A stretch of 64,000 bases of DNA from assembly GCA_017482385.1 (NCBI GenBank), contig JAFUNI010000024.1, positions 17,296-81,295 of the forward strand, given 5' to 3'. The notes under the pieces are model-generated. The model was not told the origin of the DNA. It was given only the letters and a program-made list of their open reading frames with translations, and searched no databases. This document shows positions 1 through 64,000 of this stretch, piece after piece. The stretch's first letter is position 1; each line of letters starts with the position of its first letter. The translations under genes and the position numbers were made by a program. Source of the DNA: Oscillospiraceae bacterium (GTDB lineage: Bacteria; Bacillota; Clostridia; Oscillospirales; Oscillospiraceae).

Positions 1-191
1 AGTATGCGGATATGGTATCCATGTTCTTTGACGGTCAGATGCTGACCACCGATACCCCGCGTCGTTTCTTCGGGAACAACAGCTTCTACACCACCGCCGC
101 TAACCGCATGAGCCGCCATGTATTCTCTATGGCCGTCACTGCGGAAGATGTGGTGGAACTGTGCCGCCAGAATGTGGGGGCAGAGGTATGA
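1..191 (+). CDS. ECF transporter ATP-binding protein, C-terminal fragment
   Basis: Open from the window edge in the frame starting at base 3 and ending at TGA 189-191, giving 62 residues. The segment around FYTTAANRMSRH and the following AVTAEDVVELC resemble the C-terminal tail of double-domain ECF ATPases that energise vitamin uptake. No Walker motif is inside the window, so the family call rests on this tail and on the next two genes, an S component and an EcfT. The stop overlaps the next start (ATGA), indicating translational coupling in the cobamide operon. The rest of the gene lies upstream. Confidence 0.72.
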   Translation, partial: YADMVSMFFDGQMLTTDTPRRFFGNNSFYTTAANRMSRHVFSMAVTAEDVVELCRQNVGAEV

Positions 192-892
192 AAAAGTCAA
201 ACATTGCGACTTTGATCGTATTTTTTCTGCTGATTCCTGTCACCTTGTTTTTTGGCAGCAAGTTGCCCGGCAGGGGTTACTACATCACGGGTACTGCTAT
301 CATTCTCGAACTGATGATTCCTTTCTTTATGGCCTTTGAGGGGAAAAAACCCCAGGCCAGAGAATTGGTTGTTATTGCGGTGATGTGTGCCATTGCTATC
401 GCGGCCCGTGTTGCAATTCCTATTCCCAATTTCAAGGCAATCTTTGCTGTTATTATGCTCAGCGGCATTGCTTTCGGCCCGGAGGCCGGCTTTATGGTTG
501 GCGCGATTTCTGCCTTTGCCAGTAACTTCTTCTATGGTCAAGGTCCGTACACGCCCTGGCAGATGATGGCTTACGGAGCAGGCGGTATGCTGGCAGGCTT
601 CTGCTTTGCCAAGGGCAGACTCCCCAAAAAACCGCTTACCATGGCAGTATTCGGCTTTTTAGCGGTGGTTCTGTGGGTAGGCCCTCTGCTGGATACCTCC
701 AGTGTGTTCCTAATGCTGTCTGACATCAACTGGAACTCCTTGCTGCTGACTTACGGTGCAGGTTTGTCAGTGAATATTAGTCAGGCTGCCTGCACTGTGC
801 TGATAATGCTGCTTTTCGGCAGGCCGCTCCTTGATAAGCTGGACCGAATCAAGGTTAAGTACGGCATGATGGAGGACGAAAATGGGCTTTGA
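188..892 (+). CDS. ECF transporter substrate-binding (S) component, probably cobamide/cobinamide specific
   Basis: A 234-residue, very hydrophobic protein with about six membrane segments and no signal peptide. The ATG at 188 is chosen because it overlaps the upstream stop (ATGA) and begins MKKSN; the open frame extends a few codons upstream into the preceding gene. It resembles the CbrT-type S components that give ECF transporters vitamin B12 specificity. The specificity is inferred: it sits between the ATPase and EcfT genes and ahead of cobT, cobU, cobS and cobC. It overlaps the next gene by 11 bases. Confidence 0.8.
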   Translation: MKKSNIATLIVFFLLIPVTLFFGSKLPGRGYYITGTAIILELMIPFFMAFEGKKPQARELVVIAVMCAIAIAARVAIPIPNFKAIFAVIMLSGIAFGPEAGFMVGAISAFASNFFYGQGPYTPWQMMAYGAGGMLAGFCFAKGRLPKKPLTMAVFGFLAVVLWVGPLLDTSSVFLMLSDINWNSLLLTYGAGLSVNISQAACTVLIMLLFGRPLLDKLDRIKVKYGMMEDENGL

Positions 893-1763
893 GAGATGCC
901 ATCCCGCGGTGAATTTCATTTACTTCACTACCGTGATTGCCGGGATGATCGTGTTTCAGCATCCGATTTTCCTGCTTATATCGTTTGTGTGTGCTTTTAT
1001 TTACAGCATCAAACGAAACGGTTGGAAAGCATTGATATTTAATGCCGTGCTGTTGCCGTGCGTTGTTGCCTTTGCTCTTTACTACAGCAGCTACACCCAT
1101 TTTGGCGTGACAGTGCTGCAGCAGAATATGATTGGCAACAATATGACTCTGGAAAGCCTTGTGTACGGCTTTGTGCTGGGTATCGTGGTTGCTGGTGTGC
1201 TGATCTGGTTTTCCTGCGTGTACTCCGTGTTCACCACGGACAAAGTGGTGTACCTTTTTGGAAAGGTCAGCCCCCGGCTGAGCCTGTTTCTTGCGATCAT
1301 TCTACGTATGGTGCCCCGCATCAAGAAGGAAGCAAAGCGAATCAACACCGCACAGCAAGGAATCGGCAGAGGTGCAAACCAAGGAAATCTGTGGCAGCGA
1401 ATAAGAAACTGCATCCGAATCTTCTCCATGTTGATCACCTGGACCATTGATTCGCTGACAACTGCTTCAGAATCTATGCGCAGCCGTGGAAGCTCGCTGC
1501 GGGGCAGAAAGGCTTTTTCTATCTATCGTTTTGACAACCGGGACCGGGCTTATGTGGTTGGCAACTTTGCATGCTTGACCGTAATTTTTATGGCGGTGAT
1601 GCTAAAGCAGACGGATATTATCTACGATCCCCGGATCATTATGATGCCGGTGACCACTATGTCCTATGTGTTTTATGCCGGTTATGCCGTCTTTTGTCTG
1701 ATGCCCCTTGGCTTGGAACTGTGGACGGAATATCGCTTTAAGAAAGCAAGGAGAGCACTGTGA
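882..1763 (+). CDS. ecfT: ECF transporter transmembrane (T) component EcfT
   Basis: A 293-residue membrane protein of the CbiQ/EcfT family. N-terminal hydrophobic segments are followed by a cytoplasmic part with arginine-glycine coupling motifs: GIGRG near residues 160-164 and SMRSRG near 198-203, the elements that dock on the ATPases. Together with the S component and the ATPase it should form the scaffold of a group I (dedicated) ECF importer, since all three genes are together. It overlaps its neighbours by 11 and 4 bases. Confidence 0.9.
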   Translation: MGFERCHPAVNFIYFTTVIAGMIVFQHPIFLLISFVCAFIYSIKRNGWKALIFNAVLLPCVVAFALYYSSYTHFGVTVLQQNMIGNNMTLESLVYGFVLGIVVAGVLIWFSCVYSVFTTDKVVYLFGKVSPRLSLFLAIILRMVPRIKKEAKRINTAQQGIGRGANQGNLWQRIRNCIRIFSMLITWTIDSLTTASESMRSRGSSLRGRKAFSIYRFDNRDRAYVVGNFACLTVIFMAVMLKQTDIIYDPRIIMMPVTTMSYVFYAGYAVFCLMPLGLELWTEYRFKKARRAL

Positions 1764-2509
1764 GAAGAGAGAAAATCTATATTTCTACCATTTCTACCGA
1801 TGCGGTACGGGTCGCAAAGGAATATGGCCTTGGCCTGGAGATCGCTGAATACTGCACCGCCTGGAATATGGATGAGAAATTTGCCGGTGTGGATGGTGTG
1901 GTCAAAAAGAAGTTGGAGGGCATTTCCGAAAGCCTGCTCCACGCACCCTATAATGAACTGTTTCCCTGCGCCATTGATAAAAAAGCCAGGGAGTTGGCAG
2001 CCTACCGCTACCGGCAGGCAATTGACCTGGCCAAACGATATGGCGCAAAGAAAGTCATAATCCACGGCGGTTATAATCCCAGTATCTATTTTCCGGTTTG
2101 GTATGTGGAGCAATCCATAGCGTTTTGGAAGGCTTTTCTGGAAGAAGATCCCGGTGTGGAGATTGTACTGGAAAATGTTTTGGAGGACGACCCGCAGTGG
2201 CTGCTGGATATCGTAAAGAGTGTGGATGATCCGCGCCTTCGGCTTTGTCTGGATATCGGTCATGTGAATGCCTATTCGGCGTTGCCGGTAATGGACTGGC
2301 TGGAAATGTGGGCACCTTATATTTCCCATTTCCACATCCACAACAACGATGGCTCCCGGGATCAGCATAACGCATTGACTGACGGCACGATTCCTATGGA
2401 GCAGCTGCTTAGCCGTGCACAAGAGCTTTGTCCGGAGGCAACCTACACGTTGGAGCTAATGAAAGATAAGCCCTCTGTAGAGTGGCTGGCAGAAAATAAT
2501 TGGATTTGA
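1760..2509 (+). CDS. Sugar phosphate isomerase/epimerase-like TIM-barrel protein in the cobamide operon
   Basis: A 249-residue protein of the xylose isomerase-like / AP endonuclease 2 TIM-barrel superfamily. Typical strand-end motifs are visible: HAPY, IIHGGY, LENV, CLDIGH and HFHIHNND, whose Glu, Asp and His residues would form a divalent metal site. Translation starts at GTG 1760, overlapping the ecfT stop (GTGA). Its reaction is not known. Its place between transporter and cobT genes suggests a task in cobamide salvage or handling of the ribose/alpha-ribazole moiety, but this is inference; generic sugar isomerases share the same motifs. Confidence 0.8.
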   Translation: MRREKIYISTISTDAVRVAKEYGLGLEIAEYCTAWNMDEKFAGVDGVVKKKLEGISESLLHAPYNELFPCAIDKKARELAAYRYRQAIDLAKRYGAKKVIIHGGYNPSIYFPVWYVEQSIAFWKAFLEEDPGVEIVLENVLEDDPQWLLDIVKSVDDPRLRLCLDIGHVNAYSALPVMDWLEMWAPYISHFHIHNNDGSRDQHNALTDGTIPMEQLLSRAQELCPEATYTLELMKDKPSVEWLAENNWI

Positions 2510-2521
2510 GGCGCTTTGTAT

Positions 2522-3610
2522 ATGACTCTTCAAGATTATATTTCAGTGGTTTCGCCGCTGAATGATACAGCTATGGCTGCTGCCCGTGAGCGGCAGGCGC
2601 AGCTTGCAAAACCTCCAGGCTCTTTGGGGCGGTTGGAGGATCTCAGTATTCAGCTTGCCGGCATTACCGGAAAAGTGCATAACAAAATTGAAAAGAAGCA
2701 GCTTCTGGTATTTGCCGCTGATAATGGTGTGGTAGCAGAGGGCGTGTCTTCTGCGCCCCAGAGCGTGACACTGATGCAGACCATCAATCTGACCCGGCAT
2801 AAGACCGGCGCATCTACGCTTTGCAAGCATTTCGGCTGCAACATCACTGTCTGCGATGTAGGTGTGAATGCCGACATCAAAGAACCCAAGGTGTTGAACA
2901 AGAAGATCGCCTATGGAACGCAGAACATCGCAAAAGGCCCTGCCATGACCAGGGAGCAGGCAATGCAGGCAATTATTACCGGTATAGAACTTGTTCAAAA
3001 TACCGATGCGGATGTGATCGGCATTGGCGAAATGGGTATCGGTAATACAACAACCTCTTCCGCTGTTCTTGCCGTTTTGCTGGATGCGGATGTGGAAGCA
3101 GTCACCGGGCGGGGCGGCGGTATCACGGATCAGAGCTTCCTGAAAAAGAAACAGGTCATCAAAACCGCTATCGATGTGAATAAGCCCGACAAAAATGATG
3201 TGTTCGATGTACTGGCAAAGGTGGGCGGTTTCGATATTGCCGCTATGTGCGGAGCCTTTATCGGTGCAGCGGCGACCCGTCGCCCGGTGGTGATCGATGG
3301 CTTTATTTCTGCGGTGGCGGCGCTGTGTGCCAATAAGCTTTGCCCAAATAGCACTGCCTACTTTATTCCCAGCCACGCATCTTATGAGATTGGCTACAAG
3401 TTGGCAATGGATGCTATGAGCTTGCAGCCTCTCTTCCTGCTGGGCATGCGATTAGGTGAAGGCAGCGGTTGCCCGTTGGCGTTTGAGATTCTGGATGCCG
3501 CCTGTGCTATACTCAACGATATGGCAACCTTTGACCAGGCCGGCATTGATGACGGTTACTTAGACGAGATCCGCAAGGGCGACAAGTTCACCGTGGAGGG
3601 CAAGGCATGA
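2522..3610 (+). CDS. cobT: Nicotinate-nucleotide--dimethylbenzimidazole phosphoribosyltransferase
   Basis: CobT makes alpha-ribazole 5'-phosphate from NaMN and a lower-ligand base, the activation step of the nucleotide loop. The 362-residue protein has the N-terminal PPGSLGRLE motif, FAADNGVV, and near the C-terminus MRLGEGSG with the expected catalytic Glu at about 313. ATG 2522 is chosen: GAGG at 2508-2511 sits ten bases upstream, while a TTG six bases earlier is too close to it. It overlaps cobU by 4 bases. Fully intact. Confidence 0.96.
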   Translation: MTLQDYISVVSPLNDTAMAAARERQAQLAKPPGSLGRLEDLSIQLAGITGKVHNKIEKKQLLVFAADNGVVAEGVSSAPQSVTLMQTINLTRHKTGASTLCKHFGCNITVCDVGVNADIKEPKVLNKKIAYGTQNIAKGPAMTREQAMQAIITGIELVQNTDADVIGIGEMGIGNTTTSSAVLAVLLDADVEAVTGRGGGITDQSFLKKKQVIKTAIDVNKPDKNDVFDVLAKVGGFDIAAMCGAFIGAAATRRPVVIDGFISAVAALCANKLCPNSTAYFIPSHASYEIGYKLAMDAMSLQPLFLLGMRLGEGSGCPLAFEILDAACAILNDMATFDQAGIDDGYLDEIRKGDKFTVEGKA

Positions 3611-4152
3611 CGTATTTTATCTCCGGCGGTGCCAAAAACGGAAAATCCACCTTAGCTCAGGATTTAGCAGTTGCACTCGCGGGTGGTGGCAAGCATTACT
3701 ATGTGGCAACTATGATCTCCACAGGAAGTGAGGATGATGACCGCATCCGCCGGCATATTGCTGACCGGGACAGTATGGGGTTTGAAACGGTGGAGTGTTT
3801 CCGTAATATTATGGATTGCTTGAAAATTGCCGACAGTGGTGGTGTGTTTTTGGTGGACAGTGTCACCGCCTTGATTCAAAATTCTCTGTTTCCGGTGGAG
3901 AAGAACTACGAAATGGACCTGCCTGCAGCAAACCGTTGCGCTGATGAACTGGTGGAATTTGCCCACACAGTCCGTCATGCGGTGTTTGTCAGTGATTATA
4001 TTTATTCCGATGCGGAAGCGTTCTCCGAAAGTACGGAAATGTACCGCAAGTGCCTGGCGGATATCGACCGCCGCTTAGCGAAAGTCTGCGATACGGTTAT
4101 CGAAGTGTCTGCCGGGCAGTTTATTATCCACAAAGGGGATCTGCGTATATGA
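3607..4152 (+). CDS. cobU: Adenosylcobinamide kinase / adenosylcobinamide-phosphate guanylyltransferase
   Basis: A 181-residue CobU-family protein with the P-loop SGGAKNGKS at residues 6-14 and a following VDSVTALIQN strand resembling Walker B. It phosphorylates adenosylcobinamide and transfers GMP to it, giving AdoCbi-GDP for CobS. The start overlaps the cobT stop (ATGA) and the stop overlaps the cobS start, so the three enzymes are translationally coupled. The usual basic P-loop residue before GKS is Asn here, a mild variation. Confidence 0.9.
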   Translation: MTYFISGGAKNGKSTLAQDLAVALAGGGKHYYVATMISTGSEDDDRIRRHIADRDSMGFETVECFRNIMDCLKIADSGGVFLVDSVTALIQNSLFPVEKNYEMDLPAANRCADELVEFAHTVRHAVFVSDYIYSDAEAFSESTEMYRKCLADIDRRLAKVCDTVIEVSAGQFIIHKGDLRI

Positions 4153-4886
4153 AGAAATACTTACATGCCTTTGTGATGTGTCAGAGCATGTTCTGTGCCA
4201 TCCCTGCACCGCAGGCTTGGGATGAGAAGGCAAAGGACAAAATGCTTCTGTTCCTGCCGGTTGTAGGGTTAGAAATCGGCTTGATTTGGGCAGCCATTGC
4301 TTGGGCTTGCAACCGACTGAATCTCCCTGTAATGGTGACGGCGCTGATTCTTGCCGCGTATCCTTACATTGTCACCGGCTTTTTGCATCTGGACGGCTTT
4401 ATGGATGTAACCGATGCGGTGAAAAGCTGGCGGGATTTGGAGCGCAGAAGAGAGATTTTAAAAGACTCTCATGTTGGCAGCTTTGCAGTGATCGGTATCG
4501 CTTTGCTGATGCTTACACAGTTTGCGCTTTTTGCATCCGTGCCTGCGGAAGCAAACTTTTTGATTCTGATCTTTATTCCGGCAGTGAGCCGGTGCTGCTC
4601 GTCCTTGGCCGTGACAGGACTAAAGCCTATGTCGACCAGTCAGTATGCAGACCAAAAGAAACCAAAAACCCACATAGTCGTATTGAGTGTCATGCTCTGC
4701 ATCTTCCTGGCAACAGGCTTTCTACTCTGTGGCAAGTACGGATTTGCACTTGTTGGCTGTTTGGTCGGATACGGACTTACCCTGCTGCGTGCTTACAAAT
4801 CACTGGACGGCATGAACGGCGATATTTCCGGCTATTGCCTGACCATTGGTGAACTGTACGCCGTGGCTGTCTATGCGCTGGTTTAG
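4149..4886 (+). CDS. cobS: Adenosylcobinamide-GDP ribazoletransferase
   Basis: A 245-residue polytopic membrane enzyme that joins AdoCbi-GDP with alpha-ribazole or its phosphate. The family motif LDGFMDVTDA (Asp-rich, Mg-binding) is at about residues 77-86 and KDSHVGSFA follows. ATG 4149 overlaps the cobU stop (ATGA) and gives the usual length; the open frame extends upstream inside cobU. Hydrophobic segments account for most of the chain, as in the family. Confidence 0.94.
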   Translation: MKKYLHAFVMCQSMFCAIPAPQAWDEKAKDKMLLFLPVVGLEIGLIWAAIAWACNRLNLPVMVTALILAAYPYIVTGFLHLDGFMDVTDAVKSWRDLERRREILKDSHVGSFAVIGIALLMLTQFALFASVPAEANFLILIFIPAVSRCCSSLAVTGLKPMSTSQYADQKKPKTHIVVLSVMLCIFLATGFLLCGKYGFALVGCLVGYGLTLLRAYKSLDGMNGDISGYCLTIGELYAVAVYALV

Positions 4887-4895
4887 GAGGTAACT

Positions 4896-5258
4896 ATGAT
4901 CTTAATCATCGGCGGAGCTTATCAAGGCAAGCTGACATTTGCAAAGGAAACGCTTGGCATCACGGATGGGGATGTTTACACCTGTGATACCGGAGAAATC
5001 GATTTTTCAAAGCGGTGCATCTATAAGATTGAAGAATTTACTGCCCGGCATGATGATCCCATTGGATATTTTGAATCCCACCGGGAAGATTGGCAGGATA
5101 GTATTCTGATCCTGCAGGATATCTTTTGCGGCGTTGTTCCAATGGGAGCGGAGAATCGGGCATGGCGACAAAAAACCGGGAGACTGGCACAGTATCTGAG
5201 CAAGGAAGCGCAGCAGGTAAGCCGGATCTTCTGCGGATTGGAGCAGAGACTAAAATGA
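4896..5258 (+). CDS. Short CobU-like P-loop protein
   Basis: A 120-residue protein related to the small CobU-like proteins found in clostridial cobamide operons. The N-terminus has a degenerate P-loop, GGAYQGKL at about 5-12, with Leu in place of Ser/Thr. The C-terminal half has the IFCGVVPMG, ENRAWRQKTGR and RIFCGLEQRLK segments typical of these paralogues. AGGAGG precedes the ATG by seven bases. With a full CobU encoded just upstream, this is either an accessory subunit or a divergent kinase; the reaction is not known. It overlaps cobC by 4 bases. Confidence 0.72.
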   Translation: MILIIGGAYQGKLTFAKETLGITDGDVYTCDTGEIDFSKRCIYKIEEFTARHDDPIGYFESHREDWQDSILILQDIFCGVVPMGAENRAWRQKTGRLAQYLSKEAQQVSRIFCGLEQRLK

Positions 5259-5794
5259 CCATCTATCTGATTCGCCACGGCAAAACAAGTGCCAACGAAA
5301 AGCACCTCTACTGTGGCAGTACCGACCTGCCCTTGTCCGTTGCAGGCAGACAAGAATTACAGAATATTCGGTATGACATTAAAAATGTCCGTTTCATTAC
5401 CAGCGGCATGAAACGGACAGATGAAACTATGCGTATTCTATTTGGTGATGCTCCCTATAAAATCGATTCCCGGTTTCGGGAAGTGGACTTCGGCATTTTT
5501 GAAATGCACAGCTACGATCAGTTGAAAGACACACCGGAGTACCAAGCGTGGCTTGCCGGAGATAACGAATCCAATGTTCCTCCAGAGGGCGAAAGTGGAA
5601 AACAGATGAAGAAGCGTGTCTTGTCTGCATTCTCTGAAATCAAGGAAGATACTTGCATCATTGCCCACGGTGGCGTGATCGCTACCATCATGGAGCATTT
5701 ATTCCCAGAGGAAAACAAGAACCGCTATGAATGGCAACCAAAACCAGGATGCGGCTATACTGTAACACAGCACGACTACAGAACGTTGAAATAA
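5255..5794 (+). CDS. cobC: Alpha-ribazole phosphatase / histidine phosphatase family
   Basis: A 179-residue histidine phosphatase: the catalytic LIRHGKT motif lies at residues 5-11, the second catalytic His is in IIAHGGV, and FREVDFG is the family Glu segment. In the pathway it removes the 5'-phosphate from alpha-ribazole phosphate or cobalamin phosphate. ATG 5255 overlaps the preceding stop (ATGA). It is the last gene of the operon, followed by a strong terminator. The cobC role comes mainly from context because the family is broad. Confidence 0.88.
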   Translation: MTIYLIRHGKTSANEKHLYCGSTDLPLSVAGRQELQNIRYDIKNVRFITSGMKRTDETMRILFGDAPYKIDSRFREVDFGIFEMHSYDQLKDTPEYQAWLAGDNESNVPPEGESGKQMKKRVLSAFSEIKEDTCIIAHGGVIATIMEHLFPEENKNRYEWQPKPGCGYTVTQHDYRTLK

Positions 5795-5822
5795 TCAAAA
5801 AACAAATATCTTCTGAACGACG

Positions 5823-5852
5823 AATCCCCAGCCGATATGGCTGGGGATTTTG
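5823..5852 (+). terminator. Terminator of the cobamide operon
   Basis: An 11-bp perfect stem (AATCCCCAGCC at 5823-5833 pairing with 5839-5849) with a GATAT loop runs into a short T run. It ends the cob operon and marks the point where base composition turns AT-rich. Confidence 0.9.
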
Positions 5853-5905
5853 CATATGCACACATATGGTTTTAGAAAATTAGCATTTTGGCGCAATATT
5901 GGGAA

Positions 5906-6103
5906 TCAAAAATTTTTAGATGCCTTATCGCGTTCCATTGTTTCTGTAATTGCACGACGAATAAAATCGCTAAGCGATTCATTGGTTGCTTTTACATGCT
6001 CAGCAATAGCAAGCTTCTCTTCCGGAGATACACGTGCCTGTAAATATTCTTGCTTTTCGCGATACTTCTTACGGGCACGAATTTGTGCTTCAGTTGGGGA
6101 CAT
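5906..6103 (-). CDS. Small ribbon-helix-helix (Arc/CopG-like) protein
   Basis: A 65-residue, highly charged protein. A basic N-terminus precedes a strand YLQARV and two helices (SPEEKLAIAEHVKATNE and SLSDFIRRAITETM), the pattern of ribbon-helix-helix DNA-binding proteins common on plasmids and integrative elements. ATG 6103 is preceded by GAGGTG at seven bases; a GTG three codons earlier falls in that site. It lies alone in an AT-rich tract between the cob operon and guaA and is probably cargo left by a mobile element (inference). Confidence 0.7.
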   Translation of the reverse strand: MSPTEAQIRARKKYREKQEYLQARVSPEEKLAIAEHVKATNESLSDFIRRAITETMERDKASKNF

Positions 6104-6146
6104 TCTTCTCACCTCGATTATTAGTATACCATAGGTACAAGCAAAA

Positions 6147-6376
6147 CATTAGTAGAATAAAAAATATTCTCTTAGACACAATTAATAATCCTATAGCAGC
6201 ATACATAAAAAGTTGTCCGTTTAGCCTAATCCCCAAGCCTGTTGGCACAATTGAGTGGGGATAAGTATAAAAAATGCCCTCTGCGAGTAAACGCAGAAGG
6301 CATATTTTTATGAGGTTAGAGAATAGCCCAAATTGTTCCTTTGGGAATGATTTGGGTTGTTCTTTAACAACAGGTA
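6147..6376. repeat. Direct repeat copy 1 with inverted guaA tail and two hairpins
   Basis: About 230 bp, AT-rich, repeated at 6401-6629 with roughly a dozen differences and an offset of 254 bp. It holds, on the + strand, a guaA-3'-end look-alike at 6226-6264 (codons reading LIPKPVGTIEWG then stop), then a terminator-like hairpin 6274-6303, then a second 13-bp hairpin 6327-6356 with two wobble pairs. The resident guaA runs in the opposite direction. Confidence 0.9.
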
Positions 6377-6400
6377 TCATAGTAGAACATTACTTATTCC

Positions 6401-6629
6401 CATTAGTAGAATAAAAAATATTCTCTTAGACACAATTAATAATCCTATAGCGGCATACATAAAAAGTTGTCCGTTTAGCCTAATCCCCAAGCCCACCGGC
6501 ACTATTGAGTGGGGATAAGTATAAAAAATGCCCTCTGCGAGTAAACGCAGAAGGCATATTTTTATTGGGTTAGAGAATAGCCAAAATTGTTCCTTTGGGA
6601 ATGATTTGGTTTGTTCTTTGATAACAGGG
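6401..6629. repeat. Direct repeat copy 2, abutting the guaA stop codon
   Basis: Second copy of the 230-bp unit. Its guaA-like tail is at 6480-6518 on the + strand, and there it matches the resident guaA 3' end for 17 consecutive bases (CCCAAGCCCACCGGCAC), whereas copy 1 differs at four of them. Hairpins equivalent to those of copy 1 are at 6528-6557 and 6581-6610. The unit ends directly at the guaA stop codon, so it also serves as the guaA 3' untranslated region. Confidence 0.9.
6521..6557 (-). terminator. Probable guaA terminator inside repeat copy 2
   Basis: Hairpin ATGCCCTCTGCG (6528-6539) with 6546-6557. Read on the minus strand the single imperfect pair becomes a U-G wobble and the stem is followed by a run of six T, so it works best as terminator for guaA. 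Copy 1 carries the same hairpin at 6274-6303. Confidence 0.75.
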
Positions 6630-7628
6630 TCATTCCCACTCGATGGTGCCGGTGGGCTTGGGCGTGAGGTCGAACAGAACGCGGTTGATGCCTTCCACCT
6701 CGGCGGTGATCCGGGCAACGATCTTGTGGAGAACGGGATAGGGGATCTCCTCAATGGTGGCGGTCATAGCGTCCTTGGTATTCACAGCCCGGATGATGGC
6801 GGGCCAACCCTCGTAGCGGCTCTCGTCCTTCACGCCAACGCTCTTGATATCGGGGATAGCAATGAAGTACTGCCAGGTCTTCTCAGCCAGGCCGCACTTG
6901 TCAAACTCATCACGGAGAATTGCATCAGCCTCACGCAGAGCGTGCAGACGGTCCCAGGTAATGGCGCCCAGGCAGCGCACACCCAGGCCGGGGCCGGGGA
7001 AGGGCTGACGGTAAACCATAGCGTGGGGCAGACCCAGAGCCTCACCAACCACACGGACCTCGTCCTTGAACAGCAGCTTCAGAGGTTCTACCAGCTCGAA
7101 CTGCAGATCCTCGGGCAGACCGCCCACATTGTGGTGGGACTTGACGGCCTTCTTGCCCTCGGCAGCCTTGATGGATTCCAAAATATCCGGGTAGATCGTA
7201 CCCTGTGCCAGGAAGGAAATTCCCTCTAACTTCCGTGCCTCGTCGGCAAAAACAGTGATGAACTCCTTGCCGATGATCTTGCGCTTGGTTTCGGGGTCGG
7301 ATACACCTGCCAACAGGTCCAGGAAGTGATCGGTAGCGTCAACATAGATCAGGTTGGCATCCATACCTTCCTTGAACATCTTGATAACGCTTTCGGATTC
7401 GTTCTTACGCATCAGACCGTGGTTTACGTGCACGCAAATCAGCTGTTTGCCAATGGCTTTGATCAGCAGCGCGGCCACCACAGAAGAGTCAACACCGCCG
7501 GAAAGCGCCAGCAGTACCTTCTTGTCACCAACCTGCTTGCGGACAGCGGCTACCTGCTCTTCGATAAAGGCATCGGCCAAGGCCTTGGTGGTGATACGCT
7601 CCATAGTTTCGGGACGAACATTACTCAT
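6630..7628 (-). CDS. guaA: GMP synthetase, stand-alone ATP-pyrophosphatase subunit
   Basis: Converts XMP to GMP using ATP and ammonia. The 332-residue protein has the PP-loop motif LSGGVDSS at about 42-49, the XMP-binding dimerisation domain and the hallmark C-terminus KPTGTIEWE. Usual bacterial GuaA is about 510-520 residues because an N-terminal class I glutaminase domain precedes the PP-loop; that domain is absent here, as in archaeal two-subunit enzymes. The start is sound: GGAGG lies eight bases upstream of ATG 7628 and a good promoter lies above it, so this is not a 5' deletion within the frame. No glutaminase subunit gene is in this window. Confidence 0.93.
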   Translation of the reverse strand: MSNVRPETMERITTKALADAFIEEQVAAVRKQVGDKKVLLALSGGVDSSVVAALLIKAIGKQLICVHVNHGLMRKNESESVIKMFKEGMDANLIYVDATDHFLDLLAGVSDPETKRKIIGKEFITVFADEARKLEGISFLAQGTIYPDILESIKAAEGKKAVKSHHNVGGLPEDLQFELVEPLKLLFKDEVRVVGEALGLPHAMVYRQPFPGPGLGVRCLGAITWDRLHALREADAILRDEFDKCGLAEKTWQYFIAIPDIKSVGVKDESRYEGWPAIIRAVNTKDAMTATIEEIPYPVLHKIVARITAEVEGINRVLFDLTPKPTGTIEWE

Positions 7629-7671
7629 AACGGAAAACCTCCATATTTAGAATCAAAAAATTGATATTGGT

Positions 7672-7700
7672 ATTATACATCTGCTTTTTTTGATGTGCAA
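7672..7700 (-). promoter_or_regulatory. Promoter of guaA
   Basis: On the minus strand: -35 TTGCAC (7695-7700), 17-base spacer, -10 TATAAT (7672-7677), about 44 bases before the start codon. No purine riboswitch fold is evident in the short leader. Confidence 0.8.
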
Positions 7701-7726
7701 GAGGAAATTGCAGAAAAATTGACTTT

Positions 7727-9337
7727 TTAATCCCGAATTGGAAGGGTTATATTTTTGCGGAGGGCGATTTCTTCTTCGTATGTAGTCAAATGTACCGGGG
7801 AGAAGTGGGTGAAGGGTATTTCGCCGGTTGCTGCCCGCACAAAGGCTTCCACGCTGCAGGCGGTCATGGAATAGGCGTTTACATAGGTGTCCACCCGCTC
7901 AAAGTACTGCTCGCCAAGGTAGGGAGAGCCAAAGGAAACATACACGGATTTCTCCTGGCCATACATCATAGACCAGTGGATCTTACCCATTTCTGCTCCC
8001 ATAAAGTCAAGAAAACCTCTGGGACGGAAGGGACGGGAGAACATAGCATAGATAACAAGGTCGCTGTCGTCAATGTTCTGGAAGGAGGGGAAAGGATACA
8101 GTGTAGCATCAAAGCCCCGCTTGCACAGTTCCTCGGCCAGCACCTTGCCCTGTTCCCGGGTGGGCTCGTGCTGGGTTATGGCGCAGACGGCAATTTTCTT
8201 GACTTTTTTCGGGTCAATGGGGAAGTGTTTTGCGTTGTCCCGGACCAGGGTGATGGAGTGATCTGCTGTCTGCATCTGGGTCTTTTTGACAAAGGTCTTT
8301 TCTTCCGCAGTCATAGGACGGGGATCGTTGCAGCCTTGGAACAAGCCCAGCTTTTCCTTCATCTTCAGAATACGGGAAACCGCATCGTCCAGCCGTTCCA
8401 TGGAAACATAGCCGCTTTCCACCGCTGCGACCAAATTGTCAACATAATTGGCAGAGGGCCACAGCAGCATATCGCAGCCGGCCTTGAAGGATTCGATTTC
8501 CGAGGTTTCCAGGTCTTTGTACCAGCCATTGAAGCCGCCCATATCCAAAGCATCGGTGACCACAACGCCCTCAAAGCCCATCTCACCCTTTAGAAGTTTG
8601 GTGATCAGCTCGTAGGACAGCGTTGCCGGCAGGCACATACCGTTGGGGGCGCGCTCGGTCTGATAGGCAGGCAGGGTGATGTGACCGGGCATAATGGAGT
8701 ACACACCGGCATCGATCAGTGCCTGGAACACTTTACCGGATTTCTGCTTCCAGTCCTCCCAGGACAGGGTGTTGTTGGTGGTCACAGAGTGCTGGTCACG
8801 CCAGTCCACACCGTCGCCGGGAAAGTGCTTGGCGCAGGCGGCAAGGCCGTTTTCCTGCATGCCCCGCACCACCTGGGTGAGCAGCTTAACGGCAAGCTCC
8901 GGATCGTCGGAAACACTGCGGGTGTTCACCAAGGGGTTTCTGCGGTTGATATTCAGGTCACACACGGGAGAAAATGTCCAGTTGGCGCCGACAGAGCGGG
9001 CCTCCAGGGCGGTTGCTTTGCCGTAGTTGTAGGCGATTTCCTCGCTGTTGGTGGCGCCCAGACCCATCATGTAGGGGAGCGGGGTCAAGCCCTTGAGCAT
9101 ATCACCGCAGCCGTTCTCAAAGTCCGATACTACCAGCATAGGAATGGTGCATTCATCGGTATATCTTTTTAAGGTGGCTGTTGCCTGCTCCAATCCGCCG
9201 GCATCGGCCTCAGTGATGATCTCGCCGAAGAAAAAAGCTGCGCCTGCGTTTTTGACAGTGGACTCACGACCGTTATTCAGTCGCAGTATAACGGTTTGCA
9301 GGACTTTCTCCCGCAGAGATAAATCGGTAATCTTCAT
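7727..9337 (-). CDS. Glycoside hydrolase family 3, beta-N-acetylhexosaminidase-like
   Basis: A 536-residue GH3 protein. The KHFPGDG motif with the downstream Asp/His of WRDQHS (about 170-184) is the NagZ-type signature, and VVTDALDMGG supplies the probable nucleophile Asp near 262. No signal peptide is present, so it should act in the cytoplasm on muropeptide- or glycan-derived beta-GlcNAc compounds; the exact substrate is inferred. The ATG at 9337 follows a GAGGTG site; an open extension of 19 codons upstream would run over the promoter. A C-terminal domain of about 180 residues follows the barrel. Confidence 0.86.
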   Translation of the reverse strand: MKITDLSLREKVLQTVILRLNNGRESTVKNAGAAFFFGEIITEADAGGLEQATATLKRYTDECTIPMLVVSDFENGCGDMLKGLTPLPYMMGLGATNSEEIAYNYGKATALEARSVGANWTFSPVCDLNINRRNPLVNTRSVSDDPELAVKLLTQVVRGMQENGLAACAKHFPGDGVDWRDQHSVTTNNTLSWEDWKQKSGKVFQALIDAGVYSIMPGHITLPAYQTERAPNGMCLPATLSYELITKLLKGEMGFEGVVVTDALDMGGFNGWYKDLETSEIESFKAGCDMLLWPSANYVDNLVAAVESGYVSMERLDDAVSRILKMKEKLGLFQGCNDPRPMTAEEKTFVKKTQMQTADHSITLVRDNAKHFPIDPKKVKKIAVCAITQHEPTREQGKVLAEELCKRGFDATLYPFPSFQNIDDSDLVIYAMFSRPFRPRGFLDFMGAEMGKIHWSMMYGQEKSVYVSFGSPYLGEQYFERVDTYVNAYSMTACSVEAFVRAATGEIPFTHFSPVHLTTYEEEIALRKNITLPIRD

Positions 9338-9365
9338 AATGCACCTCGCATTTTTTGATACGATT

Positions 9366-9394
9366 AGTATAGTAACGTTATATTTCCATGTCAA
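9366..9394 (-). promoter_or_regulatory. Promoter of the GH3 gene
   Basis: Minus strand -35 TTGACA (9389-9394), 17-base spacer, -10 TATACT (9366-9371), about 29 bases before the chosen start. It lies right beside the end of the acetyltransferase gene. Confidence 0.85.
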
Positions 9395-9412
9395 TAGAAC
9401 GGCAGTTGTTTT

Positions 9413-10147
9413 TTAGTCCAGCGCCAGGCCAAACCAACCGGGGCGGGGGCAATCCTCCCGGAAAGGCAGCCACATGGCAAAATCACTCTGCGTACCGGGC
9501 GTACGGAAACGGCCTTTGGCAAAGCCCAAAGTTTTGAGAATTCCCGGAGCAGCCTGGGTATTCCCAAGAAATTCCTGGGCAAAAAGGCCATCCGGTGAAG
9601 CCTCGCAAACCAGCAGAAAATCCTCGCCGGCATAAAAGCGGCAGTAGCCTGCCAGGAAAACCATAGCCTGCCCTTCCTGCACCACGCCGCTTTCCGGCAA
9701 ATAAACAGAGCGAAGCCTGGTGTATTCCTCCGGCGTGATTTCCCGGAGGGGTATGGGCGCATCACCTGGCTCGCAGGAAAATCTTGATACGGTGGTGGCG
9801 GTCTCGTAGCCGAATTGACGGTAGAAATCAAAGAGAGATGCGCCGCTGGGGACCAAAATCGCCCCGGCATAACCTTGGCTTCGCAAAATTTCGTGGGTTT
9901 CGTTCAGCAACCTCCCGGCAAGACCCTTGCCCCGGTGGCTTTTTAAGGTGGCCACACCGTAGATATAGGCAAGCTTGTGGCCGGATAGTTCACAGTCAAA
10001 CCAGTAAAGGGCGCTGACCGGTACATCGTTTTCGGCAATGTAGTGACACCGCCGGGGGGAATATCCCACCGAGAAAAACAGGTCTGTAAAGTCTTCGGGC
10101 TCATTGAAGGCCTCTTGCCATAGCTGCTTTAGAGCTTTAACAGTCAT
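9413..10147 (-). CDS. GNAT family N-acetyltransferase
   Basis: A 244-residue protein with a GNAT core: the acetyl-CoA-binding segment VATLKSHRGKGLAGRLL (R/Q-x-x-G-x-G/A) near residues 66-82 and FYRQFGYE after it. A C-terminal extension of about 100 residues resembles the two-domain Eis-like layout. GGAGG precedes ATG 10147; this start overlaps the upstream DUF2156 gene by 11 bases, implying coupled translation. The acceptor is unknown. Confidence 0.82.
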   Translation of the reverse strand: MTVKALKQLWQEAFNEPEDFTDLFFSVGYSPRRCHYIAENDVPVSALYWFDCELSGHKLAYIYGVATLKSHRGKGLAGRLLNETHEILRSQGYAGAILVPSGASLFDFYRQFGYETATTVSRFSCEPGDAPIPLREITPEEYTRLRSVYLPESGVVQEGQAMVFLAGYCRFYAGEDFLLVCEASPDGLFAQEFLGNTQAAPGILKTLGFAKGRFRTPGTQSDFAMWLPFREDCPRPGWFGLALD

Positions 10148-11045
10148 AGCCTTCCTCCTTGAGGCACGCCCACCATTTTTCAATGAGCCTGTCCGGGTAG
10201 TAGGACAGCTTCGCTTTCCGCAGACCCTCCAAGCCCATATCGTCCTCCCGGTTCAGCCATTGGACTTTGGGGTGTTTCTCCCGCAGATACCGGGCAAATT
10301 CCCGGTTGATGGCGGCATAAGCCCCGTCATAGCCATCCGTGGCTTTTTCAAAGTGAATATCAAAGGTGTCCTCAGACAGGGCAGAGCCCATGGTCATGGC
10401 GATGATCTTGCCTTCGTGTCGCAGAACAAGGCCCTCCATACCCAGCTCCTCCCGGCTTTGCAAGGCGCGGCGGATGGCGGCCTGCTCCAGATAGAAGCTG
10501 GCAGTGGGGTCGGCGGCTAACTTGGCGGCATACCAATCCTCCAGCATCTTCTCCACCTGTGGGGTGTTGTCCTCCGTGATAGGTTCGACGGTGGTTTCCG
10601 GATAAGCATCCCAAAACCGATTGCAGTGGTTGCGCTTGCGCTGGAGCTTTTTGCCTTTCAGGTCTGCCAGTGCCTCTACGGAATATACATAGTCGTAGCT
10701 GTCCCGGTCCGGCTGAAAATAGAACTGCTCCGGATACCAGGTTTCCAAAAGTTCCTTATCCTTAGCCGTCAAACAGGTGATGCGGCAGGGAATGCCCCGC
10801 TCCCGGGAATCGGCAATGATAGCGTCCAAAGTGGGCTTCAGATCCTCTCCCAATGGGAACTTATATACGCTTTTTCGGTAGAATTGAGAGAAAAAGGCCA
10901 AGTTTCCTTCGTGGAAAGTTGCCTTTTGCCGTCCCCATAAATACATATTGGCAAAGCTGTACTCACAGCCCCGCTCTGCGCAGTAACGCAGGTAGGGCTC
11001 GTACAGTTGTTTATCCGCAGGCTTTACAGCCGTAAAATTCAGCAT
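10137..11045 (-). CDS. DUF2156 (phosphatidylglycerol lysyltransferase C-domain-like) protein
   Basis: A 302-residue soluble protein matching the stand-alone DUF2156 family, which has a double GNAT-like fold related to the aminoacyl-transferase domain of MprF. Recognisable segments are KKLQRKRNHCNRF, HFEKA and WLNREDDMGLEGLRKAKLSY near the C-terminus. It has no membrane segments, so it is not a lipid flippase-synthase. Function is unknown; it may transfer an aminoacyl or acyl group. First gene of a two-gene operon with the following GNAT protein. Confidence 0.82.
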   Translation of the reverse strand: MLNFTAVKPADKQLYEPYLRYCAERGCEYSFANMYLWGRQKATFHEGNLAFFSQFYRKSVYKFPLGEDLKPTLDAIIADSRERGIPCRITCLTAKDKELLETWYPEQFYFQPDRDSYDYVYSVEALADLKGKKLQRKRNHCNRFWDAYPETTVEPITEDNTPQVEKMLEDWYAAKLAADPTASFYLEQAAIRRALQSREELGMEGLVLRHEGKIIAMTMGSALSEDTFDIHFEKATDGYDGAYAAINREFARYLREKHPKVQWLNREDDMGLEGLRKAKLSYYPDRLIEKWWACLKEEGYDC

Positions 11046-11073
11046 ATAGGCATCACTCCTTTTGTATAACCTC

Positions 11074-11102
11074 AGTATACCACAATTTTCGCCTCAGTAC
11101 AA
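11074..11102 (-). promoter_or_regulatory. Promoter of the DUF2156-GNAT operon
   Basis: Minus strand -35 TTGTAC (11097-11102), 17-base spacer, -10 TATACT (11074-11079). Confidence 0.75.
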
Positions 11103-11117
11103 CGAAAATATGGCTAC

Positions 11118-11146
11118 TTGCTTTTTGACCGGGTTTTTGCTATACT
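11118..11146 (+). promoter_or_regulatory. Promoter of the repeat lipoprotein gene
   Basis: -35 TTGCTT (11118-11123), 17-base spacer, -10 TATACT (11141-11146). It is arranged back to back with the minus-strand promoter 15 bases away. Confidence 0.7.
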
Positions 11147-11194
11147 ATAAAAATAAAAAGAGTATAATCCTTATAAGCAAAAAGGAGCGATGAT

Positions 11195-12577
11195 ATGAAA
11201 ACAAGGAAGATTTTACAGGCTTTGCTGATGATAAGCTTGGTTGCGGTCTTGCTGCTGAGCTTTGCTGCCTGTGGCAAAAAGAAAAAACCTGCCCCCACTG
11301 AGGCAACCACCGAGCCCACTGTGATGACGGAGGCCACCCAGTCCACCGAGGCGACTACCGCCCCCACCCAGGCTCCCACGGAGGAGACCACCGAGTCCAC
11401 CGAGCCCACCTGTGAGCACCCCAATGCCAAGATGGTGGTGGATAAGGAGCCTACCTGCCGGATCCAGGGCAGCCAGCATATGGAATGCGAAGAGTGTGGG
11501 TATGTAGGACCTGCCGAGGTCATTGAGAAAATCGACCATATTTCCAGTGACTGGATCGTGGAGAAGGAAGCCACCTGCCTGGAGCAAGGCAATCAGTACA
11601 TAGAGTGCACTATGTGCAAGACACGGCAGGCCAATATCCCGATCCCCAAGACGGGCCATACCCCCGGCGAGTGGATCCTGGATAAGCAGGCTACCAACAC
11701 AGAGCCCGGCAAGACCCACCAGGAGTGCGATGTATGCAAAGAGGTGCTGGCTACTGCGGAAATCCCCACCACCGGCACTACCGGTCTGGCATTCAAGCAG
11801 AATCAGGATGGAACCTATACCGTTACCGGCATCGGCACCTGTAAGGATACTGTGATCTACATTCCCGGGGCCTATGAGGGCGGCGCGGTTACCGCCATCG
11901 GCGAGAAGGCATTTGCCGGCTGCGCCAAGGTGGAGAAGATCATTCTGCCCAGCTCCGTTACAGAAATCGGCGACCGGGCCTTCTACGATTCCGGAATCAA
12001 GGAATTCACGGTTCCTGCAAGTGTAAAGAAGATCGGTACACAGATCTTCTTCCAGGCAGATAAGCTGGATACTGTGTATTATAACAGCGATTATGCCAAT
12101 GAGACCGCACCCATCTTTGGCGCTACCTGGATCAGAAAGGTAGTCTTCGGCGGCAAGAAAGTGCCTGCCTATGTATGCCAGGGCGCATCCGGGCTTTCGG
12201 AAGTTGTCATTGGCAAGACTGTTACCGAGATCGGCAACAACGCCTTTGAGGATTGCACCAATTTGGGCACTGTAACCATTCCCGACAGTGTTTCTGCCAT
12301 CGGTGAAGCGTCCTTTGCCGGCTGCTCTGCTTTGAGCAATGTGGTTATCCCTGACAGCGTGACCCGTATCAACAAGCGGGCTTTCGCCGGCTGTTCCAAC
12401 CTTTACACGGTTACCGTTCCTGCCAGCATGACCAAGATTGGCGAGGAAGCGTTCAGCGGATGCAAGAAGCTGCAGACTATTGATTTCCAAGGCAAGCAGG
12501 CCCAGTGGGATAAGATCACCAAGGGCACAAACTGGGATTATATGGTCAGCAATTACACCGTAAATACCAAAGAATAA
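11195..12577 (+). CDS. Surface lipoprotein with BspA-type leucine-rich repeats
   Basis: A 460-residue exported protein. A hydrophobic signal ends in the lipobox SFAAC with the acylated Cys at 26. Residues 30-70 form a Thr/Glu/Pro linker, 70-190 hold three repeats with paired Cys-x-x-Cys (ECEECG, ECTMCK, ECDVCK) and a TGH element, and about 200-450 are LRR_5 (BspA-like) repeats with recurrent IGEKAFAGC-type units. Such proteins mediate adhesion or glycan contact on gut bacteria; the ligand is unknown. AAAGGAG lies seven bases upstream of the ATG. Monocistronic, with its own promoter and terminator. Confidence 0.88.
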   Translation: MKTRKILQALLMISLVAVLLLSFAACGKKKKPAPTEATTEPTVMTEATQSTEATTAPTQAPTEETTESTEPTCEHPNAKMVVDKEPTCRIQGSQHMECEECGYVGPAEVIEKIDHISSDWIVEKEATCLEQGNQYIECTMCKTRQANIPIPKTGHTPGEWILDKQATNTEPGKTHQECDVCKEVLATAEIPTTGTTGLAFKQNQDGTYTVTGIGTCKDTVIYIPGAYEGGAVTAIGEKAFAGCAKVEKIILPSSVTEIGDRAFYDSGIKEFTVPASVKKIGTQIFFQADKLDTVYYNSDYANETAPIFGATWIRKVVFGGKKVPAYVCQGASGLSEVVIGKTVTEIGNNAFEDCTNLGTVTIPDSVSAIGEASFAGCSALSNVVIPDSVTRINKRAFAGCSNLYTVTVPASMTKIGEEAFSGCKKLQTIDFQGKQAQWDKITKGTNWDYMVSNYTVNTKE

Positions 12578-12581
12578 ACCC

Positions 12582-12610
12582 AAAGCGCCCCCCACAGGGG
12601 CGCTTTATAT
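12582..12610 (+). terminator. Terminator after the repeat lipoprotein
   Basis: Ten-bp stem AAAGCGCCCC (12582-12591) with 12597-12606 and a CCACA loop, followed by a weak T-rich tail. Confidence 0.8.
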
Positions 12611-12623
12611 TTGAGGAGACAGT

Positions 12624-13457
12624 ATGCGTTTTCGAAAAATATATGTGGAGATTTCCAATCTGTGCAATTTAAGCTGTGCGTTCTGCCCCGGCACAAAGCG
12701 CAGCCCAGGGCGCATGACCCCGGAGGATTTTGCAAAGCTTTTGCCCAAGCTGCGGCCCTACACGGATTTTCTCTACTTTCATATTATGGGCGAGCCCTTG
12801 TGCCACCCCCATTTAGCGGAATTTTTGGAAATGGCCCACGGGCAGGGTTTTCGCGTGATTTTAACCACCAACGGAACACTCCTTGCCAAGCAGCAGGAAA
12901 TGCTGCTATCTGCCCCCGGTCTTCACAAGATCAATATTTCCCTCCACGCCTTTGAGGCCAATGACTTGGCCGTTCCTTTTGAGGAATACTTGGCGGATTG
13001 CTTCCGGTTTGGTAAGGCGGCAGAGGGGAAGAAATTGGTTGTCTATCGATTGTGGAACAAGGGCGGCGCAGATGCCAAAAATGAGGAAATTCTTTCTGTA
13101 ATGGAAAAGGCTTTCCCAAAACCCTGGGTGGTGGAGAACCGGGGGACACGGATCGCAGACCGTGTGTTTTTAGAATATGGCGAAAAATTCGATTGGCCGG
13201 ACCTTGGGGCCCCGGAAGGGTCAGAAAAGCTGTTTTGCTATGGCCTGCGGGATCAGTTAGGTGTCCTTTGGGATGGCACGGTAGTGCCCTGCTGCCTGGA
13301 CCACGAGGGAGATTTGGCTTTGGGAAACCTGTTTGACCGGGAAATGGAGGAAATTCTCCAAAGCCCCCGGGCTAAGGCCATTTATGAGGGCTTTTCCCGG
13401 AAAGAGGCGGTGGAGGAACTGTGCCGCCGCTGCGGCTACGCAAGACGATTTGAATAA
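12624..13457 (+). CDS. Radical SAM/SPASM domain protein
   Basis: A 277-residue protein with the radical SAM cluster motif C14-x3-C18-x2-C21 (CNLSCAFC) and a later ILTTNGTLL strand. A C-terminal SPASM-like part has PCCLDHEGDLALGNLFD and CRRCGYARRF, Cys residues for an auxiliary Fe-S cluster. Members modify peptides or carbohydrates, or act as anaerobic sulfatase maturases, but no precursor peptide or partner gene is adjacent, so the substrate is unknown. GAGGAG precedes ATG 12624. Confidence 0.85.
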   Translation: MRFRKIYVEISNLCNLSCAFCPGTKRSPGRMTPEDFAKLLPKLRPYTDFLYFHIMGEPLCHPHLAEFLEMAHGQGFRVILTTNGTLLAKQQEMLLSAPGLHKINISLHAFEANDLAVPFEEYLADCFRFGKAAEGKKLVVYRLWNKGGADAKNEEILSVMEKAFPKPWVVENRGTRIADRVFLEYGEKFDWPDLGAPEGSEKLFCYGLRDQLGVLWDGTVVPCCLDHEGDLALGNLFDREMEEILQSPRAKAIYEGFSRKEAVEELCRRCGYARRFE

Positions 13458-13466
13458 AGCAAATAG

Positions 13467-13556
13467 CGGTCATTGCGAACCAGTGCGCACACTGGTGTGG
13501 CAATCTCCCTCTTGTGATGGGGATTCCCACGGGCATAAATGCCCTCGGAATGACCG
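13467..13556. repeat. REP-like palindromic intergenic repeat
   Basis: CGGTCATT (13467-13474) pairs with AATGACCG (13549-13556) and encloses smaller hairpins (CCAGTGCGCACACTGG; GGGCATAAATGCCC). The tract CATTGCGA...GTGGCAATCTC reappears in a shorter form at 61506-61540. These look like dispersed REP/MITE-type sequences. The rest of 13557-13641 is AT-rich and shows nothing further. Confidence 0.75.
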
Positions 13557-13641
13557 ATTTTTGCGTAGGGTATCTGTTTTTGGTAGTTTCCCCTTGATTA
13601 TTCTATATTTTCTGCTACAATTACAATGAATATTTATGTGC

Positions 13642-13916
13642 TTAGCCTGACCAATATAATCCAAACCCGTTCCTGAGCCGCGGGGCAGTCCCAATGCCTC
13701 GTTACCGCTTCTTGAAGGGCGGCAAGCCCATCTGCGAAGCGGTGCCTTGCCTTAGAACCGCCCCGTAGCTCAGGAATCTGCGACCTAAGGGGGATGGATG
13801 AATGGTTCAGTCGAAGCATAGGAAGCCGATGGGCTGACGCCCATCAATGAATATAATGACGACTGAGCCAATCAGACGCACCCTTAGGCGGGTTCGGATT
13901 ATATTGGCCAGGCTAA
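13642..13916. ncRNA. Long multi-stem structured element (RNA or MITE-like) before the ABC-F gene
   Basis: A 28-base arm at 13642-13669 is complementary to 13889-13916 at 26 positions. Nested stems are visible: 13672-13686 with 13760-13774; 13705-13711 with 13736-13742; 13784-13791 with 13881-13888; 13803-13813 with 13860-13870; 13828-13834 with 13839-13845. The last arm ends in the ABC-F ribosome-binding site. It does not show the conserved motifs I know for 6S RNA, tmRNA, SRP RNA or RNase P. Strand is unresolved: stem mismatches favour the + strand in one helix and the minus strand in the closing helix. A MITE with long terminal inverted repeats is the alternative. Confidence 0.6.
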
Positions 13917-13926
13917 GGAGTTTGAG

Positions 13927-15531
13927 ATGATTACTGTTAATAATTTAGGTATGCAATTTGGCGGCCAGTGGCTGTTCCAGCATGTGGACCTGCAGTTCCT
14001 GCCCGGCAACTGCTACGGCATCATTGGCGCAAACGGCGCAGGTAAGTCCACCTTCCTGCGTATCCTCACCGGTGAGCTGGAGTCCACCAACGGCTCTGTT
14101 ACCGTAGACCCGGACAAGCGTGTTTCCGTGCTGAAGCAGAACCAAAACGCCTACGACGAGTACACCGTTATGGACACTGTCATTATGGGCAATCAGCATC
14201 TTTATGATGTGATGAAAGAAAAGGATGCCATCTACGAAAAGGAAGATTTCTCCGACGAGGACGGTATGCGTGCCTCCGAGCTGGAAGTGGAATTTGCAGA
14301 GATGGGCGGTTGGGAAGCAGAGTCCGATGCCTCCCGGATCCTCCAGGGTCTGGGCATCCCCACCGATATGCACTATGATATGATGGGTTCCACTGACCCC
14401 CGTCTGAAGGTGAAGATTTTGCTGGCCCAGGCACTGTTCGGCAACCCCGACATCATTATGCTGGACGAGCCTACCAACAACCTGGACATTGAAGCCATCA
14501 ACTGGTTGGAAGACTTCCTGCTGGATTTCCCCGGTATGGTCATTGCCGTGTCCCATGACCGGCACTTCTTAAATACCGTCTGCACCCACACCGTGGATAT
14601 CGACTACGGCAAGATCAAGATGTATGTGGGTAACTATGACTTCTGGTACGAGTCTTCTCAGATGGTCCAGGCCATGATCCGCAACAAGAACAAGAAGAAC
14701 CAGGAGAAGATCGAAGAGCTGCAGCTGTTTATCCAGCGGTTCTCCGCCAACAAGTCAAAGGCCAAGCAGGCAACCGCAAGAAGAAAGCTGCTGGACAAGC
14801 TGACTGTTGAGGAAATGCCCTGCTCCACCCGCCGTTACCCCTTCGTGGGCTTTATGCCGGAGCGGGAGCTGGGTAAGGATATTCTCACCGTCAACGATGT
14901 TTCTGTCACTGTGGACGGGGAAAAGCTGCTGGACAAGGTCTATTTCTCTGTGGGTAAGAACGACAAGATCGCCTTTGTAGGTGAAAACGAAAAGGCACAG
15001 ACCGCACTGATGCAGATCCTGATGGGCGAGTTAGAGCCGGATGAAGGCAGTATCAAGTGGGGCATCTCCACCATTCGCAGCTACCTGCCTAAGGATAATT
15101 CTGAATATTTCGAGGGCAACGAGATGGAGCTGGTGGATTGGCTCCGCCAGTACTCTGCCAAGAAGGACGATGTGTACCTGCGAGGCTTCCTGGGCCGTAT
15201 GCTCTTCGGCAACGACGATGTGTTCAAGCATGTCAATGTCCTCTCCGGTGGTGAGAAGGTCCGCTGTATGCTCTCCAAGATGATGCTCAGCGGCGCCAAT
15301 GTGGTGCTGCTGGACCAGCCCACCAACCACTTGGATATGGAGTCCATCCAGGCTGTGAACAAGGGTCTAGAGGCCTTTACCGGCGTGGTGCTGCTGGCAT
15401 CCCACGACCACGAAATGCTCCAGTCTACCTGTAACCGTGTGATTGCCTTCCAGCCCGACGGCACAATCGTTGACCGCTACGGCACTTATGACGAGTACCT
15501 GGAATGGGTGGCGCAGCAGAAGGAGAACTGA
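13927..15531 (+). CDS. ABC-F family ATPase, YbiT-like, with a degenerate second site
   Basis: A 534-residue soluble protein with two ABC domains and no membrane part, as in ribosome-associated ABC-F factors. Domain 1 has Walker A GANGAGKST (34-42) and LDEPTNNLD (179-187) but a non-canonical signature (GSTDPRLK, about 154-161). The linker, rich in Lys/Arg/Gln at 250-290, would reach into the ribosome. Domain 2 has a normal LSGGE (439-443), but its Walker A is GENEKAQT (352-359), lacking the Gly-Lys, and Walker B ends Asp-Gln (463-464). Closest by motif layout to YbiT. The ribosome site TAAGGAG is shared with the structured element upstream; argS follows after one base. Confidence 0.88.
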   Translation: MITVNNLGMQFGGQWLFQHVDLQFLPGNCYGIIGANGAGKSTFLRILTGELESTNGSVTVDPDKRVSVLKQNQNAYDEYTVMDTVIMGNQHLYDVMKEKDAIYEKEDFSDEDGMRASELEVEFAEMGGWEAESDASRILQGLGIPTDMHYDMMGSTDPRLKVKILLAQALFGNPDIIMLDEPTNNLDIEAINWLEDFLLDFPGMVIAVSHDRHFLNTVCTHTVDIDYGKIKMYVGNYDFWYESSQMVQAMIRNKNKKNQEKIEELQLFIQRFSANKSKAKQATARRKLLDKLTVEEMPCSTRRYPFVGFMPERELGKDILTVNDVSVTVDGEKLLDKVYFSVGKNDKIAFVGENEKAQTALMQILMGELEPDEGSIKWGISTIRSYLPKDNSEYFEGNEMELVDWLRQYSAKKDDVYLRGFLGRMLFGNDDVFKHVNVLSGGEKVRCMLSKMMLSGANVVLLDQPTNHLDMESIQAVNKGLEAFTGVVLLASHDHEMLQSTCNRVIAFQPDGTIVDRYGTYDEYLEWVAQQKEN

Positions 15532-15532
15532 T

Positions 15533-17284
15533 ATGGAAAAAATCTTGGATATTATCACCGCTAAGATGCAAAAAGCCTTTGCAGAGGCCGGTTACGAAGC
15601 CTCTTTCGGCAGAGTGACCGTGTCCAATCGGCCGGACCTGTGCGAATACCAGTGTAACGGCGCTTTGGCCGCTGCCAAGCAGTATAAATGCGCACCCATT
15701 GCGATCGCCAATGCGGTAGCGGAAAATTTGGAAAAGGCTGACTTTTCTATGATCGAGGCGGTTATGCCCGGCTTTATCAATCTGAAATTGTCCGATACTT
15801 TCCTGCAGAATTACCTGGAGGGTATGCGTACTGCGACCGACTTTGGTGTGGAGAAATTCGGCACAGGCAAGACCGTGGTTGTGGACTACGGCGGACCCAA
15901 TGTGGCAAAGCCCCTGCACATCGGCCACCTGCGCTCTGCCATCATCGGCGAGTCCATCAAGCGGCTGTTTAAGTTCTTCGGCTACAATGCCATTGGCGAC
16001 ATCCACTTAGGCGACTGGGGTCTGCAGATGGGTCTGATTATCTCCGAATTACAGGAGCGTCAGCCGGACCTCATTTATTTTGATGAGAGCTTTTCCGGCC
16101 CTTACCCTGAGGAAGCGCCTTTTACCATCACCGAGCTGGAAGAGATTTATCCCGCCGCTTCTGCCAAGAAGAAAGAGGACGAGGCCTTTGCGGAAAAAGC
16201 CCACACCGCAACCTTTGAGCTGCAGCAGGGCAGACCCGGCTACCGGGCTTTGTGGCAGCATATTATGCGTCTGTCCCTGGCGGATATGCGGAAGATCTAC
16301 GACAACTTAAATGTCCACTTTGAGGCCTGGCTGGGCGAGAGTGATGCCGATCCCTATATCCCCCCCATGGTAGAGGATATGAAGGCACGGGGCATTGCCG
16401 TCCAGTCCGAGGGTGCTTGGGTCATTCCCGTTGCCAAGGAGGACGATAAGAAGGAAGTGCCTCCCTGCATTTTGGTGAAGTCTGACGGCTCTGCCATCTA
16501 TGCAACCACCGACCTTGCCACCATGGTCCAGCGTATGCAGGACTTTAAGCCCGACCGGATGTTCTACATCACCGACAAGCGCCAGAGCCTGCATTTTGAG
16601 CAGGTGTTCCGGGCTGCCAAGAAGGCCGGTATCCTGCCCGAGGATTATCTGGTGGAGCATTTGGGCTTCGGCACGATGAACGGCGCCGACGGCAAGCCCT
16701 TCAAGACCCGTGACGGCGGTGTGATGCGCCTGGAAGTGCTGATCAAGGAAATGACCGATTTCGTTCGCGCCAAGGTGGTGGAGAACAAGATCGTAGACAA
16801 ATCCGAGGTGGAGGCAACCACCCAAAAGATCGCCATGGCTGCGCTGAAGTACGGTGACCTTTCTAACCAGCCCACCAAGGACTATGTGTTCGATATGGAC
16901 CGCTTTGCCGCATTCGAGGGCAATACCGGACCTTATATCCTCTATACCATCGTCCGCATCAAGTCCATTTTGGCCAAATACGGCGCTTGGGAGAACCTGC
17001 CCATCCAGGTTCCTGCCAATGTGTATGCCAAGGAGCTGATGCTTGCCATCACCAAGGCAGGCCCTGCTTTGGAATCCGCTTTGGCAGGCGCTGCGCCCAA
17101 CCTCATTTGCGCTTATATCTATGAGCTGGCCGGTGCGGTGAATAAGTTCTACCACGAGACCCGCATCCTCACCGAAGAGGACAAAAACTTGCAGGCTGGC
17201 TATATCAGCCTTATCGGCCTTGCCAAGCAGGTGCTGGAAACCTGCATCGATATTCTGGGCTTCTCTGCTCCGGAGAAAATGTAA
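15533..17284 (+). CDS. argS: Arginyl-tRNA synthetase
   Basis: A 583-residue class I synthetase. The N-terminal additional domain is followed by PLHIGHLRSA (HIGH at 129-132), the catalytic fold, and an all-helical anticodon-binding domain ending in LGFSAPEKM, close to the family terminus. ATG 15533 follows AAGGAG and lies one base after the ABC-F stop, so the two genes are an operon; the open frame continues upstream into the ABC-F gene and is ignored. A strong terminator follows. Confidence 0.97.
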   Translation: MEKILDIITAKMQKAFAEAGYEASFGRVTVSNRPDLCEYQCNGALAAAKQYKCAPIAIANAVAENLEKADFSMIEAVMPGFINLKLSDTFLQNYLEGMRTATDFGVEKFGTGKTVVVDYGGPNVAKPLHIGHLRSAIIGESIKRLFKFFGYNAIGDIHLGDWGLQMGLIISELQERQPDLIYFDESFSGPYPEEAPFTITELEEIYPAASAKKKEDEAFAEKAHTATFELQQGRPGYRALWQHIMRLSLADMRKIYDNLNVHFEAWLGESDADPYIPPMVEDMKARGIAVQSEGAWVIPVAKEDDKKEVPPCILVKSDGSAIYATTDLATMVQRMQDFKPDRMFYITDKRQSLHFEQVFRAAKKAGILPEDYLVEHLGFGTMNGADGKPFKTRDGGVMRLEVLIKEMTDFVRAKVVENKIVDKSEVEATTQKIAMAALKYGDLSNQPTKDYVFDMDRFAAFEGNTGPYILYTIVRIKSILAKYGAWENLPIQVPANVYAKELMLAITKAGPALESALAGAAPNLICAYIYELAGAVNKFYHETRILTEEDKNLQAGYISLIGLAKQVLETCIDILGFSAPEKM

Positions 17285-17285
17285 T

Positions 17286-17316
17286 AAAAAAGGTGTGCCT
17301 TAGGCACACCTTTTTT
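17286..17316 (+). terminator. Bidirectional terminator between argS and the M14 gene
   Basis: Fourteen-bp stem (17286-17299 with 17303-17316), TTA loop, A run before and T run after. It overlaps the stop codon of the convergent gene. Confidence 0.93.
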
Positions 17317-18235
17317 ATTCCCCTGTGGCGGCAATTATTAAAATGGGCGCTACATCCCGGTATATTTCATCAAACTGACTGAGAGGCAGAGGATTCACAC
17401 CCTCGCCTACCTCTATGGTATAGCCCGGCCTGCGGAATTCCTGGATGAACCAATCCTTGTACCCGGCAAAGCTGGAGTTAAAGGGGGTGTCTGCCAGGGT
17501 GTAGCCGCTGGCTGCTGCCATCTTGCGACCCAGTTCTTCCGCCCCCGGCACAAGAATATCCTTGAATTGCCAATAAATTTCCTTGCCCTGGCTGTGGAGG
17601 GCTACCACCAATGCAGGGTCGATATACTCCGTATATCCGGCCAGCGCCCGGGTTTCAAATTGATTTAAGGGGGCGCGGCCTACATAATCCCTTGGGCCGG
17701 GGTTTACAAAGCCCTGGGCGAATTTGATCTCCCGGGCCTGCAGCCACCCGGCGGGGTATTGCAGATTCAAGTCAACTCCCAAAAGATTGGCTTTCCAGCC
17801 ATCGGGAAAGGGGATCATGGGATAGTCCCGGGCCAAACGCTCCGCCAAGTCATACTGAATATCCCCCGGACCAATAGCCCCGGTCACCAGGTCTACCCCG
17901 TCGGGATCTACCATGGGCACCATATAGATGGTTACCTGCTCTGCCAATTCCCGGGCATTCCGGCCGTAAATTTGTCCCCCGGAGCGGATGGCCTCAGCCA
18001 GTTCCTCTGCAAATTGCAGCAGTACAAGGCTGGTGATCCACTCATTTGCGTGGTGGGAGGCAGAGAAAATTACCTTCCGGGGCCCGTTTCCTGCCACCAA
18101 GGTGGAAACAGGCCGCTGAAAAGCGGTGTTGGTCAGTACCTCTGTGCGCAGAAAAGGATATGTACTGACAAGAGCCCTAATATATTGCTCGTTAGCCTGC
18201 GATGTGATGGGTATGCCGGTTTGTACAATGGCCAT
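17315..18235 (-). CDS. M14 family zinc carboxypeptidase (gamma-D-glutamyl-diamino acid peptidase-like)
   Basis: A 306-residue M14 peptidase. Zinc ligands are visible in HHANEW (H62, E65) and in VVALHSQGK; VDLNLQYP carries the substrate-carboxylate Asn/Arg region and IEVGEG supplies the catalytic Glu at about 275. This resembles endopeptidase I/MpaA-type enzymes that cleave gamma-D-Glu-meso-Dap bonds in peptidoglycan. No signal peptide is seen, suggesting muropeptide recycling in the cytoplasm. ATG 18235 is chosen for GGGAGGTG seven to eight bases upstream over an ATG five codons earlier. Confidence 0.88.
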   Translation of the reverse strand: MAIVQTGIPITSQANEQYIRALVSTYPFLRTEVLTNTAFQRPVSTLVAGNGPRKVIFSASHHANEWITSLVLLQFAEELAEAIRSGGQIYGRNARELAEQVTIYMVPMVDPDGVDLVTGAIGPGDIQYDLAERLARDYPMIPFPDGWKANLLGVDLNLQYPAGWLQAREIKFAQGFVNPGPRDYVGRAPLNQFETRALAGYTEYIDPALVVALHSQGKEIYWQFKDILVPGAEELGRKMAAASGYTLADTPFNSSFAGYKDWFIQEFRRPGYTIEVGEGVNPLPLSQFDEIYRDVAPILIIAATGE

Positions 18236-18286
18236 AAAATCACCTCCCATCAGTATATGCTATCTTGGGTGACTGCGTTCAAAAAA

Positions 18287-18305
18287 CAACCCCACAGGGG
18301 GGTTG
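18287..18305. promoter_or_regulatory. Probable CsoR-family operator
   Basis: Dyad CAACCCC (18287-18293), ACAGG, GGGGTTG (18299-18305): an inverted G-tract of the kind bound by CsoR/RcnR/FrmR repressors. Its right edge overlaps the -35 of the csoR-like gene's promoter, so binding would block its own transcription. It could also influence the divergent M14 gene. Confidence 0.7.
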
Positions 18306-18330
18306 CAAGTTCCTAAAAATAGTGTATAAT
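18303..18330 (+). promoter_or_regulatory. Promoter of the CsoR-family gene
   Basis: -35 TTGCAA (18303-18308), 16-base spacer, -10 TATAAT (18325-18330), 26 bases before the ATG. Confidence 0.8.
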
Positions 18331-18356
18331 AGGGGAAAACAAAGGAGGTGGGTACT

Positions 18357-18686
18357 ATGCACGATCACCACGAACAGGATCATTCCTATATGCACGCCCA
18401 CGGTATTGCCCACTCCCACGGCCATGTCCACGAAAATCAAAAGGCAGTTATCAACCGCCTGGCCCGGGCCATCGGTCACTTGGAGAAGGTGAAGCGGATG
18501 GTGGAAGAGGGCTATGACTGCTCCGAGGTGCTGATCCAGCTGGCGGCTGTCCGCTCTGCTTTGGATAATACCGGCAAGGTAATTCTCAAGGATCATATTC
18601 ACCACTGTATGGTGGATGCGGTGGCGGCGGGCGACCAAAATGCCATCGACAGCCTGTGCGAAGCTGTGGACAAATTTATGAAGTAA
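18357..18686 (+). CDS. CsoR/RcnR-family metal-sensing repressor with a His-rich N-terminus
   Basis: A 109-residue four-helix repressor. The copper-sensor ligand set is present as C55, H80 and C84, the pattern of CsoR (Cys-His-Cys). Before the core lies a 25-residue tail with ten histidines, uncommon in CsoR and suggestive of metal buffering or of nickel/zinc/cobalt response. ATG 18357 is eight bases from AAAGGAGG; a GTG inside that site is rejected. No transporter or chaperone gene follows, so the regulated target other than itself is not in the window. Which metal it senses is uncertain. Confidence 0.88.
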   Translation: MHDHHEQDHSYMHAHGIAHSHGHVHENQKAVINRLARAIGHLEKVKRMVEEGYDCSEVLIQLAAVRSALDNTGKVILKDHIHHCMVDAVAAGDQNAIDSLCEAVDKFMK

Positions 18687-18688
18687 AT

Positions 18689-18724
18689 AAAAGAGCCTTG
18701 GCATTTGCCAAGGCTCTTTTTGTT
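18689..18724. terminator. Bidirectional terminator between csoR-like gene and asnS
   Basis: Fourteen-bp stem (18689-18702 with 18707-18720) with a four-base loop, A run on the left and T run on the right, serving both convergent genes. Confidence 0.93.
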
Positions 18725-18728
18725 TGTA

Positions 18729-20120
<1,392 letters not shown>

Positions 20121-20198
20121 AGTGTTTACCTCTTTGTTTAGTCTATAATATAAAGAGTATAAGCCAAAAAGGAAGAATTTACAAGAGGTTTTGAAAAT

Positions 20199-20666
20199 TT
20201 AATTGAGCAAAAATACCCCAAAATTCAGATATCCGGCAAAAGTGACCCACAAAAGATAGGGAAGTAAGAGATTTCCGGCGGTTTCGTCGATGGCAGAGAA
20301 ACGCCGCAGGGTGATAAAAATGGCGATCCACAGAGCAATGAGAATGATAAATGCCAGCAGATACATTTGAGCGCCGAAGAATACCAAAGGCCAAATAAAA
20401 TTCAGCGCCAGCTGCACAGCATAGGCCTTCAGCGCGGAGCGGATAAGCACCATATCCTCCCCGGAGGTCAGTACCCGGTAGGATGCTTCGCCCATTAAAA
20501 GATACAGAATGGTCCAAACCACGGGGAAAATCCACCCCGGCGGCGAAAGAGGTGGCTGGTTCATTACCTTATAGCTGCCCATTCCGCCGCTGAGTAACGC
20601 GGCAAGACCACCCACCGCTAAGGGAATGGCCCAGCAAATCAGTCGTTTTTTCCAATCGGTTTTCAT
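20199..20666 (-). CDS. tspO: TspO/MBR family membrane protein
   Basis: A 155-residue protein with five membrane helices and the family motifs PPLSPPGWIFPVVW (about 38-51), LNFIWPLVFF and the C-terminal LLPYLLWVTFAGYLN. Bacterial TspO binds tetrapyrroles and has been linked to porphyrin degradation or stress signalling; the role here is not evident from context. GGGAGG precedes the ATG. Confidence 0.94.
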   Translation of the reverse strand: MKTDWKKRLICWAIPLAVGGLAALLSGGMGSYKVMNQPPLSPPGWIFPVVWTILYLLMGEASYRVLTSGEDMVLIRSALKAYAVQLALNFIWPLVFFGAQMYLLAFIILIALWIAIFITLRRFSAIDETAGNLLLPYLLWVTFAGYLNFGVFLLN

Positions 20667-20755
20667 AGTGATCCCTCCCGGTAAGTAGTCTATGAAAATA
20701 ATCGGCTTTTTATAATTATCGTTTTTTTGGCCATACTGTATAAGAGGTGTGCAGT

Positions 20756-21145
20756 ATGAAAAAAACGGTGATTTTGCTGATAATTTGTGTTATTTTGTGC
20801 GGCTGCAAAAAAGAAAAAGCACCGGAGCATCGGGTGGTGACGGGGATACAGGTGGAGTATCACCAGGGAGAAAATGTCCTGCATCGCAGCTACAAAAAAA
20901 CAGAAAATGTCCAGTTTATGCTGAATTATCTTAGAATATTAAATCCTTTTGGGCCGGTGATCCCGGAGGGAAGACAGGCGGATAACTGTCGGATCACCCT
21001 GCAGTATTCCCACGGTCCGGACAGCATATACCTGCAGCAGGGAAGCGCATATCTTTGCCGCAACGGCGGGCCTTGGGAAAGTATCGACAGCGCCCGGGCA
21101 AGCCTGCTGTATCCTATGCTTTTGCTGCTGCCCTCAGATGCATAA
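20756..21145 (+). CDS. Small lipoprotein of unknown function
   Basis: A 129-residue exported protein. MKKTVILLIICVILCGC is a lipoprotein signal with the modified Cys at 17, followed by a charged KKEKAPEHR linker and a small domain without a family I recognise. ATG 20756 follows GAGGTG. It is monocistronic with its own terminator. Paired Cys residues at about 80 and 102 of the mature part could form a disulfide, but this is speculative. Confidence 0.75.
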   Translation: MKKTVILLIICVILCGCKKEKAPEHRVVTGIQVEYHQGENVLHRSYKKTENVQFMLNYLRILNPFGPVIPEGRQADNCRITLQYSHGPDSIYLQQGSAYLCRNGGPWESIDSARASLLYPMLLLLPSDA

Positions 21146-21147
21146 AG

Positions 21148-21175
21148 AAAGCCCCTGTCATTGACAGGGGCTTTT
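21148..21175. terminator. Bidirectional terminator
   Basis: Stem AAAGCCCCTGTC (from 21148) with GACAGGGGCTTT ending at 21174, T tail on both strands; lies between the small lipoprotein and the convergent fusion gene. Confidence 0.9.
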
Positions 21176-21176
21176 G

Positions 21177-23486
21177 TTACATATCCCGGCAGAATTTGCC
21201 GTCAGCGGTCATTTCATAAAGCTCCGTTAAGGAGGCAAAGGTTTTGTTTTCCTTGTTTTTCAGAGGCCGGGAGAAATAGAATTTTCCGTCGCCAAAGCTG
21301 TACACGCCGGTAGAACCCAAGGGGAAATGGCTGCCCCGGATGCCTTCCTTGCCGGTTTCACCAATGGGAGCAAGGGTCAGCAGCATTCCGGTCTCACCAT
21401 CCCGGCCCAAAAGGGGCTGCTCTGTGGCAGCTGCGGTGGCATCAATGAAGAACAGAATAAAGTCGGTAAACTTCTCCTTTTTGCCACGATACACCGCTGC
21501 CAGCCAGGTGCGGCTGTGGGGATCGTATTCCAAATTCTGCATGCCGTAGCGGGTGTTGCCGGTGTACAGATAGTACCGCTGCTCAGCAGATTCCGGACCG
21601 CTGTAATGGGGCTTTTCCTGGTTCAGCGGCTGTCCGTAGGTCTCAAAGACAGAGGGGTCATACTGCAAAATAACCTGATGGTCATTATCGTCCCGGCTAT
21701 TGTCCTCGTAAATGCCGTAGGCTATCATTATTTTCTTTTCGCCGTTTTGACCGAATACCGGGCCGTAGCCTGTGCCGTCAAAGCCGCTGCAGCCGTAGCG
21801 GTGCTTGTTGCCGCTGACCGGGTCTGTGGCCTCATAATCTGCCCGCACATCCCCGAGCCAAACAGCCTGCATAATGCCGTCCTTTTCCGCATCCTTTTCC
21901 ATCCGGTCAATGGCATCCACATCAAAGCTCACCAGATAGAAATTGTCCTCCGGGTTGGGATCCCAGCCGGTCCGGGCAATGACGCCGGCGCCGATGGCAT
22001 CGTGCTTTAACTCCAAAGAGCCGTAGATCTTCCGCCGGTCCGGGTCAAAGGTGATGCAGCCCAAATGACCTGCCAAATTCTTGACAGAACCCAAGGGCTT
22101 GCCCTGCAGGTCGGTCTTCAGCAAAATGGTGGTGAAGGAGAAGTACATATGACCCTTTTCCTTATCCAGCGCAATGCCTTGAATGTGACCCTCTGGCCAC
22201 CAACCGCTGAACACAGCGCCGGGGTAGCTTTTCTCTTCGCCGCCGTAAAGGTCATTGTAAAGCCAAAGCACCGTGTAGCGGTCTTTTAAGTCCTTGCCGT
22301 AGGTGACCGCATCGGCGATCTTCTCGTGGGAGTAGAGCTTGTAAAAATCTTCCATAGAAAGACCCACAGCACCCAACATTTTTTCCAAAGACTCCGGGGT
22401 GGGCATTTCTGCAAGAATTTCACGGATCTCGGCTTCTTTGGCTTTGTAAGCATCCATTAGAGGCTTTTCGTAAAAGCCCACCTTTTTCTGCAGCGCCATG
22501 CAGCCCTCTGCCACCGGGCCGTAGACCCGCTGCATCTGGGCGGCGTAGTCGGCAGGCTTGTGCCGCTTTGTGGGGAACGGCGTTGCTAAAATCTTTTGCC
22601 GCAGCTGGGCGGTGACCACCGCAGAGTAAGCCACATCGATGCCGTGGGGGAAATAAGGCTCGTCCCGGACGATGCCTACGATCTCAAAGAAGTGGGAGAG
22701 GTGATGCTCGCTGCCGGAGGCAGGCCGGGAAGAACCGGCAAAGCTCATGGCAATGCCCACCAAAACCAGCGCCTCCATCAGCACCTGCACACTCTTTTCG
22801 TCCCGGTTTACCAAACCGGGAGCAAGCTGCAGGGTCTGCAGCAGTGCGTCCATCGTCATATCGTAAATGTACTGGCAGAAATATTCGCCGTTCACCGCCC
22901 GACTCAGCTTCCAGTCATTAAGCGCAGAGTACTTGCCCACGATATCGCCGTAACCGGCCTGGATCATTTCAAAGGGCGCGTCCTTCAGAACAGCCGTGTC
23001 CGCCAAAATGGCAGAGGGCACTTTGGCGCTGTAGGTCACCTTCATACCGCCGGTGATCATCGCCGCGCCGGAGGAGGCATAGCCGTCCATAGAGGGAGCG
23101 GTGGCCACCACAAAATAGGGAAGCTCTGCGTAAAATGCTACATATTTGCAAAGATCCTGTATAACACCGGAGCCGATGCCGATGATGAGATCGTGACCGG
23201 ACAGATCCTTTTGCACCCGCTCAATGGCGGCTTCGTTGGGGATCAGCACCTTATCTCCGGGGAAGATCACCTTGTCCACCTGCTTGCCGGACAAATAGCC
23301 CATGGTTTTTTTACCGGCGGCGGCAAAGGTGTTCTCGTCAGCCACCAGTAAAATGGCTTTGTAGTCCTTGCAAAGGGTTGTCAAATGGCGAATGGCGTCC
23401 GGCTCTACCGCCACAAAATCCATATCGCACCGATGGTGCTTTCCGCAGGCGCAATCCACACCCTGTAAAAGCTTTTGAAAATCCAT
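21177..23486 (-). CDS. Glycerol-1-phosphate dehydrogenase-like enzyme fused to a propeller-like domain
   Basis: A 769-residue two-part protein. Residues 1 to about 415 match the AraM/EgsA iron-containing alcohol dehydrogenase fold: NAD motif GIGSGVIQD (103-111), PSMDGYAS (131-138), and metal ligands D181 (GYGDIVGKYSALND), H261 (GSEHHLSH) and H281 (PHGIDV). From about 420 to the end there is an unrelated region with recurrent strands such as HIQGIALDKEKGHMYFSF and HLGCITFDPDRRKIYGSLE, typical of beta-propeller blades. AraM alone is near 400 residues, so the addition is unusual. No signal peptide. AGGAGG precedes the ATG; a divergent DeoR-type gene faces it. Confidence 0.85.
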   Translation of the reverse strand: MDFQKLLQGVDCACGKHHRCDMDFVAVEPDAIRHLTTLCKDYKAILLVADENTFAAAGKKTMGYLSGKQVDKVIFPGDKVLIPNEAAIERVQKDLSGHDLIIGIGSGVIQDLCKYVAFYAELPYFVVATAPSMDGYASSGAAMITGGMKVTYSAKVPSAILADTAVLKDAPFEMIQAGYGDIVGKYSALNDWKLSRAVNGEYFCQYIYDMTMDALLQTLQLAPGLVNRDEKSVQVLMEALVLVGIAMSFAGSSRPASGSEHHLSHFFEIVGIVRDEPYFPHGIDVAYSAVVTAQLRQKILATPFPTKRHKPADYAAQMQRVYGPVAEGCMALQKKVGFYEKPLMDAYKAKEAEIREILAEMPTPESLEKMLGAVGLSMEDFYKLYSHEKIADAVTYGKDLKDRYTVLWLYNDLYGGEEKSYPGAVFSGWWPEGHIQGIALDKEKGHMYFSFTTILLKTDLQGKPLGSVKNLAGHLGCITFDPDRRKIYGSLELKHDAIGAGVIARTGWDPNPEDNFYLVSFDVDAIDRMEKDAEKDGIMQAVWLGDVRADYEATDPVSGNKHRYGCSGFDGTGYGPVFGQNGEKKIMIAYGIYEDNSRDDNDHQVILQYDPSVFETYGQPLNQEKPHYSGPESAEQRYYLYTGNTRYGMQNLEYDPHSRTWLAAVYRGKKEKFTDFILFFIDATAAATEQPLLGRDGETGMLLTLAPIGETGKEGIRGSHFPLGSTGVYSFGDGKFYFSRPLKNKENKTFASLTELYEMTADGKFCRDM

Positions 23487-23516
23487 AAGAATCCTCCTGT
23501 TGTGAAAATTATCTTT

Positions 23517-23545
23517 ATTATAAAATGGATGCTTATAATAATCAA
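23517..23545 (-). promoter_or_regulatory. Promoter of the dehydrogenase-propeller gene
   Basis: Minus strand -35 TTGATT (23540-23545), 17-base spacer, -10 TATAAT (23517-23522). Confidence 0.78.
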
Positions 23546-23571
23546 GAAATGAGCAAAAATATGACCACTAT

Positions 23572-23601
23572 TTGACAATTGTGCATATTTTAGTGTAAAA
23601 T
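23572..23601 (+). promoter_or_regulatory. Promoter of the DeoR-family gene
   Basis: -35 TTGACA (23572-23577), 18-base spacer, -10 TAAAAT (23596-23601). It is 26 bases from the divergent promoter, so one bound regulator could control both. Confidence 0.78.
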
Positions 23602-23629
23602 GGATAAAAAATGCGCATAGGAGGCTCAT

Positions 23630-24379
23630 ATGCTGAAAAATGAACGGGAGCAGGAGATTTTGAATGTCCTGCAAAGCACCGGCTATGCCACGGTGAAGTT
23701 TTTGAGTGAGCAGCTATATACCAGCGAATCCTGTGTCCGTCGGGCGCTGGCCGGGTTGACGGAAAAGGGTTTGGTTCGCAGAAGCTATGGCGGCGTGGAG
23801 CTGCTGAGCAGCCATACCAATGTGACTTCTTTCGGCGCACGGACCCATCAAAACGTGGCAGCCAAGCAGGCGATCGCAAAAAAAGCCGCCCCCTTGGTAG
23901 AAGACGGCAGTATCGTGTTTTTGGACGGCTCTTCCACATCTTTTTATTTGGCCGCCCAGCTGCTCAGCAAAACCGGGCTGACGGTAGTTACCAACAATAC
24001 AGAAATCCTGAACCTGTTGGCCCAGGCTAATTTCAAGGTCTACTGCTCCGGCGGGGAGCTCAGCGAAACAAACCGCACTTGTCTGGTGGGCCCCGATGCC
24101 CAGCGCAGCTTCGCCGGCATCTATGCCCAGTACGCGTTCTTTTCCAGCAATGCCCTGTCGGCAGAGGGCGTCATTACTGATTGCACCCGTGAAGAGGTGG
24201 CAGTTCGGGAGACCATTCTGCAAAACGCCCGGAAAAAGATTTTCCTGTGCGACAGCAGTAAACTCGATACGGTTTCCGTTTACCGCCAATGCGACCTGAG
24301 CCAAATCGATACCCTTGTCAGTGAGGACGACCGTGCCAAGAAGTTTGCGAAGGAATTTCCTAATTTGCAAGTGTTATAA
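23630..24379 (+). CDS. DeoR/GlpR-family transcriptional regulator
   Basis: A 249-residue regulator with an N-terminal winged helix (EREQEILNVL to GLVRRSYGGVEL, about 5-57) and a C-terminal sugar-phosphate-binding DeoR domain with LDGSSTSFYLA and VVTNNTEIL. Such proteins respond to phosphorylated sugars or glycerol phosphate. It is divergent from the dehydrogenase-propeller gene, which is therefore the likely target. GGAGG precedes ATG 23630. Confidence 0.9.
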   Translation: MLKNEREQEILNVLQSTGYATVKFLSEQLYTSESCVRRALAGLTEKGLVRRSYGGVELLSSHTNVTSFGARTHQNVAAKQAIAKKAAPLVEDGSIVFLDGSSTSFYLAAQLLSKTGLTVVTNNTEILNLLAQANFKVYCSGGELSETNRTCLVGPDAQRSFAGIYAQYAFFSSNALSAEGVITDCTREEVAVRETILQNARKKIFLCDSSKLDTVSVYRQCDLSQIDTLVSEDDRAKKFAKEFPNLQVL

Positions 24380-24383
24380 AAAG

Positions 24384-24426
24384 CAGCCACGGCAACCAAA
24401 GTTGCCGTGGCTGTAACTGTTTTTCC
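24384..24426. terminator. Bidirectional terminator between the DeoR gene and PPi-PFK
   Basis: Thirteen-bp stem CAGCCACGGCAAC (24384-24396) with 24401-24413 and a four-base loop, followed at a short distance by a T run. Confidence 0.85.
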
Positions 24427-26085
24427 TTAGCCCTTTTCCAGAGCCAGGGTCTGGGTGGTCTGGTCGCAGACCTCAGCAGGGCCCCAGTACTGGATGGCGC
24501 CGGGGTACACATAGCAGGTGTCAACAGCCCAGGTCTCGCGGTTCTCAGCAAAGAACTTGAAGGGCTTGCCCTCCAGCTCAACCAAAGCCTTGCGGATAAC
24601 GGGCTTGTCAGCGCCGTGGCGGCGTTCCATGTTCATCATCTTGGTGATGGGCATACCGCCGGCAACCCACTCTTCAGCGGGCTTAGACAGGTTAGAAACC
24701 TTGGAAAGATAGCCGGTGTAGCCATACTGGATCAGCATAAAGGCATTGTAGCCCAGGCTGTAGCAGTAGTCAGCATCAAAGTTAGAGGGGAAAGCGCAGC
24801 GGCCTTCGTAGCCCAGGAAGTGATGCAGGGGAGAGAACTTGCCGGCATACTTGCCCTCGGCCTTGCGCTTAGCCAGGTTGGCCTTGACCATCTCGGAGAA
24901 CAGCTTCTCGGACTCGATGAGGGAAACCTGCACATTGCCGTGGGGGTCGCGCTCCAGGAACAGCTGCTGCTGAATGGTCTGGGGCAGGATGGCAAATACA
25001 GCCATGGACTTTTCGGTCAAACCGGCCTTGATGAAAGCGTACTTTTCTTCCCAGGTAGGAAGTGCGTTGAAGGCATCAGCCTTCGCGCCTGCCAGCAGCT
25101 CATTGATCTCAGCGATCAGAACGGAGAACTCGGGAACGAATTCCACGATACCCTCGGGAATGATAGCAACACCGAAGTTCCAGCCACGGGCTGCCCGGTT
25201 TGCAACGGAGTCAGCAATGTAATCGGTGATCTGCGCCAGGGACATCTTCTTGGCAGCGACTTCTTCACCGATCAGGCAGATGTTGGGACGGGTCTGCAGA
25301 GCAGTTTCCAAAGCCACATGGGAAGCGGAGCGGCCCATGACCTTCACAAAGTGCCAGTACTTCTTGGCGGAGTTGGCGTCACGCTCAATGTTGCCCACGA
25401 TCTCAGCGTAGGTCTTGGTGGCGGTGTCGAAACCGAAGGAGCACTCGATGTCCTCGTTCTTCAGGTCGCCGTCGATGGTCTTGGGGCAGCCGATGACCTG
25501 GATGCCGGCATTTTGTGCTGCAAAGTACTCAGCCAGCACAGCGGCATTGGTGTTGGAATCGTCGCCGCCGATGATCACCAGGGCGTTGATGCCGTGCTTC
25601 TTGCAGTTTTCTGCCACAATGGCGAACTGCTCCTGGGTCTCCAGCTTGGTACGGCCGGAGCCGATGATGTCAAAACCGCCGGTGTTGCGGTAAGCATTGA
25701 TGTATTCGTCGTCGAAGATGATGTAATCATCATCGATGAGGCCGCTGGGGCCGCCCTTGAAACCGTACAGGACATTGTCCTTGTCGGTGGCCTTCAGGGC
25801 ATCGTACAGACCGCAAATAACATTGTGGCCGCCGGGTGCCTGACCGCCGGACAGGATCACGCCCACAACTTGCTTCTTGGCAGGCGCGGTGTTCTTGCCC
25901 TTCTGGAAGGTGATCTCATTTTTGCCGTAGGTATTGGGGAACAGAGCCTTGATCTTGTCCTGGTCGGCAACGCTCTCGGTAGCGGCGCCGTCCTTCACGC
26001 AGATCTCAGCAATGCCGCCGCGCAGCATACCGGGCAGCTTGGGGTTATACTGGTATCTTGCCAGCTGTAGGGGGGATAGTTTCAT
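24427..26085 (-). CDS. pfp: Pyrophosphate--fructose 6-phosphate 1-phosphotransferase
   Basis: A 552-residue long-form [11 protein letters not shown] at 173-180 has Asp in place of the second Gly of ATP-PFK, the hallmark of PPi use, and PKTIDGDL (201-208) carries the catalytic Asp. It catalyses reversible phosphorylation of fructose 6-phosphate with PPi in glycolysis. It has its own promoter and faces away from the fructose-bisphosphate aldolase gene, the next glycolytic step, from which it is transcribed divergently. Confidence 0.95.
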
Positions 26086-26116
26086 CTTTTTACACTCCTT
26101 GCAGTATTTTTTATCG

Positions 26117-26145
26117 ATTATACTCCATCTTTACAAAAAGGTAAA
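26117..26145 (-). promoter_or_regulatory. Promoter of PPi-PFK
   Basis: Minus strand -35 TTTACC (26140-26145), 17-base spacer, -10 TATAAT (26117-26122). Confidence 0.7.
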
Positions 26146-26178
26146 TAGGAAATTGCAATATTTTTTTATTTATGACTA

Positions 26179-26206
26179 TTGAAAAGCAAAAAAACTGTGG
26201 TATAAT
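26179..26206 (+). promoter_or_regulatory. Promoter of fructose-bisphosphate aldolase
   Basis: -35 TTGAAA (26179-26184), 16-base spacer, -10 TATAAT (26201-26206). Confidence 0.8.
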
Positions 26207-26260
26207 GGTAGCTGTAAAAATACGGGTCTAACCCCGTGAAATAAGAAAGGAAAGATGAAA

Positions 26261-27229
26261 ATGGCTCTTGTTACTACTACCGAAATGTTCAAGAAGGCTT
26301 ATGACGGCGGCTACGCTATCGGCGCTTTCAACGTGAACAATATGGAAATCGTTCAGGGCATCACCGAGGCTTGCTGCGAGGAGAACGCTCCCGTTATCCT
26401 GCAGGTTTCCAAGGGCGCCCGCGCTTATGCGAACCATACTTACCTGGTAAAGCTGGTTGAGGCTGCTATCATTGAGTGCCCCAACATTCCCATCGCTCTG
26501 CACCTGGACCACGGCGACAGCTTCGAGACCTGTAAGTCCTGCATCGACGGCGGCTTCACCTCCGTTATGATCGACGCTTCCTCCAAGTCCTTCGAGGAGA
26601 ACATCGCTATCACCAAGCAGGTCGTTGAGTATGCTCACGATCACGGCGTTGTTGTTGAGGCTGAGCTGGGCTCTTTGGCCGGTATTGAGGATGAGGTCAA
26701 TGTTTCCGCTGAGGCTGCTTCCTACACCCGTCCCGAGGAGGTCGAGGAGTTCGTTTCCCGTACCGGTTGTGACTCCCTGGCTATCGCCATCGGCACCTCC
26801 CACGGCGCTTACAAGTTCACTCCCGAGCAGTGCACTCTGAACGAGCAGGGCATCCTGGTTCCTCCCGCTCTGCGTTTCGACGTTCTGGAAGAGGTCACCA
26901 AGCGCCTGCCCGGCTTCCCCATCGTTCTGCACGGCTCTTCTTCCGTTCCTCAGGAGTATGTGAAGATGGTCAACGAGAACGGCGGCAAGATGCCCAACGC
27001 TATCGGTGTTCCCGAGGAGCAGCTGCGCAAGGCTGCAAGCCTCAGTGTATGTAAGATCAACATCGACTCCGACCTGCGTCTGGCTATGACCGGTACTGTT
27101 CGTAAGTTCTTCAACGAGAACCCCAGCAAGTTTGACCCCCGTGAGTACCTGAAGCCCGCCCGCGCCAACATCAAGGAGATCGTTCGTCACAAGCTGATCA
27201 ACGTCCTGGGCTGCGCCGGCAAGGCCTAA
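26261..27229 (+). CDS. fba: Class II fructose-bisphosphate aldolase
   Basis: A 322-residue class IIB aldolase cleaving fructose 1,6-bisphosphate. GAFNVNNME lies near the start, LHLDHGDSFETCK carries the catalytic Asp and a zinc His, and GTSHGAYK and LHGSSSV carry the other zinc ligands. The start is ambiguous: ATG 26255 is only three bases after AGGA, while ATG 26261 has normal spacing and gives the common MALVTTTEMFKKA terminus, so the latter is preferred. Codon choice is strongly biased to C- and GCT/CGT-type codons, a sign of high expression. Confidence 0.95.
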   Translation: MALVTTTEMFKKAYDGGYAIGAFNVNNMEIVQGITEACCEENAPVILQVSKGARAYANHTYLVKLVEAAIIECPNIPIALHLDHGDSFETCKSCIDGGFTSVMIDASSKSFEENIAITKQVVEYAHDHGVVVEAELGSLAGIEDEVNVSAEAASYTRPEEVEEFVSRTGCDSLAIAIGTSHGAYKFTPEQCTLNEQGILVPPALRFDVLEEVTKRLPGFPIVLHGSSSVPQEYVKMVNENGGKMPNAIGVPEEQLRKAASLSVCKINIDSDLRLAMTGTVRKFFNENPSKFDPREYLKPARANIKEIVRHKLINVLGCAGKA

Positions 27230-27240
27230 TTTCTTAAATA

Positions 27241-27273
27241 AAAATGACCCTCCCGACGGAGGGCCATTTTTTA
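27241..27273. terminator. Bidirectional terminator after fba
   Basis: Thirteen-position stem (27241-27253 with 27258-27270, one mismatch) with a CGAC loop and T run; shared with the convergent transporter gene. Confidence 0.9.
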
Positions 27274-28134
27274 TTTCTGTTTACTGTCGGCAAGGCCGGA
27301 GATTACTATGGCAACGAAGATGAGAATTGCACCGCCAACCAAGGCGAAGGACAAGGTGTCTGAGCCGGCCAGTATGGAGATCACACCGGTGACTACCGAG
27401 GAAGAGGGCATGGCCACCGCGATAAAAGAGGGGTCCAGCTTTTTTAGGCAGGCAGTGCGGATGACCCAGCACAGCACGGTGGACAGAAGTACGATGCCCA
27501 CCAATGCGCCCAGATGCAAGGGTGCAAAGGAGAATTTGGGGTCATCTACAAACAGCAACGAATAGCTTGCGGAGACTACGAATTGGACTGCAAACTGTAT
27601 CAGCAGGTAAAGTCCGGTGTCCAGCCGTTTGGCAAAAGCACCGGTGCCGGCGATATTCACCGCGTAAAACACACCGGCCAGGGCGCATAAGATCATACCC
27701 GGGTCAAAGCCGACCGACAGATTGCCGCCGCACAGGATGAACACACCGCCAAGGCACAGCAACGCGGAAAGGATTTTGGGAAGTGTGATTTTTTGCTTTG
27801 CAAAGATCAGCATCAGCACGGGAACACAAACGCAGGTCAGATTCTCCAGGAAGGCGCACATTGCCGGGGTGGTCATGGTCAGGCCGAATTTTTGAGTCAG
27901 ACCGGCGGCAGAAAAGAACAGACCTGTGGGCAGCGCTACCTTAAAATGCTTCCAGTCCAGCCACTTCAGTTTTCTGCGGTTAGCGATCAGCAGACAGGTC
28001 ACAGAAATCAGACTTGCCGCAGTATCCCACAGGGAAGGGGTATAAAGTGTCAGCAGGTGCTTGGTGAAAACCGGGTAAGTACCCCACACCAGCACCACAA
28101 ATATAATACCTATGTAATAAATTTTTTTGCCCAT
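27271..28134 (-). CDS. DMT superfamily (EamA-type) transporter
   Basis: A 287-residue protein with ten predicted membrane segments in two EamA repeats; FVVLVWGTYPVFTKHLL is the typical first helix. The substrate is unknown; EamA proteins export amino acids or metabolites. ATG 28134 is eight bases after AGAGG; a GTG overlapping that site, three codons upstream, is rejected. It is divergent from the LysR gene, which may control it. Confidence 0.88.
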   Translation of the reverse strand: MGKKIYYIGIIFVVLVWGTYPVFTKHLLTLYTPSLWDTAASLISVTCLLIANRRKLKWLDWKHFKVALPTGLFFSAAGLTQKFGLTMTTPAMCAFLENLTCVCVPVLMLIFAKQKITLPKILSALLCLGGVFILCGGNLSVGFDPGMILCALAGVFYAVNIAGTGAFAKRLDTGLYLLIQFAVQFVVSASYSLLFVDDPKFSFAPLHLGALVGIVLLSTVLCWVIRTACLKKLDPSFIAVAMPSSSVVTGVISILAGSDTLSFALVGGAILIFVAIVISGLADSKQK

Positions 28135-28173
28135 TCTTTGCACCTCTTTTGCAGAGGGATTGTATCATAGTGA

Positions 28174-28202
28174 TTGACATTCGGGAAGCGCAGGATTATA
28201 AT
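28174..28202 (+). promoter_or_regulatory. Promoter of the LysR-galK operon
   Basis: -35 TTGACA (28174-28179), 17-base spacer, -10 TATAAT (28197-28202), a near-consensus site. An imperfect dyad TGTATCA-TAG-TGATTGACA at 28161-28179 overlaps the -35 and could be the LysR binding site. Confidence 0.85.
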
Positions 28203-28242
28203 AAGGGCTGTTAAAAAAATTCACAACACAGGTGAAGAAAAT

Positions 28243-29082
28243 ATGGATGTTTTTAAGATCAAAACCTTTCTCAGAGCGGTGGAGCTGGGAAGCCTGTCCA
28301 AGGCGGCCCAGGAGCTGGATTACGCGCCTTCGGCCCTCTCTCATATGCTCCGCAGCCTGGAGCAGGAACTGGGGCTGCCCCTGCTGAAACGCTCTCCGGC
28401 AGGTATCAGCCTGACCGAGGCGGGAGAGCAGCTGCTGCCGCTGTTCCGCAGGGCGGTGGAAACGGAATATGCCATCTATACCGCTGCAGAAAAGCTCACC
28501 CGCAAGGTCATACATATCGGTACCTATGCCAGCATTTCCAAATATGTGCTGCCGAAGATCGTGAAGGAATTTAACAAGATCTATCCCCAGGTGGGAATCT
28601 CCGTGACCGTGGCCAATCAATTTACCCCGGAACTGGTGGAGAAGTTAGATATGGTGTTTGCGGAGAATGACACTGTGGAGGGCCAGTGCTGGATGCCCCT
28701 AATGGAAGATGCCTATGTGGCGGTAGTTCGGGAGGATTGCCTGGAAGACCGGGAAACGGTCGAGCTGAACGAGCTTGCCGAAATACCCTTTATTTTGCCC
28801 AATGATTCAGCGGTCAAGAACCTGTGCCGGGGCAGAATTTTCAATGTGCTGGAGGTGTCCTCCGATGACGATACCTCTCCCATTTCCATGGTGCGGGAGG
28901 GGCTTGGATTTACGATCCTGCCGCAATTGTCCGTAAAGGGTGAGACGGGGGTTCGTACATTGAGCCTGGAACCCAAAGTGAAAAGAACCCTGGGTCTGAC
29001 CTGGTCCAAGAACAATCTGGCTACAGGCGCGGACCAATTGATTCACTATATCAAGCAACAGTTTGAGGAGGTAGAAGTATGA
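28243..29082 (+). CDS. LysR-family transcriptional regulator
   Basis: A 279-residue LysR protein: N-terminal helix-turn-helix (FLRAVELGSLSKAAQELDYAPSALSHMLRSLEQELG, split here by the family's recognition helix) and a periplasmic-binding-protein-like effector domain from about 85. ATG 28243 begins MDVFKIKTFL, the usual LysR start. Its stop overlaps galK by 4 bases, which is unusual for a regulator and a sugar kinase, and the EamA transporter is divergent. The effector is unknown. Confidence 0.9.
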   Translation: MDVFKIKTFLRAVELGSLSKAAQELDYAPSALSHMLRSLEQELGLPLLKRSPAGISLTEAGEQLLPLFRRAVETEYAIYTAAEKLTRKVIHIGTYASISKYVLPKIVKEFNKIYPQVGISVTVANQFTPELVEKLDMVFAENDTVEGQCWMPLMEDAYVAVVREDCLEDRETVELNELAEIPFILPNDSAVKNLCRGRIFNVLEVSSDDDTSPISMVREGLGFTILPQLSVKGETGVRTLSLEPKVKRTLGLTWSKNNLATGADQLIHYIKQQFEEVEV

Positions 29083-30293
29083 AAACTATATTACCTTTGA
29101 GCCTTGCGGAAAAGGCAGAGTTGGATAAAGGTTTTTTGGAAGCCTTTGGCAGTACACCGGTGCGTTATTTTTCTGCCCCCGGACGGACGGAGATCTCCGG
29201 CAACCATACGGACCACCAGCGGGGCTGCGTTTTGGCAGCAGCAGTGGATCTGCATACCCGGGCGGCGGTGAAGCCTAACGGCAGCGATCGTATTCGAATT
29301 CAATCCAAGGGCTATCCCTTGGTGGAAATTATGTTAACTGACCTGACCCCGATGGAGGCAGAAAAAAATACCACCGCGGCCCTTATCCGGGGCGTGGCGG
29401 CGCGGTTTTCCCAGCTGGGCTGCAAGGTGGGTGGCTTCGATGCCTATGTGGAATCTTCTGTGCTGCCCGGCTCGGGCCTTAGCTCGTCGGCGGCTTTTGA
29501 GGTGCTGGTGGGCACAGTCATCAACCACCTGTTTTTTGATGGCAAAGCGACCCAGCCCGAGGTTGCCCAAATCGGACAGTACGCGGAAAATGTATTTTTC
29601 GGTAAGCCCTCCGGTCTGATGGATCAAATGGCCTCGGCGGTGGGCGGTATGGTGCATATTGATTTTAAGGATAAGGAAGATCCTGTTATCACGCCGCTGG
29701 ATTTTGATTTTGCCGAAACCGGCTATGCTCTGTGCATCATCGATTCCGGCGCGGACCATGCAGACTTGACCGATGAATATGCCGCGATCCCCCGTGAAAT
29801 GCAGGCGGTGTGCCGGTATTTCGGCAAGGAAGTGCTGCGGGAAGTGTCGGAAGAAGAATTTTATGTAAACCTTCCTGCTTTGCGGGAAACCTGCGGCGAC
29901 CGGGCGGTGCTGCGGTGTGTACATATCTTTGCGGAAAACCGCCGGGTGGCAAAACAAAAGGCTGCTCTGCAGAATGGCGATTTTGAAGCATTTTTGCAGT
30001 TGGTGAAAGAAAGCGGCCGTTCCTCCTGGGTGTACCTGCAAAATGTTCTGACCACCGGCGCTACCGCAAACCAGGCTGTGGCTGTGGCGCTGGCCCTTTG
30101 TGAAAAGTATTTGCAGGGCCGGGGCGCATACCGTGTCCACGGCGGCGGCTTTGCCGGTACGGTGCAGGCCTTCGTGCCCGTGGATATGGTGGAGGGCTTC
30201 CGGGAAAATGTGGAAAAAGCTTTGGGCAAGGGCGCTTGTCATATTCTCTCTGTGCGTCCCCAAGGCGGCGTAGAAATGCTAGAAAACTGTTGA
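29079..30293 (+). CDS. galK: Galactokinase
   Basis: A 404-residue GHMP kinase. GRTEISGNHTDH (35-46) is the galactokinase signature in the variant seen in Firmicutes, LPGSGLSSSAA (129-139) is the ATP-binding GHMP motif, and the third motif is HGGGFAGTVQAF near 350. It phosphorylates galactose at O1 for the Leloir pathway; galE lies 3.4 kb downstream in a separate operon. Translation is coupled to the upstream LysR gene (ATGA). Confidence 0.93.
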   Translation: MKTILPLSLAEKAELDKGFLEAFGSTPVRYFSAPGRTEISGNHTDHQRGCVLAAAVDLHTRAAVKPNGSDRIRIQSKGYPLVEIMLTDLTPMEAEKNTTAALIRGVAARFSQLGCKVGGFDAYVESSVLPGSGLSSSAAFEVLVGTVINHLFFDGKATQPEVAQIGQYAENVFFGKPSGLMDQMASAVGGMVHIDFKDKEDPVITPLDFDFAETGYALCIIDSGADHADLTDEYAAIPREMQAVCRYFGKEVLREVSEEEFYVNLPALRETCGDRAVLRCVHIFAENRRVAKQKAALQNGDFEAFLQLVKESGRSSWVYLQNVLTTGATANQAVAVALALCEKYLQGRGAYRVHGGGFAGTVQAFVPVDMVEGFRENVEKALGKGACHILSVRPQGGVEMLENC

Positions 30294-30318
30294 AAAATCT
30301 GTAGCTTTGTGGTATGAT
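30290..30318 (+). promoter_or_regulatory. Promoter of the AEC transporter gene
   Basis: -35 TTGAAA (30290-30295, overlapping the galK stop), 17-base spacer, -10 TATGAT (30313-30318). Confidence 0.75.
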
Positions 30319-30351
30319 GTTGAAGATTTTGCGAAACAAGAGGATTTTCCT

Positions 30352-31308
30352 ATGGCAGAAATGTTAAAAGTATTCAATTTGACCTTAAATAATGTGGGTA
30401 TGCTGCTGATCTTCATCAGCGTAGGCTACATTCTTCGCCGCAGCCACAAATTGCCGGACGAAGCCGGTAAGGTGATGTCGCTGCTGTGTGTGATGGTGTT
30501 TTCTCCTGCCTACAGTATTTTGAATCTGAGCAAAAATGTCCGGATTGACAAAATGGCAGAGAACCTTCAACTTCTGGGCTATGGCCTTGGCTTTGCCGTT
30601 GTGGCCGTTGTGACCGGCTTGATTTTGGGCAAGGCTATGGGCAAGTCCCCCATGGATAAGAGTTCCCTTACCTATGCCTTTACGTTCCCCAATTACGGCT
30701 ATTTTGGATACCCTGTCATTGAGGGTGTATTCGGCAAGGAAGGGCTGGGCGATTTTATGGTCTTTGCCATTCCTATGAGCATTCTTTGCTGTTCCTACGG
30801 CTATGTGCTCTTCCAAAAGGATAAGAAGATCAATCTGCTTCGCCTGCTGAAGACGCCGGTGATTGCAGCCATGTTCATCGGCATTGCACTGGGCTTGAGC
30901 GGCATAGCGTTGCCTGAGAACAATATTCTGTATAAAACATTGGACGGTGCTGGCAAATGTATGAGCCCCTGCTCTATGTTGCTGGCTGGCTTTATGCTGG
31001 GTAAATTCCCTTTGAAAAAGCTGTTCTCCGGCATCCGCCCTTACTATTTGACTGCCATTCGTATGCTGGGCATTCCCGTAGCATTTGGCGCGGTGATGTA
31101 CCTGTGTGGCCTGCGGGGCAATCTGCTGTTCTGGCCCTTGGTCTTTGCTTGCCTGCCTCTGGGCCTTAACCTGGTGGTTTATGCCGAGAGCAGCGGCTTT
31201 GAGAAAGAGGCCGGTGACAATGCCAAACTTTGCTTTATTTCCTATGTGCTGGCGTTGGTCGTGTTGCCTTGCTTGTTTGCGGTTATGACAAGAATCGCTG
31301 GTATGTAA
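30352..31308 (+). CDS. AEC (auxin efflux carrier) family transporter
   Basis: A 318-residue polytopic membrane protein with about ten helices in two halves and the family pattern FPNYGYFGYPVIEGVFG around 118-134. AEC proteins move organic acids such as malate; the substrate here is unknown. ATG 30352 follows GAGG by seven bases; an open 15-codon upstream extension would overlap the promoter's transcription start. Confidence 0.87.
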   Translation: MAEMLKVFNLTLNNVGMLLIFISVGYILRRSHKLPDEAGKVMSLLCVMVFSPAYSILNLSKNVRIDKMAENLQLLGYGLGFAVVAVVTGLILGKAMGKSPMDKSSLTYAFTFPNYGYFGYPVIEGVFGKEGLGDFMVFAIPMSILCCSYGYVLFQKDKKINLLRLLKTPVIAAMFIGIALGLSGIALPENNILYKTLDGAGKCMSPCSMLLAGFMLGKFPLKKLFSGIRPYYLTAIRMLGIPVAFGAVMYLCGLRGNLLFWPLVFACLPLGLNLVVYAESSGFEKEAGDNAKLCFISYVLALVVLPCLFAVMTRIAGM

Positions 31309-31310
31309 AC

Positions 31311-31347
31311 AAAATCCCGATGTGCGTTGCACATCGGGATTTTTTTA
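31311..31347. terminator. Bidirectional terminator after the AEC gene
   Basis: Fifteen-bp perfect stem (31311-31325 with 31329-31343), GTT loop and T run; shared with the convergent AraC gene. Confidence 0.95.
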
Positions 31348-32475
31348 TCGCAAGGAGCGCAGGTATTGGGTGGGGGAGATGCCGCAGATTGCGCTGAACT
31401 GCCGGGAAAATTGCTGCTGGCTGGAAAAGCCCATGCGGGTGGCAATCTGGCCCATGCTCATCTGCCCCTCCCGCAGAAGGATCTTGCATTCTTCAATGCG
31501 GATCTTGGCGATGTACTTGCCCGGGGAGGTGCCAAGATGCACCTGGAACAGCTTGTATAAATAAGGAACACTTACATGAACCAGTTCTGCCAATTCTTCC
31601 AGAGAAAGCCTCCGGTGGAGGTTTTGGGAGATCAGCTGCATAGCTCTGTCTACGATCTCGTTTTCCCAGTGGCTGGCGGTGGGATACTGGGGCGCGGATT
31701 CTGTGGGGGTGTCCTGCAGCAGTTCAATGAGGAGGATCTTCATCAGCGATTCCATATATTCCTTGCTGTAGGCATCCTCTTCACTTTGGGTGAGCATTTT
31801 TTTGAAAATGCTCTTAAATTGGGTGCGCATAGGGATGCGCTTGTTGGTGATAGCGGAAAGACTGCCTTCCCCGGCCCAAAAGGAAACGGTGAGGAAGCTT
31901 ACCGGCTGGTCTGCGTACTGGGTGTGCCAGTCGTTGCTGTCGAAGATCATAAAATCCTGCTGGCCCAGCACGATGTCCTGACCGCGGACTAAATTGTGCA
32001 GCTTGCCCCGATCCACATAGGTTAGCTCGTAGGGCTTGTGGCTTTCACCCCGGAAGTAGAAATCCTGGGTGCATTCCTGGTACAAAAAGGTGTAGATCCG
32101 TTCGAATTGCAGATTCTTGCTTTGATTTTCCAAATCCGAAACGGAAACCTGCCCAACGATCCGGGGCTCCTGTGAAGACAGCACATCCACACAGCAGCTG
32201 TCATCCATAGGCATCAGGGAGAAATTGGTGCCCGGCTGCAGGGAAACCACCCGATCCAGGTAAAACACATCCGCGTTTTCCTCCCGGTGGATCACAAGCA
32301 ATGACATACCGGAAACATAGTCCAAAATCACCGGCCCATCGGCCTCATAACGGGGGATCTCCGGTGCTGCAATAATTTCCAGCCGGGTCTTGACCGGGAA
32401 TTCCTCTTCGGGGCATTGGGAGAGGATCTCGCCGCAGTGTAAAAGGTCCTTGCGGGAGAGATTGCGTATTTGCAC
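31345..32475 (-). CDS. AraC-family transcriptional regulator
   Basis: A 376-residue protein. The N-terminal two thirds include a cupin-like sensory part (HKPYELTYVDRGKLHNLV, FDSNDWHTQY), and the last 100 residues hold two helix-turn-helix motifs with LAELVHVSVPYLYKLFQVHLGTSP split across the first unit and IATRMGFSSQQQFSRQF in the second. A GTG at 32475 is chosen because AAGGAGGTGA lies just upstream; the open frame above it contains that site. It faces the nahK operon and probably regulates it. Confidence 0.9.
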   Translation of the reverse strand: MQIRNLSRKDLLHCGEILSQCPEEEFPVKTRLEIIAAPEIPRYEADGPVILDYVSGMSLLVIHREENADVFYLDRVVSLQPGTNFSLMPMDDSCCVDVLSSQEPRIVGQVSVSDLENQSKNLQFERIYTFLYQECTQDFYFRGESHKPYELTYVDRGKLHNLVRGQDIVLGQQDFMIFDSNDWHTQYADQPVSFLTVSFWAGEGSLSAITNKRIPMRTQFKSIFKKMLTQSEEDAYSKEYMESLMKILLIELLQDTPTESAPQYPTASHWENEIVDRAMQLISQNLHRRLSLEELAELVHVSVPYLYKLFQVHLGTSPGKYIAKIRIEECKILLREGQMSMGQIATRMGFSSQQQFSRQFSAICGISPTQYLRSLR

Positions 32476-32584
32476 TGTCTTCACCTCCTTTTTTGCTAAT
32501 TTATCATATCTTATTTGAAAATGCAATAATTTTTACAAATTTTATAAGAAATTTATCATTTTGTTTTCACAGCGGTAGAATCTC

Positions 32585-32613
32585 TTGCAATTACAGGTTA
32601 AAAGAGGTACTAT
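32585..32613 (+). promoter_or_regulatory. Promoter of the nahK-galE-ROK-nagA operon
   Basis: -35 TTGCAA (32585-32590), 17-base spacer, -10 TACTAT (32608-32613). The intergenic tract 32476-32584 towards the AraC gene is very AT-rich; a minus-strand promoter there could not be fixed. Confidence 0.7.
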
Positions 32614-32646
32614 TAAAATACCAAAATTATGGTTAGGAGAACCGTT

Positions 32647-33711
32647 ATGAACGAACTGATTTCCCAATTTGCGGTAAAGGGCGCACCTGCCCAGTATTCC
32701 CGCTACGGATGCGGCCATATCAACGAAACCTATATGGTGACCTGCGACTCCGGTTTTGTCTATATCTTGCAGAAGATCAACAAGAGTATTTTCACCAAGC
32801 CTGAGGAGCTGATGGAGAACATCGCCGCTACCACTGCCTTCCTGGCAGAGCGCAGTGATGACCCCCGGGCCTCTATGCATTTGGTGCTGACTACCGACGG
32901 CAAGACCTTCTATAAGGATGCAGAGGGTGAGTACTGGAGAATGTACGATTTTGTGCCCTCCACCGTCTGTATGCAGAAGGCGGAAACCCCCAAGGATTTC
33001 TACTTTTCCGGCTTGGCCTTTGGCCGTTTCCAGGGTCAGCTGGCAGATTTCCCTGCCCAAACCCTCCACGAGGCCATTGTGGACTTCCACAATACCCGGG
33101 TCCGTTTTGCTCAGCTTCACGCAGCTATAGAGAAAAACTACGAAAACCGGGCAGAACTTTGCAAAGTGGAGTTGGAATTCGCGCTGGCACGGGAATGTGA
33201 GGCCGGTGCGATCGTGGACAAGCTGGCAAACGGCGAGCTTCCTTTGCGGGTGACCCACAACGATACCAAGCTGAACAATGTTCTTTTCGACTACGACACC
33301 CGCACCCCTCTGTGTGTCATTGATTTAGACACCATTATGCCCGGCTCCTCTTTGTATGACTACGGCGATTCCATTCGTTTCGGCGCATCCACTGCTGCCG
33401 AGGACGAGAAGGATTTGGACAAAGTGTGGTGCGATATGGAGCTGTTCCGCACCTATACCGAGGGCTTTTTGGAGGGCTGCAACGGGAGCCTCACCGACCT
33501 GGAAGTGGAAATGCTGCCCATGGGCGCTAAGATGATGACCCTGGAATGCGGCATTCGCTTTTTGGCTGACTACTTAAACGGCGATACCTATTTCCGCACG
33601 CATTATGAGGGCCAAAACCTTGACCGGGCCAGAACCCAGTTCAAGCTGGTGGCAGATATGGAAAGCAAGTGGGAAATGATGCACACCATTGTAAAGGAGA
33701 GCGTAAAATGA
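32647..33711 (+). CDS. nahK: N-acetylhexosamine 1-kinase-like phosphotransferase
   Basis: A 354-residue kinase of the APH/choline-kinase fold. The catalytic loop THNDTKLNN (203-211) and metal-binding IDLDT (225-229) are intact and the overall sequence follows NahK, which phosphorylates N-acetylgalactosamine or N-acetylglucosamine at C1. Context supports this: galE, a ROK kinase-like gene and nagA follow directly. ATG 32647 lies seven bases after AGGAG; an ATG six codons earlier precedes that site. It overlaps galE by 4 bases. Confidence 0.87.
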   Translation: MNELISQFAVKGAPAQYSRYGCGHINETYMVTCDSGFVYILQKINKSIFTKPEELMENIAATTAFLAERSDDPRASMHLVLTTDGKTFYKDAEGEYWRMYDFVPSTVCMQKAETPKDFYFSGLAFGRFQGQLADFPAQTLHEAIVDFHNTRVRFAQLHAAIEKNYENRAELCKVELEFALARECEAGAIVDKLANGELPLRVTHNDTKLNNVLFDYDTRTPLCVIDLDTIMPGSSLYDYGDSIRFGASTAAEDEKDLDKVWCDMELFRTYTEGFLEGCNGSLTDLEVEMLPMGAKMMTLECGIRFLADYLNGDTYFRTHYEGQNLDRARTQFKLVADMESKWEMMHTIVKESVK

Positions 33712-34724
33712 AGATTTTAGTTACCGGCGGTATGGGTTATATCGGCAGCCATACCTGTGTAGAACTTTTGAATTTGGGTATGGAGGTGGTCATCGTTGAC
33801 AACCTGGCCAATTCCAATCCCGAAGTGCTGAACCGGGTGGAGACCATCACCGGCAAGCGGCCTTTGTTTTATGAACTGGATGTGTGCGATGAGGTTGCTC
33901 TTTCCAAGGTTTTTGCAGAGCATAAGATTGACTGCGTCATTCACTTTGCGGGCATGAAGGCTGTGGGCGAATCTGTGGCTATTCCCGAAAAATACTATTC
34001 CAACAACCTTGGCTCTACCCTGACTCTGACCCGGGTGATGGCGAAATACAATGTGAAGAAAATCATCTTCTCTTCCTCCGCTACCGTCTACACCGGCGAT
34101 AACGAAATGCCCTTGCGGGAAAATTCCAAGACCGGCGGCTGCACCAACCCCTATGGCTGGACCAAGTATATGGGCGAGCAGATCCTGCGGGATATCGCCT
34201 TTGCGGACAAGGAGTGGTCCGTGGTGCTGCTGCGGTACTTTAACCCCATCGGCGCCCACCACAGCGGTCTGATCGGCGAAGACCCCAAGGGCGTGCCCAA
34301 CAATCTGATGCCCTATATCTCCCAGGTGGCGGTGGGCCGCAGAGAGAAGCTGGGTGTGTTCGGCAATGACTATGACACCCACGATGGCACCGGTGTCCGT
34401 GACTATATCCATGTAGTGGATTTGGCGAAGGGTCACGTGGCGGCTATCAAATATGCAACCGAGCATACCGGCACGGAAGTGTTCAACTTAGGCACCGGCA
34501 CCGGCTACAGCGTGCTGGATATGGTGAAGTCTTTCGAGAAGGTCAACGGCGTTGCCGTGCCTTATGAGATCACCCCCCGCCGCCCCGGTGACTTGGCTAC
34601 CTGCTATGCAGACCCTGCCAAGAGCCGTGAAGGCTTGGGCTGGGTGGCGGAAAAGACCCTGGACGATATGTGCCGGGACACCTGGAACTGGCAAAAGAAC
34701 AACCCCAACGGTTATAACAAATAA
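33708..34724 (+). CDS. galE: UDP-glucose/UDP-GlcNAc 4-epimerase
   Basis: A 338-residue extended short-chain dehydrogenase: NAD motif TGGMGYIGSH at residues 6-15, catalytic Ser region SSSATVY and the YxxxK pair in NPYGWTKYMGE. It interconverts UDP-galactose and UDP-glucose, and in a nahK operon probably the N-acetyl forms too. The start overlaps the nahK stop (ATGA); a longer frame into nahK is rejected. Confidence 0.95.
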   Translation: MKILVTGGMGYIGSHTCVELLNLGMEVVIVDNLANSNPEVLNRVETITGKRPLFYELDVCDEVALSKVFAEHKIDCVIHFAGMKAVGESVAIPEKYYSNNLGSTLTLTRVMAKYNVKKIIFSSSATVYTGDNEMPLRENSKTGGCTNPYGWTKYMGEQILRDIAFADKEWSVVLLRYFNPIGAHHSGLIGEDPKGVPNNLMPYISQVAVGRREKLGVFGNDYDTHDGTGVRDYIHVVDLAKGHVAAIKYATEHTGTEVFNLGTGTGYSVLDMVKSFEKVNGVAVPYEITPRRPGDLATCYADPAKSREGLGWVAEKTLDDMCRDTWNWQKNNPNGYNK

Positions 34725-34738
34725 CACTGGAGGCAAAC

Positions 34739-36115
34739 ATGCAATACCTGAACATTCCCTATCATGTGAAAAATCTTCCTAAGTTAGACGAGGCCTTTGT
34801 GCCCTTCGGTGTGTGGAGAAAGGCGTTTTTGGAGGAGGCCACTGTACCCTTTTGGGTGGCGGTGGAGCGTGAGGACGGCAAAATTACCGTTCGCAAGACC
34901 TTCCTCCGTGGCCCGGAGTATGCCGAGGCCAATTACCGCTACGCTGAGCGTACCGTCAAATTCCTTTTGTGGAGCGTGGGTGGCTTCCGTGTGTACTTGT
35001 GTGGCGATAAGGCAGTTATTGCCCGGATTCAAAAGGCCTACACCCCCGCAGGTGACCGGGCTTTTGATGTGCAGTTTATGGAGGATGTGTATGAGCGTCC
35101 TTTTGAAGTACTGTCTGTGACCGAGGAAGATTTCCCCGAGGCCAATGAGGCAGCGGTAGCTGCCGGCGGCCATATGGACGGCTGCCGTATCGGCTTTGAT
35201 GCAGGCGGCTCTGACAGAAAGGTATCTGCGGTCATCGATGGCGTACCTGTCTATTCCGAGGAAGTGGTCTGGCATCCCAAGACCCAGGCAGACCCCCAGT
35301 ATCAGTATGACGGCATCGTGGAATCTTTCAAGACTGCCGCCTCCAAAATGCCCCGGGTGGATGCCATCGGTGTGTCCTCTGCCGGTGTGTTTATCGGCAA
35401 CAGCCCCATGGTTTCCTCTTTGTTTATCAAAGTGCCCCGCTCTCGCCGGGAAGAGGTGAAGTCCGTCTTTGACCGGGCTGCCAAGGAGATCGGTGATGTG
35501 CCCATCGTGGTGGCTAACGACGGCGATGTGACCGCTTTGGCCGGCGCTATGAGTATGGAGCAGGGCTGCGTGATGGGCCTGGCTATGGGTACTTCTGAGG
35601 CCGTGGGCTATGTAAATGCCGACGGAAAGCTTTTAGGTTGGTTCAATGAGCTGGCCTTTGCTCCCGTGGATGTAAGCGAAGAAGCCATGCAGGACGAGTG
35701 GTCCACCGACTTTGGCGTGGGCTGCAAGTACTTCTCCCAGGATGCAGTGGTTAAATTAGCGCCCCGGGCTGGCATCGAGCTTGACCCCAATCTGACCCCT
35801 GCGGAAAAGCTGAAGGTGGTACAGGGACTTGCCAACGAGGGCCATAGCGGTGCGCTGCAGATTTTTGAGGATATCGGTACATATTTGGCCCATACCTTGG
35901 TGCTGTATGCTCAGTTCTATAGCTTGAAGTATCTACTGGTGCTGGGCCGTGTTGCCTCCGGTGTGGGCGGTGACCGGGTGGTTGCCAAGTGCAATGCCGT
36001 GTTGGCGGAAGAATACCCGGAATTGGCGAAAACCGTCACCGTAATGCTCCCCGACGAGAAGACCCGCCGGGTGGGTCAGTCCGTGGCAGCAGCCAGCCTG
36101 CCGGAATTGAGGTAA
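34739..36115 (+). CDS. ROK-like sugar kinase with an N-terminal extension
   Basis: A 458-residue protein. From about 150 it looks like an actin-fold ROK protein: phosphate motif GFDAGGSDRK (152-161), SSAGVF, NDGDVTALAG and GLAMGTSEA. The usual ROK zinc cluster is not evident. The first ~145 residues are an extra domain without a family I can name. Located between galE and nagA, it probably phosphorylates an N-acetylated hexose or acts as a sugar sensor; this is inference. GGAGG precedes the ATG. Confidence 0.78.
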   Translation: MQYLNIPYHVKNLPKLDEAFVPFGVWRKAFLEEATVPFWVAVEREDGKITVRKTFLRGPEYAEANYRYAERTVKFLLWSVGGFRVYLCGDKAVIARIQKAYTPAGDRAFDVQFMEDVYERPFEVLSVTEEDFPEANEAAVAAGGHMDGCRIGFDAGGSDRKVSAVIDGVPVYSEEVVWHPKTQADPQYQYDGIVESFKTAASKMPRVDAIGVSSAGVFIGNSPMVSSLFIKVPRSRREEVKSVFDRAAKEIGDVPIVVANDGDVTALAGAMSMEQGCVMGLAMGTSEAVGYVNADGKLLGWFNELAFAPVDVSEEAMQDEWSTDFGVGCKYFSQDAVVKLAPRAGIELDPNLTPAEKLKVVQGLANEGHSGALQIFEDIGTYLAHTLVLYAQFYSLKYLLVLGRVASGVGGDRVVAKCNAVLAEEYPELAKTVTVMLPDEKTRRVGQSVAAASLPELR

Positions 36116-36118
36116 ACT

Positions 36119-37243
36119 ATGCTTTATAAAAACGGCTGTATTTTTACAAACGGAAAGTTTGTCCACGGCAGCTTCCGGGTGGAGAACGACAGATTCACGG
36201 AAGTCCTTCCCACAGTCCCGGAAGAAGAGGGTATCGACCTGCAGGGTGCTTATGTAATTCCCGGCCTGGTAGATGTCCATAACCACGGAAACTCCGGTTT
36301 TGATTTTTCCGACGGCGATTATGAGGGTCTTGTGGCAATGGCCAAGTATCTTGCCCAAAACGGCATTACTTCCTTTGCTCCGGCTTCTATGACATTGCCC
36401 TACGAAACCCTTTCCAAAGCCTTTGCCACCGGCGCAAAGTTCCGGGATGAAAAGCCTGCCGGCTGTTCCCGGATCATGGGAATCCAAATGGAAGGTCCGT
36501 TCTTCTCCGAGAAGAAAAAAGGCGCCCAAAATGGAGCGTATCTTCGTGATCCCGACTTTGCCGCCTTCAAAAAGCTGTACTTCGATTGTGGTGGCCTGGT
36601 GCGGATCGCAGACTTAGCGCCGGAGCTGCCCGGCTCTGTGGAATTCACCAAAGAGGCAGTCAAGCTCTGCACCGTGTCCGTGGCCCATACAGATGCCACT
36701 TATGAGGAGGCCAAGGCGGTTTATGATGCCGGCGCTACCCATCTGACCCATCTGTTCAATGCCATGCCGGGTATCCACCACCGCAAGCCCGGTGTCATCG
36801 GCGCGGCGGCGGAAAATGACAAGGTGCAGGCGGAGCTGATTTGCGACGGTTTGCATGTCCACCCCAGCGTGGTACGCATGGCTTTCAAGCTGTTCCCGGG
36901 ACGGATCGTATTGGTGTCCGATGCTCTGCGGTGCTGCGGTATGCCCGATGGGGAATATGAACTGGGCGGCCAGCAGGTGTTCTTGCAAGGGGGCATTGCC
37001 AAACTTGCTGACGGCACCATCGCCGGCGCGGCTACCAATTTGTACCAGGGTATGCTGAATGCGATCTCTTTCGGTATTTCCAAGGAGGAAGCCATTCTTT
37101 CCGCGACTTTGAATCCTGCCAAGGCGTTGGGCTATGGCAAGGAGATCGGCGCGATCGAATCCGGCTACCGGGCAGATTTTGTTATCTGCGACGAGGATCT
37201 GAACCGAAAGACAGTCTATATCGCCGGCGAAGAAATTGCATAA
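36119..37243 (+). CDS. nagA: N-acetylglucosamine-6-phosphate deacetylase
   Basis: A 374-residue amidohydrolase-superfamily deacetylase. Metal and catalytic motifs are HNH at 54-56, MEGPFFS (Glu ligand), VAHTDATY, THLFNAM and the catalytic Asp in VSDALR. It converts GlcNAc-6-P to GlcN-6-P. Last gene of the operon; it starts three bases after the ROK-like gene. The nagB expected next is not here; a divergent NagB-like gene lies in the cluster at 44 kb. Confidence 0.94.
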   Translation: MLYKNGCIFTNGKFVHGSFRVENDRFTEVLPTVPEEEGIDLQGAYVIPGLVDVHNHGNSGFDFSDGDYEGLVAMAKYLAQNGITSFAPASMTLPYETLSKAFATGAKFRDEKPAGCSRIMGIQMEGPFFSEKKKGAQNGAYLRDPDFAAFKKLYFDCGGLVRIADLAPELPGSVEFTKEAVKLCTVSVAHTDATYEEAKAVYDAGATHLTHLFNAMPGIHHRKPGVIGAAAENDKVQAELICDGLHVHPSVVRMAFKLFPGRIVLVSDALRCCGMPDGEYELGGQQVFLQGGIAKLADGTIAGAATNLYQGMLNAISFGISKEEAILSATLNPAKALGYGKEIGAIESGYRADFVICDEDLNRKTVYIAGEEIA

Positions 37244-37247
37244 AAAT

Positions 37248-37276
37248 ATCCCCTCTGTGGCTTCCACAGAGGGGAT
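37248..37276. terminator. Bidirectional terminator after nagA
   Basis: Thirteen-bp stem ATCCCCTCTGTGG (37248-37260) with 37264-37276, CTT loop. The T run is better on the minus strand, so it mainly ends the convergent gene, with weaker action on the nagA side. Confidence 0.85.
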
Positions 37277-37280
37277 CGCT

Positions 37281-38033
37281 TTATTTCAGCAAGTATTCCA
37301 TAAACTGCTTGGTAAGCTCCGGACGGGCGGTGCTTCTGACAGCACCCACATAGATGGTTGTGTCGTCTAAATAATAAGCCTTTTGCAGGTCCTCCCGGCG
37401 GCTCACATCAATGCCCACGGGGATGGGCTTCTTCATTGTAGTGGGATCCTTGGGATCTTTGGGGTACTCCAATGCATTGGGCTCTACCTGCTCACCCAAA
37501 GGGGAGTTTAACAGATCGATGATGGATTCGTCGATGTAGTAGATCTGACCTTCATATTTTTCCAAAGTCTTCTCATCCAAAACCTCCCGCAGGTCCGCAA
37601 ACAGCTTTTGGGAAGTATAAGCGCATACCTGGAAAGCATAGGGATCGCCGACGATAAAATCTGAATCCTGAACAGCGCATCCGGCGATGATCCGCTGAAT
37701 GGTGTTGTTGTTCAGCTGGATCTGCCCGGGCATGATCTGTACATCCGAATAGCAGGCCGTGGTCTGCGTTTTACCGTCAATGCCGGCAGATTCGTAAAAA
37801 CCGTTCCAAAAAGGCTCTTCGTCAATGCCTATTTTGCAGTTGATGCAAAAGCCGGAGAAGACGATCTCTTTTTGATTGGCTACGGAGGCAACGCCCTGCA
37901 CCACCAACACGATGGCAAGAAGAATGCAAATGACGGGGATCTTGTAGTAATCCCAGAAATACTCCCATTTTTCCTTGGTAGGCAGGTCTTTGACCTTCTG
38001 CCAATCTTCTTTGATGCGTTTGATGAATTTCAT
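37281..38033 (-). CDS. Membrane-anchored protein of unknown function
   Basis: A 250-residue protein with a basic, Trp-rich N-terminus, one membrane segment at about 33-53 (IPVICILLAIVLVVQGV) and a roughly 195-residue extracytoplasmic domain containing Cys-rich FCINCKIG. I do not recognise the domain. It starts one base after the SIS gene's stop and so is co-transcribed with it, which ties it loosely to the sugar cluster, perhaps as a sensor or envelope factor. Confidence 0.75.
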   Translation of the reverse strand: MKFIKRIKEDWQKVKDLPTKEKWEYFWDYYKIPVICILLAIVLVVQGVASVANQKEIVFSGFCINCKIGIDEEPFWNGFYESAGIDGKTQTTACYSDVQIMPGQIQLNNNTIQRIIAGCAVQDSDFIVGDPYAFQVCAYTSQKLFADLREVLDEKTLEKYEGQIYYIDESIIDLLNSPLGEQVEPNALEYPKDPKDPTTMKKPIPVGIDVSRREDLQKAYYLDDTTIYVGAVRSTARPELTKQFMEYLLK

Positions 38034-38034
38034 A

Positions 38035-38637
38035 TTACAGAGCCTTGTTGTTCAGCCGCTCACCCACAGCTCCGCCGGGATGGATCAGCGCAAACTGCTC
38101 AGCCTGGTAGCCGGTCTCTTCGATCACGGCGGCCTGCAGCGCATGGAAGATCATACACAGAGCGGTAGTGGAAGTAGTGCCCTGGGCGTTCCACTTGTCG
38201 GTTTCCTTGTTTACGTGCTGCTTCAGCACCACATCAGCGGCCTGGGCCAGGGGGGACTCCATATTCTCCGTGACGGTGATGATGGAAACACCCTTTGCCT
38301 TGCAGATATCCACGATGGGCAGCAGCTCCTTGGTCTTGCCGCCCCGGGATGCGAAGATCATCACATCGCCAGCCTGCAAAAAGCCGGTAGCGCCGTGAAC
38401 AGCTTCGGCGGGGGAGATGAACCGGGCAGGACGCTCGATGCAGCACATCAGGTGAGCCATATGCTGGCAAATGATGCCGGAGTGACCGCAGCCGCATGTG
38501 CCGATGCGGGGCGCCTTGCTCAGCAGGTCAACGGCCTTACCGAACTGCTCGTCGTCGATGTATGCGATCATTTCTTCAATGCAATCCCGCTCAATAACAT
38601 AAGCGTCCCGGATCGCTTGCAGACTTTCCTTCTTCAT
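38035..38637 (-). CDS. SIS-domain sugar isomerase/binding protein
   Basis: A 200-residue single SIS domain without CBS domains. Motifs GTCGCGHSG (about 48-56), FASRGGKTKELL and ITVTEN are the sugar-phosphate-binding loops of the KdsD/GutQ/PHI-type group. ATG 38637 follows AGGAGG. It is divergent from the first ceramidase-fold gene and shares a 227-base regulatory region with it, so it is probably part of the same pathway as an aldose-ketose isomerase or as a ligand-binding regulator. Confidence 0.85.
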   Translation of the reverse strand: MKKESLQAIRDAYVIERDCIEEMIAYIDDEQFGKAVDLLSKAPRIGTCGCGHSGIICQHMAHLMCCIERPARFISPAEAVHGATGFLQAGDVMIFASRGGKTKELLPIVDICKAKGVSIITVTENMESPLAQAADVVLKQHVNKETDKWNAQGTTSTTALCMIFHALQAAVIEETGYQAEQFALIHPGGAVGERLNNKAL

Positions 38638-38667
38638 AGAAAATCCTCCTAAGTTTATTTTTGGGTA

Positions 38668-38696
38668 ATTATAGCACAAAAGGAGGGACCCTTCAA
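38668..38696 (-). promoter_or_regulatory. Promoter of the SIS gene
   Basis: Minus strand -35 TTGAAG (38691-38696), 17-base spacer, -10 TATAAT (38668-38673). Confidence 0.78.
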
Positions 38697-38789
38697 GGTA
38701 TTTGCAAAAATTTTACAAACCGGCAGGAAATGAATTGCAAAAGAAAGAAAATAATTTGCCAAAAGAGGCGAAAAAACCCTTGGTATCAA

Positions 38790-38818
38790 TTGACAAATCC
38801 CCTTGCGGGGGTTATAGT
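38790..38818 (+). promoter_or_regulatory. Promoter of the ceramidase-fold gene cluster, with an internal dyad
   Basis: -35 TTGACA (38790-38795), 17-base spacer, -10 TATAGT (38813-38818). The spacer contains the dyad ATCCCC-TTGC-GGGGGT, placed where a repressor would block polymerase. A second imperfect dyad, GGTATGACTATAACTATGCC, follows at about 38825-38844 in the leader. Confidence 0.8.
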
Positions 38819-38864
38819 ATATAGGGTATGACTATAACTATGCCGAAAGGCGAGGTACATAGGT

Positions 38865-40241
38865 ATGAACACATTGCAAGTCGGCTTCAGCCGGGTCAAT
38901 ATCACCCCTCCTTTGGAAATCGATATTGTAGGATATTACCACGCCCGCTATGCCTCCGGCATACTGGATGAACTGGAGATCAATGCGCTGGCTCTTGCTG
39001 CCGGTGAGGACAAGGTGATCCTGCTCAGCGCAGACCTTTGTTATATCAGTAAGGGGCCCCAAATGCAAATTTGCGAGCATTTGCAGAAGGTCACAGGCCT
39101 TGGCAAGGATCAGATCTTTATCCATACCACCCATACCCATACCAGCCCCGTGGCCAATGCCAATGGCAGAGGCTTGTCGGTTTTCAGTAATGATGATCAG
39201 AAAGTTGCGCTGGCCCGGGAATACTTCCAGATTTTGCAGCGCAAATTTGCGGATGCCGCCCTGTTGGCGCTGAACGACCTGAAGCCTGCCAGGATGGGCT
39301 GGGCTGTGGGCAATGCGCCGAACATTGCCTTTGTCCGCCGTTTCCGCATGAAGGACGGCTCTGTCCGTACCAACCCCGGCGTGGGCAACCCGGAAATTCT
39401 CCATCCCATCGGTGATGTGGATGAGCGGGTGAATGTGCTCCGCTTTGACCGGGAAAATGCGGAAACCATTGTGCTGGCAAACTTTGGTTGCCATCCCGAT
39501 GTGGTGGGCGGCGATCTCATTTCCGGCGACTGGCCCGCACTGTACCGTCACCGCCTGGAAAAGGCCATGGACAATGTGAAAACCATCTTCTTCAACGGCG
39601 CTGAGGGCGATGTGAACCACGTGAATGTAAACGCCAAGGACGGCGATATGAACGATATGTTCCACGACTTTGACGATGTAGCCCGGGGCTACGGTCACGC
39701 CCGGCATATGGGCAATGTGATTGCCGGTGCAGTGATGCAGGTCTATGACAAAGTAAACTATGTGGATGTGGACAAGCTCCATAGCCGTGTGAAGACCGTT
39801 ACAGTACCTGCCAACAAGGGCAACCCTGAGGATCTGCCCCTGGCCCATAAGTATAATGACCTGCACAAGGCAGGTAAGGACAGTGAGATCCCCTTCAAGG
39901 GTATGCAGCTGACCACTGTGCTTGCCCAGTCGGCCCGAATGGTACGGCTGGAAAACGGCCCCGAAAGTTTTCAAATGGATGTTACCGGCGTGGTCATCGG
40001 TGATGTGGCAATTGTCGGTATTCCCGGTGAGCCCTTTAACAGAGTGGGCATCGGACTGAAGGAAGCGCCGGGTTGGAAGCTGGTTCTGCCCTGCTGTAAT
40101 GTAAACGGCGATGCCGGTTACTTCCCCATGCAGGACTCCTATGACGAGGGTGGCTACGAAGCCTGCTCCTGCAACTATAAAGCCGGAACTGCCGAACAAC
40201 TGGTGGCAGAAGGCATCACGCTTTTGAACTCCCTGCGCTGA
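38865..40241 (+). CDS. Neutral/alkaline ceramidase-fold hydrolase, paralogue 1
   Basis: A 458-residue protein like the N-terminal domain of neutral/alkaline non-lysosomal ceramidase (PF04734). Zinc ligands are kept: H90 and H92 in THTHTSP, H210 in FGCHPDVVGG, Glu in GIPGEPFN and Tyr/Glu near YDEGGYEA. The ceramidase catalytic-serine motif (GDVSPN) reads GDVNHVN at 249-255, so the Ser is absent. No signal peptide and no C-terminal Ig-like domain, so it is cytosolic and not a true ceramidase. It probably hydrolyses another amide (inference). First gene of the cluster; about 60 per cent similar by eye to the paralogue at 41.7 kb. Confidence 0.8.
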   Translation: MNTLQVGFSRVNITPPLEIDIVGYYHARYASGILDELEINALALAAGEDKVILLSADLCYISKGPQMQICEHLQKVTGLGKDQIFIHTTHTHTSPVANANGRGLSVFSNDDQKVALAREYFQILQRKFADAALLALNDLKPARMGWAVGNAPNIAFVRRFRMKDGSVRTNPGVGNPEILHPIGDVDERVNVLRFDRENAETIVLANFGCHPDVVGGDLISGDWPALYRHRLEKAMDNVKTIFFNGAEGDVNHVNVNAKDGDMNDMFHDFDDVARGYGHARHMGNVIAGAVMQVYDKVNYVDVDKLHSRVKTVTVPANKGNPEDLPLAHKYNDLHKAGKDSEIPFKGMQLTTVLAQSARMVRLENGPESFQMDVTGVVIGDVAIVGIPGEPFNRVGIGLKEAPGWKLVLPCCNVNGDAGYFPMQDSYDEGGYEACSCNYKAGTAEQLVAEGITLLNSLR

Positions 40242-40274
40242 CGGCGCAAAAAATACATATTCGTGAGGTAAATT

Positions 40275-40973
40275 ATGAGCAACTGTAAGATCAAGGCGCC
40301 TTTCTTTGAGATCGGCCCCAAGTCCTACCTGTACGGCGACCAGATCCTGGACCTGGCCAAGGCGGCTGATGCAGCTTCCGAGAAGTACGGCGTGGACATC
40401 CTGTTCACCTGCCCTGTTGTGGACATCCGCCGGGTAAAGGAGAACACCAAGCGCATTCACGTATTCGCACCCCATATGGATCCTATCCCCGTGGGCCGTG
40501 GCCTGGCAGATATCCTGCCCGAGTCCCTGGTTGCAGCCGGTGCTGAGGGCGTTATGCTGAACCATGTGGAAAAGCCCCTGGATTTTGATACCCTGGCTGC
40601 CACCATCAAGCGTGCTGACGAAGTGGGTCTGACCACCATCGTCTGCGCGGACTCTATGGCCGATGCTTCCAAGATCGCCACGCTGAACCCCGACATCATC
40701 GTTGCCGAGCCTTCCGAGCTGATCGGTACCGGTGTCAGCGTGGGCCCCGAGTATGTGGAAGCTGCCACCAAGTGCGTCAAGAGCGTTAACGAGAACATCC
40801 TGGTGCTGACCGCTGCAGGCATCGCAAACGGCACCGATGTATATAACACCATCATCGCCGGCGCTGATGCCACCGGTTCTTCCTCCGGCGTTGCCAAGGC
40901 AGAAGACCGCGCCGCTATGGTGGACGAGATGATCGCCGCAGTCCGCAAGGCCTGGGACGAGCGTCACGCTTAA
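40275..40973 (+). CDS. Triosephosphate isomerase-like protein
   Basis: A 232-residue TIM-family protein closest to the short archaeal type. MLNHVEKP holds the likely electrophilic His (H97) and VAEPSELIGTG the catalytic Glu (E145) plus phosphate loop; TAAGIANGTDV is the second phosphate loop. The N-terminal Asn-x-Lys of TIM is GPKSY (K16) with Asn replaced. The changes and context suggest an isomerase for another small phosphorylated sugar, in the way that TIM paralogues act on tetrulose phosphates in erythritol pathways; the true substrate is unknown. Confidence 0.78.
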   Translation: MSNCKIKAPFFEIGPKSYLYGDQILDLAKAADAASEKYGVDILFTCPVVDIRRVKENTKRIHVFAPHMDPIPVGRGLADILPESLVAAGAEGVMLNHVEKPLDFDTLAATIKRADEVGLTTIVCADSMADASKIATLNPDIIVAEPSELIGTGVSVGPEYVEAATKCVKSVNENILVLTAAGIANGTDVYNTIIAGADATGSSSGVAKAEDRAAMVDEMIAAVRKAWDERHA

Positions 40974-41013
40974 TTCCGTTTAGAAAAAATAAAAATTTTT
41001 GGAGGTATATACT

Positions 41014-41640
41014 ATGGAATTCAAAGTTTATCAGAAAGAGCTGCAGCTGCAGAGCCGCGGCTGGATCCCCACCTTCCACGACATTTCCAAGGAAGTTATG
41101 GAGATCGTAAAGCAGTCCGGTGTTAAGAACGGTACTGTTGCTGTGGTTTCCCACCACACCACCTGCTCCGTCATGGTTCAGGAGTGCTCCCACGACATCG
41201 ACTCCTTCGACCTGGAGTTCCTGCAGCACGACCTGCTGGACATCATGCGCAAGATGATCCCCGACTACACCAACGAGGGCGATTACCGTCACCCCGGCCC
41301 CATCCACGCACAGTTCGGCCGCTATGTTGACGAGCCCGGCAACTACACTTCCATGAACACCGACGGCCACCTGCGCTCCGTGTTCTTCGGCCGTTCCGAG
41401 ACCCTGACCATCAAGGATGGCAAGCTGGACGGCGGTGAGTTCGCTCACATCTACTTCATCGACTGGGACCACGTCCGTGCCCGTCCCCGTCAGGCCAACA
41501 TCACCGTCATGGGTACCACTGAGGATGTAAACGATCGTAAGTGGAAGGGCGGCGAGACCATCAACACCCTGCGTAAGTTCACTCCCGAGGAGAAGGCTTA
41601 CGACCTGCACTACGACAACCAGCTGGAAGACCGCGTATAA
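41014..41640 (+). CDS. YjbQ/UPF0047 family protein
   Basis: A 208-residue member of the YjbQ (secondary thiamine-phosphate synthase-like) family: VVSHHTTCSVMVQE (about 45-58) with conserved His/Thr, then HIYFIDWDHVRARPRQ towards the C-terminus. It is longer than the usual ~135 residues because of an insert around 80-110. ATG 41014 is seven bases after GGAGG; a TTG in that site is rejected. Strong codon bias suggests high expression. The role in this catabolic cluster is unknown. Confidence 0.78.
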   Translation: MEFKVYQKELQLQSRGWIPTFHDISKEVMEIVKQSGVKNGTVAVVSHHTTCSVMVQECSHDIDSFDLEFLQHDLLDIMRKMIPDYTNEGDYRHPGPIHAQFGRYVDEPGNYTSMNTDGHLRSVFFGRSETLTIKDGKLDGGEFAHIYFIDWDHVRARPRQANITVMGTTEDVNDRKWKGGETINTLRKFTPEEKAYDLHYDNQLEDRV

Positions 41641-41655
41641 TCGGAGGAACATAGA

Positions 41656-42999
41656 ATGAACACTTTACAAGCTGGATACAGCAAAGTAAATGTGAATCCC
41701 ATGCTGGGCATTCCCATCAATGGCTATTTCAAACCCCGCTATGCCGAGGGTATTTTGGATGACCTGGAGATCGTTGCGGTGGCCTTGGCTTGCGGCGAGA
41801 CCAAAACCCTGCTGATGGCTATTGATAACCTTCATATCGGCACCAAACTGGTGAAGAATTATCAGGAAAGAATTTCTGAAAAGACCGGTATAGCCAAAGA
41901 GGCTATCTTCATTCACTCCACCCACACCCATACTGCCGGTACGCTGGATATGGACAGCAAAAATGAGCTGGTGCTGGAGTATACAGAGTTTGTAGGCAAG
42001 CGCTTTGTGGATGTTGCTGTATTTGCCCTTGAAGACCTGAAGCCTGCCAAGATGGGTTGGGCTGTGGGCAAGGCTCCTAACATTGCTTTTGTCCGCCGCT
42101 TCCGGATGAAGGACGGCAAGGTCCGCACCAACCCCGGTGTGGGCAACCCCGACATTCTGCACCCCATTGGCGACATTGACGATCGCGTGAATGTGATCCG
42201 CTTCGACCGTGAAGGCGCAGATACCATCGTGATGGCCAATATGGGCTGCCACCCCGACGTAGTGGGCGGCAACAAGATCTCTGCCGACTGGCCCGCTATG
42301 TTCCGCCGCCGTTTGGAGAAGTCTCTGGACAATGTGAAGGCGATCTTCTTCAATGGCGCACAGGGTGATATCAACCATGTGAACGTAAACGCCAAGGACG
42401 GCGACTTCAACGACACCTTCCACGACTTTGACGATGTGGATCGTGGCTATGGCCATTCCCGCCATATGGGTAATGTGATGGCCGGTGCTGTCCTGCAGGT
42501 TTATGACAAGGTCAACTACCGGGATGTGGATACCATTCGCTTTGCCTATAAGGTCAGCGAACTGCCCTCCAATATGCCCAAGCCCGAGGATATGCCCCTG
42601 GCCCGTAAGTATCATGAGCTGCACCTTGCAGGCAAGGACAGCGAGATCCCCTTCAAGGGTATGGAGCTGACCACCGTGGTTGCCGAGGCTGGCCGTATGG
42701 TTCGCCTGGAGCACGGTCCCGAGACCTTCCCCTTGGGTCTTAGCGCTGTGACCATTGGCCCGGTTGCTCTGTTGGGTATCCCCGGTGAGCCCTTCAACGG
42801 CATTGGCCGCGGTATCAAAGAGGCTGCGGGTTGGGAAGTGATCATGCCCTGCTGCTTGACCAACGGTTCTGAGGGTTACTTCCCCATGCAGGACTCTTAT
42901 GACGAGGGCGGCTACGAGGCCCGCTCCTCCCGTTATAAGGCAGGTACTGCCGAGCTGATCATCGAAGAGGGTAAGGCTCTGCTTGACACCCTGCGCTAA
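41656..42999 (+). CDS. Neutral/alkaline ceramidase-fold hydrolase, paralogue 2
   Basis: A 447-residue second copy of the ceramidase-fold protein. It shares long identical blocks with paralogue 1 (APNIAFVRRFRMKDG, VNVNAKDGD, the C-terminal YFPMQDSYDEGGYEA), including the zinc His residues in THTHTAG and GCHPDVVGG and the same replacement of the ceramidase serine motif (GDINHVN). The two copies lie 1.4 kb apart, separated by the TIM-like and YjbQ genes, so they are probably a duplication that diverged for two related substrates or two subunits. GGAGG precedes ATG 41656. Confidence 0.8.
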   Translation: MNTLQAGYSKVNVNPMLGIPINGYFKPRYAEGILDDLEIVAVALACGETKTLLMAIDNLHIGTKLVKNYQERISEKTGIAKEAIFIHSTHTHTAGTLDMDSKNELVLEYTEFVGKRFVDVAVFALEDLKPAKMGWAVGKAPNIAFVRRFRMKDGKVRTNPGVGNPDILHPIGDIDDRVNVIRFDREGADTIVMANMGCHPDVVGGNKISADWPAMFRRRLEKSLDNVKAIFFNGAQGDINHVNVNAKDGDFNDTFHDFDDVDRGYGHSRHMGNVMAGAVLQVYDKVNYRDVDTIRFAYKVSELPSNMPKPEDMPLARKYHELHLAGKDSEIPFKGMELTTVVAEAGRMVRLEHGPETFPLGLSAVTIGPVALLGIPGEPFNGIGRGIKEAAGWEVIMPCCLTNGSEGYFPMQDSYDEGGYEARSSRYKAGTAELIIEEGKALLDTLR

Positions 43000-43011
43000 G
43001 GAGGGTATACA

Positions 43012-44151
43012 ATGACCGCAATCATCAATGCTACATTGGTCATGCGTGACCATTTGATCCCCAACGGCGTACTGCTGATGGAAAATGGCAAGATCACAGC
43101 TTTTGGCGAAAGCCGGAAAATGGAGATCCCGGAAGGCTGCGAGATCATCGATGCCGAAGGAAAGTACGTTGGCCCCGGCTTTGTGGATATCCATACCCAC
43201 TCCGACGGCAAGGTTTTCTTCTATGATGATCCCAAGTCCGTGGGCCATCATTTGAAGCACGGTACTACCACCATTTTGGCAGCGCTGTATTTCAGCATGA
43301 CCACAGAGGAATTTGTGGATGCCATGGGCAAGATCCGGGAAGCCATGAAAGACCCGGATTGCAAGAACCTGTGCGGCATCTACATGGAAGGCCCTTATAT
43401 GAACCCCAAGTTCGGCTGCGACAAAGAGCATAACCCCTGGGTTGGCCCTGTGGACAGAGAAAAGTATCAGCCCATCATCGATGCCGGCTGGGACTTGGTA
43501 AAGGTTTGGGGCCTGGCTCCCGAGCGGGAGAATATCGTGCAGTTTGTGCAGGATGTAAAGGCTAAGAACCCTGCAGCGGTGTTCTCCGTTGCCCACTCTG
43601 AGGCTTCTCCTCAGGAGGTGGAGGCACTGATGCCTTATGGCCTGCGGATCGGTACCCACCACACCAATGCCACCGGTGACCGCATTTTTTACCCGGAAGT
43701 CCGTGGCGTTTGCGTAGACGAAGCGGTTAACTACAACCGGGAGATCTATGCAGAGCTGATCTGCGACAGTATGGGTATCCATGTAGATCCTTATATGCTG
43801 CGTCTGGTGCGGAGGATCAAGGGTGACGACCGTATCATTCTGATTTCCGATGCCTATGCCTGCGACGGCCCGATTCCCGAGGGCTATGACGGTGTGGACG
43901 ATATCAACTTTGACTGGGAAGGCGAGATCGCCGGTTCCAAGCTGACGCTGGATATTGCCTGCCGTAATGCTTTGAAGCATTTGGGCGCTTCCGTTGTGGA
44001 TGTGTTCCGCTTTGCTTCTTATAACCCTGCTATGGCAGTAGGGTTCTATGACCGCGGTGAGATCGCGGTTGGAAAACGTGCTGACCTGGTGATCGTTGAT
44101 CACTGGATGAAAGTAAACAAAGTAATTTTCGAAGGAGAGACCGTACAATGA
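43012..44151 (+). CDS. NagA-like amidohydrolase (N-acyl amino sugar phosphate deacetylase-like)
   Basis: A 379-residue amidohydrolase of the NagA group. Metal motifs are HTH at 61-63, MEGPYMN, VAHSEAS, THHTNATGD and ISDAYACD; all main catalytic residues seem present. It differs clearly from the NagA encoded at 36 kb, notably in the active-site loop HHTNATGD instead of the HLFNAM type. So it probably removes an acyl group from a different amino sugar phosphate. It overlaps the NagB-like gene by 4 bases. Confidence 0.83.
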   Translation: MTAIINATLVMRDHLIPNGVLLMENGKITAFGESRKMEIPEGCEIIDAEGKYVGPGFVDIHTHSDGKVFFYDDPKSVGHHLKHGTTTILAALYFSMTTEEFVDAMGKIREAMKDPDCKNLCGIYMEGPYMNPKFGCDKEHNPWVGPVDREKYQPIIDAGWDLVKVWGLAPERENIVQFVQDVKAKNPAAVFSVAHSEASPQEVEALMPYGLRIGTHHTNATGDRIFYPEVRGVCVDEAVNYNREIYAELICDSMGIHVDPYMLRLVRRIKGDDRIILISDAYACDGPIPEGYDGVDDINFDWEGEIAGSKLTLDIACRNALKHLGASVVDVFRFASYNPAMAVGFYDRGEIAVGKRADLVIVDHWMKVNKVIFEGETVQ

Positions 44152-45119
44152 AAGATTTCATTACCGATCCCGCAACCAAATTTGACTTCCAGCCCCACGA
44201 CTTTGTTCCCTTCAAGGACAAGAAGGTCTGTGAGTATGTCCGTAGCCTGAGCGGCAAGGATCTGGAAAAGCGCGAGCCCTGGTGGCATCCCGAGTTCGAT
44301 GTTAAGGTTATCATGAACCCCCATCCCATTCTGATCGCTACCCTGTTCTCCCGTCTGAAGGCAGCTTCCGAGGCTGGCAAGACCTTCACCATGATCCTGG
44401 GTAACCCCGAGCCCGACACCTACATTCCTCTGGCTCAGCTGATCAACTACTTCCAGGTTGACTGCTCCAAGGTTCACCTGTTCGCCGAGGACGAGTGGGC
44501 TGATGAGAACGGCAACATTGCTCCCATCACCTACGAGGCTGGCTTTGCTCACTCCATGATCAAGTACTTCTACTATCAGATCGACGAGAAGTTGCGTATG
44601 CCTATGGAGAATGTCCACTTCCCCACCAATGAGAACATCAAGGACTACTCCAAGATCATCAACGACATCTCCGAGGGTGGCGCTGATATCGCTTCTACCT
44701 CTCCCGGATGGGCTGGCCACATGGCTTTCGTGGATCCTATCCCCGAGTTCATCGGCTCCGGCGATGTTGAAGAGTGGCTGAATCAGCCCGCTCAGATCGT
44801 CAAGCTGCACCCCATGACCATTATGCAGAACTCCCTGAACGGTACCTTCGGTCAGTCCGGCGACATCGCAAATGTTCCTCCCTGCGCCGCTACCATCGGA
44901 CCTCTGGATGTTATGCGTGCTAAGGAGCGTATCGAGGTTCACGCACTGGCTACCTGCGGTACTTTCTCCTCCTGGCAGAGAATGACCTCCCGTCTGTGCA
45001 CCCACGGCCCCATCACTCCCTACCTGCCCTCCTCCATGCTGCAGACCAAGAAGACTCAGGTCTACATCAGCGAAGAGCTGGCTGCTCCCTTCGAGTGCTG
45101 GGAGAAGGTCGGTTACTAA
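44148..45119 (+). CDS. NagB-like sugar-phosphate deaminase/isomerase family protein
   Basis: A 323-residue protein with the NagB/6-phosphogluconolactonase fold: ILGNPEPDTYIPLAQLI (near 85-101) corresponds to the phosphate-binding turn and FAEDEWADENG to the catalytic-Asp segment of NagB (FNMDEY type). It is longer than NagB (about 260) and carries a strong divergence in the C-terminal half, so glucosamine-6-phosphate may not be its substrate. Translationally coupled to the NagA-like deacetylase, the natural preceding step. Highly biased codons. Confidence 0.75.
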   Translation: MKDFITDPATKFDFQPHDFVPFKDKKVCEYVRSLSGKDLEKREPWWHPEFDVKVIMNPHPILIATLFSRLKAASEAGKTFTMILGNPEPDTYIPLAQLINYFQVDCSKVHLFAEDEWADENGNIAPITYEAGFAHSMIKYFYYQIDEKLRMPMENVHFPTNENIKDYSKIINDISEGGADIASTSPGWAGHMAFVDPIPEFIGSGDVEEWLNQPAQIVKLHPMTIMQNSLNGTFGQSGDIANVPPCAATIGPLDVMRAKERIEVHALATCGTFSSWQRMTSRLCTHGPITPYLPSSMLQTKKTQVYISEELAAPFECWEKVGY

Positions 45120-45138
45120 TCCTTATTATCTCAACGGC

Positions 45139-45169
45139 AAAGGGCCACATCATCGATGTGGCCCTTTTT
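45139..45169 (+). terminator. Intra-cluster terminator or attenuating hairpin
   Basis: Twelve-bp stem AAAGGGCCACAT (45139-45150) with 45156-45167 followed by T residues, placed only 20 bases before the kinase gene with no new promoter visible. It probably lowers read-through into the downstream genes. Confidence 0.8.
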
Positions 45170-45188
45170 CAAAAAAGGAGGACACCTT

Positions 45189-46637
45189 ATGTATATTGGT
45201 GTTGATTTGGGCAGTACCAATCTGAAAGCTGCCCTGTATGATGAAAACTTAAATTGCGTTGCCCAGAAGGGCGCTCCCGTTGCGTATATCCGTGAGGGAG
45301 AATTTATCGAATTTGACGCGGAAAAGTATTTTGACGATCTGGTTGCAGTACTGCACGATCTGATGGCTGAGAATCCCGGCAAGGTGCTGGAGATCGCCCT
45401 CACCGGCCAGGCTGAGTCCCTGGTTTGCTTGGATGCAGAGGGTAAGGCCGTTTATAATGCCATCTCCTGGATGGATGAGCGCTCCGGAGAGGAGTGCGAG
45501 ATTCTTTCTCAGCAGTTTGATGCCCAGCTGTGCCATCGTAAGACCGGTCAGCAGGCTGTGCTGCCCACCTGGCCTGCCACCAAGATTTTGTGGCTGAAGC
45601 GTAACCGTCCGGAAGTTTTCGGCAAGGTGGCGACCTATATGCTGCTGAAGGACTATATCGTTTACCGGCTCACAGGCAAGAAGTGCGCCGATATGTCCAT
45701 TGCTACTTTCTCTTTTTACTTTGACATTTACGGAAAATGCTACTGGCAGGAAATGCTCCGGGCCATTGGTATTACCGAGAAACAGCTCCCCGAGCTGATA
45801 GAGCCCTGCACTGTGGTTGGCGGCTTGACCGACAATGTGGCAGCAGCCACCGGTCTGACTGCCGAAACCCAAGTCAATGTGGGCACGTTGGACCATTTTG
45901 CCGGCATGATCGGCACGGGCAACACTGCCCCCGGCGGTATGAACCTGTCCACCGGTACAACAATGGTGCTGACCGCTATGACCGAGGAAAAGCCCGACCC
46001 GGACTGTGACCTGGCGCTCCATTACGGCTTTAAGCCGGATACCTATGTGATGCTGCCGGTTATGGAAAGCGGCGGTGTGTGTTTGGATTGGTTCCGCCGT
46101 ACCTGCATGAATAATCTGGATTACGATACCTTGAATGCCGAAATCTTGAAAGCCCCGGAAACAGACCTGCTGTTCCTGCCTTACTTGGTGGGTACAAATG
46201 CGCCGGAATTCGACCGGGAGGCCAGCGGTGTATTCTTCGGCCTGCGCCAGGAGCATACGAATATCCAAATGGCTAAGGCGGTCATGGAGGGCGTATGCTT
46301 TGTCCTGCGGAAAAACTGCGAGGATATCCTGTCCAAGGGTACGAAGATCTCCAGCATCGTTGCCACCGGCGGCGGCGCAAAGAGCCCTGTTTGGTGCCAG
46401 CTGCAGGCGGATATCACCGGCCTTCCCCTGGAAGTTCCCGCTGTCACCGAGGCCGGCTGCCTGGGCGCGGCGATGATCGCAGCCAAGAGCCAGGGTCAGT
46501 TTGGCAGTTTGGAAGAGGCTGCCAAGGGCGTGAAGATGGTTCGTGCCTATACCCCCAACCCCAGCCCCGCCATCGAAGAAAAATACCGCAAGTTCTGCAA
46601 GCTCTATGAAGCTGCGTTGGAAATTGCCAGAATGTAA
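45189..46637 (+). CDS. FGGY-family carbohydrate kinase
   Basis: A 482-residue actin-fold sugar kinase. The N-terminal phosphate motif is YIGVDLGSTNLKAALYD (2-18), WMDERSGEE is the substrate-binding Asp region and VATGGGAKSPVWCQLQAD the C-terminal FGGY signature. It resembles xylulokinase-type kinases of ketoses and polyols. AAAAAAGGAGG precedes ATG 45189. In the cluster it would phosphorylate the imported sugar or cyclitol; the substrate is not predictable from sequence. Confidence 0.87.
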   Translation: MYIGVDLGSTNLKAALYDENLNCVAQKGAPVAYIREGEFIEFDAEKYFDDLVAVLHDLMAENPGKVLEIALTGQAESLVCLDAEGKAVYNAISWMDERSGEECEILSQQFDAQLCHRKTGQQAVLPTWPATKILWLKRNRPEVFGKVATYMLLKDYIVYRLTGKKCADMSIATFSFYFDIYGKCYWQEMLRAIGITEKQLPELIEPCTVVGGLTDNVAAATGLTAETQVNVGTLDHFAGMIGTGNTAPGGMNLSTGTTMVLTAMTEEKPDPDCDLALHYGFKPDTYVMLPVMESGGVCLDWFRRTCMNNLDYDTLNAEILKAPETDLLFLPYLVGTNAPEFDREASGVFFGLRQEHTNIQMAKAVMEGVCFVLRKNCEDILSKGTKISSIVATGGGAKSPVWCQLQADITGLPLEVPAVTEAGCLGAAMIAAKSQGQFGSLEEAAKGVKMVRAYTPNPSPAIEEKYRKFCKLYEAALEIARM

Positions 46638-46648
46638 GGGATTTTGCC

Positions 46649-47254
46649 ATGAAAACTTACACCTTAAAGAAAATCACCGGCGCTCCCGATTGGAATGCCA
46701 TCGAAGTAATGCCCATCGATACCCTGTTGTGGACAGACCCCCTGCCCATTACTGCCCAGGCTCAGCTTTGCTGGGATGAGGAGGCCATTTACCTGCGCAT
46801 GGAGGCCTTTGAAAAAGAGATCCGCAAGGAAGAAACCGATCCTTTGGCGGAGATCTGCAATGACAGCTGCTTAGAGTTCTTTATCCAGCCCACCGATGCG
46901 CCCACCTATCTGAACTTTGAAATCAACCCCCTGGCAAATTATCTCATTGGCCAGGGTGATTGTGACGTGGATAACCGTTTGCGTGTCATCATTCCGGACT
47001 TTGAGACCCGTATGGAGCCCAAGGTGACCTTCACGGAAACCGGCTGGGTTCTGACCTACAAAGTGCCCTTCTCCTTTATCCGCCTGTTCTATCCCCAGTT
47101 TGAGGCAAAGCCGGGCTTGAAGGTCCGGGGCAACTGCTATAAGTGCGGTGACTTGACCGCAAAAACACATTTCCTGGCCTGGAGTCCCACTGTCAGCGAA
47201 GAACCTGCATTCCACCTGCCGGAGTATTTTGGAGAACTGATCTTTGGAGAATGA
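46649..47254 (+). CDS. Cytosolic CBM9-like carbohydrate-binding protein
   Basis: A 201-residue protein of the carbohydrate-binding family 9-like type (NDSCLEFFIQP, TYLNFEINPLANYL, WSP near the end). Family members are usually secreted or fused to glycosidases; this one has no signal peptide and is free-standing. It overlaps or abuts the large glycosidase-like gene, so it may be a subunit of that enzyme. Function otherwise unknown. Confidence 0.75.
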   Translation: MKTYTLKKITGAPDWNAIEVMPIDTLLWTDPLPITAQAQLCWDEEAIYLRMEAFEKEIRKEETDPLAEICNDSCLEFFIQPTDAPTYLNFEINPLANYLIGQGDCDVDNRLRVIIPDFETRMEPKVTFTETGWVLTYKVPFSFIRLFYPQFEAKPGLKVRGNCYKCGDLTAKTHFLAWSPTVSEEPAFHLPEYFGELIFGE

Positions 47255-47255
47255 T

Positions 47256-49400
47256 ATGGCTATTGTGATTGAAAATTCCCTGTTCCGCCTGACGGTAGGG
47301 GAGGATTGTATTGCCCAAAGCCTTGTGTGTAAGGCAAACGGTGAGGAATGCTTAGCTAAGGACAAAAAGCTTCCGCTGTTTTCTGTGACCCAGGAGCGGC
47401 CCTTTAATAATGAGGTAAAGCTCTCCACCCTGTGCAAGCGCACAACTTATCCTGCTAACTCTCTCCGGCGGGAAGGGGATAAGCTGATTGTAGGTTTCTC
47501 TGTTGCCCCCTATGAGGCTGTGGTGCAGGTGCAGGAGAAAGAAAGTTATGTAAACTTCTGCCTGGACAGCTTTATCAATCACCCCACGGACTATGGCCAT
47601 CTGTGTATGGATAAACCCCCAGCAACGGAGTTTTGCCTGCTGCAGCTGCCTGTGGCTGACCGGGAGAATTTCGGCCAGTGGCTGAATGTAAGCTGGGACG
47701 AGAATACTGCGGTCAATGTGCTGGCATCTGACCCCCGCACCCTGATTGATGCAGAAAAGCGGGAGGACTATCATATTATGCATGCCACCGTCCGCCGGGA
47801 TATTCGCCTGCAAGGCCCCGGCGTAGCGCTGATCGTTGCCCCCAAGGAACAGCTTTTGGATTGCGTTGCCGCGGTGGAGGAGGATTTTGACCTGCCCCGT
47901 GGCGTGGAAAGTCGCCGCAATCCCTGCACCAACCAAGCCATCTATTACACCTGGGAGCTGTACCCGGACACGGTAGAGGAGCATATTCGCTATTGCAAGG
48001 CCGGCGGCTACAAGCTGATGCAGGTATATTTTACCAGTATTTATAAGTCTGCTCAGTGCTATGGCCTGTGCGGAGATTATGATTATAATGACCACTACCC
48101 CAACGGTGCAGAGGATTTGAAGAAGGTCCTCTCCCGGCTGCGGGAGGAGGGCATTATCCCCGGCCTGCATCTTTTGCAGCCCCATATTGGTCTGAAGAGC
48201 CGGTATGTGACCCCGGTTGCTGACCACCGTCTCCATTTGATCCAGCACTATACCTTGGCAAAGCCACTGGGTAAAGAGGATACCACGGTTTATGTGGAGC
48301 AGGATCCCTTTGCTGCGCCCAGGGCAGATAAGCGCCGTGTGCTGCAGTTCGGCGGTGAGCTGATTACCTACGAGGGTCGCACGGAAGAACGGCCCTACTG
48401 CTTTACCGGCTGTACCCGCGGTGCATACGATACCACTGTCACAGAACACCCTCTGGGTCAAATCGGCGGTGTGCTGGATGTAAGTGAGTACAGCGCTGTC
48501 AGCGCCTATCTTGACCAAAACACCAGCCTTGCCGACGAGGTATCCCAGAAGCTTGCGGATACCTATAACCTGGGATTTGGGTTTATATACTTCGACGGCT
48601 CTGAGGGCGCCAATGCGCCCCACGCATATCATATCCCCAATGCTCAATACAGCGTGTATAAGAAGCTGCAGACTGCACCCCTGTTCTGCGAGGGTGCGGC
48701 TAAGGCCCATTTCAGCTGGCATATGCTCAGCGGTGCCAATGCCTTTGACATCTTCCGTCCGGAAGTGTTCAAGGAAATGATCGGTGTTCATCCCATTCCC
48801 GAAGCCATTGAGATGAAAAAGGACTTTACCCGGGTGAATTTCGGTTGGTGGCAGTTCTGGGGCGGCACAGGTACGCAGGCCGACCAGTTTGCCTACAGCA
48901 GCGCCAAGGCCGCTGCCTGGGATTGCCCGGCGACTATGATCTCCGACCGAAAATTCTTTGGAGAGAATCCTCGGCTCTATGACATTTTGGAAGTTCTGCG
49001 CCGCTGGGAGGATGCCCGCACAAGCGGCTTCTTCACCGCCGAGCAGAAAGAGCAGATGAAGAACCTGGAGCAGGAGCACATTCTGCTGATCAATGAGCAG
49101 AAGGAATATGAGCTGCAGCCTTATTTCCGGGTAGCGCTGTCTGAGGATTTCCCCATCACTGCCTATACCTTTACCCGGGGTGGCGAAAGCTGGGCGGTCT
49201 ACTGGCACAGATCCGGTGAGGGCAAGCTGAAATTGCCTGTAAATGCCGAGGAAATCCAGCTTTATGAGGAGCTTTGGCAGCCGTCGGTTTCTTTGGGAAA
49301 TGGCTTAGCTGTCCTGCCTGCGGACAAGTGCCGGTATGTAAAAACTACTCTGCCGATGGAAAAACTTGTGGAAGTTTTCCAAAAAGCAGAACTGCTATAA
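47256..49400 (+). CDS. Large glycoside hydrolase-like protein, family not assigned
   Basis: A 714-residue cytosolic protein. Residues 1-200 look like an all-beta domain, and about 220-580 a TIM barrel of clan-D flavour: YYTWELYPDTVEEHI, YKLMQVYFTSIYKS, GIIPGLHLLQPHIG and FGFIYFDGSEGANAP, where the last Asp or Glu pair could be catalytic. A small beta domain ends the chain. I cannot match a numbered GH family. ATG 47256 follows GGAGA and lies one base after the CBM9-like stop. Together they may cleave a glycoside taken up by the ABC importer. Confidence 0.65.
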   Translation: MAIVIENSLFRLTVGEDCIAQSLVCKANGEECLAKDKKLPLFSVTQERPFNNEVKLSTLCKRTTYPANSLRREGDKLIVGFSVAPYEAVVQVQEKESYVNFCLDSFINHPTDYGHLCMDKPPATEFCLLQLPVADRENFGQWLNVSWDENTAVNVLASDPRTLIDAEKREDYHIMHATVRRDIRLQGPGVALIVAPKEQLLDCVAAVEEDFDLPRGVESRRNPCTNQAIYYTWELYPDTVEEHIRYCKAGGYKLMQVYFTSIYKSAQCYGLCGDYDYNDHYPNGAEDLKKVLSRLREEGIIPGLHLLQPHIGLKSRYVTPVADHRLHLIQHYTLAKPLGKEDTTVYVEQDPFAAPRADKRRVLQFGGELITYEGRTEERPYCFTGCTRGAYDTTVTEHPLGQIGGVLDVSEYSAVSAYLDQNTSLADEVSQKLADTYNLGFGFIYFDGSEGANAPHAYHIPNAQYSVYKKLQTAPLFCEGAAKAHFSWHMLSGANAFDIFRPEVFKEMIGVHPIPEAIEMKKDFTRVNFGWWQFWGGTGTQADQFAYSSAKAAAWDCPATMISDRKFFGENPRLYDILEVLRRWEDARTSGFFTAEQKEQMKNLEQEHILLINEQKEYELQPYFRVALSEDFPITAYTFTRGGESWAVYWHRSGEGKLKLPVNAEEIQLYEELWQPSVSLGNGLAVLPADKCRYVKTTLPMEKLVEVFQKAELL

Positions 49401-49439
49401 GGCACTTTCACGAATTTTCAGAAAAAGCCCTGACAGGAA

Positions 49440-49468
49440 TTGACATTCCGGGCGATTTATACTAAACT
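49440..49468 (+). promoter_or_regulatory. Internal promoter of the second half of the cluster
   Basis: -35 TTGACA (49440-49445), 17-base spacer, -10 TAAACT (49463-49468), 47 bases before the mutarotase start. The gap 49401-49515 has no terminator. Confidence 0.75.
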
Positions 49469-49515
49469 ATATGTTGATGTGGAACGCTTGCAGTGAATGC
49501 ATAGGAGGTGGCGAT

Positions 49516-49845
49516 GTGGGAGTCTTGCGATTCGGTCAGCTGGGTAAGCTGAAGCCGGAAAAAATCGAGGAGTATTGCGCCTTGCACGCCAATCCCTGGC
49601 CGGAAGTGCTGGAAACCATCAAGCAGTGCAATATGCGGAATTATTCCATTTATCTCCATGGCGATCTGGTCTTTGCTTACTTTGAGTATGTGGGTGAGGA
49701 TTTTGATGCCGATATGCAGAAGATGGATAACGACCCCATTACCAAAAAATGGTGGGAGCATACGCACCCCTGCTTTATAGAATATGCAATCCACCCGGCA
49801 AGTCAGTTTTACCACGATATGAAACCGATTTTTTACTATGAATGA
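49516..49845 (+). CDS. L-rhamnose mutarotase family protein
   Basis: A 109-residue protein of the RhaM/DUF718 family, a dimeric alpha-beta barrel that interconverts sugar anomers. FGQLGKLKPEKIEEYCALHANPWPEV holds the conserved His/Pro region (given here as two family blocks, FGQLGKLKPEKIEEYC and LHANPWPEV), then YSIYLHGDLVFAYFEY and KKWWEHTHPC with the substrate His. The usual length is about 104. GTG 49516 is chosen for AGGAGG seven bases upstream. No rhamnose catabolic genes are near, so the substrate may be another deoxy or amino sugar. Confidence 0.85.
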   Translation: MGVLRFGQLGKLKPEKIEEYCALHANPWPEVLETIKQCNMRNYSIYLHGDLVFAYFEYVGEDFDADMQKMDNDPITKKWWEHTHPCFIEYAIHPASQFYHDMKPIFYYE

Positions 49846-49858
49846 GGAGGAACCCCCA

Positions 49859-50215
49859 ATGGCCTACGGCAAAAAAGTTTGGATTTTCCCGGATGCAGAG
49901 CTGCCCCCCGAGGGCGTGAACCTGATTCCCGGTCACGAATCCGTCATCATCACCAATGTCAGCGACAAGGTGGCAAATGTGAAGTTCACCCTGATCTACA
50001 CCGATAAAGACCCCGTCAGCTTCACCACCCAGGTGGAAGCAATGCGTGTTCGCTGCCTGCGTACCAATAAAGAGTGCGACTTCGGTAAGTACACCGCTAA
50101 GTTCGACGAGCAGTACGCCATTATGCTGGAGAGCGATCAGCCCATCGTTGCCCAGTACGGCCGCGCCGAACCCAGAGAGGTCAATTTCTACATCAATGCC
50201 GGTTACTGCGAGTAA
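49859..50215 (+). CDS. ASRT-family (sensory rhodopsin transducer-like) protein
   Basis: A 118-residue all-beta protein matching the family of Anabaena sensory rhodopsin transducer: KKVWIFPDAELPPEG at the start, ESVIITN, VEAMRVRCLRTN in the centre and PIVAQYGRAE near the end. No rhodopsin is encoded here. Homologues occur in sugar catabolic loci and are thought to bind small ligands or DNA. ATG 49859 is nine bases after GAGGAGG. A role as a cytosolic ligand-binding factor for the pathway is possible but unproven. Confidence 0.8.
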   Translation: MAYGKKVWIFPDAELPPEGVNLIPGHESVIITNVSDKVANVKFTLIYTDKDPVSFTTQVEAMRVRCLRTNKECDFGKYTAKFDEQYAIMLESDQPIVAQYGRAEPREVNFYINAGYCE

Positions 50216-50257
50216 TCGAGAAATAATTATGTAAACTATTTTAGGAGGAAATACAAA

Positions 50258-51430
50258 ATGGCAAGAATTTGCATCCCCGATCACGAGTATAAAGAAAGAG
50301 TAAAGCGCTGCGCTGCGATCCTGGTCCGCGAAAAGCTGGACGTGCTGATCGTTAACGGCAACGAGGCTGACTACGCTAACCCCCGTTACTTCTCCGGCTT
50401 CTGGCCCCTGTTCGAGCGCGCCGGCGTGGCTATTGCTGCCAACGGCGAGGCTGCTCTGATGGTAGGTCCCGAGTCCTCCATCTTCGGTGCTGACCGCAAC
50501 AAGCTGGACAAGATCTTCACCCTGCTTGCTTACCGTGAAGGCGCTGACCCCGCTTACCCCGAGGCTAAGCCCGACACCTTCCACGATGTCTTCAAGGCTA
50601 TCGGCGTGACCGGCAAGAAGATCCGCATCGGTGTGGCATCCTTCCTGGATACCTCCGTTACCATCTTCAACGCCATCAAGGACGCTTTCCCCGAGGCTGA
50701 GATCGTTGACGCCGGCAAGATCATGGTCGAGCTGCGCCGCATCAAGTCCGAGAACGAGCTGGCTTGCCTGCGTGAAGGCTACCGTATTGCTGACCTGGCA
50801 ACCCAGCAGGTTATGAAGGAAATCCGTCCCGGCATGACCGAGCTGCAGGCTGTTGGTATCGCACAGCGCGTTGTTTACGAGAACGGCGCCGAGTACGAAG
50901 GCCTGCCCATGTACGTGTTCTCCGAGGCCTCTACCCGTCACGCTATCTCCCGTTCTTCCTACCGTGAGTTCCAGAAGGGCGACATCGTGCAGCTGAACCT
51001 GTCCGCTAAGATCGACGGCTACTCCGCTGCTATCGGTTACCCCATCTGCCTGGGCACTCTGGAAGGCCAGCGCCGCGACATCGTGCAGTTCTGCCGCGAG
51101 GCTCACACCTGGTCCGAGAAGCAGGTCAAGGCCGGCGTTTGGGCTGCTGACATTGCTAAGGGCTTCTACAAGTACTATGTTGACCACGGCTACGAGAAGA
51201 ACTATGTTTACGGTCCTCTCCACGGCACCGGTATCATCGAGGTGGAAGCACCCTGGTGCGAGACTTCCTCTACTTACAACCTGGAGCCCAACATGACCTT
51301 CCAGGTGGACACCTACATCTCCTCCGACACCTTCGGCGTCCGTTGGGAGAAGGGTATCGCAGTTAAGGAAGGCGGCTACGAGGTTCTCAGCCCCGAGATC
51401 CCCGAGGTCTGCCCCGAGATCCACTTCTAA
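50258..51430 (+). CDS. M24-family creatinase-like protein lacking most metal ligands
   Basis: A 390-residue pita-bread protein with a creatinase-type N-terminal domain (1-140) and an M24 C-terminal domain. In metallopeptidases five ligands bind two metals; here the two Asp positions read N and A (QLNLSAKIDGYSAAIGYP), the first Glu position is Asp (QVDTYIS), and only the His of LHGTGI and the last Glu (RWEKG) fit. It therefore resembles metal-free creatinase more than prolidase and may hydrolyse a C-N bond of a guanidine or amide. AGGAGG precedes the ATG. Strongly biased codons suggest abundance. Confidence 0.82.
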   Translation: MARICIPDHEYKERVKRCAAILVREKLDVLIVNGNEADYANPRYFSGFWPLFERAGVAIAANGEAALMVGPESSIFGADRNKLDKIFTLLAYREGADPAYPEAKPDTFHDVFKAIGVTGKKIRIGVASFLDTSVTIFNAIKDAFPEAEIVDAGKIMVELRRIKSENELACLREGYRIADLATQQVMKEIRPGMTELQAVGIAQRVVYENGAEYEGLPMYVFSEASTRHAISRSSYREFQKGDIVQLNLSAKIDGYSAAIGYPICLGTLEGQRRDIVQFCREAHTWSEKQVKAGVWAADIAKGFYKYYVDHGYEKNYVYGPLHGTGIIEVEAPWCETSSTYNLEPNMTFQVDTYISSDTFGVRWEKGIAVKEGGYEVLSPEIPEVCPEIHF

Positions 51431-51443
51431 TTATAATTTACGC

Positions 51444-51469
51444 AAAATGCGCCCATTGGGGCGCATTTT
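51444..51469 (+). terminator. Hairpin between M24 and creatininase genes
   Basis: Eleven-bp stem (51444-51454 with 51459-51469), ATTG loop, four T at the end. No new promoter is evident before the next gene, so it is likely a partial terminator or an mRNA-stabilising hairpin. Confidence 0.7.
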
Positions 51470-51490
51470 GTCCAAAAGGAGTAATTGATT

Positions 51491-52228
51491 ATGCAAATGC
51501 TTGAAATGTTTTACGATCAGATCCAGGACGCTGTGGATCGCAAGGTTCCCTTCGTGATCCCCATCGGTACAATGGAGTACCACGCAAAGCACGCCTCCTG
51601 CGGTACTGACACTTTGGTTGTCACCGGCTGCCTGCGGGAACTGGAAAAGGAAAAGGAAATCGTGGTTTGCCCTCCCATTTGGTACGGTGTGGCTTCCTAC
51701 GCAGTTTGCGAGCCCAAGCCCAGCCACTTCCACGTGGACGAGGATGCTTATGTAAATTACCTGTACTACATTCTGAAGTCTATGATCGATGCCGGTCATA
51801 AGAATATCTACTTAGTACCCCACCACCAGACCGAGGGCGCAGGCTTGATGCCCATGACCATCGCCTGCCACAAGGCCGCCAAGAAGGTGACTATGGAGTA
51901 TATGGAAGAAAAGCTCGGCAAGGGCTGGTGGGGCAGCGATGCCTACGCAAGCTACTACGAGGACATGGGCTCCGAGGACGATCCCTTCTCCTATATTAAG
52001 GTGATTCCTCTGATCGGCGCCGATGCGCAGATCAAGTGCGGTGGTTTCGACCACGCAGGCAAGTGGGAGACCTCCTTGCTGATGGGCACTTACCCCGAGC
52101 TGGTGGATCTGAAGCGCTGCAAGGACAATACCGAGTGGTTTGCCAAGAGCGCCGTGGAGGCTTCTGCTGAGACCGGCAAGCACATGGTGGAGTGCACCCT
52201 GGAATGGCTCCGGGAAGCTATTCAGTAA
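51491..52228 (+). CDS. Creatininase-family amidohydrolase
   Basis: A 245-residue creatininase-family protein. IPIGTMEYHAKHASCGTD (residues about 24-41) contains the metal-binding Glu, His and Asp, YLVPHHQTEG the next His, and FDHAGKWETSLLMG the C-terminal Glu. Relatives open cyclic amides such as creatinine or a formamide in pterin and riboflavin pathways. Being next to a creatinase-like gene, it suggests two successive C-N bond cleavages on one substrate. ATG 51491 lies nine bases after AAAGGAG. Confidence 0.84.
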   Translation: MQMLEMFYDQIQDAVDRKVPFVIPIGTMEYHAKHASCGTDTLVVTGCLRELEKEKEIVVCPPIWYGVASYAVCEPKPSHFHVDEDAYVNYLYYILKSMIDAGHKNIYLVPHHQTEGAGLMPMTIACHKAAKKVTMEYMEEKLGKGWWGSDAYASYYEDMGSEDDPFSYIKVIPLIGADAQIKCGGFDHAGKWETSLLMGTYPELVDLKRCKDNTEWFAKSAVEASAETGKHMVECTLEWLREAIQ

Positions 52229-52247
52229 GCTGAATATTACGGTTTTG

Positions 52248-52279
52248 GGGAACGGCCTGTGTGCCGTTCCCTCTTTTTT
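52248..52279 (+). terminator. Terminator of the enzyme part of the cluster
   Basis: Stem GGGAACGGC (52248-52256) with GCCGTTCCC (52263-52271), then a TCTTTTTT run. It separates the enzymes from the transporter operon. Confidence 0.88.
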
Positions 52280-52396
52280 GGCAATTTATCTCGATAAAGT
52301 GGCAAATTATCCATAAAGGCCGGCAGGATTTTGCGGTCAAATATATGGAATATTACTAAAAGTGTATTTCACACAAAGAAATTTGTGCACAACCGG

Positions 52397-52425
52397 TTGA
52401 CAAATGGAGGGCAAGGGTGTATAAT
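52397..52425 (+). promoter_or_regulatory. Consensus promoter of the ABC importer operon
   Basis: -35 TTGACA (52397-52402), 17-base spacer, -10 TATAAT (52420-52425): a perfect consensus site. The tract 52280-52396 before it is AT-rich with no other feature. Confidence 0.92.
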
Positions 52426-52472
52426 CAGCCCATCAATTGATTCACTAAGAATCAGCAAAGGAGAGTATGATT

Positions 52473-53489
52473 ATGAAAAAAGTATTAGCACTTGTTCTGG
52501 CAGCTGTGATGCTGTTTGGCTTGGCTGCTTGCACCGCAAAGCCTGCAGATCCTGCAGCAAGCGACCCCACCGCTACCGAAGCTACCAAGGCACCTGCCAA
52601 GGATAACTTTACCATCGGTATCTGCCAGTTTATTCCCCACCCCGCACTGGACCAGGCTACCAAGGGTTTCAAGGAAGCTGTTACCAAGGAGCTGGGCGCA
52701 GACAAGGTTACCTTCAATGAGCAGAACGCAGCCGGCGAGGCTTCCAACTGCTCCACCATCGTCAATGGCCTGGTTTCCTCCAAGGTTGACCTGATTATGG
52801 CAAACGCTACTCCCGCTGTGGCAGCAGCTTACAATGCAACCGAAGTGATCCCCATTCTGGGTACTTCCGTTACAGAATACGGCGCTGCTCTGGGTATCAA
52901 GGACTTCACCGGTACTGTAGGCGCCAATATTTCCGGCACCTCCGACCTGGCTAACCTGGACAAGCAGGCTCAGATGATTTTGGATTGGGTTCCCACCGCC
53001 AAGAAGGTCGCTCTGCTGTACTGCTCCGGTGAGGCTAACTCCCAGTTCCAGGTCGATAAGGTTGCCGAGTACCTGAAGGGCAAGAATATTGAGACCAAGA
53101 TGTTCGGCTTTGCCGATACCAGCGATATGATGGCTGTTACCACCTCTGCCTGCGACTATGCTGACGTGATCTATGTTCCCACCGATAATGTTGTTGCAAA
53201 CAATGCTACCGCTATCGACAGCATTGCCCGCGCAGCCAAGAAGCCCATCATCGCCGGTGAGTCCGGTATCTGCTCTGGCTGCGGTATTGCAACTCTGTCC
53301 ATCGATTACTACGATCTGGGCTATGCCACCGGTATGATGGCTGTGAAGATCCTGCGGGACGGCGCTGACATCACCAAGATGCCCATCGAGTATGCACCCA
53401 AGGAAACTGCTCTTTATAACGAAGAGATCTGCAAGGCCCTGGGTATCACTCCTCTGGAAGGCTATGAAAAGCTGGAAGTGGCAGAGTAA
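52473..53489 (+). CDS. ABC transporter substrate-binding lipoprotein (TrpX/ABC_sub_bind type)
   Basis: A 338-residue exported lipoprotein: hydrophobic signal with lipobox GLAAC (C20), Ala/Thr/Pro linker to about 40, then a two-lobed binding domain of the ABC_sub_bind (PF04392) group, with IGICQFIPHPALDQATKGF and LIMANATPAVAAAYNAT in the first lobe. Relatives serve TrpXYZ-type importers of tryptophan-like or uncharacterised solutes. ATG 52473 has ten-base spacing to AAGGAG; an ATG two codons earlier is only four bases away. It has its own perfect promoter. Confidence 0.88.
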   Translation: MKKVLALVLAAVMLFGLAACTAKPADPAASDPTATEATKAPAKDNFTIGICQFIPHPALDQATKGFKEAVTKELGADKVTFNEQNAAGEASNCSTIVNGLVSSKVDLIMANATPAVAAAYNATEVIPILGTSVTEYGAALGIKDFTGTVGANISGTSDLANLDKQAQMILDWVPTAKKVALLYCSGEANSQFQVDKVAEYLKGKNIETKMFGFADTSDMMAVTTSACDYADVIYVPTDNVVANNATAIDSIARAAKKPIIAGESGICSGCGIATLSIDYYDLGYATGMMAVKILRDGADITKMPIEYAPKETALYNEEICKALGITPLEGYEKLEVAE

Positions 53490-53516
53490 TAAAAGTGAAT
53501 AATATTTGATTTCTTC

Positions 53517-53546
53517 AGTGCAGCCGCTGAAATCAGCGGCTGCACT
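53517..53546 (+). other. Strong intercistronic hairpin between binding protein and permease
   Basis: AGTGCAGCCGCTGA (53517-53530) is perfectly complementary to 53533-53546, with only AA between, and no T run follows. Such hairpins after a binding-protein gene commonly protect its mRNA from 3' decay and give it an excess over the membrane parts. Confidence 0.8.
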
Positions 53547-53593
53547 TAAGGTCTGTTTATAGATAATGATATCCTTTGGAGGACTTTCCCTTT

Positions 53594-54559
53594 ATGGAAC
53601 GCTTAATGAATTTCGGCAGTGCGCTGCCGGGTGTTTTGTCCCTGGGCCTGATCTGGGGCGTTATGGCCATTGGCCTTTACATTACTTATAAAATTTTGGA
53701 ACTGTCCGACTTGACGGTTGACGGCTCTTTCTGTACCGGCGGTGCTGTGTGCATCGTGATGATGGCTATGGGCCAACCCACTTGGCTGGCGATGGTCTGC
53801 GCATTCCTGGCCGGTATGCTTACCGGCGCGGTTACGGGTTTTTTGCATACTACCTGCAAGATCCCGGCTATTTTGGCCGGAATTTTGACCCAGTTGGGTT
53901 TGTGGACGATCAATATGATCATTATGGGCATAGAAAAGGGCGAGCTGATATCCACCCTTACCATTCCGGCCCGGAACAGTAAACCCCTGGTGTCCGCGCT
54001 GTTTTTGAGTACAGCTTTGGACGGCACCAAGCCCATTTACCTGTATCCCCCCATTGTCCTGGTGGTGATCACTGCCTGCATCATCGGTATTTTGTACTGG
54101 TTCTTCGGTACGGAGCGGGGCGCATCCATCCGTGCCACCGGTGCCAATGAGCATATGGCAAGAGCCCAGGGCATCAACACCAACGCCAACAAGATGATCG
54201 GCCTCATGCTGGCCAACGGCCTGGTGGCGCTGTCCGGTTCTCTGTTCGCCCAGTACAACGGCAACAGCGAAATCAATATGGGCCGTGGCGCGATCGTTAT
54301 CGGTCTGGCTGCCATCATCATCGGTGATGTGCTGTTCGGCAAACTGTTTAAGAACTTCGCACTGAAGCTGCTGGCTGTCAGCCTGGGTGCTATCGTCTAC
54401 TATCTGGTCATCCAGGCAGTTCTGACCCTGCTGCAGGTGGATTCTCAGTATCTGAAGTTGATGTCCGCTGCCATTGTGGCCATCTTCCTGACTGTACCCA
54501 ATTTGGGCGGCCACGGATTCAAAAAGCATAAGAAGGAGGTGCCGGTATGCTCGAAATAA
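53594..54559 (+). CDS. ABC transporter permease (TrpY type, BPD_transp_2)
   Basis: A 321-residue membrane protein with about eight to ten helices. LGLIWGVMAIGLYITYKILELSDLTVDGS is split across the first helix and the loop that typifies the family; RATGANEHMARAQGIN (about 190) is the cytoplasmic coupling segment contacting the ATPase. ATG 53594 lies 11 bases after GGAGG. It overlaps the ATPase gene by 13 bases. Confidence 0.9.
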   Translation: MERLMNFGSALPGVLSLGLIWGVMAIGLYITYKILELSDLTVDGSFCTGGAVCIVMMAMGQPTWLAMVCAFLAGMLTGAVTGFLHTTCKIPAILAGILTQLGLWTINMIIMGIEKGELISTLTIPARNSKPLVSALFLSTALDGTKPIYLYPPIVLVVITACIIGILYWFFGTERGASIRATGANEHMARAQGINTNANKMIGLMLANGLVALSGSLFAQYNGNSEINMGRGAIVIGLAAIIIGDVLFGKLFKNFALKLLAVSLGAIVYYLVIQAVLTLLQVDSQYLKLMSAAIVAIFLTVPNLGGHGFKKHKKEVPVCSK

Positions 54560-55341
54560 TCGATATTCATAAAACTTTTAATGCCGGTACCATCAACGAA
54601 AAGCGCGCTCTGCAGGGCGTGAGCCTGCATTTGAAGCCCGGCGATTTTGTCACCGTTATCGGTGGCAACGGCGCAGGTAAGAGTACCCTTATGAACTCTG
54701 TGTCCGGCGCATACCCCGTAGACGAAGGAAAGATCCTCATTGACGGTGTGGATGTGACCCACCTTCCGGAGCATAAGCGGGCTCAGTATATCGGCCGTGT
54801 GTTCCAGGATCCTATGATGGGTACTGCCGCTACTATGCAGATCGAAGAAAATCTGGCATTGGCTGCCCGCCGTGGTAAGATCCGCACACTGCGTACCGGC
54901 ATCACCAAGAAGGAGCGGGCGCTCTATAAGGAGCAGCTGGCTACCCTGGGCCTGGGTTTGGAAGAGCGAATGACCGCCAAGGTCGGTCTGCTTTCCGGCG
55001 GCCAGCGCCAGGCACTGACCCTGCTGATGGCAGCCCTGCAGAAGCCCAAGCTGCTGCTTTTGGACGAGCATACCGCCGCCCTGGACCCCAAGACCGCAGC
55101 CAAGGTGCTGGAGACTACTCAGCGCATCGTGGAAAGAGATAATTTGACCACCTTGATGATCACCCATAATATGCGTGATGCCATCACCTACGGCAACCGT
55201 CTGATTATGATGTACGACGGCCGCATCGTGGTTGATGTGTCCGGCGAGGAGAAGAAGAAACTCACTGTGGAGCAGCTTTTGGCCCTGTTCAGCAAGGCCA
55301 GCGGCTCCGACGAGGTAAACGACAAGCTCCTGCTGTCTTAA
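54547..55341 (+). CDS. ABC transporter ATP-binding protein (TrpZ type)
   Basis: A 264-residue ATPase: Walker A GGNGAGKST at about 39-47, signature LSGGQRQAL and Walker B LLLLDEHTAALDP, with His where many ABC proteins have Pro. It energises the importer with the preceding permease. The start overlaps the permease gene by 13 bases after AAGGAGG. The operon ends at a strong terminator, so the whole 38.8-55.3 kb array is bounded on the right here. Confidence 0.92.
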   Translation: MLEIIDIHKTFNAGTINEKRALQGVSLHLKPGDFVTVIGGNGAGKSTLMNSVSGAYPVDEGKILIDGVDVTHLPEHKRAQYIGRVFQDPMMGTAATMQIEENLALAARRGKIRTLRTGITKKERALYKEQLATLGLGLEERMTAKVGLLSGGQRQALTLLMAALQKPKLLLLDEHTAALDPKTAAKVLETTQRIVERDNLTTLMITHNMRDAITYGNRLIMMYDGRIVVDVSGEEKKKLTVEQLLALFSKASGSDEVNDKLLLS

Positions 55342-55350
55342 AACAATAAA

Positions 55351-55383
55351 AAACCCGTATGTCCTTTGGACATACGGGTTTTT
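55351..55383. terminator. Bidirectional terminator of importer operon and azlD
   Basis: Fourteen-bp stem (55351-55364 with 55368-55381), TTT loop, A run before and T run after. Confidence 0.95.
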
Positions 55384-55388
55384 GCCAT

Positions 55389-55706
55389 TTAGAAAATTAC
55401 TTGTACCAATATCATATAGAATACGGTACCGGCGCCGATGCTCAGCAAGCTGTTTCGCTTCCAAAGGTGTAAACCGGCAACGAACAGGATACCCAGCAGT
55501 TCGGGAATGCCGTAGGGATATACCAAAGGCTTGACCTCTTTCAGACAGTACACTACCAGCATACCCATAATGGCGCAGGGTAGAACCTTGCCCAAGTACA
55601 GCACAAGCTCCGGGGTCTTCCGCTTTTCACCGAAGATCAGAAAAGGCAAGAAGCGGGTGGACATGGTGACCAACGCGGCCACAGCGATCAAAGCAATTTT
55701 ATACAT
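55389..55706 (-). CDS. azlD: Branched-chain amino acid exporter small subunit AzlD
   Basis: A 105-residue membrane protein with about four helices; TMSTRFLPFLIF near the start is the AzlD signature. With AzlC it exports branched-chain amino acids or analogues. It overlaps azlC by 8 bases and ends the operon at a shared terminator. Confidence 0.9.
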   Translation of the reverse strand: MYKIALIAVAALVTMSTRFLPFLIFGEKRKTPELVLYLGKVLPCAIMGMLVVYCLKEVKPLVYPYGIPELLGILFVAGLHLWKRNSLLSIGAGTVFYMILVQVIF

Positions 55707-56391
55707 TGTCCTGCCTCCTTCCTGTCTTGCGGGAGATGGTCAGCAGAAGAGCGATCATAACCATAGAGGGGATCAGAAAAATATCCTGTCCGAAAATCAG
55801 CAAACACAGAAGGGTAGAACCCACACCGATGATAGCCGGCAGGTGGTGTTTGTGGCTGAGCCACTGCTCCACAAACATGGTCACAAACAGCGCGGTCAGC
55901 ACAAATTCCACACCCTCAAAGCTGATGGGCAGCAGGCTCATCAGATTGCCCAAGCTGCAGCCGATGATCCAGTAGATCTGATTGAAAAGGGTCACCAAAA
56001 AGCAGTATGTATGGCGGGTCATGCCCTCCGGGGGCTCATTTTGGGTCACCAAGGAGTAGGTTTCATCGGTAAGACCGAAGATCATATAGGTTTTTTTCTT
56101 GCCGGCGCCCTTGTAGGGAGTCAAAAGGGAAATGCCGTAAAAAATATGTCGGGCATTGACCAAGAAAGTGGCGATGGCTACGCTAATAAGGCTTGCGTGG
56201 TCGGCGATCAGACTCACTGCCAGATACTGGCCGGAGCCGGCAAACATAGTAAGCGCCATAATGGCGGCCCAACCCACACCCAAGCCGGTCTTCTCGCCCA
56301 AAAGGATACCAAAGCCCGCACCTAAAAACAGGTAGCCGGTGAGGACGGGAACGGTATCCAAAAATGTGGTTTTCAGAGCTTTGCGGTTCAT
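55699..56391 (-). CDS. azlC: Branched-chain amino acid exporter large subunit AzlC
   Basis: A 230-residue polytopic protein of the AzlC family (PVLTGYLFLGAGFGILL, GSGQYLAVSLI, NARHIFYGISLL). It is the main channel-forming part of the AzlCD exporter. It overlaps the upstream YitT-like gene by 4 bases and azlD by 8, so the three are one transcript. No Lrp-type regulator is adjacent. Confidence 0.93.
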   Translation of the reverse strand: MNRKALKTTFLDTVPVLTGYLFLGAGFGILLGEKTGLGVGWAAIMALTMFAGSGQYLAVSLIADHASLISVAIATFLVNARHIFYGISLLTPYKGAGKKKTYMIFGLTDETYSLVTQNEPPEGMTRHTYCFLVTLFNQIYWIIGCSLGNLMSLLPISFEGVEFVLTALFVTMFVEQWLSHKHHLPAIIGVGSTLLCLLIFGQDIFLIPSMVMIALLLTISRKTGRRQDNV

Positions 56392-56984
56392 TTTTTGCCT
56401 CCATGGGGGAAATTAAAACGCTGGACGATGCCCACCAGCTTGCTGGAAAGAAGCACTGTCAGCAGGGAGAAGCCGATTCGCTGCACCGGGATATAGCTTA
56501 AGGAAAGGAGCAGTACAGTGATATCGGAAATCATATAAAAATACTCGATTTTTGCCTTAAAAATATGGCTTAGTGTGATTGCCAAGGCATCGTCGCCACA
56601 GGGCGCGCCGCCCATCCGCACGCACAATCCGCAGCCAAGACCCACAAATACCGCGCCCAGCAGCGCTGCTGCTAAGGGGTGGTGTGCCAGTTCCGGAAAG
56701 ACCGGGGGGAATTGTTCAAAGATGCGATAAAAGCCGCTGAAGCCAGCTGCGGCGACAAATGAGTAAAACAAAAAGGATTTACCCAAGGCTTTCCACCCGG
56801 CGGCATAGCAGATAAGGTTGATCACCAAGGCGGAGATTGCCGGGGTGATGTGCAGCCAATGGTGCAGCAGTAGGGTCAGACCCAACTGACCGCCCTCAGT
56901 GACGCCGGATAATGCGTGGATGTGGCACAGGCCAAAGGCTAATATGCAGCTGCCCAACAGGGTTATCAAACAACGCTTTACCAT
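56388..56984 (-). CDS. YitT/YczE-like membrane protein
   Basis: A 198-residue protein with five or so membrane helices, related to the YczE/YyaS/YitT group (LGCGLCVRMGGAPCGDDALAITLS is split here: GLCVRMGGAPCGDDALA is the typical loop). It lacks the C-terminal DUF2179 domain of longer YitT proteins. ATG 56984 follows GGGAGGTG; 19 further codons upstream overlap the promoter. Function unknown; perhaps a transporter partner of AzlCD. Confidence 0.8.
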   Translation of the reverse strand: MVKRCLITLLGSCILAFGLCHIHALSGVTEGGQLGLTLLLHHWLHITPAISALVINLICYAAGWKALGKSFLFYSFVAAAGFSGFYRIFEQFPPVFPELAHHPLAAALLGAVFVGLGCGLCVRMGGAPCGDDALAITLSHIFKAKIEYFYMISDITVLLLSLSYIPVQRIGFSLLTVLLSSKLVGIVQRFNFPHGGKK

Positions 56985-57012
56985 TGCGCACCTCCCAAAA
57001 ACGATCCCTCTT

Positions 57013-57041
57013 AATATAGGTCGAAATCGACAAAAAGTCAA
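57013..57041 (-). promoter_or_regulatory. Promoter of the YitT-azlCD operon
   Basis: Minus strand -35 TTGACT (57036-57041), 17-base spacer, -10 TATATT (57013-57018). Confidence 0.8.
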
Positions 57042-57056
57042 TACTACAAAAAATAC

Positions 57057-57085
57057 TTGCCATTTCGTTTTTTTGCCGTTATCAT
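57057..57085 (+). promoter_or_regulatory. Promoter of the flavin reductase gene
   Basis: -35 TTGCCA (57057-57062), 17-base spacer, -10 TATCAT (57080-57085). Confidence 0.75.
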
Positions 57086-57106
57086 AAGGGAAAAGGAGGC
57101 GTGAGT

Positions 57107-57631
57107 ATGAAAAAGGAAGTAAATGTTTGGGACTATGCCGGTGAAATTTTGGCAGGTGTGGAAAAGGGCGCGCTGCTCACTACGAAGGCCGGAGATAAAG
57201 TGAATACGATGACCATCGGCTGGGGTCATTTGGGTGTTGAATGGAGCAGGCCCATTTTTGTTGTCTATGTGCGGCAAAGCCGCCATACTAAGGCTATTTT
57301 GGACCAAAACGGAGAGTTTACCGTGAACATCCCGGTTGGCCCTATTGATAAGAAAATTTTGGGTCTGTGCGGCACGAAGTCCGGCCGGGATATGGATAAA
57401 TTCCAGGCGCTGGGGCTGACCCAGGTGGAAGGACAGACTGTGTCTGTGCCGGCTATTGCGGAGCTGCCCTTGACTTTGGAATGTAAGGTCATCTATCAGC
57501 AGGACCAGGACTTGTCCGCCTTAGAGCCCGCCTACCGGGCGCATAGCTATCCTGCCGGTACGGCCGAAGAAAACAATTTCCACACCGCCTACTACGGCGA
57601 GATCACCGCTGCCTACATTTTGGAGGATTAA
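57107..57631 (+). CDS. Flavin reductase-like FMN-binding protein
   Basis: A 174-residue split-barrel protein of the flavin reductase-like family: NTMTIGWGHLGVEWSRPIFVVYVRQSRHT spans the FMN-binding strand-loop-strand (key elements NTMTIGW and the Arg/Ser/His of RQSRHT), then FTVNIP and CGTKSGRDMDKF. Small proteins of this type act as NAD(P)H:FMN oxidoreductases or flavoredoxins in anaerobes. ATG 57107 is seven bases after AAAGGAGG; a GTG two codons earlier is too close. Confidence 0.88.
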   Translation: MKKEVNVWDYAGEILAGVEKGALLTTKAGDKVNTMTIGWGHLGVEWSRPIFVVYVRQSRHTKAILDQNGEFTVNIPVGPIDKKILGLCGTKSGRDMDKFQALGLTQVEGQTVSVPAIAELPLTLECKVIYQQDQDLSALEPAYRAHSYPAGTAEENNFHTAYYGEITAAYILED

Positions 57632-57654
57632 AGAAAGAAAACGGAGGAAAAGCC

Positions 57655-58512
57655 GTGAAATCGTATTTGCTCCTTGTCGCCAGCATTTTGCTGGAAACAG
57701 GCAAGAATGTATTTTCCAATAATTTCAGCAAGAAAACCTTGCAAAATGAAACAGACATCTATAAATTCAATACATTTTTGTATGCCGGCTCTTTTGCGGT
57801 GCTGTGCTGCACCGGTGGCTGGGAAGTTTCTGCCTTTACGGTGGTGACTGCTGTTTTGTTTGCGGCGGCCCTGTGGCTGAATCAGTATTTCTTCCTGAAA
57901 GCGTTGGCGGTCGGTCCTATGGGCTTCACCAGCTTCATCCAGGGCGTTTCCCTGGTGATCCCGGTAATTTACGGCGCTGTGGTTTGGGACGAAAAATTGG
58001 GTCTGCGGCATATTTTGCTCCTTGCATTGTTGATTTGTGCCTTGGCGTTGGCACTGGATCTGCAAAAAGGAAAGCTGAACCGGAAGTGGTTGGTTTACTC
58101 TTTGGGCGCGATGCTGGCATTGGGCGGCATCAGCGTGCTGCAATCCACCCACCAAATGTCGGCACATAAGGGAGAACTGTTTGCGTTTTTGCGGTTGGCC
58201 TTTTTGCTGGCTGTGGGTATTAACCTTGTGGGTTGGCAAATGGGGGAGAAGAAGCTGCCTGCTACCTTCCGGCTGAAAGGCAATGCCATTACCATGGCGG
58301 CTGCGTCCGGTGCGTTTATGGGATTGGTGCATATTATCAATCTGTACCTGTCCGGAGTGATGAAAAAGGTGATTTTCTTCCCAGTGGTCAACGGTGGACT
58401 GATTTTTGTCACGCTGTTATCGGGAATGCTCTTTTTTAAAGAAAAATTGGGAATAAAACAGTGGTTGGGCATCTTGCTGGGCACGGTTGCCCTTTGTCTG
58501 ATCGGTTTATAA
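57655..58512 (+). CDS. DMT superfamily transporter
   Basis: A 285-residue protein with about ten membrane helices in the EamA-type pattern, ending FFKEKLGIKQWLGILLGTVALCLIGL, which is typical of the second repeat (key part EKLGIKQWLGILLG). Substrate unknown. It starts at GTG 57655, after GGAGGAAAAGCC. Lying 12 bases before the GH36 gene, it could export or import a metabolite linked with galactoside use, but nothing proves this. Confidence 0.82.
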   Translation: MKSYLLLVASILLETGKNVFSNNFSKKTLQNETDIYKFNTFLYAGSFAVLCCTGGWEVSAFTVVTAVLFAAALWLNQYFFLKALAVGPMGFTSFIQGVSLVIPVIYGAVVWDEKLGLRHILLLALLICALALALDLQKGKLNRKWLVYSLGAMLALGGISVLQSTHQMSAHKGELFAFLRLAFLLAVGINLVGWQMGEKKLPATFRLKGNAITMAAASGAFMGLVHIINLYLSGVMKKVIFFPVVNGGLIFVTLLSGMLFFKEKLGIKQWLGILLGTVALCLIGL

Positions 58513-58524
58513 GGAGAGCCTGCT

Positions 58525-60408
58525 ATGGATATAAAGAAACAGATTTTTACAAGTGGCGCCCATACCGGTGTGTCCGGATTCTTTTCTGCCTATGGCAGCT
58601 TTGGGGTCATTGACGGCGCAGACCGGGACTTGGAAAAACAAAAAGCCACCGAAAACGGCTATATTGCAGAGTACGATGCTTTTTCCGTCACCTGTACTTA
58701 TGAGGAATTGGGCTGCGGTGTGGTTAGCCGTACAGACCGTTTTACCGCCAAAGAAGAGTTAACACTGAACCGCTATACCTCCCGCATTTTTTTGGAAAAC
58801 AGCGATTACGAGGTCTATACCCAGTTCAGCTGCTGGCAGACGGAAAGCAAGGGTGGTTGGCAGCCTTTGGTGACCGGGGTGGAGCTGGAAAGCCTTGGCT
58901 TGCAGACGACAAATGCCGGTGTGCCGATGGTGGCTTTGCGTAACCGGGCAAACGGCAAAATCTTTGTACTGCACCTGCTGCCCAATGCCCAGTGGAAAAT
59001 AAAAGTGACCAAGACTTTCCTAACGCAAAAATCTGTGGGAGTCTTGATTGAAACAGGCATCAACGATAAGGGCCTGCGCTTAAAGGTCGCCGCCGGAGAG
59101 ACCATTGAAATGCCTCGGCTATTCCTGTATGAGGCGAATTCCTTGCTGGATTTAGATGCCTGGCGGCTGCATACGGTTTATAACCGGCTGTATCCCCGCA
59201 AGGGGCTGCCGGTGCTGTTCAACACTTGGATGATGAATTTCCAGACCCTGGATATAGAAGATATCTTCCGTCAAATCGACTGTGCCGCCGATTTGGGCGT
59301 AGAGCTGTTTGCCATTGATGCCGGCTGGTTCGGCGCAACGGAGAACTGGTTTGACGAGGTGGGCATTTGGCAGGAGAATCCCAAGGGAGGCTTCTTCGGC
59401 AGAATGAAAGAGGTATCGGACTATGTCCGCAGCCGGGGAATGGGCTTTGGCCTATGGGTAGAGCCGGAGCGGGCTAACACCGGAACACCTACCTATAAAG
59501 AGCACCCGGAGTACTACAAATTAGGCTCTAACGGCAATGCCTTTTTGGATTTTGCCAATCCGGATGCAAGAAAGTACATTACCGATGTGGTGTTGAAGCT
59601 GGCGAAGGACTATGGGGTCAACTTCTTCAAATTTGACTTGAATGCACCCTTGGCCTATGACGAAACCGGCGACGGATTCTACCGCTATTTCCAGGGAGTC
59701 CGGCGATTTTTGGCGGATATCCGGGCGGAAAATCCGGACCTGCATATTACCAACTGCTCCGGTGGCGGCAACCGGATGGAGCTTACAAACGGAATGTTCT
59801 ATGACAGCATTTGGTCCAGCGATAACCAAAGCCCCATTTACGGCTTCCGTATCATCAAGGATACTGCTTTGCGTTTGCCGCCCTGCCATATCGAGCGCTG
59901 GGATGTGCGCCGCTATGTGGATGGCATTCCCAAGTACGGCAGTCCCACTTTGGTGCAGCTGCCCCTGAGCTGCAACGGCGCAAACTGGGAAAATGTCCAC
60001 AATGTAACCCCCCGCTATACCCATAGCTTTCTAACCGGCGGTCCGGTGGGCTTCTCCACGGATATTGCCGCTTACCCGGCAGAAGAAAAGCAGGAATTAA
60101 AAGACCATATCCGCCGGTTTAAGCAGGACCGGGACTTTTATAAAAATGCTACCTTCCGCATTCTCCACGATACGGAAAGCCTTACTGCCGTGCAGTATGC
60201 CGACGAAGACTTAAACCGCCTGGAGGTGCAGGTATTCTCCAATGTGCTCAACCAGGATGTTCTCACGGTATACCCGGTAGCAGACCCGGAGAAGACCTAC
60301 CGCTACAAAGATGCCTTGCTCACAGGCCGGGTGTTGCTGGATAACGGTATTACCCTGCCCGTTGCCGATATCGATTGCGTGACAGCTGTTTTGACAGCGG
60401 AAGATTGA
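58525..60408 (+). CDS. GH36 alpha-galactosidase
   Basis: A 627-residue clan-D glycosidase: N-terminal beta-sandwich to about 200, (beta/alpha)8 barrel with LFAIDAGWFG, GFGLWVEPE, the nucleophile D371 in FKFDLN and the acid/base D433 in WSSDNQSP, and a C-terminal beta domain. It releases terminal alpha-galactose from melibiose, raffinose or host alpha-galactosides. No signal peptide, so it needs imported substrate. The protein is shorter than the usual 700-730 residues, chiefly in the N-terminal part. AGGAG precedes the ATG. Confidence 0.92.
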   Translation: MDIKKQIFTSGAHTGVSGFFSAYGSFGVIDGADRDLEKQKATENGYIAEYDAFSVTCTYEELGCGVVSRTDRFTAKEELTLNRYTSRIFLENSDYEVYTQFSCWQTESKGGWQPLVTGVELESLGLQTTNAGVPMVALRNRANGKIFVLHLLPNAQWKIKVTKTFLTQKSVGVLIETGINDKGLRLKVAAGETIEMPRLFLYEANSLLDLDAWRLHTVYNRLYPRKGLPVLFNTWMMNFQTLDIEDIFRQIDCAADLGVELFAIDAGWFGATENWFDEVGIWQENPKGGFFGRMKEVSDYVRSRGMGFGLWVEPERANTGTPTYKEHPEYYKLGSNGNAFLDFANPDARKYITDVVLKLAKDYGVNFFKFDLNAPLAYDETGDGFYRYFQGVRRFLADIRAENPDLHITNCSGGGNRMELTNGMFYDSIWSSDNQSPIYGFRIIKDTALRLPPCHIERWDVRRYVDGIPKYGSPTLVQLPLSCNGANWENVHNVTPRYTHSFLTGGPVGFSTDIAAYPAEEKQELKDHIRRFKQDRDFYKNATFRILHDTESLTAVQYADEDLNRLEVQVFSNVLNQDVLTVYPVADPEKTYRYKDALLTGRVLLDNGITLPVADIDCVTAVLTAED

Positions 60409-60433
60409 CAATCCCCCGGAAAACAGGTATCAT
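60405..60433 (+). promoter_or_regulatory. Promoter of gpsA
   Basis: -35 TTGACA (60405-60410, overlapping the GH36 stop), 17-base spacer, -10 TATCAT (60428-60433). Confidence 0.82.
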
Positions 60434-60466
60434 ATAGGAAATACTTTTTGAAGGAAAGATGGAATT

Positions 60467-61492
60467 ATGAGTAAGATCGGTGTTTTGGGCGCAGGTACCT
60501 GGGGTATGGCTTTGGCCCGGATGCTTTATAACAGCGGCCATAAGGTGTGTGTTTGGTCTGCCCTAAAAAAGGAGGTGGAGGAATTCTCCGCTACCCGGCG
60601 GCATCCCAACTTGCCCGGCATGGAGATCCCCGCAGGAATTGCTTTTACAGAGGAAATTGCGGAAATCTGCAAGGATAAGGATATCCTGCTGTTTGCAGTA
60701 CCCTCGCCTTTTGTCCGCAGCACTGCCCGCCAGGCAGCCCCCTTTATCAAAGACGGTCAGATCATCGTGGATGTGGCCAAGGGTATCGAGGCGGATACTT
60801 TGCTGACCATGACCGGCATCATCGCCCAGGAGCTGAATAACCCCACCGTGAAGTTAGTGGCCCTGTCCGGCCCTACCCACGCAGAGGAAGTTGCCAAGGA
60901 TATGCCCACCACCATCGTGTCCGCCTGTGAGGACAGGGAAGTGGCGGAGTTCGTGCAGAATGTGTTCTGGGGAACTTGTATGCGGGTGTACACCAATGAC
61001 GATGTGTTGGGCGTGGAGCTTTGCGGCGCAATGAAAAACGTCATCGCCCTAGCCTCCGGTGTTGCCACGGGCCTGGGCTATGGCGACAATGCCAAGGCGG
61101 CGCTCATTACCCGTGGTATGGCGGAAATTTCCCGGCTGGGAATGGCTATGGGCTGCCGGGAGCAGACCTTTGGCGGCCTGGCAGGCATTGGCGACTTGAT
61201 CGTTACTGCCACCAGTATGCACAGCCGCAATAACCGCTGCGGTATGCTCATCGGCCAGGGCGTGCCGGTGGAAGAAGCCACCAAGCAGGTGGGAATGGTG
61301 GTGGAGGGTATCAATGCCCTGCCCGCTGCCATTGCCCTGAAGAAGAAGTACGATGTAGAAATGCCCATCGTGGAGGCGGCCTATGCGGTGGTCTTCCAGG
61401 GAATCCCTCCCAAGAATGTGGTCCAGCAGCTGATGACCCGTGGCAAAAAGCCCGAGCTGCCCCCCGCCGCCTGGGACAACCAATACGAATAA
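60467..61492 (+). CDS. gpsA: Glycerol-3-phosphate dehydrogenase, NAD(P)-dependent
   Basis: A 341-residue enzyme making sn-glycerol 3-phosphate for phospholipids. The Rossmann motif GVLGAGTWGMA spans residues 4-14, LFAVPS and VDVAKGIE follow, and the catalytic Lys lies in CGAMKNVIALASG. The N-terminus LGAGTWG and the C-terminal helical domain (FGGLAGIGDLIVT) are complete. GAAGGAAAG precedes the ATG. It pairs functionally with the glycerol-1-phosphate dehydrogenase-like fusion at 21 kb, which would make the opposite enantiomer. Confidence 0.96.
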   Translation: MSKIGVLGAGTWGMALARMLYNSGHKVCVWSALKKEVEEFSATRRHPNLPGMEIPAGIAFTEEIAEICKDKDILLFAVPSPFVRSTARQAAPFIKDGQIIVDVAKGIEADTLLTMTGIIAQELNNPTVKLVALSGPTHAEEVAKDMPTTIVSACEDREVAEFVQNVFWGTCMRVYTNDDVLGVELCGAMKNVIALASGVATGLGYGDNAKAALITRGMAEISRLGMAMGCREQTFGGLAGIGDLIVTATSMHSRNNRCGMLIGQGVPVEEATKQVGMVVEGINALPAAIALKKKYDVEMPIVEAAYAVVFQGIPPKNVVQQLMTRGKKPELPPAAWDNQYE

Positions 61493-61503
61493 ATAGAATA
61501 AGC

Positions 61504-61540
61504 ACGTCATTGCGAGGAGCGTAGCGACGTGGCAATCTCA
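61504..61540. repeat. Short REP-like repeat
   Basis: CACGTCATTGCGAGGAGCG (from 61503) and GACGTGGCAATCTC form a palindrome (CACGTC with GACGTG). It shares CATTGCGA and GTGGCAATCTC with the longer repeat at 13467-13556, so it belongs to one dispersed family. Confidence 0.78.
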
Positions 61541-61550
61541 AAATGAAATA

Positions 61551-61585
61551 AAAAAGCAGCTTGTCGTTTGACAAGCTGCTTTTTG
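61551..61585. terminator. Bidirectional terminator between gpsA and ychF
   Basis: Fifteen-bp perfect stem (61551-61565 with 61570-61584), GTTT loop, A run on the left and T run on the right. Confidence 0.95.
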
Positions 61586-61586
61586 C

Positions 61587-62684
61587 TTACACATTAAACA
61601 GGAAGTTGACGATGTCGCCATCCTTCATCACATATTCCTTGCCCTCGCTGCGGACAAGGCCCTTTGCCTTGGCGTTTGCCATGGTGCCCTGTTCCTTCAT
61701 ATCGGTGAAGGCGATGACCTCGGCCCGGATAAAGCCCCGCTCAAAGTCGGTGTGGATCTTGCCGGCGGCCTGGGGCGCCTTGGTGCCCTTCTTGATGGTC
61801 CAGGCCCGGCACTCGTCTGCGCCTGCGGTGAGGAAGGAGATAAGGCCCAGCAACGCGTAGGAGGACTTGATCAGCCGGTCCAAACCGGATTCTGCCACGC
61901 CCAGCTCTTCCATAAACATTGCCTTTTCCTCGGGATCGTCCAGCTCGGCAATATCAGCCTCCAGCTTGGCGCAGATGGGAATCAGCTCGCTGCCCTCGGC
62001 AGCGGCCAGTTCCTTCACTGCCATATAATGGCGGTTGTTTTCCGGCTCGTTGATCTCGTTTTCTGCCAGGTTTGCCACATAAATGGTCTTCTTCAGTGTC
62101 AGCAGATCGGAGGTGGCGATGAGGGCCATATCGTCCTCAGTGCCATCGAAGGTGCGGGCCAGCTTGCCCTCATTCAGATGGGCAAGGAGCTCGGAGAACA
62201 AGTCAGCCTCCCGGGCAAACTTCTTATCGCCGCCCTTCATAGCCTTCTGGGCCTTGTCGATGCGGCGCTCTACCATTTCAATGTCAGCCATCACCAGCTC
62301 CAAGTTGATGATGTCGATGTCGCGGAGAGGATCGGTGCTGCCTTCCACGTGGGTCACGTTGGAGTCTTCAAAGCAGCGGACCACATGGACGATGGCATCG
62401 GTGGTACGGATGTTAGAAAGGAACTTGTTGCCCAGGCCTTCACCCTTGGATGCACCCTTTACAAGACCGGCGATGTCCACGAACTCGATCACCGCGGGGG
62501 TGAGCTTCTTGGGATTGTGGAGCTCAGCCAGCCAGTCGAGCCGCTCGTCGGGTACGCTTACCACGCCCACATTGGGGTCGATGGTGCAGAATGCGTAGTT
62601 GTCAGCAGGCACGCCTGCATTGGTGATAGCATTAAACAGAGTAGACTTGCCCACATTGGGCAGTCCCACGATACCTAATTTCAT
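61587..62684 (-). CDS. ychF: Redox-regulated ATPase YchF (Obg-like)
   Basis: A 365-residue Obg-family P-loop protein. G1 is GLPNVGKST at 7-15, G3 is DIAGLVKGASKGEGLGN (Walker B plus switch), and the G4 position is NLAE rather than NKxD, the reason YchF prefers ATP. The C-terminal TGS-like part ends KDGDIVNFLFNV. It binds ribosomes and is universal. AAGGAG precedes the ATG. The upstream tract is element-derived, so its native promoter may have been displaced. Confidence 0.96.
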   Translation of the reverse strand: MKLGIVGLPNVGKSTLFNAITNAGVPADNYAFCTIDPNVGVVSVPDERLDWLAELHNPKKLTPAVIEFVDIAGLVKGASKGEGLGNKFLSNIRTTDAIVHVVRCFEDSNVTHVEGSTDPLRDIDIINLELVMADIEMVERRIDKAQKAMKGGDKKFAREADLFSELLAHLNEGKLARTFDGTEDDMALIATSDLLTLKKTIYVANLAENEINEPENNRHYMAVKELAAAEGSELIPICAKLEADIAELDDPEEKAMFMEELGVAESGLDRLIKSSYALLGLISFLTAGADECRAWTIKKGTKAPQAAGKIHTDFERGFIRAEVIAFTDMKEQGTMANAKAKGLVRSEGKEYVMKDGDIVNFLFNV

Positions 62685-62793
62685 TTTTGTTTCTTCTCCT
62701 TAAAAAATCCTTTATTTGCAAGGGTTTTCGGCTTTTGGCACTTTTGGCTTTACGCCATTTTTACGCCATTTTGCTATGGAGTAGCATAGACTT
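62685..62793. other. AT-rich junction between ychF and the integrase, candidate attachment site
   Basis: The tract carries tandem TTTACGCCATTT / TTACGCCATTT repeats at about 62751-62773 and several short C/T-rich repeats (GGCTTTTGGCACTTTTGGC). Integrase arm and core sites usually lie just downstream of int, so this is where attL or attR would be expected. Only one side is in the window, so the core cannot be defined. Confidence 0.5.
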
Positions 62794-63978
62794 TTATGCC
62801 GATACCCCATTTTTCTCAAATTGCTTCACAGCTTGATCCATAGCCTCGTCCGTCACGTGAACGTAACGATCCATGGTAGTTTGGATGCTGGCGTGACCCA
62901 GCAATTTTTGCAGCACCTTTGGCTGCATTCCGCTTTCGATGGCACGGGTCGCATAGGTGTGACGGAGTGCGTGCATACAAAAGCGTTCGATCCCTGCTTC
63001 GTCGCAGAGCTTGTACAGATGGGCATCATAAGAGCTGTTCTTCACCGGCGCTCCGGTGCGATAGTTGATAAAGACAAGATCACGCATAACAAGTTTGGAT
63101 GTATGTCCTGTGCGACGATCCATATATTCCAAGACTTCCGATAGGATAGGGGATTCCTTGCGACCCTCACGGCTCTCCCAGACGCCTTTGAGGATTTCGT
63201 AAGCCCTGTCCGTTAACGGAATGGTTCGATAGCTTTGAGGCGTCTTAGGCGGTCCTGCACGCTAGGTCTGGCTGTTGTACCGAAACTCCAATGTCTTGTT
63301 AACGGTCAGGGTGCGTTTTTCAAAATCAATCGCATCCCAAGTCAGTCCGATCAGCTCGCCTGTTCGCAAACCCGTTTCAAGAATCAGAGCATACTGGTTA
63401 TAGTTATGAGAACGTTTCGCTTGCTCAAGGAAGATCCGTTGCTCGTCCCGTGTCAGGAATTTAATATCATCCTTAGCGCGAACAGGCTTTGTGTAGCGAA
63501 CGCCGTCCATAGGGTGCTTTCTGATCAAGTCATTCATTTTTGCTGCCTTGAACATGGTACCCATGGTGATGTAAGTTTGACGGATGGTAGAGCCGGCATA
63601 ATCGGCATCCATCAGAATGAACACCTTTTTGCAGTGCATCGGCTTTACGTTGGACAGATACATCTTGCCAATAACAGGTTGGATGTTCCGAATGTATCGT
63701 TCCCGGTAATTGCGAATCGTGTTGGGCGCTAAGTCGCCAACAATATTCTCAATCCAAAATTCGAGCCATTCGTCAACGGTGGTTTCGGTCGCTATAAAGA
63801 CTTCTTCGTGCTTGTCCGCGTATTTCACGTCCTCCATCCAGTTGCGTGCTTCCGGAAGAGTTTGGAAATATTTTTCGTGTCGCTTTCCTGCTTTATCAAT
63901 ATACCTTGCGCTGTATCGACCATCCTTTCTTTGGTAGATACCCTTACCACATTCTTTGCCTTTGAGATTCTTTCCCAT
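62794..63978 (-). pseudogene. Tyrosine-type site-specific integrase, interrupted by an in-frame TAG
   Basis: Two segments in one frame, 63265-63978 and 62794-63261, are separated by a single TAG (63262-63264); together they make a normal ~394-residue integrase. The first holds an Arm-type DNA-binding N-terminus (YQRKDGRYSARYID), a SAM-like core-binding domain (WLEFWIENIVGDLAPNTIRNY region) and catalytic Arg in LETGLRTGELIGL. The second holds [20 protein letters not shown] and the nucleophile Tyr of DRYVHV. All catalytic residues survive, so loss was recent or the stop is read through. It lies upstream of ychF; the element continues beyond 64000. Confidence 0.9.
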
Positions 63979-64000
63979 AGATGAACTCCTTTCCGCCTTG

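Follow-up and report, generated by a model that had tools for sequence, protein, structure and literature searches.

Gene content and layout of the array

The window analysed here is a stretch of 64,000 nt from the genome of an Oscillospiraceae bacterium (GCA_017482385.1, contig JAFUNI010000024.1, positions 17,296-81,295, forward strand), in which families were assigned to the genes of one array by Pfam and NCBIfam profile searches with their cut-offs. These matches mostly bear out the gene families of the initial annotation, which overlooked a YjbQ/UPF0047 gene (41014-41640) and an ASRT gene (49838-50215). The array begins with a SIS-domain sugar-phosphate isomerase on the reverse strand (38035-38643; PF01380, 2e-20), which is KpsF/KdsD-like (KpsF 125 bits, under the cut-off). 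On the forward strand there follow CerA, a neutral-ceramidase-like hydrolase (38865-40241; PF04734, 36 bits against a gathering threshold of 32.1; 4wgk, E 1.8e-4), an archaeal-type TPI-like isomerase, or TIM (40275-40973; PRK04302, 185 bits, over the cut-off of 132), YjbQ in its long subtype (PF01894, 2.8e-25), CerB, a second ceramidase-like hydrolase (41656-42999; 65% identical to CerA, with no Pfam match), a NagA-like N-deacetylase, NagA2 (43012-44151; NCBIfam nagA, 159 bits, under the cut-off of 225.65), a NagB-like deaminase or isomerase (44148-45119), whose NagB matches are remote (NCBIfam NagB, 25.8 bits for a cut-off of 326), a xylulokinase-like FGGY kinase (45189-46637; NCBIfam XylB, 358 bits, under the cut-off of 380) and a core-associated CBM9_2 protein (46649-47254; PF16011, 2e-30). 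These nine genes (38035-47254) are referred to below as the core.

Further along the forward strand, an accessory gene encodes a 718-aa protein (47244-49400) that was initially labelled glycosidase-like. It remains a possible glycosidase, the label being unproven since the Pfam and NCBIfam searches returned no family match; core genes were found at none of the eight loci of its homologues. RhaM, an L-rhamnose mutarotase-like protein (PF05336, 2e-26, searched from the ATG at 49471), probably starts at the GTG at 49516, after AGGAGG, and ends at 49845. The second module consists of the ASRT-family putative sugar-binding protein (PF07100, 2.8e-20), an M24/creatinase-fold hydrolase (50258-51430; PF00557, PF01321) and a creatininase-family hydrolase (51491-52228; PF02633, 1.3e-28), and the array closes with an ABC importer made up of a TrpX-type substrate-binding protein (52467-53489; PF04392, 1.2e-50; TrpX 202 bits, under the cut-off of 390), a permease (53576-54559; PF02653) and an ATPase (54547-55341; PF00005).

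Modularity of the array

The array had been described as one bounded unit serving a single substrate, and neither part of that description is supported. Promoter- and terminator-like sites, which are consensus matches only (promoters scored out of 12), precede the SIS gene (38668-38696, reverse strand, 10/12) and, on the forward strand, CerA (38790-38818, 11/12), CerB directly (41612-41641, 10/12), RhaM (49440-49468, 10/12) and the importer (52397-52425, 12/12), with a terminator-like hairpin after the creatininase gene (52247-52272, forward strand); they suggest breaks at 49440 and at 52247/52397. Relatives show the same modularity. In locus L101 the order SIS-CerA-TIM-YjbQ-CerB-NagA2-NagB-FGGY-CBM9 runs on into flanking YitT/flavoprotein genes and the whole second part of the window array is missing, while L100 lacks CerA and RhaM; the 718-aa gene is missing from both. 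The array is thus more than one unit: a catabolic core, then a separately conserved ASRT/creatinase-fold/creatininase module, then a Trp-type ABC importer.

Among 18 loci found via the M24 gene, the creatininase gene is present in 13 and ASRT in nine, with no NagB-like, NagA-like, TPI-like, YjbQ, SIS or FGGY gene at any of them; conversely, M24 lies near only 2 of the 80 best NagB-like loci. Therefore, amidine- or creatinine-type chemistry is outside the conserved core and the creatinine-like genes belong to a different module. The creatininase-family protein is below the NCBIfam cut-offs both for creatininase (55.6 vs 235 bits) and for IolN (60.6 vs 245 bits), the latter being its nearest NCBIfam model. 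The M24 protein, when considered as a creatinase, was better matched by Xaa-Pro peptidases (80.6 vs 47.7 bits), and in an alignment to 2zsg by eye two Asp and one Glu are replaced among what we take to be the five metal ligands of the M24 metallopeptidase site. Sugar-linked ASRT/ASRAH operons, with a cytosolic ASRT beside sugar enzymes, have been described (De Souza 2009, PMC2739507), but the ASRT of the window sits with M24 and creatininase genes, and words beginning with ‘creatinin’ or ‘peptidase’ do not occur in the main text of that article.

The importer is also separate from the core and common in the family without it. Its binding protein has homologues of 38-58% identity in 25 other genomes (61 genomes of the host family searched), while the only other NagB-like matches from the same family in the order search were four, at 26-27% identity. 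Since its homologues are widespread in the family without a close NagB-like gene, the binding protein says little about the substrate.

Conservation of the NagA-like/NagB-like pair

Neighbourhoods of the NagB-like gene were counted over its 80 best loci, many of which are available only as short stretches. A NagA-like gene is found in 62 of these against 0 of 43 control loci, a control set that omits the ceramidase locus L034, which carries the module and with which the count becomes 1/44. By tblastn coordinates, the NagA-like gene abuts the NagB-like gene upstream in 50 loci, is one gene-length off in 7, lies downstream in 4 and is not adjacent in 11, with 8 loci cut by a contig end; the same tally by open reading frames gives 47, 8, 4, 12 and 9. 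The FGGY kinase is near the NagB-like gene in 20/80 loci (0/43 controls), TIM in 22, SIS in 20 and CBM9 in 23; in most of the 80 none of TIM, SIS, YjbQ or FGGY was seen within the available, often short, stretch. The association of the core genes is beyond chance.

Residues were compared in eight NagA-like and eight NagB-like sequences. All NagA-like sequences retain E131, H195, H216, H251 and D273, which include metal ligands and the catalytic Asp, so that the N-deacylation predicted in the initial annotation is supported. At R227, presumably a phosphate-binding position, they have F, M, K, K, R, R, R and K (Phe in the window) in an alignment that is gappy there. All NagB-like sequences retain D72 and H143, which we assume to act in proton transfer and ring opening, and have Asp for E148; D141, taken here to be catalytic, is lost, as are the TGGT loop and R172, and K208 is replaced by Gln or Leu, these last three presumably forming the phosphate site. 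Deamination, also predicted initially, is possible, but not assured because D141 is lost.

The kinase and isomerase block

In the TPI-like protein, the catalytic Lys, His and Glu are retained in all 16 aligned sequences, and the Asn of the N-x-K motif is Gly in 11, including the window; a separate canonical TPI is also encoded in the host genome. YjbQ is accompanied by TIM in 11/11 fetched loci of the phylum scan and 31/38 loci of the order scan. The SIS protein shares its fold with KpsF/KdsD and with the hexulose isomerase HxlB, to which the SIS protein of L244 belongs (205 bits, cut-off 160), but it scores under the KpsF/KdsD cut-offs, and its 202 aa leave no room for CBS domains. Gene order varies among relatives: L121 has the uninterrupted run NagA2-NagB-FGGY-TIM-SIS-YjbQ-FSA, L141 has FGGY-TIM-SIS-YjbQ-FSA-NagA2-NagB and L246 has ABC-FGGY-Zn dehydrogenase-TIM-YjbQ-SIS. 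The transaldolase-like sequences carry the Tyr131 of FSA in 15/15 cases and the Phe of transaldolase in none; the window array has no FSA-like gene.

In some sister loci a FucI/AraA-like aldose isomerase, a label that rests on subthreshold matches (28.2 vs 29.3 bits), lies upstream of the same FGGY-SIS-TIM-YjbQ block instead of the NagA/NagB-like genes. Across 38 loci, covering all 41 YjbQ places of the order scan, the front end is NagB-like in 7, FucI/AraA-like in 10, both in none and neither in 21. This suggests that the aldose isomerase takes the place of the NagA/NagB-like pair, with a weak non-overlap: 1.8 loci with both would be expected, the chance of none being 0.09 (0.04 when counted over the 31 TIM-bearing loci), and one genome carries both front ends (L083 = L156).

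A candidate pathway and its alternatives

We favour, with a probability of roughly 0.45, a reading in which the core encodes a cytosolic pathway that breaks down an N-acetylated amino sugar and leaves phosphorylation to the end; its reactions, their order and the sugar are inferred from gene content, conservation and the loss of phosphate-binding residues. The NagA-like enzyme would strip acetate from the sugar while this is still free of phosphate; next, the NagB-like enzyme would release ammonia in converting the amino aldose to a ketose, and the FGGY kinase would then phosphorylate the ketose. The TPI-like, YjbQ and SIS proteins may shift the carbonyl or epimerise the ketose phosphate, and the product would be taken by an aldolase (FSA-like in some relatives) or by central metabolism. 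The ceramidase-like proteins probably add another N-deacylation or related hydrolysis. They share the HTH motif and conserved Glu/Tyr columns with neutral ceramidase (PF04734, 4wgk), but are short (447-458 aa) with no signal peptide by eye, CerB being under Pfam detection, and a lipid substrate is unlikely. To this extent, the initial proposal is upheld for the core: the pathway is conserved, has apparently not been described before and would include N-deacylation. The canonical GlcNAc route of E. coli likewise proceeds by deacetylation and then deaminating isomerisation, through a NagA with the same catalytic residues and a NagB remotely homologous to the window protein; unlike it, the cassette has a NagB-like protein that lacks the phosphate-binding residues, a ketose-type FGGY kinase that would act after rather than before these steps, and additional TIM, SIS and YjbQ proteins.

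Alternatively, a kinase encoded elsewhere could phosphorylate the sugar first, as in the conventional Nag-type route, with the phosphate held differently and FGGY serving another sugar. This would fit the retained H251 and the Arg or Lys (three each) at the R227 position in 6/8 NagA-like sequences, and is nevertheless improbable given the loss of phosphate loop, R172 and K208 in all eight NagB-like sequences and the recurrence of FGGY near the NagB-like gene. It is unlikely, too, that the NagB-like enzyme simply interconverts the aldose and ketose forms of a neutral sugar (e.g. a 6-deoxy L-sugar such as L-rhamnose), the NagA-like enzyme acting on another substrate or first removing an acyl decoration. 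D72 and H143 without D141, the FucI/AraA-like isomerase of sister loci and RhaM in the window would suit such an enzyme, and NagB-like loci with no adjacent NagA-like gene are richer in GH78 rhamnosidase-type genes (4/11 vs 2/61, p 0.004, the test being chosen afterwards), which fits a neutral sugar; however, NagA-like genes lie beside 61 of the 72 NagB-like genes uncut by a contig end, RhaM is near none of the 80 other NagB-like loci, and hexosaminidase-type GH123 genes accompany a few relatives (L103 and L152 have them close to the core, L151 partially).

The lower arm (FGGY, TIM, YjbQ, SIS and aldolase) might instead lead from a four-carbon tetrulose phosphate to erythrose-4-phosphate, the upper genes yielding the tetrulose, which is compatible with phosphorylation last in all but carbon number. 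The usual substrates of FucI/AraA-like isomerases are pentoses or hexoses, and we know of no natural amino tetrose that would be an obvious substrate, both of which count against a tetrulose, as does the HxlB assignment in L244; the gene order of L246 and the Asn-to-Gly change in TIM speak for it. EryA of Brucella is likewise an FGGY-family kinase. The precedent in accounts of Brucella erythritol catabolism is a polyol/ketose kinase (EryA), a TPI paralogue (EryH) and an aldose-ketose isomerase (EryI), with exit via Tal/Fba (PMC5992420, PMC11508834). Unlike that system, the window has a SIS rather than an RpiB-type isomerase, YjbQ and a NagA/NagB-like upper arm, and no EryB dehydrogenase, EryC racemase or RpiB-type EryI family is among the matches of the array genes; a tetrulose route is rather unlikely. 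Finally, the initial proposal, in which the 17 genes that begin with SIS and end with the ABC importer form one pathway for an amino sugar or cyclitol bearing a guanidino or amide group, would agree with the co-directional, tightly spaced genes from CerA to creatininase and with IolN as nearest model, and is very improbable in view of the core-free M24 loci, the truncated array of L101 and the importer's independence.

Distribution and implications

Distantly related Clostridia from the guts of plant-eating animals share the block: record titles name a host for 53 of the 80 best NagB-like loci, every one a herbivore. Among 394 genomes of the order, 17 have a close NagB-like gene (E < 1e-40), 32 have YjbQ and 12 have both (Fisher p 4e-11, uncorrected for kinship). 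The NagB-like gene probably travels between lineages, because its identity in five genomes of other families (86-95%) is far above that of their ordinary TPI (54-58%).

Taken jointly, it is doubtful, though conceivable, that this is a mobile herbivore-gut pathway in which an N-acetyl amino sugar loses its acetyl and amino groups in the free state, ahead of any phosphorylation, the NagA/NagB-like pair is interchangeable with an aldose isomerase as front end, and YjbQ/UPF0047 is a sugar-phosphate isomerase or epimerase partnering the TPI-like enzyme. If either front end can stand in for the other, the same ketose should arise from two unrelated enzymes, which would make the substrate question tractable. 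The YjbQ/UPF0047 family is described as of unknown function in a passage of one review (PMC7954711), and the pathway, if true, would give it a testable physiological role. It would also mean that amino sugars can be used by a second scheme, with deamination ahead of phosphorylation, and would account for a cassette common to Clostridia from the rumen and hindgut of livestock and deer.

Gene content and layout of the array

The array (38035-55341) contains 17 plausible genes, and most of the families named in the initial annotation were backed by Pfam or NCBIfam, but a long YjbQ/UPF0047 protein and an ASRT protein had been missed. Against NCBIfam models, the NagA-like (159 bits, cut-off 225) and NagB-like (26, cut-off 326) proteins are remote relatives, and the FGGY kinase (xylulokinase model, 358, cut-off 380), the binding protein (TrpX model, 202, cut-off 390) and the creatininase-family protein (creatininase model, 56 versus 235; IolN model, 61 versus 245) also score below their bit cut-offs. 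The 718-aa 'glycosidase' had no match with a useful E-value in Pfam, NCBIfam or PDB. The host genome comprises 2.39 Mb, and the window ends together with its contig, C18; RNA-family and tRNA searches returned no hits.

Promoter and terminator scans, which report consensus matches only and are weak evidence, gave 21 promoter-like sites, where shuffled sequence gives 14.4 +/- 3.7, and 25 terminator-like ones, where it gives 19.8 +/- 4.1. Five promoter-like sites match at least 10/12, each just 5′ of the start of SIS, CerA, CerB, RhaM or the binding protein, and a terminator-like hairpin (52247-52272) lies 3′ of the creatininase gene. This layout suggests three units, namely CerA to the 718-aa gene, RhaM to creatininase, and the importer; between the first two the consensus scan found no terminator-like site. 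RhaM probably starts at GTG 49516, which has AGGAGG ahead of it.

Just upstream of the array (32629-37243) lie three genes judged by eye to resemble NahK, GalE and a ROK-type protein (the last, 34739-36115, without a Pfam or NCBIfam match) and a conventional NagA (299 bits in NCBIfam, cut-off 225), together perhaps an operon of the lacto-N-biose type.

A conserved core and a separate second module

With the NagB-like alignment as anchor, at least 552 relatives came up, and conservation was assessed around the 80 best of them. Hosts are named in 53 of the 80 titles, all goat, sheep, roe deer, water deer, water buffalo, yak or horse, and in none of the other 27 (SIG series, RUG series and one MGBC record). 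Around these best 80 loci, NagA-like genes were found at 62, ceramidase-like genes (at least 30% identity) at 27, CBM9 at 23, the TPI-like protein (TIM) at 22, YjbQ at 21, SIS and FGGY at 20 each, and FSA-like genes at 9. The 43 control loci (18 found with the M24 protein, 8 with the 718-aa protein and 17 with ceramidase, excluding L034, which carries the core module) yielded none of NagA-like, TIM, YjbQ, SIS, FGGY, CBM9 or FSA-like. As the loci are mutually related, such counts are not independent trials. Neighbour Pfam scans took in selected proteins, and in the ORF maps drawn before a composition filter was applied, several ORFs without a label are probably false antisense frames. A literature search without most subscription journals found no description of this gene set. 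The earlier proposal of something apparently undescribed and conserved is supported for the core (38035-47254).

Adjacency was counted from tblastn coordinates, and overlapping ORF calls mask NagA-like in L174 and L177. The NagA-like gene abuts NagB-like upstream at 50 of the 80 loci, lies one gene-length off at 7 and downstream at 4; it is non-adjacent at 11, and another 8 are truncated by a contig end. Of the 50 loci where its position could be judged, 15 have a ceramidase-like gene immediately 5′ of NagA-like; the gene is thus a frequent, not a constant, partner. Among 394 genomes of the order, 17 carry a close NagB-like protein (E below 1e-40, chosen post hoc at a gap between 1e-43 and 1e-27) and 32 carry YjbQ; 12 have both, 5 NagB-like alone and 20 YjbQ alone (Fisher p 4e-11, uncorrected for kinship).

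The creatinase and creatininase genes and the importer had been placed within the same pathway, a reading that we reject. None of 18 loci found through the M24 (creatinase-fold) anchor contains a core gene, L101 carries the core followed by flanking YitT/flavoprotein genes without the second part, and homologues of the importer binding protein occur in 26 of 61 family genomes, host counted. Around the 80 NagB-like loci, M24 was found at two (L100, L169), creatininase at three (L100, L164, L169), ASRT and the binding protein at one each and RhaM at none; L100 has no CerA, no 718-aa gene and no RhaM. Neighbourhood conservation, which had been proposed as a check, supports the core as a recurring group, with the second module conserved apart and the importer common in the family without the core. 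The 718-aa protein was rejected as a core part (no core gene in 8 homologue loci), as were ceramidase homologues as an anchor, since, of the 18 long loci that CerB retrieved, all but L034 lack NagA/NagB-like, TIM, YjbQ, SIS and FGGY. The ceramidase-like family is apparently much expanded in some genomes of the order (68 first-look candidates in G186, 6 of them scored), mostly unlinked to the core.

The genes at 49838-52228, for ASRT, the M24-fold protein and an IolN/creatininase-like protein, make up a separate module that recurs elsewhere: creatininase is present at 13 and ASRT at 9 of the 18 M24 loci (L212-L229), and an AraC-like gene shares the locus at 7. In an alignment to 2zsg, judged by eye, three of the five metal ligands are missing from the M24 protein, which is therefore probably not a metallopeptidase.

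Probable mobility and variants of the core

In five genomes of other families the NagB-like protein shows high identity: 95% (G278), 94% (G186), 86% (G254) and, for the pieces present, 91-93% (G224) and 89-95% (G164); G234 and G141 show 72-73%. The host's ordinary TPI is only 54-58% identical in G278, G186, G224, G164, G254 and G141 (65% in G080 and G046, no match in G234), which makes horizontal transfer of the NagB-like gene likely, although strong conservation of this single protein could account for part of the similarity. Within the host's own family, the order search gave four other matches, at 26-27% identity.

The host carries a diverged second copy on contig C31, with YjbQ, TIM, FGGY, NagA-like, CBM9 and NagB-like and without SIS. 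L088, a diverged locus with its genes on one strand, combines FGGY, NagB-like, NagA-like and ceramidase-like genes with those for an SDR, an HpcH/HpaI aldolase, an aldo-keto reductase and a Gfo/Idh protein, perhaps as an oxidative variant. E1 and E2 2-oxoacid dehydrogenase-type genes lie near the core in L108, L125, L135, L154 and L159, with E3 also in L081.

Proposed upper half and its substrate

Aligned to E. coli NagB, all eight NagB-like rows keep D72 and H143, have Asp at the E148 position and have lost D141, the Gly-rich loop that binds phosphate, R172 and K208. In all eight NagA-like rows the metal ligands are retained, together with D273 and H251, so that the N-deacylation proposed earlier is probably right; at R227 the window protein has Phe, and the other rows have Met (1), Lys (3) or Arg (3). 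The loss of phosphate-binding residues argues strongly that the NagB-like substrate would be a sugar without a 6-phosphate, and the change at R227 points weakly the same way for NagA-like. FGGY-type kinases phosphorylate ketoses and polyols. Our main reading, with a probability of roughly 0.45, is that a free N-acetyl amino sugar would be deacetylated, deaminated to a ketose and then phosphorylated.

Glycosidase genes bear on the substrate from two sides. When GH123, GH78, GH20-like and a few further queries were blasted against all 80 NagB-like loci, GH123, which points to an N-acetylhexosamine, was found at L103 and L152 (partial in L151), and GH78, which points to a rhamnose-type sugar, was found at L154, L157, L158, L166, L110 and L140. 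A separate scan of neighbours gave one GH20b-like protein, below the cut-off, in L105. GH78 is commoner where NagA-like is non-adjacent (4/11 versus 2/61, p 0.004 in a post hoc test), and this excess is the best argument for a neutral sugar of the L-rhamnose type, with NagB-like as a plain aldose-ketose isomerase, which we nevertheless hold unlikely.

Possibly interchangeable front ends and the lower half

The 41 YjbQ places of the order scan are covered by 38 loci, with TIM at 31, SIS at 25 and FGGY at 18. Their front ends are NagB-like at 7 and a FucI/AraA-like isomerase at 10, with neither at 21 and both at none (1.8 expected; chance 0.09, or 0.04 when restricted to the 31 TIM-bearing loci). 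The isomerase label, which L083:12174-13520 also carries, is based on subthreshold Pfam scores (28.2 and 24.8, cut-off 29.3) and weak PDB hits (best E 0.028). Among 98 loci found with NagB-like the isomerase occurs at two, both in the same genome, with NagA/NagB-like there too. That both front ends would feed a ketose into the same kinase block is the simplest reading, with modest support. The fuller version, a mobile herbivore-gut pathway with interchangeable front ends in which YjbQ/UPF0047 would be a sugar-phosphate isomerase or epimerase, is possible and distinctly tentative.

In E. coli, the vitamin B6 requirement of a pdxB mutant is relieved by YjbQ overproduction through an unknown reaction, according to PMC7954711, a hint that YjbQ may act on small sugar phosphates. 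The TPI Asn is kept in 5 of 16 rows (PTS/aldolase loci) and is Gly in the remaining 11. FSA-like proteins, absent from the window array, have FSA Tyr131 in 15 of 15 rows and are thus probably aldolases, not transaldolases. A C4 tetrulose route for the lower arm seems rather improbable; Brucella erythritol catabolism, as described in PMC5992420 and PMC11508834, is a parallel of kind without membership.

TIM adjoins YjbQ in all 11 phylum-scan loci fetched outside the host. The pair is kept across the phylum (L243-L253) in PTS-polyol, aldolase and HxlB settings: PTS-Gat or Gut with class II aldolase, an HxlB-type SIS with ribulose-phosphate epimerase (L243, L244), and an ABC, FGGY, Zn dehydrogenase and SIS context (L246). 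Its persistence across the phylum offers a clue to what UPF0047 does.
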